A stretch of DNA of 32,621 bases from an uncultured Clostridia bacterium (GTDB lineage Bacteria > Bacillota > Clostridia > Christensenellales > Borkfalkiaceae). The stretch is from assembly GCA_947627515.1 (NCBI GenBank), contig CANQWI010000010.1, forward strand, positions 1-32,621, written 5' to 3'. Shown in pieces: positions 1 to 32,621 of this stretch. The position numbers and the translations under genes were made by a program. The first letter of the stretch is position 1. Every line of letters starts with the position of its first letter. The notes beneath the pieces were generated by a model. The model saw nothing but the letters and a program-made list of their open reading frames with translations. It did not search any database and was not told where the DNA came from.

Positions 1-1106
1 GTGTGCCCGAGCCCGCCGTCCCTGATGAGCCTGTCTGCCTTTGCGACGGCGTCGTCGAAGCTCTCCGCACGGTACATCGCAAGGACGGGCGAAAGTTTTT
101 CATGCGCAAAGGGCTCCGAAAGCTCCACACTCTCGACCTCCCCGACAAGCATCCTCGTCCCTGCAGGGGCCTCAAAACCCGCCATCGTCGCGATAGTCGT
201 TGCCGTCTGCCCGACGATCCTCGAATTGAGAGCACCGTTGATAAACATCGTATTTCGGACCTTTTCCGTCTCCTCGGGAGTCAGAAAATACGCCCCGCGC
301 CTCTGCAGCTCGGACTTGAATGCGTCGTAAACATCGCTCAGCACGATCACCGACTGCTCCGAGGCGCAGATCATGCCGTTGTCAAAGGTCTTGGAATGCA
401 GGATCGAAGATGCGGCAAGACGGATGTCTGCCGTCGAATCGATCACGGCAGGCGTGTTTCCCGCGCCGACGCCGATGGCGGGCTTTCCCGAAGAATATGC
501 GGCCTTCACCATCCCCGGGCCGCCGGTCGCCAAAATCATGTCCGCTTCACGCATGATCATCCCGGAAAGCGGCACATTGGGCTGGTCGATCCAGCCGATG
601 ATGTCCTCGGGTGCCCCTGCCTTAACGGCGGCTTCGAGAACGATCCTTGCAGCCTCGATCGTCGATCGCTTCGCACGAGGATGCGGGGACATGATTAGCC
701 CGTTCCGTGTTTTGAGAGAAATCAGACATTTGAAGATGGCGGTCGAGGTGGGATTTGTGGTCGGAATGACGGCCGCAAGCACGCCGATCGGCTCCGCAAT
801 GCGTGTGATACCGAAGCCCTCGTCATGCTCGAGCACGCCGCACGTCCTCGTATCCTTATAGGCATTATAGATATACTCCGAGGCGTAGTGATTCTTGATC
901 ACCTTGTCCTCGACGACGCCCATCCCCGTCTCCTCCACGGCGAGCTTCGCAAGCGGGATACGCGCCTTGTTTGCAGCCATCGCCGCTTCAAAAAAGATCC
1001 TGTCGACCTGCTCCTGCGAATAAGTCGAATAGATCTCCTGTGCGGCCCGTACTCTTGTAAGGAGCTTTTTCAACGAATCTTCATCGTTTACAATAAAATC
1101 CTTCAT
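1..1106 (-). CDS. adhE: Bifunctional aldehyde-alcohol dehydrogenase AdhE, N-terminal 368 residues (cut by window start)
   Basis: AdhE reduces acetyl-CoA to acetaldehyde and then to ethanol, regenerating NAD+ during fermentation in the cytoplasm. The visible part is the acetyl-CoA-dependent aldehyde dehydrogenase half. It closely follows known AdhE proteins, with EETGMGVVEDKVIKNHYASE near residue 65, PTTNPTSTAIFK, GGPGMVKAAYSSGKPAIGVG, and the catalytic cysteine at residue 247 in the context NGMICASEQS. The reading frame is open to the first base, so the C-terminal iron-dependent alcohol dehydrogenase half lies outside. The ATG at 1106 is supported by GGAG about 12 bases upstream and by a promoter at 1136-1164. 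A stand-alone CoA-acylating aldehyde dehydrogenase cannot be fully excluded, but the N-terminal sequence is typical of AdhE. Confidence 0.93.
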   Translation of the reverse strand, partial: MKDFIVNDEDSLKKLLTRVRAAQEIYSTYSQEQVDRIFFEAAMAANKARIPLAKLAVEETGMGVVEDKVIKNHYASEYIYNAYKDTRTCGVLEHDEGFGITRIAEPIGVLAAVIPTTNPTSTAIFKCLISLKTRNGLIMSPHPRAKRSTIEAARIVLEAAVKAGAPEDIIGWIDQPNVPLSGMIMREADMILATGGPGMVKAAYSSGKPAIGVGAGNTPAVIDSTADIRLAASSILHSKTFDNGMICASEQSVIVLSDVYDAFKSELQRRGAYFLTPEETEKVRNTMFINGALNSRIVGQTATTIATMAGFEAPAGTRMLVGEVESVELSEPFAHEKLSPVLAMYRAESFDDAVAKADRLIRDGGLGH

Positions 1107-1135
1107 ACAGACGACTCCAAAATATTCTTACTTTT

Positions 1136-1164
1136 ATCTTAGCAAATATTTCCAAAAAAGTCAA
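1136..1164 (-). promoter_or_regulatory. Sigma-A promoter of adhE
   Basis: Reading the minus strand, TTGACT (1164-1159), a 17-base spacer and TAAGAT (1141-1136) lie about 30 bases before the adhE ATG, with GGAG in between. I looked for a Rex (redox) operator dyad near it and saw none. Confidence 0.65.
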
Positions 1165-1206
1165 TATCCACACATAAATTTTCGTAACAGATTGAGATTT
1201 GACAAA

Positions 1207-1230
1207 GGAAAAAGCGCACCTGCGTGCGCC
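1207..1230 (-). terminator. Intrinsic terminator after the beta-helix lipoprotein gene
   Basis: On the minus strand, GCGCAC (1229-1224), loop GCAG and GTGCGC (1219-1214) are followed by five T. It lies 25 bases past the stop of the lipoprotein gene and separates it from adhE. Confidence 0.8.
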
Positions 1231-1254
1231 TATTCCCAATAGAATTTTATTATG

Positions 1255-2967
1255 TTATGCTTTGGTGCGGCTATCCGTAACACCACCATATTGCCCAGTA
1301 TATTGATCATCGACCCATTGGAAGAAGTTACGGTCCTCCGGCTTCGCACCTTTATTTAATTGTGCTGTATACCCGTTGATAACGACATTATCAAAAATCT
1401 CACAAGGGCCTCCCTGTGATATTGCGAATGCAGCCGCCTGTGCGCCCTCTGCTGCATTGACATGGATCACCAAATCTCCGCTTAATATAGCACGCGTCCA
1501 TCCACGTTCTTCTGTGGAAATCGCGTAGGCTCTGCCAGCCGTGGGCGTCAAATTGATTACACCGCCTGTTACATGAATATAACCTGTGCCATAATCAGCA
1601 CGAGATTCGCCGATTGCAGCCGCGCAATTCCTCCGAGATACCGTGGGCTGCTTTCCACCCGTCAAATCACCCGTCACATTAATCACGCCTCCCGTCATCT
1701 CAAGTACCCCATCTTCACCAACGCACAGACCGACGGAGCTATCGGTTGTGCTCACATTGATTTCACCCGAAACAAAGTCGATCTCTGCGCCTTGATTCGC
1801 AAAAACAGCGGCTCCTCGACCTTCGGAATTGATCGTTGCCCCGTCGATTTTTACGACTGAGTTGTTTCCCGTTGCTTTGATTCCATAAGCATCGCAATAA
1901 GGTATTGATGAATTGTCATCTTTTTCGTTTACGACGGTCCCTTTTCCCAAAATAAGCTCGCCACCATTTAAAACGGAAATAGACGGATTTCCATTATCGC
2001 CGTTTGACTTTTTTGTATTGTGGCAGTTGATTTCTACGCCTTCCGCATTCACCACAGCGCCTTTTCCGCTTACCGATATGGCAGGCTTGCTTGTGGCGCT
2101 ATCCAAATTGATCGTAGGACGATCTTCTTCACTGTTTTCGCTTGTGAATTTGAGCGTGGAACCGTTGCCGACGCTAAGCGCACTGGCAGTGCCTGATGTA
2201 AAGGAGACATCAACATTTTTTACTTCGACTGTGATCTCCTTATCATTTCCGATGGCAAGAGGATGCTCGCCGGTGAAGTTGACAGCTGCGGGCGACGTTG
2301 AGGGAGAGCCTTCGGCATTGGGATCTTCCAAACGAATCGTGTCTCCGTCCTGAAGTTGTTCCACCACTTCATTGATATTCTCAACATTAGAGCTATTTAC
2401 GGCAAAGCCGCTGCTTCCGTCCTCCAGCTTACTGCAAAATCTGCATTTTTCAAAATTCCTCGCATCGATCGAATGCGTCACACCGTCCGCGGCAAGGATT
2501 ACGGGAAAGCTTTCTCCGCATTTTTGGCAGTACTTGACGCCGATCTCGGGGACCACGCAGTAGGGCTTGTAAATTTCATACGGCTCCGCTTCGGAAAGGC
2601 CGCTATGATCGCATTCTGATGTGTCGTCCTCCGCGGTGGTAAGGCGATAGCTCTTCTTTGTCCCGTCCGAATAGGTCACGCTGAGAATCTTTTCTTCGAT
2701 GTCATACCGTTCAAGGGGTGCAGGGTGCCATGCGCCCTCATTTTTCCGATAAAAGTCCCCGCTTTCGGCACACAGGCAGACGTCGCCGTCCTCCCCGAGC
2801 CTGTCCTCCGGAATCCCGGATTGAACGAAGAGAACGCTTCCGTACAGCGTTTCATCCGTCTGTCCAGATTCCAACTTCGTCGGATCCGTATTGCCGCATG
2901 CAACAAGTCCAAGCGCAAACCCGACCGCACACGCACAGCTGAGTGCCGCAATTACAAAACGTTTCAT
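1255..2967 (-). CDS. Secreted lipoprotein with predicted parallel beta-helix domain
   Basis: A 570-residue predicted surface lipoprotein of unknown function. A signal peptide ends in a lipobox LVAC with the modified cysteine at residue 24. Residues about 40-110 form a small domain (EDGDVCLCAESGDFYR). Residues about 119-180 carry paired cysteines (CQKC at 147-150, CRFC at 175-178), suggesting a zinc- or disulfide-stabilised knuckle. Residues about 200-540 are a run of short strand-turn repeats rich in V, I, N and G (NGSTLKFTSEN, GGELILGKGTVV, GGVINVTG), as in right-handed beta-helix proteins such as pectate lyase-like or adhesin folds. The frame is open upstream, but the ATG at 2967 is chosen because AAGGAG lies 10 bases before it and the signal peptide begins there. 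No catalytic residues could be recognised. It stands alone with its own promoter and terminator. Confidence 0.75.
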   Translation of the reverse strand: MKRFVIAALSCACAVGFALGLVACGNTDPTKLESGQTDETLYGSVLFVQSGIPEDRLGEDGDVCLCAESGDFYRKNEGAWHPAPLERYDIEEKILSVTYSDGTKKSYRLTTAEDDTSECDHSGLSEAEPYEIYKPYCVVPEIGVKYCQKCGESFPVILAADGVTHSIDARNFEKCRFCSKLEDGSSGFAVNSSNVENINEVVEQLQDGDTIRLEDPNAEGSPSTSPAAVNFTGEHPLAIGNDKEITVEVKNVDVSFTSGTASALSVGNGSTLKFTSENSEEDRPTINLDSATSKPAISVSGKGAVVNAEGVEINCHNTKKSNGDNGNPSISVLNGGELILGKGTVVNEKDDNSSIPYCDAYGIKATGNNSVVKIDGATINSEGRGAAVFANQGAEIDFVSGEINVSTTDSSVGLCVGEDGVLEMTGGVINVTGDLTGGKQPTVSRRNCAAAIGESRADYGTGYIHVTGGVINLTPTAGRAYAISTEERGWTRAILSGDLVIHVNAAEGAQAAAFAISQGGPCEIFDNVVINGYTAQLNKGAKPEDRNFFQWVDDQYTGQYGGVTDSRTKA

Positions 2968-3018
2968 AGAATAATTGCTCCTTTTTGCCCGAACGCTTTC
3001 GGCGAAGAGATGTTTTAA

Positions 3019-3040
3019 GTTTGTCATGAGAATGACAAAC
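3019..3040. repeat. Perfect 9-bp inverted repeat in the lipoprotein 5' leader
   Basis: GTTTGTCAT, four-base loop GAGA, ATGACAAAC. It lies between the predicted promoter (3088-3131) and the ribosome binding site of the lipoprotein gene, and abuts a second palindrome. It could be an RNA hairpin or an operator. No T-run follows on either strand, so it is not an intrinsic terminator. Confidence 0.7.
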
Positions 3041-3056
3041 TGCCCCCATGGGGGCA
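3041..3056. repeat. Perfect 16-bp palindrome in the lipoprotein 5' leader
   Basis: TGCCCCCATGGGGGCA is its own reverse complement and directly abuts the 3019-3040 inverted repeat. Together they could form two consecutive hairpins in the leader RNA or a double operator. An ATG lies at its centre, but no ribosome binding site serves it. Confidence 0.7.
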
Positions 3057-3087
3057 AAACTCCAATGCTCTTCCGTAGCTCACGGCG

Positions 3088-3131
3088 ATTTTAACTTTTC
3101 TTGTTTTATGTCAAAATTTTATCTTTGTCAA
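3088..3131 (-). promoter_or_regulatory. Candidate promoter(s) of the beta-helix lipoprotein gene
   Basis: Two TTGACA boxes sit on the minus strand (3131-3126 and 3114-3109). The first pairs with TAAAAC (3108-3103) over 17 bases, the second with TAAAAT (3093-3088) over 15 bases. Either choice gives a leader of about 110-135 bases that contains both palindromes. Confidence 0.5.
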
Positions 3132-3178
3132 GGATTTGCCTCACTTTTGCGGAAATTTTTAAAATTATTTTGCGTACT

Positions 3179-3186
3179 CCCCCCCC
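3179..3186. repeat. C8 homopolymer tract (G8 on the minus strand)
   Basis: Eight consecutive C on the plus strand, between the anti-sigma-like gene and the promoter of the lipoprotein gene, about 50 bases upstream of the -35 box. Tracts of this kind can slip during replication. No function is shown here. Confidence 0.6.
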
Positions 3187-3232
3187 TTCTTGCGGAACAA
3201 AAAAATGAAATTTTTTCAGACTACTGTTTTTT

Positions 3233-4174
3233 CTACCCCATATATCGTTTTTGGACATCGGAAAGCGATTCAGGCACAAAAGAACAAGCGGCGACATAGA
3301 GGAAGTGGGTCCCGTAGATGTGGACATTCGGGTTGTCGTGGACGAGCTCGTTTTCCCTTTCCACATCAAGCTCCAGCCGAATTTCGAGGATCCCGCCCCC
3401 GTCGACGTCAAACTGGTAGAGTATCGCGCCGTACCCGACCTCTCTCTGCGGTTTTCCGATATGAAAGACGACCTCGTCGAGGCTCATGCCGACGACGATC
3501 CCCTCACACTGCTCCCTTGTGGGCAGGGGCTGCTTGTCGGGGTCGAGCCATGTCAAGACATTCTCCTTATCGAGGGTCTCAACACTCTCGACCGTAAGCT
3601 CCCCATCCTCCCGCACAAGGCTCACCCGTCTGATGTAGCCGTCGTTAAAGGAATAGTCGAGGGACAGCGAATCGGAGCGGCCGCGGAAGGAGGGGATCCC
3701 GATGGTCTCCACCGCCTCGACCATGCTTTTATTCCTCACGCTGTCAAAGCTGCCGTCATAGTAGATCTGCTTCTCATAGCTGTAGTGCTCTGCGATCTCC
3801 CCATCCTGAATGACAAAGACATGGTTTTTTTGGTCCTCTGCAAAGGCAAGCTCCTCAAAAAACAGACAGCCATTCTTCCTTAAAAGCTCCATGGTGGCGT
3901 TCTCGTAGAGGTCCTCGGGAGCTCCTGCGGGCGCGGGCTGGTTTGAAGCAAGCAAAATAACGGTCGGAAGGAGCACTGCGACAAGGAGCACGGCTGCGCC
4001 AATGCTGCCAACGAGCGCAAGGGCCCCTCGGCGGGACATCCTCCCTGTGCGCTCTCCCCCCCTTTCTCCGTTCGGGCGCATGGGCGGGAGCCTCCCCTCG
4101 ATATCCTCAAAGGACATCGCAATGTGCAGAGAGCTTTCAAATTCCTTTAAAGCCCTCTCCTCGATCCTCTTCAT
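3233..4174 (-). CDS. Membrane-anchored partner of the ECF sigma factor (putative anti-sigma factor)
   Basis: A 313-residue single-pass membrane protein. Residues 1-50 are cytoplasmic and basic, residues about 50-76 form one transmembrane helix, and about 235 residues lie outside. The outer part holds two related units of about 50 residues, each with the pattern M-(V/L)-x-E-(A/V)-x-x-x-I-G-x-P followed by Y-x-F-x-D-G; the second reads GMSLDEVVFHIGKPQREVGY. This resembles the small SmpA/BamE-like sensor fold, by eye only. The start overlaps the stop of the sigma gene by four bases (ATGA), so the two are translationally coupled. Position and topology suggest a sigma-sequestering or signal-sensing role. 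No zinc anti-sigma HxxxCxxC motif is present, so the assignment rests on context. Confidence 0.6.
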   Translation of the reverse strand: MKRIEERALKEFESSLHIAMSFEDIEGRLPPMRPNGERGGERTGRMSRRGALALVGSIGAAVLLVAVLLPTVILLASNQPAPAGAPEDLYENATMELLRKNGCLFFEELAFAEDQKNHVFVIQDGEIAEHYSYEKQIYYDGSFDSVRNKSMVEAVETIGIPSFRGRSDSLSLDYSFNDGYIRRVSLVREDGELTVESVETLDKENVLTWLDPDKQPLPTREQCEGIVVGMSLDEVVFHIGKPQREVGYGAILYQFDVDGGGILEIRLELDVERENELVHDNPNVHIYGTHFLYVAACSFVPESLSDVQKRYMG

Positions 4175-4689
4175 TTTTCACCCCTCCCCGCAGCCCTGTA
4201 TTTTTTTAAGGCACGGTAATATTTTGTCTTGACCGTCCTCTCGTTCTGCCTGAGCCTTGACGCGATCTCCTCAAAGGTGAGATCCTCGATGAGACGGAGC
4301 AGAATGATGCGGACGTCCTCCTCGGAAAGGACCCTCTTCAAATCCGACAAAAGTGCCTCGAAGCCCTCGTTGGCGGGAGGATCCTCCTGCGTGACCACCT
4401 CCTCCGAGAGAACCACCCTCCTGCGGGTGCTGAGGAGATTCAACGAGAGATTTTTGGCAGTCGAGACGAGATAGGCCTTGACCGAGGTGCGGACGTTTTG
4501 CGCATGGCCGAAAAATTGGACAAACGTCTCCTGCACAACATCCTCGACATCGACGCTCTCCCTGAGATAACGGGCCGCGATCAGGGAGACCAGCGGTCTG
4601 TATTTTTCATACAGAAGCTGGAACGTCCTTTTTGGCTCGTCCTTTCGGGGGGAGCGGATCGCTCGATCAAGTCTTTTTTCGTCGGTCAT
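4171..4689 (-). CDS. ECF-type RNA polymerase sigma factor (sigma-70 family)
   Basis: A 172-residue alternative sigma factor that directs RNA polymerase to a stress- or envelope-responsive promoter set. Region 2 covers about residues 25-92 (LLYEKYRPLVSLIAARYL, then DVEDVVQETFVQFF). Region 4 covers about residues 115-165 (LTFEEIASRLRQNERTVKTK), the helix-turn-helix for the -35 box. A region 3 is absent, as expected for the ECF class. The ATG at 4689 follows AAGGA. The upstream region carries an ECF-like promoter, so the gene probably drives its own transcription, together with the overlapping partner gene downstream. Confidence 0.9.
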   Translation of the reverse strand: MTDEKRLDRAIRSPRKDEPKRTFQLLYEKYRPLVSLIAARYLRESVDVEDVVQETFVQFFGHAQNVRTSVKAYLVSTAKNLSLNLLSTRRRVVLSEEVVTQEDPPANEGFEALLSDLKRVLSEEDVRIILLRLIEDLTFEEIASRLRQNERTVKTKYYRALKKYRAAGRGEK

Positions 4690-4710
4690 ACGGTTTTCCT
4701 TTCACTCTAT

Positions 4711-4739
4711 AAGACAAGCATGGGGTCGAAAAAGTTTCA
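4711..4739 (-). promoter_or_regulatory. ECF-type autoregulatory promoter
   Basis: On the minus strand, TGAAAC (4739-4734) followed by TTTTT, a 17-base spacer and TGTCTT (4716-4711) precede the sigma gene. A -35 AAC motif with a -10 box close to CGTC is characteristic of ECF promoters and differs from the TTGACA/TATAAT boxes elsewhere in this window. Confidence 0.6.
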
Positions 4740-4759
4740 TTTTTCCGAAATTTTTTATG

Positions 4760-4793
4760 AAAAAACAGCTTTCGGATGAGAAAGCCGTTTTTC
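4760..4793 (-). terminator. Intrinsic terminator after valS
   Basis: On the minus strand a stem of about 8-9 bp (ACGGCTTTC / GAAAGCTGT, loop TCATCC) is followed by TTTTTT. It lies 20 bases beyond the valS stop. Confidence 0.75.
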
Positions 4794-4812
4794 AGCTACG
4801 AAGCCTCCCCGC

Positions 4813-7431
4813 TCAATCGCTGAGCGCACGGAGCTGGGCCTCGATCTTGTTCTTCATGTCGAGGTATTTTTCCTTCTTCTCCCTCTCGTCGTCAACGAGC
4901 TTTTTGGGAGCCTTTGCCACAAAACTCTTGTTAAGGAGCTTCCCCTCTGCGCGGCCGATCTCTGCCGTGACGCGTTCGAGCTCCTTCTGAAGGCGAAGCC
5001 TCTCCTTCTCGATGTCGACAAGGTCCCCGAGCGGGATAAAGAGATGGCCGATTTCAAGCACATGCGAAACCGTCTTCCCCTCCTCCTCGGCACTGTCGAA
5101 AACGATGTCGCTCGCGCCTGCGAGACGGAGAATGGACTGTTTGTTGACGGAGATCAGGCGACGCTGCTCCGTGACAAGATGCAAGCGAACCTTGCGCGAG
5201 GGCGGGCAGTTTACCTCCACTTTCATTGCACGCACCGTCTTGATGAGATCAATGACGTTCTCAAACGCCTTAGCTTCCTTTCTATAGGAAAGCTTTGTGT
5301 CATAGCGGGGATAATCCTCCGAGATGATGCTCCCGCGCTCCCCGGGAAGGTAGCTCCAGATCTCCTCCGTGACAAAGGGAATAAACGGGTGCAGAAGCTT
5401 GAGCACATTTTCAAGCACAAAGACAAGGACGCCGAGCGCAGATCTCTTCTTGTCGGCGTCGCCGCCGTAGAGTGCGGGCTTCGAAAGCTCGATATACCAA
5501 TCGCAGAAATCGTTCCATGCAAAGTCGGTGAGCTTGTCTGCCGCAATGCCGAGGTCATACCTCTGAAGAGAGACCGTGACCTCGCGGATGGTCGCCATGA
5601 GTCGGGAGATGATCCACCTGTCCGCGGGCTGCAGACGGACGCTCTTGAGGTCGGGCACCTCGCAGTCCACATTCATGAGCACGAAGCGCGAGGCATTCCA
5701 GACCTTATTGATAAAGTTGCGTGCGGCCTCCACCTTTGCCTCGGTGAAGCGGGTATCGTTCCCGGGAGCAACGCCCGTCACGAGGGACAGACGCAGAGAA
5801 TCGGCTCCGTATTTTTCGATCACGTCAAGCGGGTCGACGCCGTTGCCGAGCGATTTTGACATCTTCCTGCCCTTCTCATCGCGGACAAGACCATGGATGA
5901 GCACATCGCGGAACGGGACCTTCTCGGTATATTCGATCCCCGAGAACATCATGCGCATGACCCAAAAGGGAATGATATCATACCCCGTGACAAGCACGTC
6001 CGTGGGATAGAAATATTCGAAATCGGGCGTTTTATCGGGCCAGCCGAGGGTGGAGAACGGCCAAAGCGCGGAGGAGAACCATGTATCGAGGCAGTCGTCG
6101 TCCTGCTTGAGATGCGTGCTCCCGCAGACGGGACAGACGGTGGGATCCTCACGCGAGCAGATCGTCTCGCCGCATTCACAGTACCAAACGGGAATGCGGT
6201 GCCCCCACCAAAGCTGACGGGAGATGCACCAATCTCGGATATTTTCCAGCCAGTTATTGTAGATCTTCGTAAAGCGATCAGGCACAAATTTGGTCTTTTT
6301 ATTGGCAACAGCGTCAAGTGCGGGCTTTGCAAGCGGTGCCATCTTGACGAACCACTGTTTGGAGACAACGGGCTCCACCGTCGCATGGCATCTGTGGCAG
6401 TGGCCGACGTTGTGCGTATGCGGCTCGACCTTGACGAGGAGACCGAGCTCCTTCATTCTTTCAACGATGCGTTTCCGCGCCTCATATCTGTCAAGCCCCG
6501 CAAACTCGCCGCAGAGCTCGTTCATGGTCCCATCGTCCCCCATCACCCTGATCGAGGGCAGATCGTGGCGCAACCCCACCTCAAAGTCATTGGGATCGTG
6601 GGCGGGCGTGATCTTGACGGCCCCCGTTCCGAAGGCGGGATCGACATATTCATCGGCGACCACGGGGATTTTCCTGTCTGTCAAGGGAAGAAGCAGCGTT
6701 TTCCCGACAAGCCTGCGGTATCTCTTGTCCTTGGGGTTGACGGCAACGGCCGTATCGCCGAGCATCGTCTCGGGACGGGTCGTCGCAATGACAAGCTTCT
6801 CGTCCGAGCCCTCGACGGGATAGGCAAAATGCCAAAAGAAGCCCGCATCCTCGGTATGCTCCACCTCCTCATCGGAGAGGGCGGTCCTGCAATCGGGACA
6901 CCAGTTGATGATGCGGCTGCCGCGGTAAATGAGTCCCTTTTCGTAGAGGCGGCAAAAGGCCTCGCGGACGGCCTTTGAGCATTTTTCGTCCATCGTAAAG
7001 GTGAGGCGGGACCAGTCGCAGGAGGAGCCGAGCTTTTTGAGCTGTTCAACGATCTCCCCGCCGTATTCCTCCTTCCATGCCCATGCACGGCGCAAAAACT
7101 CCTCGCGTCCGAGGCTCTCCTTCGTCGTGCCCTCCTCGCGGAGTCTTTCGACGATCTTATGCTCTGTCGCAAGAGAAGCATGGTCCGTCCCGGGGAGCCA
7201 AAGCGCGGAATATCCCTGCATGCGCTTAAAACGGACGACGATATCCTGCATCGTCTCATCCATGGCATGTCCCATATGAAGCTTGCCCGTGATGTTGGGG
7301 GGCGGCATCATGACGGTAAACGGGACCTTGGAGGGGTCGACCTCGGCGTGGAAGCTGTTTTCATCTACCCATTTCCGATAGATCCTGTCCTCAAAATCCT
7401 TCGGAGCGTATGTTGTCTGCATTTCTTTCAT
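4813..7431 (-). CDS. valS: Valine-tRNA ligase (ValRS)
   Basis: A class I aminoacyl-tRNA synthetase of 872 residues that charges tRNA-Val with valine. The HIGH-type motif is HMGH (residues 52-55, in PPPNITGKLHMGH). The editing (CP1) domain includes ATTRPETMLGDTAV and GTGAVKITPAHDPNDFEVG. The KMSKS motif is intact at 523-527. Paired cysteines (CECGETIC, CPVCG) sit in an insertion before it. The C-terminus has the charged coiled-coil arm typical of ValRS. The frame extends 13 codons upstream, but the ATG at 7431 (MKEMQTTYAP) is preferred because the perfect promoter at 7476-7504 leaves too little leader for the ATG at 7470. The ribosome binding site is weak. No T-box leader fits in the short upstream region. 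Confidence 0.95.
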   Translation of the reverse strand: MKEMQTTYAPKDFEDRIYRKWVDENSFHAEVDPSKVPFTVMMPPPNITGKLHMGHAMDETMQDIVVRFKRMQGYSALWLPGTDHASLATEHKIVERLREEGTTKESLGREEFLRRAWAWKEEYGGEIVEQLKKLGSSCDWSRLTFTMDEKCSKAVREAFCRLYEKGLIYRGSRIINWCPDCRTALSDEEVEHTEDAGFFWHFAYPVEGSDEKLVIATTRPETMLGDTAVAVNPKDKRYRRLVGKTLLLPLTDRKIPVVADEYVDPAFGTGAVKITPAHDPNDFEVGLRHDLPSIRVMGDDGTMNELCGEFAGLDRYEARKRIVERMKELGLLVKVEPHTHNVGHCHRCHATVEPVVSKQWFVKMAPLAKPALDAVANKKTKFVPDRFTKIYNNWLENIRDWCISRQLWWGHRIPVWYCECGETICSREDPTVCPVCGSTHLKQDDDCLDTWFSSALWPFSTLGWPDKTPDFEYFYPTDVLVTGYDIIPFWVMRMMFSGIEYTEKVPFRDVLIHGLVRDEKGRKMSKSLGNGVDPLDVIEKYGADSLRLSLVTGVAPGNDTRFTEAKVEAARNFINKVWNASRFVLMNVDCEVPDLKSVRLQPADRWIISRLMATIREVTVSLQRYDLGIAADKLTDFAWNDFCDWYIELSKPALYGGDADKKRSALGVLVFVLENVLKLLHPFIPFVTEEIWSYLPGERGSIISEDYPRYDTKLSYRKEAKAFENVIDLIKTVRAMKVEVNCPPSRKVRLHLVTEQRRLISVNKQSILRLAGASDIVFDSAEEEGKTVSHVLEIGHLFIPLGDLVDIEKERLRLQKELERVTAEIGRAEGKLLNKSFVAKAPKKLVDDEREKKEKYLDMKNKIEAQLRALSD

Positions 7432-7475
7432 GGCAATACCCGTCTCTTTCGTTTCACTTACAGTGAACACTCGCC

Positions 7476-7504
7476 ATTATACCTTTTTTTTTCGGTATTG
7501 TCAA
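7476..7504 (-). promoter_or_regulatory. Consensus sigma-A promoter of valS
   Basis: On the minus strand, TTGACA (7504-7499), exactly 17 bases including an A9 run, then TATAAT (7481-7476). Both hexamers match consensus. The leader to the chosen ATG is about 40 bases and contains a small inverted repeat (TTCACT/AGTGAA). Confidence 0.85.
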
Positions 7505-7527
7505 CAAAAGTCACGAGGACATAGAAT
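7498..7527 (+). promoter_or_regulatory. Possible promoter of the ABC importer operon, overlapping the valS promoter
   Basis: TTGTCA (7498-7503), an 18-base spacer and TAGAAT (7522-7527) lie 30 bases before the solute-binding protein gene. The -35 box overlaps the divergent valS -35 on the other strand, so the two promoters would compete for polymerase. Confidence 0.4.
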
Positions 7528-7556
7528 GTATTATCCTATTTTTTACGGAGCGAACT

Positions 7557-8552
7557 ATGAAAAAAATTTTTGCGATCCTCGGAGCGGCACTCTTTGCCCT
7601 CCTTCCTCTCTCTGCCTGCGGCGGGGAGAATTCCGACGGTCTCACCAAGATTCGTCTCAATGAAGTGACCCATTCAGTCTTTTATGCACCAATGTACCTT
7701 GCAGATTCCCTCGGATATTTCGAGGAGGAGGGCATTCGGGTCGAGCTCACCAACGGCGGCGGCGCAGACAAGGTCATGACTGCCGTTCTTTCAGGAGATG
7801 CAGACATCGGCTTCTGCGGTCCCGAGGCGGCATTTTACGTCGCAAGCGGCGGCACGAGCGACACCCCCACCGTCTTTGCACAGCTGACGATGCGGGACGG
7901 CTCCTTCCTCGTCGGGAGAAGCCCCGCGCCCGACTTCAAATGGGAGGACCTTGCGGGTAAGCAGATCCTTGCGGGCAGACAGGGCGGCGTCCCCGCGATG
8001 ACCTTTGAATACATCCTGAAGGAACATCATGTCGAGGGCTATACCCTCAATTTCGACGTCGCCTTCAACAACATGACCGCGGCCTTTCTCGAGGGCACGG
8101 CAGACTATTGCACGATGTTTGAGCCCGTGGCCTCCGAGGTGCAGGCGGCGGGGAACGGATACATCGTTGCGGCCGTCGGCGAGGCGAGCGGCGAGGTCCC
8201 CTACACGAGCTACATCGCCAAAAATTCGTGGCTGACTGCCAACCGTGAGACGGCTAAGGGCTTCCTTCGCGCCATGCTGAGAGCTGTAAAATACGCGCAG
8301 GAGGAGACACCCGAGCAGATCGCCAAGGGCCTCGTGAGAGCCTTCCCCGATACCACGGAAAGCTCGCTCGCGACAAGCGTCCGCAGCTATCAGAGCATCA
8401 ACGCGTGGGCGCAGAGCATGCAGATCACAGAGCAAAGCTACAACCGTCTTCTCGACATCATCGATGAGGCGGGTCAGCTCACCGAGCGCATCCCCTTTGC
8501 GACGATCGCCGACAATTCCCTCGTCAAAGAGGTCTACGAAGAGCTCTTTTAA
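7557..8552 (+). CDS. ABC transporter solute-binding lipoprotein, NMT1/THI5-SsuA-like
   Basis: A 331-residue lipoprotein that captures a small solute outside the membrane for the downstream ABC importer. The signal peptide ends in the lipobox LSAC, with the cysteine at residue 21. The mature domain starts with IRLNEVTHSVFYAPMYLA, followed by GYFEEEGIRVEL and GGGADKVMTAVLSGDADIG, the classic pattern of the NitT/TauT and THI5/NMT1-like binding proteins. The substrate cannot be read from sequence; sulfonates, nitrate-like anions, thiamine precursors and other heterocycles are all known in this family. The ATG at 7557 follows ACGGAG. It heads a three-gene operon with the ATPase 23 bases downstream. 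Confidence 0.88.
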   Translation: MKKIFAILGAALFALLPLSACGGENSDGLTKIRLNEVTHSVFYAPMYLADSLGYFEEEGIRVELTNGGGADKVMTAVLSGDADIGFCGPEAAFYVASGGTSDTPTVFAQLTMRDGSFLVGRSPAPDFKWEDLAGKQILAGRQGGVPAMTFEYILKEHHVEGYTLNFDVAFNNMTAAFLEGTADYCTMFEPVASEVQAAGNGYIVAAVGEASGEVPYTSYIAKNSWLTANRETAKGFLRAMLRAVKYAQEETPEQIAKGLVRAFPDTTESSLATSVRSYQSINAWAQSMQITEQSYNRLLDIIDEAGQLTERIPFATIADNSLVKEVYEELF

Positions 8553-8575
8553 ACAAATGAACGGAAGGCACGCCT

Positions 8576-9313
8576 ATGAAAAACGAAATTCTGCGCTTTG
8601 ACAATGTGACCCTCACCTACCATACAAAACGTGGAGAGACGGCGGCTACGGAAAACCTCACTTTCTCCCTGAATGAGGGTGAATTCGTCGCCGTGATCGG
8701 CCCCTCCGGCTGCGGAAAAACCACCCTCCTCTCCCTTGCGGCGGGACTCATGAAGCCCTCCTCGGGTAGTGTGACGCGGCACGGCACATGCGGATACATG
8801 CTGCAGAAGGATGAGCTTTTCCCGTGGCGCACGATCGAGAAAAACATCTACCTTCCTCTCGAGATCAAGAGGCAGAACACGCCCGAGCGGCGCAAAAGTG
8901 CTGTGGAGCTTGCAAAAAAATACGGCCTGTCCGATTTTTTGCAGAGCTACCCGCCGCAGCTGTCGGGCGGGATGAGACAGAGGGCGGCACTTATTCGGAC
9001 GCTTGCCATGGAGCCCGACATCCTGCTTCTCGACGAGCCCTTCTCCGCACTCGACTATCAGACCAGACTCAACGTGTGCGAGGACGTCTCCTCCATCATC
9101 CGCAGTGAGGAAAAAACCGCCCTTCTCATCACGCATGACATCTCTGAGGCGATCTCCCTTGCGGACCGCGTGCTCGTGCTCACCAAGCGTCCTGCCCGCG
9201 TAGCCTTTGAGCACACGCTCGACTTCGGGGAGGAGACCCGCCCTATCAAACGGCGCGAGAAGCCGCAGTTTTCCGCATGGTTCGAGATCCTGTGGAAGGA
9301 GTTGAACATATGA
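8576..9313 (+). CDS. ABC transporter ATP-binding protein, SsuB/TauB-like
   Basis: A 245-residue cytoplasmic ATPase that powers the importer formed with its neighbours. Walker A is GPSGCGKTT (42-50), the Q-loop glutamine is in YMLQKDELFPW (about 77), the signature is LSGGMRQR (129-136), and Walker B is ILLLDEP (149-155), followed by SALD and a switch histidine in LLITHDISEA. Length and motifs match the NitT/TauT family ATPases. The stop overlaps the permease start by ATGA, so the two are translationally coupled. Confidence 0.93.
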   Translation: MKNEILRFDNVTLTYHTKRGETAATENLTFSLNEGEFVAVIGPSGCGKTTLLSLAAGLMKPSSGSVTRHGTCGYMLQKDELFPWRTIEKNIYLPLEIKRQNTPERRKSAVELAKKYGLSDFLQSYPPQLSGGMRQRAALIRTLAMEPDILLLDEPFSALDYQTRLNVCEDVSSIIRSEEKTALLITHDISEAISLADRVLVLTKRPARVAFEHTLDFGEETRPIKRREKPQFSAWFEILWKELNI

Positions 9314-10116
9314 AAAAAGAATTTTCCTTGGAACACAGACGCTATCTTGCAAAAAAGAAACAGAACGCCGCGCTTGTCTGGGCACTTCGATTCGGCATCC
9401 TTGCCCTGCTTCTCGGCATTTGGGAGGCAGTCACGGCCTTCGGCTGGGCAGATCCGTTTCTCACAAGCTCTCCCTCCCGCATCTGCAAAACGATCATGTC
9501 GCTGTATTCGGACGGCACCCTCTTTTACCACATCGGCGTGACCCTGCTGGAGACTCTCATCGGCTTTGCGATCGCCGTCGTGCTCGGATGCGCCGTTGCC
9601 CTGCTCCTCTGGTGGAGCGAGACGGTCCGAAAGGTGCTTGAGCCCTACATCGTCGTCCTCAATGCCCTGCCCAAGATCGCCCTCGGGCCGCTCATCATCA
9701 TCTGGTTCGGAACGGGGAGCGAGGCCATCGTCTTCATGACGGTGCTCGTCGGGATCATCGTTGCGACGCTCCACATGCTGAACGCCTTCATGGCGACGGA
9801 CGGAGGCAAGCTTCTGCTTCTGCGCTCGATGGGCGCGGGAAAGCTGCAGATCCTGCAAAAGCTCGTGATCCCTTCCTCGCTCCCCTCCTTTATCTCCATG
9901 CTGAAGGTCAACGTCGGCATGGCATGGATCGGCTCCATCATGGGAGAATACATCGTCTCAAGGGCGGGGCTCGGCTATCTCATCGTGTACGGCGGGCAGG
10001 TGTTCAAGCTTGACCTCGTGATGAGTGCGACCTTTATCCTCTGCATCCTCGCGGCGGGAATGTACGCGCTCGTGGTGCTTCTTGAAAAGGTTATCGTAAA
10101 AAATGCAGAGAGCTGA
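9310..10116 (+). CDS. ABC transporter permease, SsuC/TauC-like
   Basis: A 268-residue inner-membrane permease with about six transmembrane helices. The coupling EAA-like loop is seen as LLLRSMGAGKLQILQKLVIP (about residues 175-195), with the conserved NALPKIALGPLIIIWFG segment before it. The ATG at 9310 follows GGAAGGAG and overlaps the ATPase stop. Upstream in-frame starts would run into the ATPase and lack a ribosome site. The last 159 bases overlap the convergent permease-like gene on the minus strand. Confidence 0.92.
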   Translation: MKKEFSLEHRRYLAKKKQNAALVWALRFGILALLLGIWEAVTAFGWADPFLTSSPSRICKTIMSLYSDGTLFYHIGVTLLETLIGFAIAVVLGCAVALLLWWSETVRKVLEPYIVVLNALPKIALGPLIIIWFGTGSEAIVFMTVLVGIIVATLHMLNAFMATDGGKLLLLRSMGAGKLQILQKLVIPSSLPSFISMLKVNVGMAWIGSIMGEYIVSRAGLGYLIVYGGQVFKLDLVMSATFILCILAAGMYALVVLLEKVIVKNAES

Positions 10117-11013
10117 AAAGAAGAGCCCGGCACCGCCGATCAGGGGGTATAGTCCTCCGACGATCCCCTTAAGCCCGATCCTCGAAAGAAGAAATGCCGC
10201 AAGGAGCACGATTGCCTTTGCGGCTATTTTCTTTTTCCCGCCGAGCGCGTTACATGCCGAAAAGGGGATATAGAGCGAGGAGACGAGCGAGGTGAGGATC
10301 GCACAAGCGACGGCAAGGAAGAAAACACTTCCCGCGGCCACCTTCAAAAAGGGCATCTCCGCACCGATCGCGTTTGCCCCCTCACGGCAGATACTGCCGA
10401 GAATACAGACCCCCGCCGCAAAGACGATCCCCGCGGCGAGAAACGACGAGAGGAGCGGATGCCGCATTTTTGCCCCCGCGTCCATCAGGACAGGTGCGAG
10501 CAGGAAGGCATTCATGCCCGCATACAAAAGCCAGCCCCACCTTATCGGCCGCGCGGACGGATACGAAAGGACGATGTTTCCCGCATGCAGAAAGACAAAC
10601 AGCAGCAGAAGAGGAACAAGAAAAAGGTTGAGCCCCGCGATCCCGTCCGTCCCCTTTCTCAAAAAGAGACAGGATACCACAAGCCCGAGGACGGAGGGAA
10701 GCGGCGAAAGGCCCTCAAGCAGTGCGTCGAGCCCCGCGAGCATTCCGGCCGAGGAGAAAAAAGCCGAGAGCAGGAAGCATCCCCTAAGTAGAGCCGCTCC
10801 CCTTCCGAACATCGACAACACCCCCGCATATCCCCCGTGCTTCTTGCCGAGCCGCAAAAAGAGAAGCAGAAGCGCACAGAAAAAAATGCAGGAGCAAAGG
10901 AGCGGGAAAAGAAACCCATCGCTCCCGAAAAATCGGATAAGCTCCGCACCTGTGATGAAGCCCGCTCCGATCGCCCCGCCGACGATAAACAATGCCCCGC
11001 GTAGTACTCCCAT
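9958..11013 (-). CDS. YkvI-like membrane protein (putative APC-superfamily transporter)
   Basis: A polytopic membrane protein of 351 residues with about ten hydrophobic helices. The N-terminus, GGAIGAGFITGAELIRFF, matches the first helix of the YkvI family, which resembles LeuT-fold amino-acid transporters (G-x-G-F-x-(S/T)-G-x-E). The substrate is unknown. The last 52 residues are encoded opposite the 3' end of the convergent ABC permease gene, including the end of the final helix (LFFSALCIFYDNLF) and a hydrophilic tail. The ATG at 11013 is used; an in-frame TTG at 11019 is possible. Neither has a clear Shine-Dalgarno sequence. The gene is divergent from the PadR fusion gene and carries two copies of the palindromic operator upstream, which suggests local control by that protein. 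Confidence 0.75.
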   Translation of the reverse strand: MGVLRGALFIVGGAIGAGFITGAELIRFFGSDGFLFPLLCSCIFFCALLLLFLRLGKKHGGYAGVLSMFGRGAALLRGCFLLSAFFSSAGMLAGLDALLEGLSPLPSVLGLVVSCLFLRKGTDGIAGLNLFLVPLLLLFVFLHAGNIVLSYPSARPIRWGWLLYAGMNAFLLAPVLMDAGAKMRHPLLSSFLAAGIVFAAGVCILGSICREGANAIGAEMPFLKVAAGSVFFLAVACAILTSLVSSLYIPFSACNALGGKKKIAAKAIVLLAAFLLSRIGLKGIVGGLYPLIGGAGLFFSALCIFYDNLFKKHHERVHSRREDAEDKGRTHHEVKLEHLPAVHDEIAEPRP

Positions 11014-11021
11014 TGACAATG

Positions 11022-11040
11022 TTCTATGTCTGACACAGTA
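11022..11040. promoter_or_regulatory. Operator motif copy A (degenerate)
   Basis: TTCTATGTC, central T, GACACAGTA: a dyad with one mismatched arm position. It lies about 8-26 bases before the permease start codon on the minus strand, where a bound protein would block transcript elongation or a start-proximal promoter. Confidence 0.55.
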
Positions 11041-11075
11041 ATTTTTATGAAAAAATTTGGAAATTTTGAAAAAAA

Positions 11076-11096
11076 TATGTCAGACATAGTACTATG
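11076..11096. promoter_or_regulatory. Operator motif copy B, between the divergent PadR-fusion and permease genes
   Basis: TATGTC-A-GACATA joined to the perfect palindrome CATAGTACTATG, sharing CATA. It ends four bases before the -35 box of the PadR-fusion promoter and covers the -10/+1 region of the predicted permease promoter. Copies C and E have the same 21-bp core apart from the central base. Confidence 0.65.
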
Positions 11097-11114
11097 ACTA
11101 TTGACAAAAATCGA
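11086..11114 (-). promoter_or_regulatory. Candidate permease promoter embedded in operator B
   Basis: On the minus strand, TCGATT (11114-11109), 17 bases, TACTAT (11091-11086). The same arrangement (TTGATT or TTGATA, 17-18 bases, TACTAT) appears at copies C and E. The transcript start would fall inside the palindrome. Each box is only a partial match to consensus. Confidence 0.4.
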
Positions 11115-11129
11115 AATTTGTTATATAAT
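11101..11129 (+). promoter_or_regulatory. Consensus sigma-A promoter of the PadR-fusion gene
   Basis: TTGACA (11101-11106), 17 bases, TATAAT (11124-11129), both perfect. A strong AAGGAGG ribosome site follows and the ATG is at 11156. Operator B lies directly upstream of the -35 box, which fits autoregulation. Confidence 0.85.
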
Positions 11130-11155
11130 AGAGAAAACGATAAGGAGGAAAGTCC

Positions 11156-13258
11156 ATGGACGAGGAAACCATGAACGTGGAGACGGACGACGACGAGCAG
11201 GTCACCGCTTCACCCGATGCGGAGGACGAGCGCGGCGACAAGAGCGTGAGCGCAGATCTCATCCGCGGTCACATCAATACCATCATTCTCCGTTCCCTCT
11301 ACGACGGCGATAAATACGGCTATGAGATCATCGCCGAGATCGAACGGAAGAGCTCGGGACAATATTCTTTAAAACAACCCTCCCTCTACTCTGCCCTGAA
11401 ACGTCTCGAGAAGGACGGCTACATCACCTCCTACTGGGGAGGCTCCGTCGGGGGCGGGAGAAGAAAATATTTCTCTCTGACCGATGAAGGGAAGGCCGTC
11501 TCCGAGCAGAATCAGGCAGAATGGGAGTACTCGAGAACAATCATCGATTCTCTCATCTCCGACCGTGACTTCGACTTCAACCGTCCTGCTCCCACCGCTG
11601 TAGATATGAGCGTTCTCAGGCGGTCGACCTCACGTGTCCCCTCTCGCGAGGATGAGGACAGCGAGGAATTTTCCTTTGAACCGGGATTCGACGATTCCTC
11701 TCTCAGAGAAAAGCTCGAGGAGGAGACCAAAAAGAAGCAGGAGGAGTTCGAGACCGCCTATGCCGAAAAGCAGAAGGCACTCGAGGAGGAATATTCCGAA
11801 AGACTTGCCGCACTGGATCGCGAGCGCAGCGATTTTGAATCCGAAAAAGCCCGCCTTACCGAGGAAATGAACGCCCGCGAAAGAGAGCTCAACGACTCCT
11901 ACGAGGCGAATCTCAGGCAGCTCGCCCTCATCCGTGAACAGCAGGAGGCCTTTCTTGCGTCAAGGAAGGAGGAGATGCTGCGGGAGGTCGAGGCCGCGCG
12001 GGCCGAGCTCGATGCGGAGAAGGACAAGCAGTCCGAGGCAACCGCAGAGGAGACCGAGGCCCTTCAGAGAGAACTGGAGCTTCAAAAGCGCAGATTCGAT
12101 GAGGAATCCAAGGAGCATACCCGCATGCTGCAGGCACTCACACAGTCCAACGAGCAGGCCCTTCTCGATCAGCGCGAGGCAAGCGAGGCTTCTCTGCGAG
12201 CCGAAAAGGAGCTCCGCGAGAAGCAACTTAGGGAGCTTTCCGAGAGACACGAGAGAGAGCTTTCCGACCTGCGCGAATCTGTCCGCACCGAAAAAGAGGA
12301 GGCCGTCCGTCTCGCCCGTGAGCAGGAGGCGCAGCTCCGCGAAGCGCAGTTCCAGACAGAGCGCAACCACTTCACCGAGGTCCTTGCCGAGGAACGCAAC
12401 CGTTACAATGCCGCTCTCGACGAGGAGGCTGCCCGACATGACGCACAGGTCAAGGACGACCGCGCCCGCTATCAGCAGGCCCTCGATGAGCAGGTCGCCT
12501 CTCTGCGCCGCCAGATGGAAAACGAGCTTGCCGAGCGTGAACGGCAATTTATCCACCGCAACTACATTTCCCTCGTCGACTCCCCCGCCTCTGCGGCACA
12601 GACGGCCTACCCGCAGCAGCCTGCGGCCGCCGAGCCTCCCCGTCAGGAGACAGAGAGCTATCGGGATGTCGTCGGGCGGCTCTATGAAAATTCCGTCCGT
12701 CCGAGCGCAAGGGTAAGCGAGGAGTCCTCCGCGACCCCCGTCTCGGGGATCGATTTCCGTGATATCAAAAACCGCGCAAGCCGTGACGGCCTGCGTGTGG
12801 AAACGGTCGGAGGCGAGACGCCGAAGCTTCCCGAGAAATCCGATGAGGTCAATACCGTCCACAAGGGCAAGGCCCTCTTCCTGAGCTCCGTCGTCGTCTT
12901 CTTCTGGTGCATCCTCGTCGGCGGCATCACGATGGGACTCAACGGCACACTCGCGCTCCCCGTCTTTTACCCCTATCTTATGTGGGGTCTCGGTCTCGTC
13001 CTTCTTTTGACGACAGGACTCCTCTTTGCGAACCACTTCGGCGAAAACAGACTCCGCAAGCCATCTCTTTCGCTCATCAATGCGATCGTGATCTACGCAC
13101 TCATCGTGATCATCGCTCTCATCATTGCCCTTTCGGCGAGGATCAGCTTTGCGGACGTATCTCAGCTCATGACATTTGTGCTTCTTCCCGCGATCTACTC
13201 CATCGCAGTACTCATCTTCGGCGTCTGCTACTTCCTGCAGGTCAGACCGAAAAAGTAA
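11156..13258 (+). CDS. PadR-family winged-helix protein fused to a long coiled coil and four membrane helices
   Basis: A 700-residue protein of unusual build. Residues about 34-125 are a PadR winged helix (LIRGHINTIILRSLYDG, KYGYEIIAEIE, then recognition segment QPSLYSALKRLEKDGYI and wing GGGRRKYFSLTDEGK). Residues about 181-495 are almost entirely E, R, K, Q, A and L with no proline, a long coiled coil. Residues about 500-565 are a polar, proline-containing linker. Residues 571-700 hold four predicted transmembrane helices and end in RPKK. Ordinary PadR repressors have about 110-190 residues and no membrane part. The ATG at 11156 follows AAGGAGG and a consensus promoter. It probably acts as a membrane-tethered DNA-binding dimer controlling itself and the divergent permease; that role is inferred. 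The negatively charged first 30 residues precede the DNA-binding domain. Confidence 0.85.
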   Translation: MDEETMNVETDDDEQVTASPDAEDERGDKSVSADLIRGHINTIILRSLYDGDKYGYEIIAEIERKSSGQYSLKQPSLYSALKRLEKDGYITSYWGGSVGGGRRKYFSLTDEGKAVSEQNQAEWEYSRTIIDSLISDRDFDFNRPAPTAVDMSVLRRSTSRVPSREDEDSEEFSFEPGFDDSSLREKLEEETKKKQEEFETAYAEKQKALEEEYSERLAALDRERSDFESEKARLTEEMNARERELNDSYEANLRQLALIREQQEAFLASRKEEMLREVEAARAELDAEKDKQSEATAEETEALQRELELQKRRFDEESKEHTRMLQALTQSNEQALLDQREASEASLRAEKELREKQLRELSERHERELSDLRESVRTEKEEAVRLAREQEAQLREAQFQTERNHFTEVLAEERNRYNAALDEEAARHDAQVKDDRARYQQALDEQVASLRRQMENELAERERQFIHRNYISLVDSPASAAQTAYPQQPAAAEPPRQETESYRDVVGRLYENSVRPSARVSEESSATPVSGIDFRDIKNRASRDGLRVETVGGETPKLPEKSDEVNTVHKGKALFLSSVVVFFWCILVGGITMGLNGTLALPVFYPYLMWGLGLVLLLTTGLLFANHFGENRLRKPSLSLINAIVIYALIVIIALIIALSARISFADVSQLMTFVLLPAIYSIAVLIFGVCYFLQVRPKK

Positions 13259-13272
13259 AATATCGCCATATG

Positions 13273-13303
13273 AAAAGCGTCGGATCGCTGTCCGACGCTT
13301 TTT
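13273..13303. terminator. Bidirectional terminator between the PadR fusion and rho
   Basis: A perfect 12-bp stem (AAAAGCGTCGGA / TCCGACGCTTTT, loop TCGCTG) has A-rich and T-rich flanks, so it can end transcripts from both convergent genes. Confidence 0.88.
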
Positions 13304-13314
13304 CCATACGTTGC

Positions 13315-14769
13315 TTATTTACCTTTATAAACCCTGAGCCATTCGGGAAGGCGTGCGAGAAATTCTGCGTTGTCCTGCGTCTTTTCCATCATTTCATAGA
13401 GCGCGACGGGATCCTCTGTAAGGCGCAGGGCTCTCAATTGGGATACGGCAGAAAGCTCTTTCTCGCTGAGCAACATCTCCTCCTTGCGCGTTCCCGAGCG
13501 TCTGAGATCGAGTGCAGGGTAAATTCTTCTCTCTGCAAGTGTCTCCGAGAGGATAATGTCGGAATTCCCCGTCCCCTTGAATTCCTCGTAGATCACCTCA
13601 TCCATGCGGCTGCCCGTGTCGACAAGGACGGTCGCAAGAACGGTAAGACTTCCCTGATCGACGGTGTTGCGGGCAACGCCGAAGCACTTCTTCGCCTCGG
13701 CAAGCGCATTTGCCTCAAGACCGCCCGAAAGCGTTTTCCCCGTGCTTTCCGTGGTAATGTTAAAGGCGCGGGTGAGCTTTGTGAGCGAATCGAGCAGAAT
13801 GACGGCGTCCTTGCCTTGCTCCACGAGACGCTTGCAATGCTCCACGACAAGCCTTACGGCACGGATGTGACTTTCCGCATTCTCGTCAAAATTGGAATAA
13901 ATCACCCTCGCATTGGGAACGGAGCGGACGAAATCGGTGACCTCCTCGGGCCGCTCGTCAATAAGGAGAACGTTGAGCTCGATGTCGGGGTAGCTCTCCG
14001 CGATGGCCGCGGCGAGCTTTTTGAGGAGCGTCGTCTTCCCGGCCTTGGGTGGCGCGACGATGATCCCCCTCTGCCCCTTTCCGATGGGAACAAAGAGATC
14101 GATGAGCCGAAGAGTGAGATCGGAATTCCTACCCGAGAGGACGAGCTTCTCGTCTGAATACTGCGCCATGAGATTTTCGAAGCGCGGCCGCTGCTCATAC
14201 ATCCCGATGATACTGCCGTTGACGGAGCCGAGGACCTCGATCGAGGGTGAACCGCTCCGCTTGCCGCGGGAGGCCGTGCAGGTGATCTCGTCCCCCTCTC
14301 TCAGCTTCATATCGCGAATATAGTCGGGGGGAACAAAGACGTCAAGCCCCCTCGTTGATGGCTGGCAGTTTTTCACCCTCAAAAATCCATACCCCGTCGG
14401 CATGAGCTCAAGGATGCCGCGGTAAAGAATATCGTTCCCCGCATGCAGGCGGTCCTCATATTCAGGGGATGCCACGCCGATCAAATTCTCCGCTTCCTCG
14501 CAATTTCTCCTGATCTGTGCAAGCATGGTAAAGATCTCGGGAGAGACCTCGGTATGCTTCGGCGGGGCTCCGCGATGCTTCTTTTTGTCTAAATTCACGG
14601 GGGGAAAAGGATTATTTTCCAAGGAGTCGATGAGAAACTCGATAAGGGCGTCCTTTTCGTATTGCGTCACCTTTTCGACCCCGAAATACCTTGCAATGAC
14701 GCGGAGCTTTAAAACCGGCAGCGTCTGAAGATAGTGCCTGTAGCTGATTTCAAGTAAGAGATTATTCAT
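13315..14769 (-). CDS. rho: Transcription termination factor Rho
   Basis: A hexameric RNA-dependent ATPase that releases transcripts at Rho-dependent terminators; 484 residues. Residues about 17-50 form the Rho N-terminal helical domain. A basic, proline-containing linker follows. The cold-shock-type RNA-binding domain spans about 113-183 (YRGILELMPTGYGFLR, DVFVPPDYIRDMKLREGD). Walker A is APPKAGKTT (239-247), Walker B is VILLDSLTKLTRA, and RRIYPALDLRRSGTRKEE matches the conserved C-terminal segment. The ATG at 14769 follows GGAG and overlaps the stop of the MBL gene by eight bases, so Rho is the last gene of a DUF1934-MBL-rho operon. The frame is open upstream, but those codons lie inside the MBL gene. 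Confidence 0.95.
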   Translation of the reverse strand: MNNLLLEISYRHYLQTLPVLKLRVIARYFGVEKVTQYEKDALIEFLIDSLENNPFPPVNLDKKKHRGAPPKHTEVSPEIFTMLAQIRRNCEEAENLIGVASPEYEDRLHAGNDILYRGILELMPTGYGFLRVKNCQPSTRGLDVFVPPDYIRDMKLREGDEITCTASRGKRSGSPSIEVLGSVNGSIIGMYEQRPRFENLMAQYSDEKLVLSGRNSDLTLRLIDLFVPIGKGQRGIIVAPPKAGKTTLLKKLAAAIAESYPDIELNVLLIDERPEEVTDFVRSVPNARVIYSNFDENAESHIRAVRLVVEHCKRLVEQGKDAVILLDSLTKLTRAFNITTESTGKTLSGGLEANALAEAKKCFGVARNTVDQGSLTVLATVLVDTGSRMDEVIYEEFKGTGNSDIILSETLAERRIYPALDLRRSGTRKEEMLLSEKELSAVSQLRALRLTEDPVALYEMMEKTQDNAEFLARLPEWLRVYKGK

Positions 14770-15400
14770 GATGATTCTCCAAAACAATGAGCTGCGTCTG
14801 TTGGGTAAGGTCGGCCTGCACGACCTCAAGTGCCGCTTCCCTGCGGTAATTCCCGCCCATTGCCTTTATAAAACGTTTTTCATCCTCGATATCGACGGTG
14901 AGACCCCTGACATAATAATGCATGGGAATGACGATGGAGGGCGAGAGCGCCTTCACGTAGCGGGCCGCCTCGTCGCCGTCGATCGTGTAATTTCCCCCGA
15001 CAGGGATCAAGAGAATATCCGATCTCGGGATCCTCCTCAGAGAGCTCTCGCCGAATTTTTCTCCGAGGTCGCCGAGATGGGTCACGCGCAGCCCATCGAT
15101 GAGAAGGCTGAAGATGAGATTTCTCCCCCGCTTTCTCCCCTCGGCATCGTCGTGAAAGCTCTCAATGGCTTGAATCTCGATCCCATTGTAGCAAAAACTG
15201 CCCGCATCTTTAAGGATCACGGGCTGCCCGCCGACGGCAGAGACGTTGCAATGGTCATAGTGACCGTGGCTGACCGTCACAATGTCGCTTTTCAGCTGCG
15301 GAAGCAAAATGCCGACGTCCCCATACGGGTCAGTCAGAACGGTAGCTCCGTTTTTTGCGCACAGCAAAAAACACGAGTGACCGATGTGAATGATTTTCAT
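14762..15400 (-). CDS. Metallo-beta-lactamase-fold metal-dependent hydrolase
   Basis: A 212-residue cytoplasmic MBL-fold hydrolase, close in size and motifs to UPF0173/UlaG-like proteins. The metal motif HxHxDH is H45-G-H47-Y-D49-H50 in VTVSHGHYDHC. Further ligands are likely in HLGDLGE and IPMHYYV. The substrate is unknown; relatives act on lactones, cyclic phosphates or RNA. Its start overlaps the DUF1934 stop by ATGA and its stop overlaps the rho start, so all three are translationally linked. Confidence 0.88.
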   Translation of the reverse strand: MKIIHIGHSCFLLCAKNGATVLTDPYGDVGILLPQLKSDIVTVSHGHYDHCNVSAVGGQPVILKDAGSFCYNGIEIQAIESFHDDAEGRKRGRNLIFSLLIDGLRVTHLGDLGEKFGESSLRRIPRSDILLIPVGGNYTIDGDEAARYVKALSPSIVIPMHYYVRGLTVDIEDEKRFIKAMGGNYRREAALEVVQADLTQQTQLIVLENHHE

Positions 15401-15786
15401 TGTTGTTCTGTGATAAGTTTGATGTGGATTTTCAGAAAAAATTTCTGAGAGGGACCTGAACCGAGGTCATAGAAAAGCTTTGAAAAAATTTCCGATTCGG
15501 AAAAAAAAGATTTGCAAACGTGCGTGAAAAGCGGGAGCTCTGCGGCAGCATCCCGCGCCGACATCCTGAAGAAGGAGCTCTTGCCGTGTAAAAACTCGGC
15601 GTCAAAACAGCTGCTTCCTCTCCGCTTCAGGAGGATGCGATCCCGAAAAAGCGTGAGCGTAGAGGTATCGCCCTCGATCGGATATGTGATTTCCGCGCCC
15701 TCCGAAATGCGGTCTGAATTTCCGATCGCACAAAAGCGAGATACTTTTCCCATCGTACGCGTCACAATAACGATTTGTACGTTCAT
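15397..15786 (-). CDS. DUF1934 (YwiB-like) beta-barrel protein
   Basis: A 129-residue protein of the DUF1934/YwiB family, predicted to fold as a small calycin-like barrel. The sequence NVQIVIVTRTMGKVSRF followed by the AEITYPIEGDTSTLTLFRDRILLKRRG strands is typical. Its function is unknown. The ATG at 15786 is preferred over the one at 15795, because the second overlaps the -10 box TATAAT of the nearer promoter. With that promoter the transcript would start at or one base before the 15786 ATG, giving a leaderless message. No Shine-Dalgarno sequence is seen. It is the first gene of the operon with MBL and rho, and operator copy C lies 61 bases upstream. Confidence 0.8.
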   Translation of the reverse strand: MNVQIVIVTRTMGKVSRFCAIGNSDRISEGAEITYPIEGDTSTLTLFRDRILLKRRGSSCFDAEFLHGKSSFFRMSARDAAAELPLFTHVCKSFFSESEIFSKLFYDLGSGPSQKFFLKIHIKLITEQQ

Positions 15787-15793
15787 TGCATCC

Positions 15794-15822
15794 ATTATAC
15801 AACATATTTGTTAAAAAGTAAA
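15794..15822 (-). promoter_or_regulatory. Proximal, leaderless-type promoter of the DUF1934 operon
   Basis: On the minus strand, TTTACT (15822-15817), 17 bases, TATAAT (15799-15794), then seven bases to the ATG at 15786. Confidence 0.6.
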
Positions 15823-15847
15823 CCTATTTGTGCAGAAAAGATGTATT

Positions 15848-15868
15848 TATGTCTGACATAGTACTATG
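15848..15868. promoter_or_regulatory. Operator motif copy C, upstream of the DUF1934-MBL-rho operon
   Basis: TATGTC-T-GACATA joined to CATAGTACTATG. It differs from copy B only at the central base. It lies between the stop of the YgjP-like gene and the DUF1934 start. Confidence 0.65.
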
Positions 15869-15886
15869 TAAAATGCCAAAAATCAA
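15858..15886 (-). promoter_or_regulatory. Distal candidate promoter of the DUF1934 operon within operator C
   Basis: On the minus strand, TTGATT (15886-15881), 17 bases, TACTAT (15863-15858). The start point would lie inside the palindrome, as at copies B and E. Confidence 0.45.
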
Positions 15887-15890
15887 AAAT

Positions 15891-16520
15891 TTAAAGACAT
15901 TTCATCGCCCATAAGTACTGCTTTAACGCTTTTCTCCTGAGGGAATAGTCGGGCAGGAGCTTTTCGACATCCCTCCAGAAGGCCGCGCTGTGGTCGAGAT
16001 GGCGGGTGTGGCAGAGCTCGTGGACGGCGAGATAGACGGCGAGCGCATCGGGCAGGAAGGCGGTGCGGAAGGTATACGAGATCCTCCCCCGCGCATTGCA
16101 GGACCCCCATCTTGTCCTCGCCGAGGTGATCGTGATCCCGCTGAACCGAAAGCCATGCTTTTTTGCGATCTCATCAGTGAGGTGCGTCATTCTCTCGCGG
16201 GTGAGTCTTTTTAAAAGGGAAATGAGTGCCTCCTCTCTATTTTCTTGGGGCAAAAACAGCGTCCCGTCTTTAATACCCGCTCTGCCTGTTGCGACCGTGA
16301 AATTATTTCCGAAGAGAAATACGACGCTCCCGTCCGTAAATTCAGGCTTGACGGCAGCCCTCTGCTCCGCAATACGGCGGGAGATCCATCTCCTGTGTTT
16401 TGACAAAAAGGCCGCGATCTTCTCCTCGGAAAGCCTCATGGGCGCACGGACGACGACCTGCCCGTCCTTCACGGTGACGCTGATCGTCTTTTTATTTGTT
16501 CTGACCAAGGTATATTCCAT
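15891..16520 (-). CDS. YgjP-like (DUF45) zinc metallopeptidase
   Basis: A 209-residue protein of the YgjP/DUF45 family, related to M48 metallopeptidases. The zinc motif HELCH is at 167-171, with a further histidine in TRHLDHSAAFW (174 or 177). Upstream are the family hallmarks SARTRWGSCNARGRISY and the N-terminal RTNKKTISVTVKDGQVVVRAP. The physiological substrate is unknown. The ATG at 16520 is chosen because a promoter (-10 at 16533-16528) ends seven bases before it. The longer frame from 16556 would start inside the promoter. There is no Shine-Dalgarno sequence, so leaderless translation is likely. It is divergent from aroA. Confidence 0.85.
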   Translation of the reverse strand: MEYTLVRTNKKTISVTVKDGQVVVRAPMRLSEEKIAAFLSKHRRWISRRIAEQRAAVKPEFTDGSVVFLFGNNFTVATGRAGIKDGTLFLPQENREEALISLLKRLTRERMTHLTDEIAKKHGFRFSGITITSARTRWGSCNARGRISYTFRTAFLPDALAVYLAVHELCHTRHLDHSAAFWRDVEKLLPDYSLRRKALKQYLWAMKCL

Positions 16521-16527
16521 ATGATCG

Positions 16528-16556
16528 ATTATAGCACATTTTCTCCGCGCGGGCAA
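16528..16556 (-). promoter_or_regulatory. Leaderless-type promoter of the YgjP-like gene
   Basis: On the minus strand, TTGCCC (16556-16551), 17 bases, TATAAT (16533-16528), then seven bases to the ATG. Confidence 0.65.
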
Positions 16557-16560
16557 GCAC

Positions 16561-16589
16561 TTGACATCCCTGACTATTTATGCTAAAAT
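16561..16589 (+). promoter_or_regulatory. Leaderless-type promoter of aroA
   Basis: TTGACA (16561-16566), 17 bases, TAAAAT (16584-16589), then six bases to the ATG at 16596. It sits back to back with the divergent YgjP promoter, the -35 boxes being four bases apart. Confidence 0.8.
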
Positions 16590-16595
16590 TCAAGC

Positions 16596-17855
16596 ATGTG
16601 CGCATTTACGGTTGATAAGATCAAAACAAGCCAATTCACGGTCGAGGTCCCCGCCTCCAAGAGTATCCTCAACCGTGCGATCCTGCTCGCGGCCTTCACG
16701 GAAGGAGATACAACTCTGCAATGCGGAGGCTACGGCGAGGACACAGTCTCCCTCCTTTCCTGTCTCTCCGCACTCGGGATCCCTGCATTCCACACGCAAG
16801 ACGGCCTTCTCATCCGCGGAACGCGGCATTTTCAAAGAAAAGCCACACTTGACGTGGGCAGCGCGGGGACGGCCGCACGGTTTTTACCCGCGATCCTTGC
16901 CTTTGCGGGCGGGGAATATGAGTTTCACGCGTCCATACAGATGAGCGCACGGCCAATGGAGCTTCTCTCCATCCTCTCTGCGCTCGGGATCCGCATCGAA
17001 TATCTTGACAAGCAAGGCCATTTCCCCTTCACAATGCATTCCGACGGCGTAAAAGCGAGCAAGGCGCAGGTCCCGACCGACATCAGTACCCAGTATGCGA
17101 GCGGCCTCATGCTTGCCGCGGCCATCGGGGAGACGCCCTTTACGGTCGACCTCTCGGGAAATCGCACGGAGGGAAGCTATCTCGCCATGACCGCCTCCCT
17201 CATCCGCGCCTTCAAGGGCGGCTGTGAAAGGGTAAATAAGAGCTACCGTCTCTCTCCCATCCGCGAGGAGACAAAATATTTCAAGGTCGAGCCCGACATC
17301 TCGGGCGCGTGCTATTTCTACGCACTCTCCCTCCTCACGGGTGCGGAGGTCACCGTCGAGGATGTGCATTTTGACACGCTGCAGGGAGATATCCGCTTCC
17401 TCGGGCTTCTGCGGGACAAGGGAGTCCGCTTGCATGACGGGGAGGCAGGAATTGTCGCAGACGGACGCCGTATCCCGTTTTACATGGGATTCGACGAGGA
17501 AATGGTGGATTTCTCCGACCAAACCATGACGGTCGCCGTGCTCGCCGCATTTGCAAGCTCCCCCTCCATCCTGAGAGGAGTCTCCCACATTCAATGGCAG
17601 GAGAGCGACCGCATGACTGCGATCGTGAAAAATCTGAATTCTCTGGGCGCAAGAGCCTTTCCCGTCGGAGAAGACATCTTTATTGAGCCTGCCGACACGC
17701 AGTCGTGCACGATCGAGAGCTTCGGGGACCATCGGATCGCAATGGCCTTCGCGCTCGCGGGACTAAAACGCGGCGGCGTCACCATTGACGATCCCGATTG
17801 CTGTAAAAAGACCTTCCCACACTATTTCGACATCCTTTCAACGCTTACAAGCTGA
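16596..17855 (+). CDS. aroA: 3-phosphoshikimate 1-carboxyvinyltransferase (EPSP synthase)
   Basis: Joins phosphoenolpyruvate to shikimate 3-phosphate, the sixth step of the shikimate pathway to chorismate. It has 419 residues, close to the family's usual 420-440. Markers are VPASKSILNRAILLAA (residues 18-33), DVGSAGTAARFLPA in place of the common NAGTA-R segment, SARPM, TDISTQYASGLMLAA, DFSDQTMTVAVLAAFA, and the C-terminal QESDRM and ESFGDHRIAMAFALAG. The start at 16596 has no ribosome site, and the -10 box is only six bases away, so the mRNA is probably leaderless. No other shikimate gene is adjacent; an AroK-like gene lies 11 kb away. Confidence 0.95.
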   Translation: MCAFTVDKIKTSQFTVEVPASKSILNRAILLAAFTEGDTTLQCGGYGEDTVSLLSCLSALGIPAFHTQDGLLIRGTRHFQRKATLDVGSAGTAARFLPAILAFAGGEYEFHASIQMSARPMELLSILSALGIRIEYLDKQGHFPFTMHSDGVKASKAQVPTDISTQYASGLMLAAAIGETPFTVDLSGNRTEGSYLAMTASLIRAFKGGCERVNKSYRLSPIREETKYFKVEPDISGACYFYALSLLTGAEVTVEDVHFDTLQGDIRFLGLLRDKGVRLHDGEAGIVADGRRIPFYMGFDEEMVDFSDQTMTVAVLAAFASSPSILRGVSHIQWQESDRMTAIVKNLNSLGARAFPVGEDIFIEPADTQSCTIESFGDHRIAMAFALAGLKRGGVTIDDPDCCKKTFPHYFDILSTLTS

Positions 17856-17859
17856 AATA

Positions 17860-17896
17860 CGGCCCCGCACCACCTGCGGGGCCGAACGTTATTTTT
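17860..17896 (+). terminator. Terminator of aroA, overlapping the convergent regulator gene end
   Basis: A 10-bp GC stem (CGGCCCCGCA / TGCGGGGCCG, loop CCACC) is followed by AACGTTATTTTT. The T-rich part doubles as the last codons of the DtxR-type gene on the other strand. The tail GGCCGAACGTTATTTT recurs almost unchanged at 24267-24282. Confidence 0.7.
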
Positions 17897-18251
17897 CAAG
17901 ATATTTTTTTAGGATCTCAAAGAGGTCGTCGGATATCACGTGCTCCACGCGGCAGGCATTCTCCTCGGCGAGCTCGCGGTCCGCACCCATGTGGATGAAG
18001 ACCTCGGTGAATACACGATGCTTTTCATAGACGTCCTCTGCCTTCCTTAACCCTTCGGGCGTGAGCGTGATTTCCCCGTTTGAATCGATATTGATGAGTC
18101 CGTCCTTGACAAGCAGATTGACGGCACGGGAAACGCTGGACTTTGCATACCCACGCTCCTCTACGATGTCGACAGAGCGCACGGAGGATTTTTTCGCCCG
18201 AAGAAGTAAAATTGTCTCCAGATACATCTCTTGCGATTCGTGCGTTCTCAT
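17889..18251 (-). CDS. DtxR/MntR-family metal-dependent transcriptional regulator
   Basis: A 120-residue regulator. The winged helix spans about residues 1-65 (ESQEMYLETILLLRAKKSSVRSVDIVE, then GYAKSSVSRAVNLLVKDGLI as recognition region and GEITLTPEGLRKAE as wing). The dimerisation and metal-binding part follows (EKHRVFTEVFIHMGADRELAEENACRVEHVISDDLFEIL), with E, C, E and H as candidate ligands. There is no SH3-like C-terminal domain, so it resembles short MntR-type proteins that sense Mn2+ or Fe2+. The ATG at 18251 is supported by GGTGAGGAC; the ATG at 18272 would fall within the -10 box. No metal transporter is adjacent. Confidence 0.88.
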   Translation of the reverse strand: MRTHESQEMYLETILLLRAKKSSVRSVDIVEERGYAKSSVSRAVNLLVKDGLINIDSNGEITLTPEGLRKAEDVYEKHRVFTEVFIHMGADRELAEENACRVEHVISDDLFEILKKYLEK

Positions 18252-18270
18252 GTCCTCACCTCTCCCCACC

Positions 18271-18299
18271 ATTATAAGGGATTTTCATTGAATTGTAAA
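18271..18299 (-). promoter_or_regulatory. Sigma-A promoter of the DtxR-type gene
   Basis: On the minus strand, TTTACA (18299-18294), 17 bases, TATAAT (18276-18271), 20 bases before the ATG, with a ribosome site in between. Confidence 0.7.
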
Positions 18300-18353
18300 G
18301 AGCATTTTTTAAAATTTTTTCAACCTTTTTTGAAAAAAGTCATAGAAATTCCC

Positions 18354-18821
18354 TCAAAGCACCCCGCGCAGATAGGATATGAGAGCACGGCAGCCCTCAT
18401 CGATATCGCGAAAAGCATCGTCAAAGCTCCCCGTGTACCAGGGGTCGGAAATCGGACGAGGCCGCGAGGAAAAATCGAGGAGCATTTTGACCTTGTGGGC
18501 ATTCCTTTGACCGACGATCCTTTTCATATCCTCCACATTCCGCACGTCCATGCCGATGAGGAGATCATACATCTCCCCGTCCTCCTGCGTCATCAGCCGT
18601 GCGGTATGCGGAACAAGCGGGATCCCTTTCCTTCTCAAAATTTCGACGGTACCCCGATGCGGCCGACATCCGAGCGCGTCCTCATGCGCGGCGGCAGAGG
18701 CTACCTTAACTCGATCCTCCATCCCGGCCTCCTTGAGAAGCGCGGTCATGATACTCTCGGCCATGGGAGACCTGCAAATATTTCCGTGACAAATGAACAG
18801 AATTTGAAAAGTTTTTGTCAT
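18354..18821 (-). CDS. Low-molecular-weight protein-tyrosine phosphatase
   Basis: A 155-residue cytoplasmic phosphatase of the LMW-PTP/arsenate reductase-like fold. The P-loop is C11-HGNIC-R17-S (CX5R), and the general acid aspartate is in DPWYTGSFDDAF near the C-terminus. Full length for the family. Bacterial members remove phosphate from tyrosine or arginine residues; the substrate here is unknown. The start at 18821 has neither a good ribosome site nor a recognisable promoter in the AT-rich upstream region, so the start is less certain. Confidence 0.9.
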   Translation of the reverse strand: MTKTFQILFICHGNICRSPMAESIMTALLKEAGMEDRVKVASAAAHEDALGCRPHRGTVEILRRKGIPLVPHTARLMTQEDGEMYDLLIGMDVRNVEDMKRIVGQRNAHKVKMLLDFSSRPRPISDPWYTGSFDDAFRDIDEGCRALISYLRGVL

Positions 18822-18921
18822 AAATTTTCAAAAATTTGGAATTTTACCATTTAATTTGTTGTTTTGAGTGAAAATTTTTTTAAAAAACATGTAAAAATTG
18901 AAAAATTTTATCTAAAAAGTG

Positions 18922-18950
18922 TTGCAATTTTCATTTTCCCATGTTATAAT
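18922..18950 (+). promoter_or_regulatory. Leaderless-type promoter of the XRE gene
   Basis: TTGCAA (18922-18927), 17 bases, TATAAT (18945-18950), then six bases to the ATG at 18957. Confidence 0.65.
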
Positions 18951-18956
18951 GTATAT

Positions 18957-19160
18957 ATGAAAATTTTCTCAGAAAGGCTTTTAGAGCTCAGAAGGGAGCG
19001 TGGTCTCTCGCAGGCCACCGTTGCAAGAGATTTGAGCGTAAGTCTTGGCATCGTTTGCTATTGGGAAAGGAACAAAAGTGACCCCACTGCATCGAATATC
19101 GCCAAGCTCGCCCGTTATTTCAACGTAACGAGCGACTATCTGCTCGGTCTCGCCGATTGA
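18957..19160 (+). CDS. Small XRE-family helix-turn-helix regulator
   Basis: A 67-residue DNA-binding protein that consists of little more than one Cro/C1-type helix-turn-helix (LLELRRERGLSQATVARDL, IVCYWERNKSDPT, IAKLARYFNVTSDYLLGLAD). Such short proteins act as local repressors or phage- or plasmid-derived regulators; no target is evident here. The frame extends to 18864, but the ATG at 18957 is chosen because the fold starts there and a promoter places the transcript start at this codon. Confidence 0.85.
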   Translation: MKIFSERLLELRRERGLSQATVARDLSVSLGIVCYWERNKSDPTASNIAKLARYFNVTSDYLLGLAD

Positions 19161-19218
19161 TTTTTTCTTTGCTTGGAGATTGTATGGCGCCGTAGGTTGA
19201 CGCGGGAGATTCATCGTG

Positions 19219-19257
19219 AAAAAATCCGAACCGTCCGCCCTTGCGGCGGATTTTTTT
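19219..19257. terminator. Bidirectional terminator between the XRE and M50 genes
   Basis: On the plus strand, TCCGCC, loop CTTGC, GGCGGA, then seven T. The A-run and TCCG on the left can pair with CGGA and T-run on the right for the opposite direction. The stop codon of the minus-strand M50 gene lies inside the T-run. Confidence 0.75.
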
Positions 19258-20131
19258 ATGTCCTGAATTTTTCGATCTCCGCACGCTCCTCCTCTGTCAT
19301 GTACTCCTCAAGGGAAAGCAGGCGGTCGGAGATCTCCTTTGCCCCCTCCTCGTCCCCCATCTCCGCAAGATAATTTCGCCGCAGAAGCAGGAGCGCGTGA
19401 AAGGCAGGAAGATCCTCTCTGACGATCGGCGTCAAAAAGAGCATGTCCCTGTCGATATCCGCATATGTCCCCCGATTAAGGATCCCCTGCGCCGTGAGAA
19501 CACGGAGCATGATCTCTTCCTCGGCGGCATGCTTGAGAAGCCCGACAAGCACGGCGCCATCCGTTTTCCCCGCGGGGAGTTCGGCGGGAAGGAGCGCGAT
19601 AAGCCCCTCCTGCACAAGAAATATACTCATCAGTCCCCCGAACAGGGTCCCGATATGGAAGGGCAAAAGCACATACACGAGCAGGAGCGCGATCCCGACC
19701 GCAAGGCAGAGTGTCGGCCCGCCCAAAGTGAATACAATTGTCTTCGCCCGAACATGCCCTCCGCTCCATGGATGCATCTCTGTTGCACCTGCATAGGCGG
19801 GATCCACGAGCCTTACTCTTCTGCGGGAGCGGTCCTTTTGATCCTCTCCGGATCTGCCGCACTCTGCAGCTGAGATTTTTAAATAGGAAAAGGTGATGCT
19901 GACGAGCTTCATCCCCGCGATCCAGCCGAAGAGAAGGTGGCCGAGCTCATGGACAGCAGCAGGGATACGAAGCGCGAGAGTAGCGATAAAGGCGAGCCAA
20001 ATCAACCAAACGGGCGTCGTCACAGGCCGCGGCACAGTAAAAACGATGAGCAGAATTACGCCCGCAAAGGCAGCAATGCGAAGCGTAAATTCAGTGAAAT
20101 TATAGAGCCTTCTCTTTGTATTTCCGCTCAT
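19256..20131 (-). CDS. M50-family (site-2-protease-like) membrane metalloprotease
   Basis: A 291-residue membrane protein with four to five predicted helices. The zinc motif is HELGH at residues 61-65 within a hydrophobic segment. The second M50 motif is degenerate but recognisable as LLPAELPAGKTDGAVL in the later membrane region. The C-terminal 90 residues are soluble and acidic. M50 proteases cleave membrane-embedded substrates such as anti-sigma factors or pro-sigma factors. The start overlaps the ppx stop by ATGA and follows AAGGGA, so it is the last gene of the yabP-yabQ-divIC-ppx operon. A sporulation or division substrate is inferred only from that position. Confidence 0.8.
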   Translation of the reverse strand: MSGNTKRRLYNFTEFTLRIAAFAGVILLIVFTVPRPVTTPVWLIWLAFIATLALRIPAAVHELGHLLFGWIAGMKLVSITFSYLKISAAECGRSGEDQKDRSRRRVRLVDPAYAGATEMHPWSGGHVRAKTIVFTLGGPTLCLAVGIALLLVYVLLPFHIGTLFGGLMSIFLVQEGLIALLPAELPAGKTDGAVLVGLLKHAAEEEIMLRVLTAQGILNRGTYADIDRDMLFLTPIVREDLPAFHALLLLRRNYLAEMGDEEGAKEISDRLLSLEEYMTEEERAEIEKFRT

Positions 20132-20982
20132 TTCAGTCCCTTGAGGGCAAGGTATCCCTCTAAATTGTCTCTATCTGAGAATTTGACCTCGGAAATTCCC
20201 ATCCTCTCCATGATCTGCTCCAGCAGGAGCGTCGCCCCGCCGAGGATGTCTGCGCGGGCCGCATCCATCCCCTTCAGCAGTCTTCTCTCCTCCAAGGGGA
20301 GCGCAAAAAGACGCTCTGAAGTATCCCTTACCCATTTACGGGGAAGAGCTGTCTCTTGAAGCAGAGCGGGGTCGTACCCCTCAAGCTCCAATTTCAGACT
20401 TGCAAGCGTGGAAGCCGTGCCGCCGACCGCATAGACGGTGTCCGAGGCCGCAACAGGAAGCTCCGCGAGCGTAGAACGGATGCGGGAAAGCAGCTTGTCC
20501 ATGTCCTCACCGCATTCGTCATGCAGCCGGACCGCACCGATGTCGAGGCTGCGGGTAAAGACGAGCTCACCGCACTTTTTCAGGCAAATTTCCGTACTGG
20601 CACCGCCGATATCGATAATGCCGCCGTCTCTTTTCCCCAATGCACCGAGCATCGCGAGAAGAGCCTCATCCCGCCCCGAGACGACATCGACATCCACCCC
20701 AAAAAGACGGGAGACCTCTCTGCAAAAGTCCTGTCCGTTGAGAGAGGAACGCACGGCCGCCGTCGCAAATACATGGATCTCGGCGTCAGAGCCTCGTCCC
20801 TCCCCGACAAATTCCCCGACAGCACGCAGCGTTCGCTCCATTGCAGGGAGCTGCAGACGGCCAAAGGCGGCGAGACCCTCACCAAGACGGGTCGTTTTAA
20901 CCTTTTTATATAAAGTTTTTCCGCTCGCCCAAAGCATGAGGCGAACGGAATTCGACCCGATATCGATGATCGCATACTTCAT
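20128..20982 (-). CDS. Ppx/GppA-family phosphatase
   Basis: A 284-residue member of the exopolyphosphatase/guanosine pentaphosphate phosphatase family (actin-like ATPase fold). Markers are YAIIDIGSNSVRLML at the N-terminus, FATAAVRSSLNG, the GGIIDIGGASTEI phosphate loop, and YAVGGTASTLASL. It is about 300 residues, the short form without the C-terminal HD domain. Polyphosphate or pppGpp are the known substrates; which one applies here is unclear. The ATG at 20982 overlaps the DivIC stop by one base (TAATG) and is preceded by GGAAGAAG. Confidence 0.88.
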   Translation of the reverse strand: MKYAIIDIGSNSVRLMLWASGKTLYKKVKTTRLGEGLAAFGRLQLPAMERTLRAVGEFVGEGRGSDAEIHVFATAAVRSSLNGQDFCREVSRLFGVDVDVVSGRDEALLAMLGALGKRDGGIIDIGGASTEICLKKCGELVFTRSLDIGAVRLHDECGEDMDKLLSRIRSTLAELPVAASDTVYAVGGTASTLASLKLELEGYDPALLQETALPRKWVRDTSERLFALPLEERRLLKGMDAARADILGGATLLLEQIMERMGISEVKFSDRDNLEGYLALKGLK

Positions 20983-21257
20983 TATTTCTTCTTCCAGCCC
21001 TGCTTCACGGCCTGCCAATAGAGTGCGTCGCCTGAGAAATATTCCTCGAGCACGCCCTCCTGATTCTCGATCTTCTGCTGATACTCGCCGATGCCGTTCT
21101 CAATGGCCCTGTGCTCGGAATTGAGTACGCCCATCTGAACAAACTGGACAATGAGAACGATCAGAAGGAATACTACGACAAGAACACCCGCAACCGTCGC
21201 CCCTACGGCAATACGACGATATTTAGCCTGTTTTTGTTCTTTTACCTCTTCTTCCAT
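20982..21257 (-). CDS. divIC: Septum-formation protein of the DivIC/FtsB family
   Basis: A 91-residue bitopic membrane protein. Residues 1-17 are cytoplasmic and charged, about 18-41 are a transmembrane helix, and 45-75 form a short coiled coil (LNSEHRAIENGIGEYQQKIENQE), followed by the conserved-style ending EEYFSGDALYWQAVKQGWKKK. DivIC works with FtsL and DivIB/FtsQ in septal peptidoglycan synthesis. The neighbours yabP and yabQ upstream match the order known in Bacillus (yabP-yabQ-divIC), which supports the call. The ATG at 21257 follows AAAGGGA and lies inside the end of yabQ (35-base overlap). Confidence 0.85.
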   Translation of the reverse strand: MEEEVKEQKQAKYRRIAVGATVAGVLVVVFLLIVLIVQFVQMGVLNSEHRAIENGIGEYQQKIENQEGVLEEYFSGDALYWQAVKQGWKKK

Positions 21258-21579
21258 GATGCGTATTCCCTTTGTTTTTCTGTACAGTTCTATTATACAG
21301 CTTTTCCGAGAAAAAAGCAACAATTTTATGGAAACTTTTCAAATAGAGAAAAAATCCGAGGACACAGCCGAGCAAATGGTAAAAACGCAGGGCTTCGAAT
21401 CCCAAAATGACCGCAAAAAACACATAGAGCACGGCAAATTCCATGCAAAACAGGAAATCGCAAAGTATCCGAAGCCACCGTTTCCGATAGAGGCTTCGGA
21501 TAAAATAGAGCGCGTCATACAAAAAACCGCACATGACGCCGATGAGAGCGCAATGCAGAAATGTGAGGAGCTCGTTCAT
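21223..21579 (-). CDS. yabQ: Spore cortex biosynthesis protein YabQ
   Basis: A 118-residue membrane protein of the YabQ family, required in Bacillus for assembly of the spore cortex and located in forespore-surrounding membranes. It has three to four hydrophobic segments (LTFLHCALIGVMCGFLYDAL, DFLFCMEFAVLYVFFAVILG, FYHLLGCVLGFFLYL) and a basic C-terminal tail. Its start overlaps the yabP stop by ATGA, with no ribosome site of its own, so translation is probably coupled. Its presence suggests that the organism, or a recent ancestor, forms endospores. Confidence 0.85.
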   Translation of the reverse strand: MNELLTFLHCALIGVMCGFLYDALYFIRSLYRKRWLRILCDFLFCMEFAVLYVFFAVILGFEALRFYHLLGCVLGFFLYLKSFHKIVAFFSEKLYNRTVQKNKGNTHHGRRGKRTKTG

Positions 21580-21833
21580 TTAAAAAGGCGTGAAAGTGCC
21601 CTGCCCTGCGTTCCGTATCGCACGAGCGTCACCTCGCCGCTTGCGGAAAAATTCCCCGTCCCCTCCGAAAAGGCGAGCACCTTCAGCTTGTTCCCCTCGA
21701 TCCTGACCCTCTTCCCGTTGACGGTGAGAAGAATGACATTTTCCGAAAAGGAATCCACGCTTGAAACGCCGCTCATCGCGATCCTTCTCTGCTGCTCGAT
21801 CGTAAGTATACTTTCCTTGATTTCTTCACGCAT
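21576..21833 (-). CDS. yabP: Sporulation protein YabP
   Basis: An 85-residue YabP/YqfC-family protein needed for sporulation in Bacillus, where it is made in the mother cell under sigma-E. The core reads RIAMSGVSSVDSFSENVILLTVNGKRVRIEG, then KLKVLAFSEGTGNFSASGEV and a C-terminal LSRLFK. Starts at 21890, 21866 and 21833 are all in frame and none has a ribosome site. The 21833 ATG is chosen because CATATATT ends six bases before it, an arrangement that could be a sigma-E-like -10 box with a leaderless start. The 21866 ATG (96 residues) is an equal length match to known YabP. An intrinsic terminator lies just upstream. Confidence 0.8.
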   Translation of the reverse strand: MREEIKESILTIEQQRRIAMSGVSSVDSFSENVILLTVNGKRVRIEGNKLKVLAFSEGTGNFSASGEVTLVRYGTQGRALSRLFK

Positions 21834-21875
21834 GGTACCAATATATGAACGGGACGTGAAATTCATGCAGAAAAC

Positions 21876-21905
21876 AAAAAAGGCAGGCAAATAACCTGTC
21901 TTTTT
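21876..21905 (-). terminator. Terminator of bipA, just before yabP
   Basis: On the minus strand, AAAAAGACAGG, loop TTATTTG, CCTGCC and six T. The stem (one G-T pair) extends through A-T pairs. It ends 10-40 bases before the yabP start, so any transcript entering yabP from operator D or bipA must read through it. Confidence 0.75.
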
Positions 21906-21920
21906 GACGTATTAACGAAG

Positions 21921-21939
21921 TATTATGTCTGACATAGTA
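21921..21939. promoter_or_regulatory. Operator motif copy D, between bipA and yabP
   Basis: TATTATGTC, central T, GACATAGTA: a 19-bp dyad with one mismatch. The additional CTATG arm of copies B, C and E is missing, and no -35-like box is found at the matching distance. Confidence 0.55.
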
Positions 21940-21944
21940 AGGCT

Positions 21945-23774
21945 TTATTCCCCTGCCTTTGCCTTGGCGCGGGCCTTTGCGCGCAACTCACTGTCGAGGA
22001 TGCGCTTGCGGATGCGGACGCTCGTCGGCGTAATCTCAAGAAGCTCATCGTCTGCAATAAATTCCAGTGCCTCCTCCAGCGAGAGCCTTTTGGGAGTGAT
22101 GAGGCGCAATGCCTCGTCCGACGAGGAGGAGCGGGTATTCGTCAGATGCTTCGTCTTGCAGACATTGACGTTGATATCCTCATCCTTGGGGGAATATCCG
22201 ACGACCATCCCCTCATACACCTGCGTCCCGGGGCCGATAAAGAGCGGTCCTCTGCCCTGTGCGTTGAACAGACCATAGGTCACGGCCTCTCCCGTCTCAA
22301 ACGCGACAAGCGACCCCGACGTCCTGCGCTCGATCTCTCCCTTGTAGGGTTGATATTCGAAAAACACCGAGCTCATGACGCCCTCGCCCTTGGTATCCGT
22401 CAAAAATTCACTCTTATAGCCAAAAAGCCCTCTCGCGGGCACCAGAAATTCCAGCCGCATCCGCGAACCCAACGCGCTCATGTGGATAAGCTCGCCCTTC
22501 CGCGAGCCCATGCTCTGAAAGACGGGCCCCGTCATATCCTCGGGAACGTCCACGATCAGCCGCTCCACGGGCTCATATTTTTCACCGTCGATGCTCTTGA
22601 AGAGCACTTTAGGGGAGCTCACCTGAAATTCATACCCCTCGCGGCGCATGGTTTCAATGAGAATGCTGAGGTGCATCTCCCCTCGCCCGCTGACACGGAA
22701 GGCGTCTGCGGAGTCGGTATCCTCGACCTTCAGCGAGACGTCACGCAAAAGCTCACGGTACAGCCGCTCTCTTAAGTGACGCGTGGTGACGAATTTCCCC
22801 TCCTTCCCCGCAAAGGGAGAATCGTTGACGGAAAAGATCATCTCCACGGTCGGCTCGGAGATCTTTACGAAGGAAACGGGCTCCACATGCTCGGATGCGC
22901 AGACGGTATCCCCGATGTTGATCTTCTCAAGCCCCGAAAAGCAGACGATGTCTCCCGCCCTCGCGCTCTCGCAGGGCACGCGGGAAAGGCCCTCGATCTC
23001 ATAGAGATTGACGAGCTTCCCCCTCAGATTGACCTCCTTATGATTGTAATTGCAGACGGTGACGTCGGCGTTCTGCCTCGCAACGCCGCGCTCGATGCGG
23101 CCGATCCCGATCCTGCCCACGTAATCATTATAATCGATAGAGGAAACAAGTAGCTGCAGGGGCCCTTCATCATCCAGATCGAGGGGCGGGAAATGGGAAA
23201 GGATCGTGTCAAAGAGCGGCGTCAGGTCGGCCCCCTGCACTTTCGGGTCGAGTGAAGAGGTCCCCGTTCTGCCCGAACAATACACAAACGGGCTGTCGAG
23301 CTGCTCATCCGATGCGTTGAGATCCATCAAAAGCTCCAAAATCTCATCCTCGACCTCCCCAAGACGGGCATCGGGACGGTCGATCTTGTTGATCACGATG
23401 ATGAGCTTGAGGCCGAGCTCGAGTGCCTTCTGCGTGACAAACCGCGTCTGCGGCATGGGTCCCTCGGCGGCGTCCACCAGAATCAGGACGCCCGACACCA
23501 TCTTCAGCGACCGCTCGACTTCGCCTGAAAAATCGGCATGGCCGGGGGTATCGACAATGTTGATCTTCACGCCCTTATAGTGGACGGAGGTATTCTTTGC
23601 AAGGATCGTGATGCCGCGCTCGCGCTCGAGGTCCCCCGAGTCCATGACGCGCTCCTCGACGACCTGATTTTCGCGGAAGGTGCCCGCCTGCTTCAACATC
23701 TGATCGACCAACGTCGTCTTGCCGTGGTCGACGTGTGCAATGATCGCAATGTTTCGTAAATCGTTTCTTACCAT
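21945..23774 (-). CDS. typA: Translational GTPase BipA/TypA
   Basis: A 609-residue ribosome-binding GTPase of the EF-G superfamily, involved in ribosome assembly and stress or low-temperature growth. G1 is AHVDHGKTT (about 15-23), switch I has the RGITI motif, G3 is DTPGHADF, and G4 is NKID. Domains II, III and V follow, with [26 protein letters not shown] and the BipA-specific C-terminal domain ([26 protein letters not shown]). The length is standard. The ATG at 23774 follows AAGAGGA. It is monocistronic, with its own promoter and terminator. Confidence 0.96.
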
Positions 23775-23799
23775 ACTGTCCTCTTAAATTCCACGGGAA

Positions 23800-23828
23800 A
23801 TTATAATACATCTGCCCGAAAAACACAA
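23800..23828 (-). promoter_or_regulatory. Promoter of bipA/typA
   Basis: On the minus strand, TTGTGT (23828-23823), 17 bases, TATAAT (23805-23800), then a short leader with AGAGGA before the ATG. Confidence 0.6.
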
Positions 23829-23867
23829 CAAAAAACACGGGCATTTGGAAATTTTCCCCCGTGTTTC

Positions 23868-23896
23868 TTGCTATTTGGAGAGAGTTGGGATATAAT
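23868..23896 (+). promoter_or_regulatory. Leaderless-type promoter of the ASCH gene
   Basis: TTGCTA (23868-23873), 17 bases, TATAAT (23891-23896), then six bases to the ATG at 23903. Confidence 0.65.
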
Positions 23897-23902
23897 GAAG
23901 CC

Positions 23903-24247
23903 ATGGAACATGAAATGAATTTAGCGGCGGAACCGTTCAACTTGATCGCAAGCGGGAAAAAGACGATCGAACTCCGCCTCTATGATGAAAAACGGCAGAA
24001 GATCAAGGTCGGCGACAAAATCAAGTTCACCAACGCAAGGGACGGCGCCACATTATATGCCGAAGTGCTTGCCCTCTATCTTTTTAAAAATTTTGAAGAG
24101 CTCTATCGCCCGCTTCCCCTTTCCGACTGCGGATACACGGAAGAAACGCTCAAATCGGCCTCTCCCAAGGATATGGAGGCCTATTACACGCCCGAGCGGC
24201 AAAAGCTGTACGGCGTCGTCGGGATCAAGATCAAACTGAATCGATAA
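23903..24247 (+). CDS. ASCH-domain protein
   Basis: A 114-residue protein made of a single ASCH domain (PUA-like beta barrel), a fold thought to bind RNA or modified nucleotides. Visible hallmarks are EPFNLIASGKKTIELRLYDEKR at residues about 10-31, VGDKIKFTNA, a central strand AEVLALYLFKNFEELY, and the closing GVVGIKIKL. The biological role is unknown. The start at 23903 rather than the upstream in-frame start at 23861 is based on the fold boundary and on the promoter between them. It stands alone between bipA and folA. Confidence 0.82.
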   Translation: MEHEMNLAAEPFNLIASGKKTIELRLYDEKRQKIKVGDKIKFTNARDGATLYAEVLALYLFKNFEELYRPLPLSDCGYTEETLKSASPKDMEAYYTPERQKLYGVVGIKIKLNR

Positions 24248-24249
24248 AC

Positions 24250-24282
24250 ACGTCTTGCGATAAGACGGGCCGAACGCTATTT
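24250..24282 (+). terminator. Probable terminator of the ASCH gene
   Basis: CGTCTT, loop GCGAT, AAGACG, followed by GGCCGAACGCTATTTT. The tail is nearly identical to that behind the aroA terminator hairpin. The stem is only 6 bp and the T-run is displaced, so the terminator call is moderate. It abuts the folA stop codon on the other strand. Confidence 0.5.
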
Positions 24283-24776
24283 TAGAAGGAGGCAACGCAG
24301 CGGTTCCGATAAAGACAGAACCGTATCGCGTAGCCGTTGTCCTCAACGGGGTCGCTCTCGGAGATACATGCAAAGTTTGGATCTGCGTCGAGGTCGGGGA
24401 CAAAGACGTCCGCACCGCCGTCGGCATCCACTTTCGTCACAAGAATCTCACTGCAATAGGGAATCAAAGTCCTGTAAACGCTTGCCCCGCCGATGACATA
24501 GACGTCGTCGGGCGGGTATTTTTTGAGTTCGGAAAAGAGCTCATCAAGATCGTGAACGGTCACGGTCCCCTCGATATCCGTCGGCGAAAGGACGATATTA
24601 ATGCGATCTTTCAAGGGTTTTGCATGCGGGAAGGATAGGAGCGTATTCAGCCCCATGACAACGACTTTTCCCATCGTCGTTTCACGGAAGAATTTCATAT
24701 CCTTGGGGAGCGAAAACATCAATCCGTTGTTTTTCCCGATCCCCCAACGCTTGTCGCAGTGAAAAATCGCCTTCAT
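24282..24776 (-). CDS. folA: Dihydrofolate reductase
   Basis: Reduces dihydrofolate to tetrahydrofolate with NADPH, recycling the product of ThyA encoded just upstream. It has 164 residues. WGIGKNNGLMFSLPKDMKFF contains the catalytic acid D26, TTMGKVVVMGLNT the nucleotide site, and VYVIGGASVYRTLIPYCSEI the GG-containing cofactor loop. The usual arginine of MGRxT is leucine (MGLNT, 41-45), and the LPW tryptophan region reads LMFSLPKD. The ATG at 24776 has GAGGAG about 11 bases upstream. Operator copy E and a promoter lie in the 56-base gap after thyA, so folA has its own control in addition to possible read-through. Confidence 0.93.
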   Translation of the reverse strand: MKAIFHCDKRWGIGKNNGLMFSLPKDMKFFRETTMGKVVVMGLNTLLSFPHAKPLKDRINIVLSPTDIEGTVTVHDLDELFSELKKYPPDDVYVIGGASVYRTLIPYCSEILVTKVDADGGADVFVPDLDADPNFACISESDPVEDNGYAIRFCLYRNRCVASF

Positions 24777-24793
24777 TTTGGGCTTTTCTCCTC

Positions 24794-24817
24794 TATTATG
24801 TCAGACATAGTACTATG
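24794..24817. promoter_or_regulatory. Operator motif copy E, in front of folA
   Basis: TATTATGTC-A-GACATAGTA overlapping CATAGTACTATG, the most complete copy. It lies 17 bases from the folA ATG and covers the -10/+1 region of the predicted folA promoter. Confidence 0.65.
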
Positions 24818-24836
24818 CAAAATGGCGAAATATCAA
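24807..24836 (-). promoter_or_regulatory. Candidate folA promoter, overlapping the thyA stop codon
   Basis: On the minus strand, TTGATA (24836-24831), 18 bases, TACTAT (24812-24807). The -35 box contains the thyA TGA stop. The -10 box is inside operator E. Confidence 0.5.
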
Positions 24837-25663
24837 ATCGCAACGGGAATTTTCTTGTCGAGCGGATGGAATTCATAGCCCTCCAGCTTAAAGGAATCGA
24901 CCGTGAAATCATAGAAATTTTTGATATCGGGGTCGACGACAAGCTTGGGCGCGGGAAGAGGCTCCTTGTTTATGATCTCTTTTACGATATCGACATGGCG
25001 GTCATAGATATGGGCGTCCGCAATGACATGGACGAGCTCTCCCGCCTTGAGGCCGCTCACCTGCGCAAACATAATAAGAAGGACCGCATACTGGACGACA
25101 TTCCAATTGTTTGCGGTCAGAACATCGTTTGAGCGTTGGTTCAGGATCCCGTTAAGCGTATCCCCCGAGACGTTGAAGGTCATGGAGTACGCGCACGGAT
25201 ATAGATGCATCTCATTGAGATCGCTGAAGTTATAGAGGTTTGTCATGATCCTGCGCGAGGCGGGGTTGTGCTTCAAATCATAAAGAACGCGGTCGACCTG
25301 ATCGAACTCCCCCTCCTTATAAACCGACTTCTGCGCGAGCTGATAGCCATATGCCTTGCCGATGCTCCCCGTCTCGTCGGCCCAGCTGTCCCAGATATGG
25401 GAGTGCAGATCGTGAATGTTGTTGCTCTTTTTCTGCCAGATCCACAAAATTTCGTCGATGCAATTTTTCAAGGCGGTGCGGCGCAGGGTCAGGATGGGAA
25501 ATTCCTCCTGCAAATTGTAGCGGTTGACGATCCCGAATCTCTTGACCGTGTGTGCGGGCGTTCCGTCGTCCCAGTGCGGACGCACCTCATAGTCTGTATC
25601 CCAGACGCCGTTTTGCAGGATATCCCTGCAGGTGTTTATAAAAATCAAATCTGCCTTGCTCAT
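24833..25663 (-). CDS. thyA: Thymidylate synthase (ThyA type)
   Basis: Methylates dUMP to dTMP using methylene-tetrahydrofolate, producing dihydrofolate for FolA. It has 276 residues. The catalytic cysteine is C157 in LYPCAYSMTFNV. Other markers are WDDGTPAHT, KSNNIHDLHSHIWDSWADE with IGKAYGYQL, NPASRRIM, QRSNDVLTANNWNVVQYAVLL for dUMP binding, ADAHIYDRHVD, and a C-terminal DFYDFTVDSFKLEGYE and IPVAI. The pattern resembles the Bacillus ThyA. The ATG at 25663 follows GGAGGG, 16 bases after the gltX stop, so it belongs to the minus-strand run. Confidence 0.95.
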   Translation of the reverse strand: MSKADLIFINTCRDILQNGVWDTDYEVRPHWDDGTPAHTVKRFGIVNRYNLQEEFPILTLRRTALKNCIDEILWIWQKKSNNIHDLHSHIWDSWADETGSIGKAYGYQLAQKSVYKEGEFDQVDRVLYDLKHNPASRRIMTNLYNFSDLNEMHLYPCAYSMTFNVSGDTLNGILNQRSNDVLTANNWNVVQYAVLLIMFAQVSGLKAGELVHVIADAHIYDRHVDIVKEIINKEPLPAPKLVVDPDIKNFYDFTVDSFKLEGYEFHPLDKKIPVAI

Positions 25664-25679
25664 TGGTACCCTCCGCAGC

Positions 25680-27311
25680 TCAGAACACGCTCAAGATCCT
25701 TTCCCGCGTTTCCTCCTCGCCCAAAATCTGCTGGATCGACCAGAGATCGGGCGTGCTTGCCCTGCCCGTCGTCGCGATACGCAACACCTCCGCAACATCC
25801 GCAACGCTGCCCTTATAGGCTTCGGGGTCCGCTTTATAGTCCTTCATCTCAGCTGCAAAGCCGTTTTCGGCTGCGATCTCCTTGATCCTTGCAAACCACG
25901 CCTGCGAATCCTCCCGAGGGTCGTATTTTGCAAGAAATCCCTTCAAAATCTCCCTTTTCGTCCCCGCATCCACACGGAAATCCTCGTAGGAGTCGGGCTT
26001 TTCAAAGAAATATCTGATAAATTCCATGGCCTGTGAGGCGGTGGTAAAATCCTTCCTGCGCTTTTTGCCGCCGATGCCCATGCAGAGCGTCAGGACCCTG
26101 AGCATCTTCTCTTCGTCCTCAAAATACCCCTTTTGCGCCTCAGTGCCGAATTCATCTGCCCAAGTTTTCAAAAAGTCGAGCATTTCTTCGGCAGAGAGCT
26201 TGGAAAGCTCGTTCTTGGAGATATCGTTGAGTTTGTCGATGTCAAAGAGGGTCCCGCTCTTTGACATTTTTTCTGTCGTGAATTTGAATTCCTCAAGCGG
26301 CTTGTCGGGATTTTTCAGATACCATTCCTCGAAATTGGAATTGAGGAGCGTGAGCATATAGACCTTGACGGCCCTTGCATAGTACCCCTCCTTACGGTAA
26401 AATTCGAGGGAGAGCTCGGGGTCCTTGCGCTTGGAGAGCTTTCTTCTCGTGTCTCCGTCCTGCTTCATGAGTGAGCAGTTGTGCCCGTAGCGTGGCCGCT
26501 CAAAGCCAAGCACATCAAAAAGTTCGATATGGATGGGTAGGGATGCAAGCCATTCCTCACCGCGGATCACGAGCGTCGTGCGCATGAAGTGGTCGTCGAT
26601 GGCGTGAGCAAAGTGGTAGGTGGGAATGCCGTCCGATTTGAGAATGACGACGTCCTGATCGTTCTCGGTGACGGTGATCTCACCCTTGATAGCGTCGCGA
26701 AGCTTGATTTTGTTCTCGGGATCCCCCATGGACCGAAGACGAATGACAAAGGGCTTCCCTGCGTCGAGATTTTTATAAATCTCCTCCTCGGTGAGATCGC
26801 GGCAGCGGGCATATTTGCCGTAATAGCCCGTGATCTCCTTCTTTGCCGTCTGCTCCTCTCGCAGGCGTCCGAGCTCCTCCTCGGTGCAAAAGCACGGGTA
26901 CGCCCTACCGATCTCGATGAGATGCTTGACAAAGGCACGGTAAATTTCCGCACGCTGACGTTGATACCAAGGGGCGTACGTGTTGTCGCCGTCGATCTCG
27001 GCACCCTCGTCAAATTTGATGTCAAAATATCTGAGTGCGCTCTTGACTGCCTCGACAGCCCCGTCCACCCTGCGCTTTAAATCGGTATCCTCGATGCGAA
27101 GATACAGAATGCCGCCGCTCTGATGGGCGATACGCTCGTTTGCAATGGCCGCAAAGAGGTTTCCGAGATGAATAAATCCCGTCGGCGAGGGAGCGAGACG
27201 GGTCACCTGCGCACCCTTCGTAAGGCTACGCGGCGGGTATTTTTCTTCATACGATGCAAGAGAGGGATATTCTCCGGGCAGAAGCCGTTCTGCCAAAGCT
27301 TTCAAGTCCAT
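25680..27311 (-). CDS. gltX: Glutamate-tRNA ligase (long form)
   Basis: A class I synthetase that charges tRNA-Glu (or also tRNA-Gln if non-discriminating). It has 543 residues, longer than the usual 470-490, because of an N-terminal extension of about 35 residues before the Rossmann fold. The HIGH-type motif reads HLGN (48-51) in RLAPSPTGFIHLGNL. The KMSKS-type motif is KLSKR in RRKLSKRKDPE. Other markers are LRIEDTDLKRR, CFCTEEELGRLR and NCSLMKQDGD. The ATG at 27311 has AAGGAAG upstream and follows the panE-like stop by ten bases. No gatCAB genes are in the window, so the substrate range cannot be settled. Confidence 0.93.
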   Translation of the reverse strand: MDLKALAERLLPGEYPSLASYEEKYPPRSLTKGAQVTRLAPSPTGFIHLGNLFAAIANERIAHQSGGILYLRIEDTDLKRRVDGAVEAVKSALRYFDIKFDEGAEIDGDNTYAPWYQRQRAEIYRAFVKHLIEIGRAYPCFCTEEELGRLREEQTAKKEITGYYGKYARCRDLTEEEIYKNLDAGKPFVIRLRSMGDPENKIKLRDAIKGEITVTENDQDVVILKSDGIPTYHFAHAIDDHFMRTTLVIRGEEWLASLPIHIELFDVLGFERPRYGHNCSLMKQDGDTRRKLSKRKDPELSLEFYRKEGYYARAVKVYMLTLLNSNFEEWYLKNPDKPLEEFKFTTEKMSKSGTLFDIDKLNDISKNELSKLSAEEMLDFLKTWADEFGTEAQKGYFEDEEKMLRVLTLCMGIGGKKRRKDFTTASQAMEFIRYFFEKPDSYEDFRVDAGTKREILKGFLAKYDPREDSQAWFARIKEIAAENGFAAEMKDYKADPEAYKGSVADVAEVLRIATTGRASTPDLWSIQQILGEEETRERILSVF

Positions 27312-27321
27312 AAATTCTTCC

Positions 27322-28296
27322 TTATTCGAATAATAATTTCAAGCTCTCGGGTGAGAGCTCGGCAAATCCGTTTTCGATATCATGGAGAAGGGCGACGGCG
27401 GCACGGAGCATGGGCGTCTCAACGCCGACCCGCTCCCCCGCTCTTACGACCGCGCCCGCAACAAAATCGACATCGCATCTTCTGCCTGCCTCAAGATCCT
27501 TGAGCATACCCGAGCGGATCTCCCGATGCTTTTTCATCGCAATTGGCAAAATCATGCCCGCAAAGGGACTATTGAAGAGCCTTCCGATGTCATATCCGTT
27601 CTGGATCAGGGTCCTGCATCCGCTTGCCCTTGCAACGGCGACCGTCTCCCGCATGAGCGAAAGGACAAGCCTCTTGTATTTTCTGGAGAGCTCCCCGAAG
27701 GTAAGCCCCGAGATCGCAGAGAGCGTCGAGAGCGAGGCGTTGACGACAAGCTTGGAATAGCGTATCTCGCGCAGCGTTCCGACGGTGACCCGAATGCCTC
27801 CGCGCCTCAGAAGCGCGACGAGCTCCTCCGTCCTTTGCCCACCTCCGAAGTTTCCGAGTGCAAGGGTGTATTCCTCAGAGGTCACCCTGACCCTGCCCGC
27901 CTCCGTCTTCTCCGCACCCCAGCCGAGCGCGGCACCGTAGAGCCTGTCGGGGTCAAAGCCCTCTGCTAAGCTCTCCTCGGGCAGACCGTTCTGGACGGTG
28001 AGAAGCACCCCATCCTTCCCGAGAAGGGGTTTAAAAATCTCGGAGAGCCTCCGATTTTCCCGCTGCCTTGTTGAGAGAATAACAAGGTCGTACTCCCCCT
28101 TAAGCTCCTGCGGCAGCAGTGCCGAAACGGGCGTCGTACTCTCCCTCCCGTTCTCGATCAGGGTCGCGCCCCTTTCCTTGAGTGCTCCGATATGAGATGC
28201 ATCCCGTGAGACAAGCTCGCGGGGCACCCCGTTCCGCGCCAAAAGGACGCCGAGGCTTGTCCCCATCGCGCCCGCCCCGAAAATCAGCGTTCTCAA
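27322..28296 (-). CDS. 2-dehydropantoate 2-reductase family protein (ApbA/PanE)
   Basis: An NADPH-dependent ketopantoate reductase-like enzyme, the pathway step to pantothenate and CoA. It has 324 residues. The N-terminal Rossmann motif is LIFGAGAMGTSLG. The catalytic region is RYSKLVVNASLSTLSAISGLTFGEL, with lysine and asparagine as in PanE. The C-terminal all-helical domain includes MLKDLEAGRRCDVDFVAGAVVRAGERVGVETPM. The family also contains other 2-keto acid reductases, so the gene symbol is left open. The start overlaps the aroK-like stop by ATGA. Confidence 0.85.
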   Translation of the reverse strand: MRTLIFGAGAMGTSLGVLLARNGVPRELVSRDASHIGALKERGATLIENGRESTTPVSALLPQELKGEYDLVILSTRQRENRRLSEIFKPLLGKDGVLLTVQNGLPEESLAEGFDPDRLYGAALGWGAEKTEAGRVRVTSEEYTLALGNFGGGQRTEELVALLRRGGIRVTVGTLREIRYSKLVVNASLSTLSAISGLTFGELSRKYKRLVLSLMRETVAVARASGCRTLIQNGYDIGRLFNSPFAGMILPIAMKKHREIRSGMLKDLEAGRRCDVDFVAGAVVRAGERVGVETPMLRAAVALLHDIENGFAELSPESLKLLFE

Positions 28297-28802
28297 GGCT
28301 GGTGAAAGCCTGCCGCGGCCGCAAGCGTCTCCACGGTCTCATCGATGGTGAGGCCGTTGCAGTCCACAACGATGTCCGCATATTTTTCATAGAGAGGGAC
28401 ACGCTCGGCATGAAGTGCCTTGATCGAGGTGATCCCGCTCCTCATGACGACGCCGCGCTTTTTGAAGTTCGAAATACGGCGTTCTGCCTCTGCGGCTCCG
28501 ATCTCAAGATAGATGATCGTCCCGAGAGATTTCAGATGCTCCATCGCCTCCTCACAGTAGCAGACGCTGCCGCCCGTCGCAACGACGCAACGGGAGACAT
28601 ACAGCCCCGAGCAGACGCGGTTTTCGATCTCAAGATACCCCTCGGGCCCCTTCTCCTCAATGAGCGTCGGGAGAAGCTTTTTCTCCTCGCCCTGTATCAT
28701 GAGGTCACAGTCCACGAAGCCGTACCCGATCTTTTTGGCGAGCAATACGCCTGCAGTGCTCTTCCCCGCAGAGGGCATACCGATCAAAATCAAATTATCC
28801 AT
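28293..28802 (-). CDS. Shikimate kinase-like P-loop kinase
   Basis: A 169-residue P-loop kinase annotated by similarity to shikimate kinase. Walker A is GMPSAGKST (8-16), the DxD pair is D31-x-D33 (FVDCDLM), and the glycine loop is ATGGSVCY. The lid region is RGVVMRSGITS and the ERVPLYEKYAD segment provides the C-terminal arginine. The FRxxE motif, whose arginine binds shikimate in AroK, is replaced by YLEIE at residues 56-60. The fold is therefore clear but the substrate is open. The promoter is consensus and leaderless, with the ATG at 28802 six bases after TATAAT. It is the first gene of the run with panE-like, gltX, thyA and folA. Confidence 0.8.
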   Translation of the reverse strand: MDNLILIGMPSAGKSTAGVLLAKKIGYGFVDCDLMIQGEEKKLLPTLIEEKGPEGYLEIENRVCSGLYVSRCVVATGGSVCYCEEAMEHLKSLGTIIYLEIGAAEAERRISNFKKRGVVMRSGITSIKALHAERVPLYEKYADIVVDCNGLTIDETVETLAAAAGFHQP

Positions 28803-28808
28803 AAGTAA

Positions 28809-28837
28809 ATTATAGTATAGCGCGTTTCATTTGTCAA
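28809..28837 (-). promoter_or_regulatory. Consensus, leaderless-type promoter of the aroK-like operon
   Basis: On the minus strand, TTGACA (28837-28832), 17 bases, TATAAT (28814-28809), then six bases to the ATG at 28802. Both hexamers match consensus. Confidence 0.85.
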
Positions 28838-28875
28838 CCTTGGAAAAAGCCTTTGCCGAAATTTTCAAAAAACTC

Positions 28876-28904
28876 TTGACGTGTTTTTTAAAAAAGAGTA
28901 TACT
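28876..28904 (+). promoter_or_regulatory. Promoter of the small lipoprotein gene
   Basis: TTGACG (28876-28881), 17 bases, TATACT (28899-28904). A leader with AGGGAGAG precedes the ATG at 28937. Confidence 0.75.
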
Positions 28905-28936
28905 ATCTTCTACAAAATCCATCAGGGAGAGAAAAA

Positions 28937-29356
28937 ATGAAAAGAAGGATCATCACAATTTTCACGTCACTGGCCGTTCTGGCCGTCCTGCTCGCAACGC
29001 TCTGCGCCTGCGGCTCCAATTGGGGCTCCATCAAGAGTGCCTATGAAAAAGAGGGCTATCAGGAGGTTGAAGCAAGCGAAGAGGTCAAGAAGATGTACGA
29101 GAACAACGAGGATTTCAAGGCCGCTGCCGACACCGCAACCGTTCATATCATGCAGAAGTCGCTTTCCTTCGCCGTCATTCTTGAGTTCAAGGGAAACAAG
29201 GAAATGGAGGAGGCATTAAAAAAGCACGTCACCAAAGAGGATGCCGAAAACATCTACGAGGAGCTGCAGAAGCTCGACACCGTCAGTGGAACCTGCTTTC
29301 TTCTCTTCTATACCCCGCTCTCCGATGCGGCAGGCATCTTCAAGGGCACCAAGTAA
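28937..29356 (+). CDS. Small secreted lipoprotein of unknown function
   Basis: A 139-residue protein with a signal peptide and lipobox LCAC (cysteine 25). The mature part of about 115 residues is acidic and mixed alpha-beta (SIKSAYEKEGYQEVEASEEV, TVHIMQKSLSFAVILEFKG, a helix EMEEALKKHVTKEDAENIYE). No catalytic motif is visible and I do not recognise a family. It has its own promoter, ribosome site and strong terminator, so it is monocistronic. Confidence 0.75.
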   Translation: MKRRIITIFTSLAVLAVLLATLCACGSNWGSIKSAYEKEGYQEVEASEEVKKMYENNEDFKAAADTATVHIMQKSLSFAVILEFKGNKEMEEALKKHVTKEDAENIYEELQKLDTVSGTCFLLFYTPLSDAAGIFKGTK

Positions 29357-29363
29357 AAGCCGT

Positions 29364-29389
29364 TCCCTCTCTTCGGAGAGGGATTTTTT
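29364..29389 (+). terminator. Terminator of the small lipoprotein gene
   Basis: A perfect 8-bp stem TCCCTCTC / GAGAGGGA closed by the stable tetraloop TTCG, then six T. Confidence 0.9.
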
Positions 29390-29442
29390 CTATCTGAAAC
29401 AAAAGAATTTTTGCGATTTTCCCAAAATATCTGTAAAATAAC

Positions 29443-29471
29443 TTGCATTTTCCATTTTGCTATGGTATACT
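29443..29471 (+). promoter_or_regulatory. Promoter of secG-rnr
   Basis: TTGCAT (29443-29448), 17 bases, TATACT (29466-29471), about 40 bases before the secG ATG. Confidence 0.7.
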
Positions 29472-29512
29472 TTTTTATGATTTTTGTAAAAAACATAGAA
29501 GGATAAACAAAT

Positions 29513-29842
29513 ATGGATGCTCTTTCTTTCATCACAAGTCTTCTTGCCCCCGCATCGGACTGGGCAACATACGATACTTATCGCATCGTAAGCTTCGTAT
29601 TCATCGCATTGATGTTTGTTGCAGCCGTGGTGGCGATCGTCCTTGTCATGCTCACCCCCGGCAACTCCAACGGCATTGATGCTCTTGGCGGCACCAGCGA
29701 AACTTTCTACGGAAAGAACAAGGGCAAGTCAACAGAAGCCAAGCTCAAGCTTTGGACATACATCTGCTTGGGTGTGCTTGCAGTTCTCGCAGTCGTGTTC
29801 TTCATCCTGCAGATCACAAGCATCTGGACGGTAGCATCCTGA
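29513..29842 (+). CDS. secG: Preprotein translocase subunit SecG
   Basis: A 109-residue integral membrane protein with two transmembrane helices (about 25-48 and 82-103), a component of the SecYEG channel. The intervening loop carries the family signature SNGIDALGGTSETFYGKNKGK. The N-terminus is somewhat longer than the usual 75-80 residues. The ATG follows AAGGA. It is followed by rnr and smpB, a neighbourhood common in Bacillota. Confidence 0.9.
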   Translation: MDALSFITSLLAPASDWATYDTYRIVSFVFIALMFVAAVVAIVLVMLTPGNSNGIDALGGTSETFYGKNKGKSTEAKLKLWTYICLGVLAVLAVVFFILQITSIWTVAS

Positions 29843-29861
29843 TCGATGAGAATGCTTCACG

Positions 29862-29889
29862 GGGCGGCTTCAAGTCGCCCTATTTGTTT
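29862..29889 (+). terminator. Weak terminator or attenuator between secG and rnr
   Basis: GGGCGGC, loop TTCAA, GTCGCCC (one G-T pair), then TATTTGTTT. It may reduce transcription into rnr or protect the secG message end. Confidence 0.45.
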
Positions 29890-29906
29890 GCCAAAAAGGA
29901 GATATT

Positions 29907-31979
29907 TTGAAAGCTGAGGAAATACTTTTTAAAAAAATCGAGGACGGGACCCTCCCCCTTCTGACGGCCGAGGAGATCGCCCGCAGGCTCCGCCTCGGAA
30001 GGAGAGAATCCCTCGCACTCAAAGACATGCTCTTCTCTCTCGTCCGTAGCGGAGGGCTCCTTGCCGACAATACGGGCCGCTTCGGCACGGCAGAGCAATT
30101 CGGTGCTAAGCGGGGAAAGATCGTAGGGAACGAGCGAGGCTTCGGCTTTTTTGTGCCCGATGACGGCTCGGAGGACCTCTTTCTCCCCCACCGCGCCCTC
30201 AAAAATGCCCTGCACGGCGACGACGTCCTCTGTTTCCGCCGCACGGGCGACGAGGGCGAAGTGCTCGCCATCCTCGGACGGGGCGTGAGCGAGGTCATCG
30301 GGACCTTCTTCTTTGAACGGCAGGGCGGCTTTGTCGTCGCGGATGAGAAGAAGTTTACCGAAAGGGTCTTTATCGCAAAGAATCTGACGCGGGGCTCTCA
30401 AAACGGTGACAAGGTCGTCGCCAAGATCAAATCGTATGACGGCCGCATGCCCATCGGCGAAATTACGGAAATTTTGGGGAAGAGCGGCGACTTTTTCATA
30501 GAAGAGGCCGCCCTGCTCCGTGCCCATGGGCTGCAGGAGGAATTTCCCGAGGAGGTCCTGCGCAAAGCGGATGCAGAGGCACGGCGTGACCCCCTTCTCT
30601 CTCTTGACGGCCGCTTAGATTTGAGGGACAAGCTCATCATCACGGTCGACGGCGAGGACACGCGGGACATCGACGACGCGATCTCCGTGGAAAAGGTCGG
30701 CTCCCGCTACCTGCTCGGCGTGCACATTGCGGATGTTTCGCACTACGTCAGGCTGAACGGGCCCATCGACAGAGAGGCCTTCAAGCGTGGGACGAGCGTG
30801 TATTTTCCCGACCGCGTCCTTCCCATGCTCCCGACATCGCTCTCCAACAACATCTGCTCTCTCAACGAGGGAGCCGTCCGTCTTACCCTCTCCTGCCTCA
30901 TGACGGTGGATCGGAAGGGAAATGTGATCGAAAAGAAGGTGCTTCCCTCCGTCATTTGCTCCCGCCATCGAATGACCTATACCGAGGTCACGGCAATCGC
31001 GAACGGGGAGCGGGAGGCTGTCAAGAGATATGCGGATCTGAAGGAATTTGTCAAAATCGCCGTAGAGCTTACAGAGCTTCTCAAAGCCGCACGAAGGCGG
31101 CGCGGCAGTGTGGATATGGATGTCGGGGAGGCGAGGATCCTCTATGAGGGCGGCAAAATCGAGATCCCCGACAATGTGCGGACGATCTCCCACGACATGA
31201 TCGAACAGTTTATGATTCTCGCAAACGAATCGGTCGCCGAGATCATGACGGAGAAAAATATGCCGTTTGTCTACCGCGTGCACGAGAAGCCTTCCGAGGA
31301 GAAAGCTATATTCTTCAAAAAATTCCTGCAGGGGATCGGCGCGGAGGCGAGCTTTGACCCGTACGACGTCTCCCCCGCGGACTATCAGTCGCTGCTTTCC
31401 TCTCTCGAGGGCACTCCCCTCGCGAGTGTTGCAAGCCGCGTGATGCTGCGCTCCATGATGAAGGCCGTCTATTCCCCCGAGAACATCGGACATTTCGGCC
31501 TTGCTTCAAGCTGCTACTGCCATTTCACCTCCCCCATTCGCCGCTATCCCGACCTCTGTGTCCACCGCATTATCAAGGACGCCCTCAGGGATGAGGAAGC
31601 AGCCCGCAGAAAATATCGATCCATTGTGAAGGATGCGGCCGTCCGTTCGACGCTCTGCGAAAAAAATGCGACCGAAGCGGAGCGGGACGTCGACGCGCTC
31701 TACATGACGGCCTTTATGCAGGATAAGCTTGGCGAGGAATATGATGCCATCCTCTCGGGCGTCAATTCTGTCGCCCTCTATGCCGAACTTTCAAACTCCG
31801 TGGAGGGCATGATCCCCGTCGATACCCTTCCCGATCCCTTTTATACCTACATCGAGGAGAGCATGCTTCTTCGCGGACCGACAACGGAATACCGCATCGG
31901 GCAGGCTGTGAGGGTGAAGGTCGTCGGCGTCGATTGGGGCGTGAGACGGGTGCGCTTCTCCCTTCTCAAAATTCTTTGA
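29907..31979 (+). CDS. rnr: Ribonuclease R
   Basis: A 3'-5' exoribonuclease of the RNB family, active on structured RNA and in tmRNA-linked mRNA decay; 690 residues. An N-terminal helical domain (1-60) precedes cold-shock domains (GKIVGNERGFGFFVPDDGSEDLFLP and a second near 135-190). The RNB catalytic core has the metal-binding aspartates in DGEDTRDIDDAISVE. SSCYCHFTSPIRRYPDL is the conserved exit segment. A C-terminal S1 domain follows (AILSGVNSVALYAELSNSVEGMIPV to VRRVRFSLLKIL), without the long lysine-rich tail of some relatives. The start codon is TTG at 29907, chosen because AAGGAG lies just upstream. Confidence 0.95.
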   Translation: MKAEEILFKKIEDGTLPLLTAEEIARRLRLGRRESLALKDMLFSLVRSGGLLADNTGRFGTAEQFGAKRGKIVGNERGFGFFVPDDGSEDLFLPHRALKNALHGDDVLCFRRTGDEGEVLAILGRGVSEVIGTFFFERQGGFVVADEKKFTERVFIAKNLTRGSQNGDKVVAKIKSYDGRMPIGEITEILGKSGDFFIEEAALLRAHGLQEEFPEEVLRKADAEARRDPLLSLDGRLDLRDKLIITVDGEDTRDIDDAISVEKVGSRYLLGVHIADVSHYVRLNGPIDREAFKRGTSVYFPDRVLPMLPTSLSNNICSLNEGAVRLTLSCLMTVDRKGNVIEKKVLPSVICSRHRMTYTEVTAIANGEREAVKRYADLKEFVKIAVELTELLKAARRRRGSVDMDVGEARILYEGGKIEIPDNVRTISHDMIEQFMILANESVAEIMTEKNMPFVYRVHEKPSEEKAIFFKKFLQGIGAEASFDPYDVSPADYQSLLSSLEGTPLASVASRVMLRSMMKAVYSPENIGHFGLASSCYCHFTSPIRRYPDLCVHRIIKDALRDEEAARRKYRSIVKDAAVRSTLCEKNATEAERDVDALYMTAFMQDKLGEEYDAILSGVNSVALYAELSNSVEGMIPVDTLPDPFYTYIEESMLLRGPTTEYRIGQAVRVKVVGVDWGVRRVRFSLLKIL

Positions 31980-32004
31980 CAAATCCCCCACGCTATGGTA
32001 GAAT
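31976..32004 (+). promoter_or_regulatory. Leaderless-type promoter of smpB within the end of rnr
   Basis: TTGACA (31976-31981, containing the rnr TGA stop), 17 bases, TAGAAT (31999-32004), then six bases to the ATG at 32011. Confidence 0.75.
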
Positions 32005-32010
32005 AAGGTT

Positions 32011-32454
32011 ATGAAGGTCATTGCAGTCAACAAATCTGCCTCATTTGAATACTTTATCGGAGACAAATACGAGGCCGGGATCGTCCTTGAGGGCGCGGAG
32101 GTGAAATCACTGCGGGCAGGGCATGCCTCTCTCGGCGAAAGCTTCTGCGAGATCCGCGGCGGCGAGGTGATCCTCAAGAACATGCACATCGCCCTGTACG
32201 ACAAGAGCGGAGCCTTTTCCACGCGCGATTCGAGAAAGGACAGAAAGCTCCTTCTGCACCGCATGGAGATCTCCAAGATCGTCGGCAAGGTCAACGAACG
32301 CGGCTACACCCTCGTCCCCCTCAAGCTCTACTTCAAGGACGCTCTTGTCAAGGTCGAGATCGCCCTCTGCAAGGGCAAGCACACCTACGACAAGAAGCAG
32401 GTCCTCAAGGAGCGCGACTTAAAGCGCGCCATGGACAGAGAAGCAAGGCTATAA
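32011..32454 (+). CDS. smpB: SsrA-binding protein SmpB
   Basis: A 147-residue tmRNA-binding protein for trans-translation, the rescue of stalled ribosomes. It contains the family segments NKSASFEYFIGDKYEAGIVLEGAEVKSLRAG, YTLVPLKLYFKDALVKVEI and KGKHTYDKKQVLKERD, and the positively charged C-terminal helix. No classical ribosome site; an AAGG is too close to the ATG, and the promoter predicts a transcript beginning at the start codon. RNase R upstream is its functional partner. The tmRNA gene itself is not in the remaining window. Confidence 0.95.
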   Translation: MKVIAVNKSASFEYFIGDKYEAGIVLEGAEVKSLRAGHASLGESFCEIRGGEVILKNMHIALYDKSGAFSTRDSRKDRKLLLHRMEISKIVGKVNERGYTLVPLKLYFKDALVKVEIALCKGKHTYDKKQVLKERDLKRAMDREARL

Positions 32455-32459
32455 AAAAA

Positions 32460-32482
32460 CTCGCCGTGAGGCGAGATTTTTT
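32460..32482 (+). terminator. Terminator of smpB
   Basis: CTCGCC, loop GTGA, GGCGAG, then A and seven T, six bases after the smpB stop. Confidence 0.88.
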
Positions 32483-32541
32483 TAAAACTAAACCCCATAT
32501 ATCGGCGACTAAAATAATACGGCACGATATACAGGGTCCGG

Positions 32542-32618
<77 letters not shown>

Positions 32619-32621
32619 GTG

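Follow-up and report, generated by a model that had tools for sequence, protein, structure and literature searches.

The window, that is, the whole stretch of 32,621 nucleotides that was analyzed, belongs to a 1.53 Mb draft genome (71% complete) of an uncultured Clostridia bacterium. It contains five copies of a palindromic motif, two of which lie next to a gene for a PadR-type protein with predicted membrane helices:

11023..11050, strand ambiguous: site A, core at 11025-11037 with one core mismatch, near-symmetric (PWM score 23 on the plus and 21 on the minus strand)
11074..11101, plus strand: site B, with an exact core, running up to the -35 element of the promoter that precedes the PadR-membrane gene
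11101..11129, plus strand: promoter-like elements as read from the sequence, TTGACA (11101-11106) and TATAAT (11124-11129), 17 bases apart
11156..13258, plus strand: gene of the putative binder (700 aa), with a PadR winged helix, a long charged helix and four membrane helices, an architecture that recurs in relatives
11285..11500, plus strand: PadR DNA-binding domain, residues 44-115 (PF03551, E 3.1e-19; the domain model matches PadR structures)
11696..12568, plus strand: predicted long helix, residues about 181-471 (about 290 residues; single-sequence model; no Pro or Gly in 178-476)
12848..13240, plus strand: four predicted C-terminal membrane helices, residues about 565-695 (hydropathy; low-confidence model)
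15846..15873, plus strand: site C, with a YgjP-like gene on one side and a 132-aa gene on the other
21911..21938, minus strand: site D, between the YabP gene and a 609-aa gene (TypA-like GTPase, by eye), opposite to B, C and E
24795..24822, plus strand: site E, flanked by folA (DHFR) and a 276-aa gene (thyA, by eye)

All five copies were recovered where an earlier sequence-only reading had placed them, and its claim of a recurrence far beyond chance holds, with 0.06 matches in shuffled sequences in comparison to the 10 rows seen (5 places, both strands). The near-identity that it described for B, C and E was likewise found: B equals E over 21 bases and C differs at the central W only. As it had also stated, A to E all lie between called genes, with A abutting the start of an uncalled open reading frame on the minus strand (9958-11019), to which Pfam assigned no family. 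The proposal that all five share one orientation stands for B, C and E, whereas D scores better when reversed (33 vs 21) and A is near-symmetric. Many named loci present a same-strand site at a distance similar to that of site C. The sites of the named loci (66 of the 80 used) numbered 66 vs 1, and these counts are not independent because the sites are partly orthologous.

The predicted protein combines its domains in a single chain. The long helix reaches pLDDT values, in blocks, of 76-92 over residues 181-460 with the exception of 64 at 291-300, and drops to 44 at 461-470. It displays no significant 3.5-residue (heptad) period and may therefore be a single helix rather than a coiled coil. 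At least four membrane helices were detected by hydropathy in all 75 complete named relatives, while the window protein was analyzed in a version ending at residue 661. No Pfam family matched the C-terminal part at the cut-off. The closest solved relatives of the PadR domain include PadR-s2 proteins.

The motif itself is asymmetric and can be written as TATGTCWGACATA-GTACTATG-CAAAA, or in its 28-bp form as TAT-TATGTCWGACATA-GTACTATG-CAAAA. It contains two overlapping palindromes, the second of which occurs alone in one locus of family f29, and copies of the motif are sometimes paired. Sections of the work on cdPadR1, an autoregulated PadR protein, describe a requirement for TACT(N11-12)AGTA and a motif that begins with GTACTAT (PMC5050560). 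The site matches TACT(N11)AGTA, in keeping with the published specificity of a PadR relative (PadR-s2). Among 53 sites turned with the better side to the right, which include in part the sites used to build the matrix, AGTA is present on the right in 45 and a TACT-like sequence on the left in 27 (8 TACT, 19 TATT).

In 75 of 77 named close relatives, the PadR-membrane gene has a site upstream; the 77 represent the best 80 of 535 loci minus three without a located gene. Together with the fit to PadR-s2 specificity, this makes the earlier suggestion of the PadR fusion protein as the likely binder well supported, at the level of sequence. Among farther relatives of the first set, 4 of 8 f32 loci carry an upstream site with a score of at least 12, with its orientation reversed, and no locus of f3, f6, f8, f10, f14, f16, f20 or f24 has one. 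Families f6 and f3 carry the protein, yet the site motif was not found there. A search for an alternative motif in f6 by palindromes and 10-mers gave nothing convincing; TATTATAATA occurs at 6 places near the terminus, but was discarded since it resembles promoter sequence. The f3 genes carry an inverted repeat, ACTATTATA-N15-TATAATAGT, across the -35 element. Among 14 genomes that were picked for long contigs and are thus non-random (families f1, f6, f8, f16, f19, f24 and f32), 12 have the PadR-membrane gene near the terminus. The gene is mostly oriented head-on to replication, and it is not flanked by opposite skews in genomes G104 (f3) and G295 (f32).

Scanning the window's genome revealed 16 exact places and 28 with up to one mismatch, compared with 1 for a reversed-pattern control. 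The genus of the window and its sister genus g2, which belongs to the same family, contain some ten to thirty 28-bp sites per genome, arranged in convergent arrays. Their location was resolved in two relatives with long contigs, G289 and G349, using GC skew to place the terminus in these draft genomes. In G289, all 11 rows of the genome-wide scan fall on contig C1 at 553-818 kb (266 kb), a region spanning the point at 592-604 kb where GC skew and coding strand flip from plus to minus. In G349, 12 of 13 rows fall on contig C1 at 32-161 kb, with the corresponding flip at about 75-82 kb and no strong site between 161 and 373 kb. Strong sites are present on either side of both flips. The palindrome sites are restricted to the terminus region in both genomes, apart from the remaining row of G349 and two further strong sites of G289 at 324 and 474 kb, which are distant from the flip. 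In none of the 11 genomes with both sites and a dnaA match listed does a listed site fall on the contig with the best dnaA match.

The sites are also polar. Across 45 contigs of 18 genomes, a set that leaves out four f32 and f19 genomes, convergent site pairs number 151 and divergent ones 16, a bias matched by none of 20,000 permutations. Convergence of the arrays on the terminus itself was seen in the two genomes with a skew-placed terminus, where three sites point the wrong way (641030 and 646911 in G289, 89141 in G349). When the sites of the window's genome are compared with local skew, 17 fit, 6 oppose and 4 are ambiguous.

The sequence-only reading had interpreted the copies as operators of a PadR regulon located before target genes, and a PadR-type site, the position of site B beside a promoter and the intergenic location of 18 of the 28 rows in the window's genome agree with this. 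It had added that copies lying mostly inside genes would point to a dispersed repeat instead. In G289 and G349, 15 of 26 strong sites do lie inside genes (8/16 and 7/10, respectively), including miaA, murB, coaE and His_biosynth genes, while the window's genome shows the intergenic majority given above. Gene-internal sites occupy the same codons in orthologues of miaA, murB, a transglycosylase and an HI0933-like gene. For five genes, third-codon identity inside the sites is 40/50 vs 463/1,824, a figure biased because these genes were chosen for orthologues having a site. One of the five encodes a 181-aa protein of no assigned function and has its site in the opposing orientation. No site occurs within 350 bases of those folA, thyA and yabP orthologues that are located away from the terminus, a comparison limited to these three because the other site neighbors in the window were without a usable orthologue in the parts of the genomes covered. 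Crowding at the terminus, convergent strands in 18 genomes, gene-internal sites and the siteless orthologues led to the rejection of the regulon, which is now regarded as highly improbable. The dispersed mobile or selfish repeat, for which several palindromic and sometimes paired copies could be cited, was also rejected and is the most improbable of the explanations, given that the sites are localized, polar and conserved at the same codons across species in some genes.

The best reading of the data is a terminus-marking system of Gallimonas-like Clostridia, with a layout like that of RTP/Ter or MatP/matS and an unrelated, probably membrane-bound binder. That the palindromes are the binding sites of a chromosome-terminus system is considered somewhat probable; binding, tethering and fork arrest are what we infer from the sequences. 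The PadR domains would bind the sites as dimers and control expression of their own gene. The four membrane helices would anchor the protein in the cell membrane, the long helix would serve as a spacer, and until the cell cycle ends the bound sites would thereby keep terminus DNA gathered at the membrane. The AGTACT half of each site would face the origin and the weaker half the terminus. This asymmetry would render the complex direction-sensitive, so that passing forks or DNA translocases may be affected by it as well. A more far-reaching version, which is put forward tentatively, holds that one integral membrane DNA binder, lineage-wide and independently evolved, holds the terminus at the membrane or septum and also impedes forks or translocases in a polar manner, thereby joining the roles of Tus/RTP and MatP.

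Considerably less likely than the best reading is a third, unrelated fork trap, in which the PadR protein, bound to its polar sites, would act mainly like Tus and RTP by stopping forks that have gone beyond the terminus, and the membrane part would be secondary. The converging polarity argues for it, and a fork leaving the terminus would reach the core side first. The presence of a site within the promoter region of the putative binder's gene and the two overlapping palindromes per site also correspond to Tus/RTP systems, as far as the cited accounts of these go. A roadblock, however, needs neither four membrane helices nor a 290-residue helix, some sites point the wrong way, and the sites of G237 (f32) are mostly symmetric cores without the asymmetric extension. 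In addition, no protein of the RTP family (PF02334) was found in 61 genomes of the genus, with a positive control in B. subtilis. A different terminus factor, using XerD-like SMC unloading sites or polar FtsK/SpoIIIE guides, could account for the arrays, with the PadR gene carrying a site by chance. Translocase guide sequences are polar. XerD is described to unload SMC at the B. subtilis terminus (PMC12322038). This explanation is improbable, as the site fits the PadR-s2 half-site rule and, in 75 of the 77 named loci, recurs before the PadR gene. Also, no dif-like match was found near the skew flips in the parts of the genomes covered, the best in G349 being 22/28 bases at 367 kb.

RTP is a winged-helix dimer. 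In the RTP/Ter system of Bacillus subtilis, as outlined in sections of PMC10331603, polar terminus sites each consist of two unequal overlapping binding sites and a Ter lies in the rtp promoter area. The terminus-marking system proposed here resembles it in polar sites that converge on the terminus (with exceptions, and with a skew-placed terminus in two genomes) and in the site within the promoter area of the putative binder's gene in close relatives, and differs in that its putative binder joins a PadR domain to a long helix and to membrane helices. The absence of RTP from the 50 entries listed in the structure comparison carries no evidential weight. For Tus/ter of Escherichia coli, excerpts of PMC6549158 and PMC10331603 report polar sites toward the terminus and an autoregulated gene, and the latter states that Tus binds as a monomer; polarity toward the terminus and a putatively autoregulated binder gene are the shared features. 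Like matS, the sites of G289 and G349 are short palindromes largely confined to the terminus region, while the putative binder, unlike MatP, has its own membrane helices. MatP (PF06303) was found in none of 10 genomes, with a positive E. coli control. matS is not known to be polar. Partial accounts describe MatP/matS and the ZapT of Caulobacter as using short sites across the terminus region for chromosome organization (PMC7858052), and MatP as contacting lipids (PMC6538776). The DNA-binding domain resembles PadR-s2 regulators (cdPadR1, LmrR) by sequence, fold and site rule, although the solved PadR-s2 chains span only 98 to 204 residues. About 200 motif matches are reported for cdPadR1 in its genome, and the sections of that paper at hand name no terminus array (PMC5050560). 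HAAS-PadR dyads link PadR to a partner with multiple membrane helices, according to part of PMC11237479; there PadR is a separate protein, whereas here PadR and membrane part form one chain.

As of 2019, only two unrelated fork-trap systems had been described, with rtp confined to a subgroup of the Bacillales, as stated in a section of PMC6549158, and no paper on a system such as the present one was found among the top-ranked titles of the open-access literature. If the proposed reading is true, a membrane-anchored PadR protein of uncultured gut Clostridia would represent a third polar terminus system and show how such systems arise. It would also constitute a physical link between terminus and membrane, and its sites would provide sequence marks of the terminus that are usable in draft genomes.

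All five copies of the palindrome in the window (sites A to E) were confirmed to be present, and a whole-genome scan of the draft assembly that contains them (G000; 1.53 Mb, 125 contigs, 71% complete) located the core TATGTCWGACATA at 16 exact places and at 28 places with at most one mismatch, versus one for the reversed pattern. The longer pattern TATGTCWGACATAGTA, allowing one mismatch, is present in all 103 genomes of the same genus, its reversed control giving zero in all but three of them, and in 65 of 297 genomes sampled from the order. Aligned copies reveal an asymmetric site, TAT-TATGTCWGACATA-GTACTATG-CAAAA. A weight matrix trained on 23 G000 copies alone detected 33 positions with a score of at least 12 in the unshuffled DNA of two relatives (both strands, palindromic partners included) versus none in one shuffled set. 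The full palindrome reads TACT-ATGTCWGACAT-AGTA, in agreement with the rule TACT(N11-12)AGTA published for the PadR-s2 regulator cdPadR1 (PMC5050560); when each of 53 sites was turned so that its better side lay on the right, AGTA occupied that side in 45, and the left half was TATT in 19 and TACT in 8. Among other families of the order (f numbers), G237 (f32) carries mostly the symmetric core, and searches of f3 and f6 yielded no site.

The arrangement of the sites was compared with replication in two relatives with long contigs from another genus of the family, G289 and G349, in which the terminus was placed by GC skew and coding strand. On contig 1 of G289 these two indicators flip at 592-604 kb, with plus before and minus after, which marks the replication terminus. 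Strong sites (score at least 18; G289 contig 1 covered to 90%, the 373-kb G349 contig whole) number 16 in G289, where they lie on the minus strand in 8/8 cases left of the flip and on the plus strand in 6/8 right of it, 14 of the 16 falling within 548-772 kb. Skew and gene strands of G349 change near 75-82 kb; all four strong places to the left are minus, and the six to the right divide into four plus, one minus and one ambiguous, with no strong site at 161-373 kb of this contig. A whole-genome scan of both relatives with a 21-base pattern and up to three mismatches placed 11/11 (G289) and 12/13 (G349) rows within the terminus regions, the reversed control being without match. Additionally, among the 11 genomes for which both a best dnaA match and a site were listed, none had the two on the same contig.

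Polarity can be tested independently of contig orientation, as a convergent array reads minus before plus however the contig is turned. Within the family, 18 genomes were counted, giving 220 places once six ambiguous ones had been removed, with 45 contigs holding at least two. Of the pairs, 151 read minus before plus and 16 plus before minus, a result matched by none of 20,000 within-contig permutations; an earlier count that included four genomes from two other families gave 72 versus 8. In G000, 17 places agree with local skew, six, among them site D, oppose it and four are ambiguous. The AGTACT half faces the origin and the core palindrome the terminus.

The sequence-only reading had taken the five intergenic palindromes for operators of a regulon, probably bound by the PadR fusion protein. 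In G000, intergenic DNA holds 18 of 28 rows, and 12 of the 28 follow a stop codon at a distance of 15-45 bases. Within called genes lie 8 of 16 strong sites in G289 and 7 of 10 in G349; the coding share of DNA in these two is 89-91%. Nine site-bearing proteins all belong to known Pfam families (IPP transferase (miaA), MurB, HI0933-like, CoaE, His_biosynth, Semialdhyde_dh, Peptidase_S11, HAD and Transgly); four further ones are orthologous to these, and a 181-aa protein of unknown function accounts for two. The site occupies identical codons of the miaA and transglycosylase genes in G000, G289 and G349, and its codon position in murB and the HI0933-like gene is common to G289 and G349. Furthermore, no site occurs within 350 bases of the off-terminus orthologues of folA and thyA (G289 394 kb, G349 206 kb) or yabP (G289 301 kb). 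The gene-internal sites in relatives and these site-free orthologues argue against operators, and this reading was rejected.

The probable binder is encoded within the window.

Features of the PadR-membrane protein
11156-13258, plus strand: gene, 700 residues
Residues 44-115: PadR domain (PF03551, E 3.1e-19)
Residues 178-476: stretch without proline or glycine
Residues 181-291 and 297-471: predicted long helix (single-sequence model; mean pLDDT 61 for the model overall)
Residues 565-695: four predicted C-terminal helices (single-sequence model, pLDDT low over the membrane helices)

Modelled as a domain, the PadR part (mean pLDDT 73) resembles PadR structures; a heptad period was looked for in the long helix and not found. 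Hydropathy predicts four membrane helices in 64, five in nine and six in two of 75 complete relatives among the named loci (L167-L246, the best 80 of 535). Upstream of the gene, a site scoring at least 12 is present in 75 of the 77 named loci counted, which belong to its nearest relatives. A limit of 420 bases from the YGYEI codons captures 59 of them; widening it to 1,500 bases, to accommodate longer N-termini, adds 16 of the remaining 18. In more distant relatives such a site becomes scarcer. Site B of the window extends to the -35 box of a promoter with consensus elements (TTGACA and TATAAT, 17 bases apart). Flank skew indicates a head-on orientation of the gene relative to replication for 62 of 66 named loci. 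Other sites there share its strand in 66 cases and oppose it in one, many being orthologous and so not independent; these observations suggest that replication rather than transcription determines site strand.

Several further observations concern these loci. Open frames at L167-L246 span about 540 to 1,200 residues (one cut frame excluded), partly through N-terminal extension, with PadR and membrane ends retained. The minus-strand ORF at 9958-11019 of the window, first read as a permease, has no Pfam family, was not called by the gene caller and looks membrane-like at its N-terminus. Upstream of the PadR-membrane gene, L162 (f29) carries a perfect 18-base palindrome, TTGCATAGTACTATGCAA, an isolated copy of the second half of the site seen in the window, and L147-L149 (f3) carry an inverted repeat around -35 (ACTATTATA-N15-TATAATAGT in L149) that is perhaps the operator of these f3 relatives. 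In two genomes of a third genus of the family, the 16-base site pattern is without match; the protein has no match in G144 and a diverged one in G380, as if site and protein had been lost or changed together. Another palindrome, AGAAAC-N3-GTTTCT, is scattered along G289 contig 1 (eight places, 88950 to 809863; 0.05 expected).

Records close to the window's protein come from uncultured Clostridia and, in some cases, from Candidatus Gallimonas, and farther ones include a Candidatus Borkfalkia; judging from the near records, the genus is probably Gallimonas, which NCBI taxonomy leaves unplaced, Borkfalkia being in Christensenellales. Long PadR chains ending in hydrophobic helices occur in f1 (the window's family), f3, f6, f8, f10, f14, f16, f18, f19, f20, f24, f29 and f32, complete chains having three to five helices in most and two in one f19 protein by a crude count. 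Among the matches listed from 291 genomes of the class, long PadR frames fall within the order, and no open frame outside it exceeds 234 residues. In G289 and G349 the gene is about 45-55 kb away from the flip, and in G237 (f32) and G387 (f6) it sits at the flip itself. Eight of ten further genomes (f6, f8, f16, f19 twice, f24 twice, f32) have plus skew to the left of the gene and minus skew to the right, 40-60 kb away; in G104 (f3) and G295 (f32) its position does not fit the terminus. Thus, the gene is near the terminus in 12 of 14 genomes, chosen for long contigs, compared with about 7% for a random gene by rough estimate.

The layout resembles those of the terminus families RTP and MatP. 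RTP was searched for in 61 genomes of the genus and MatP in 10 genomes, and neither was found; by membership, the protein belongs to the PadR family and to neither of these. Galli et al. count two unrelated fork traps described so far and report RTP-related sequences only in a Bacillales subgroup (PMC6549158). A known link of PadR to membrane proteins is the HAAS-PadR pair, which differs in that its PadR stands alone (PMC11237479). In the RTP system, a fork is stopped on meeting the strong site first (PMC10331603). The polarity of the present sites is that of a fork trap, and they may arrest forks. On sequence evidence, the features describe a terminus-marking array whose binder is probably a membrane-anchored protein, and the four membrane helices would most simply serve to tether terminus DNA.
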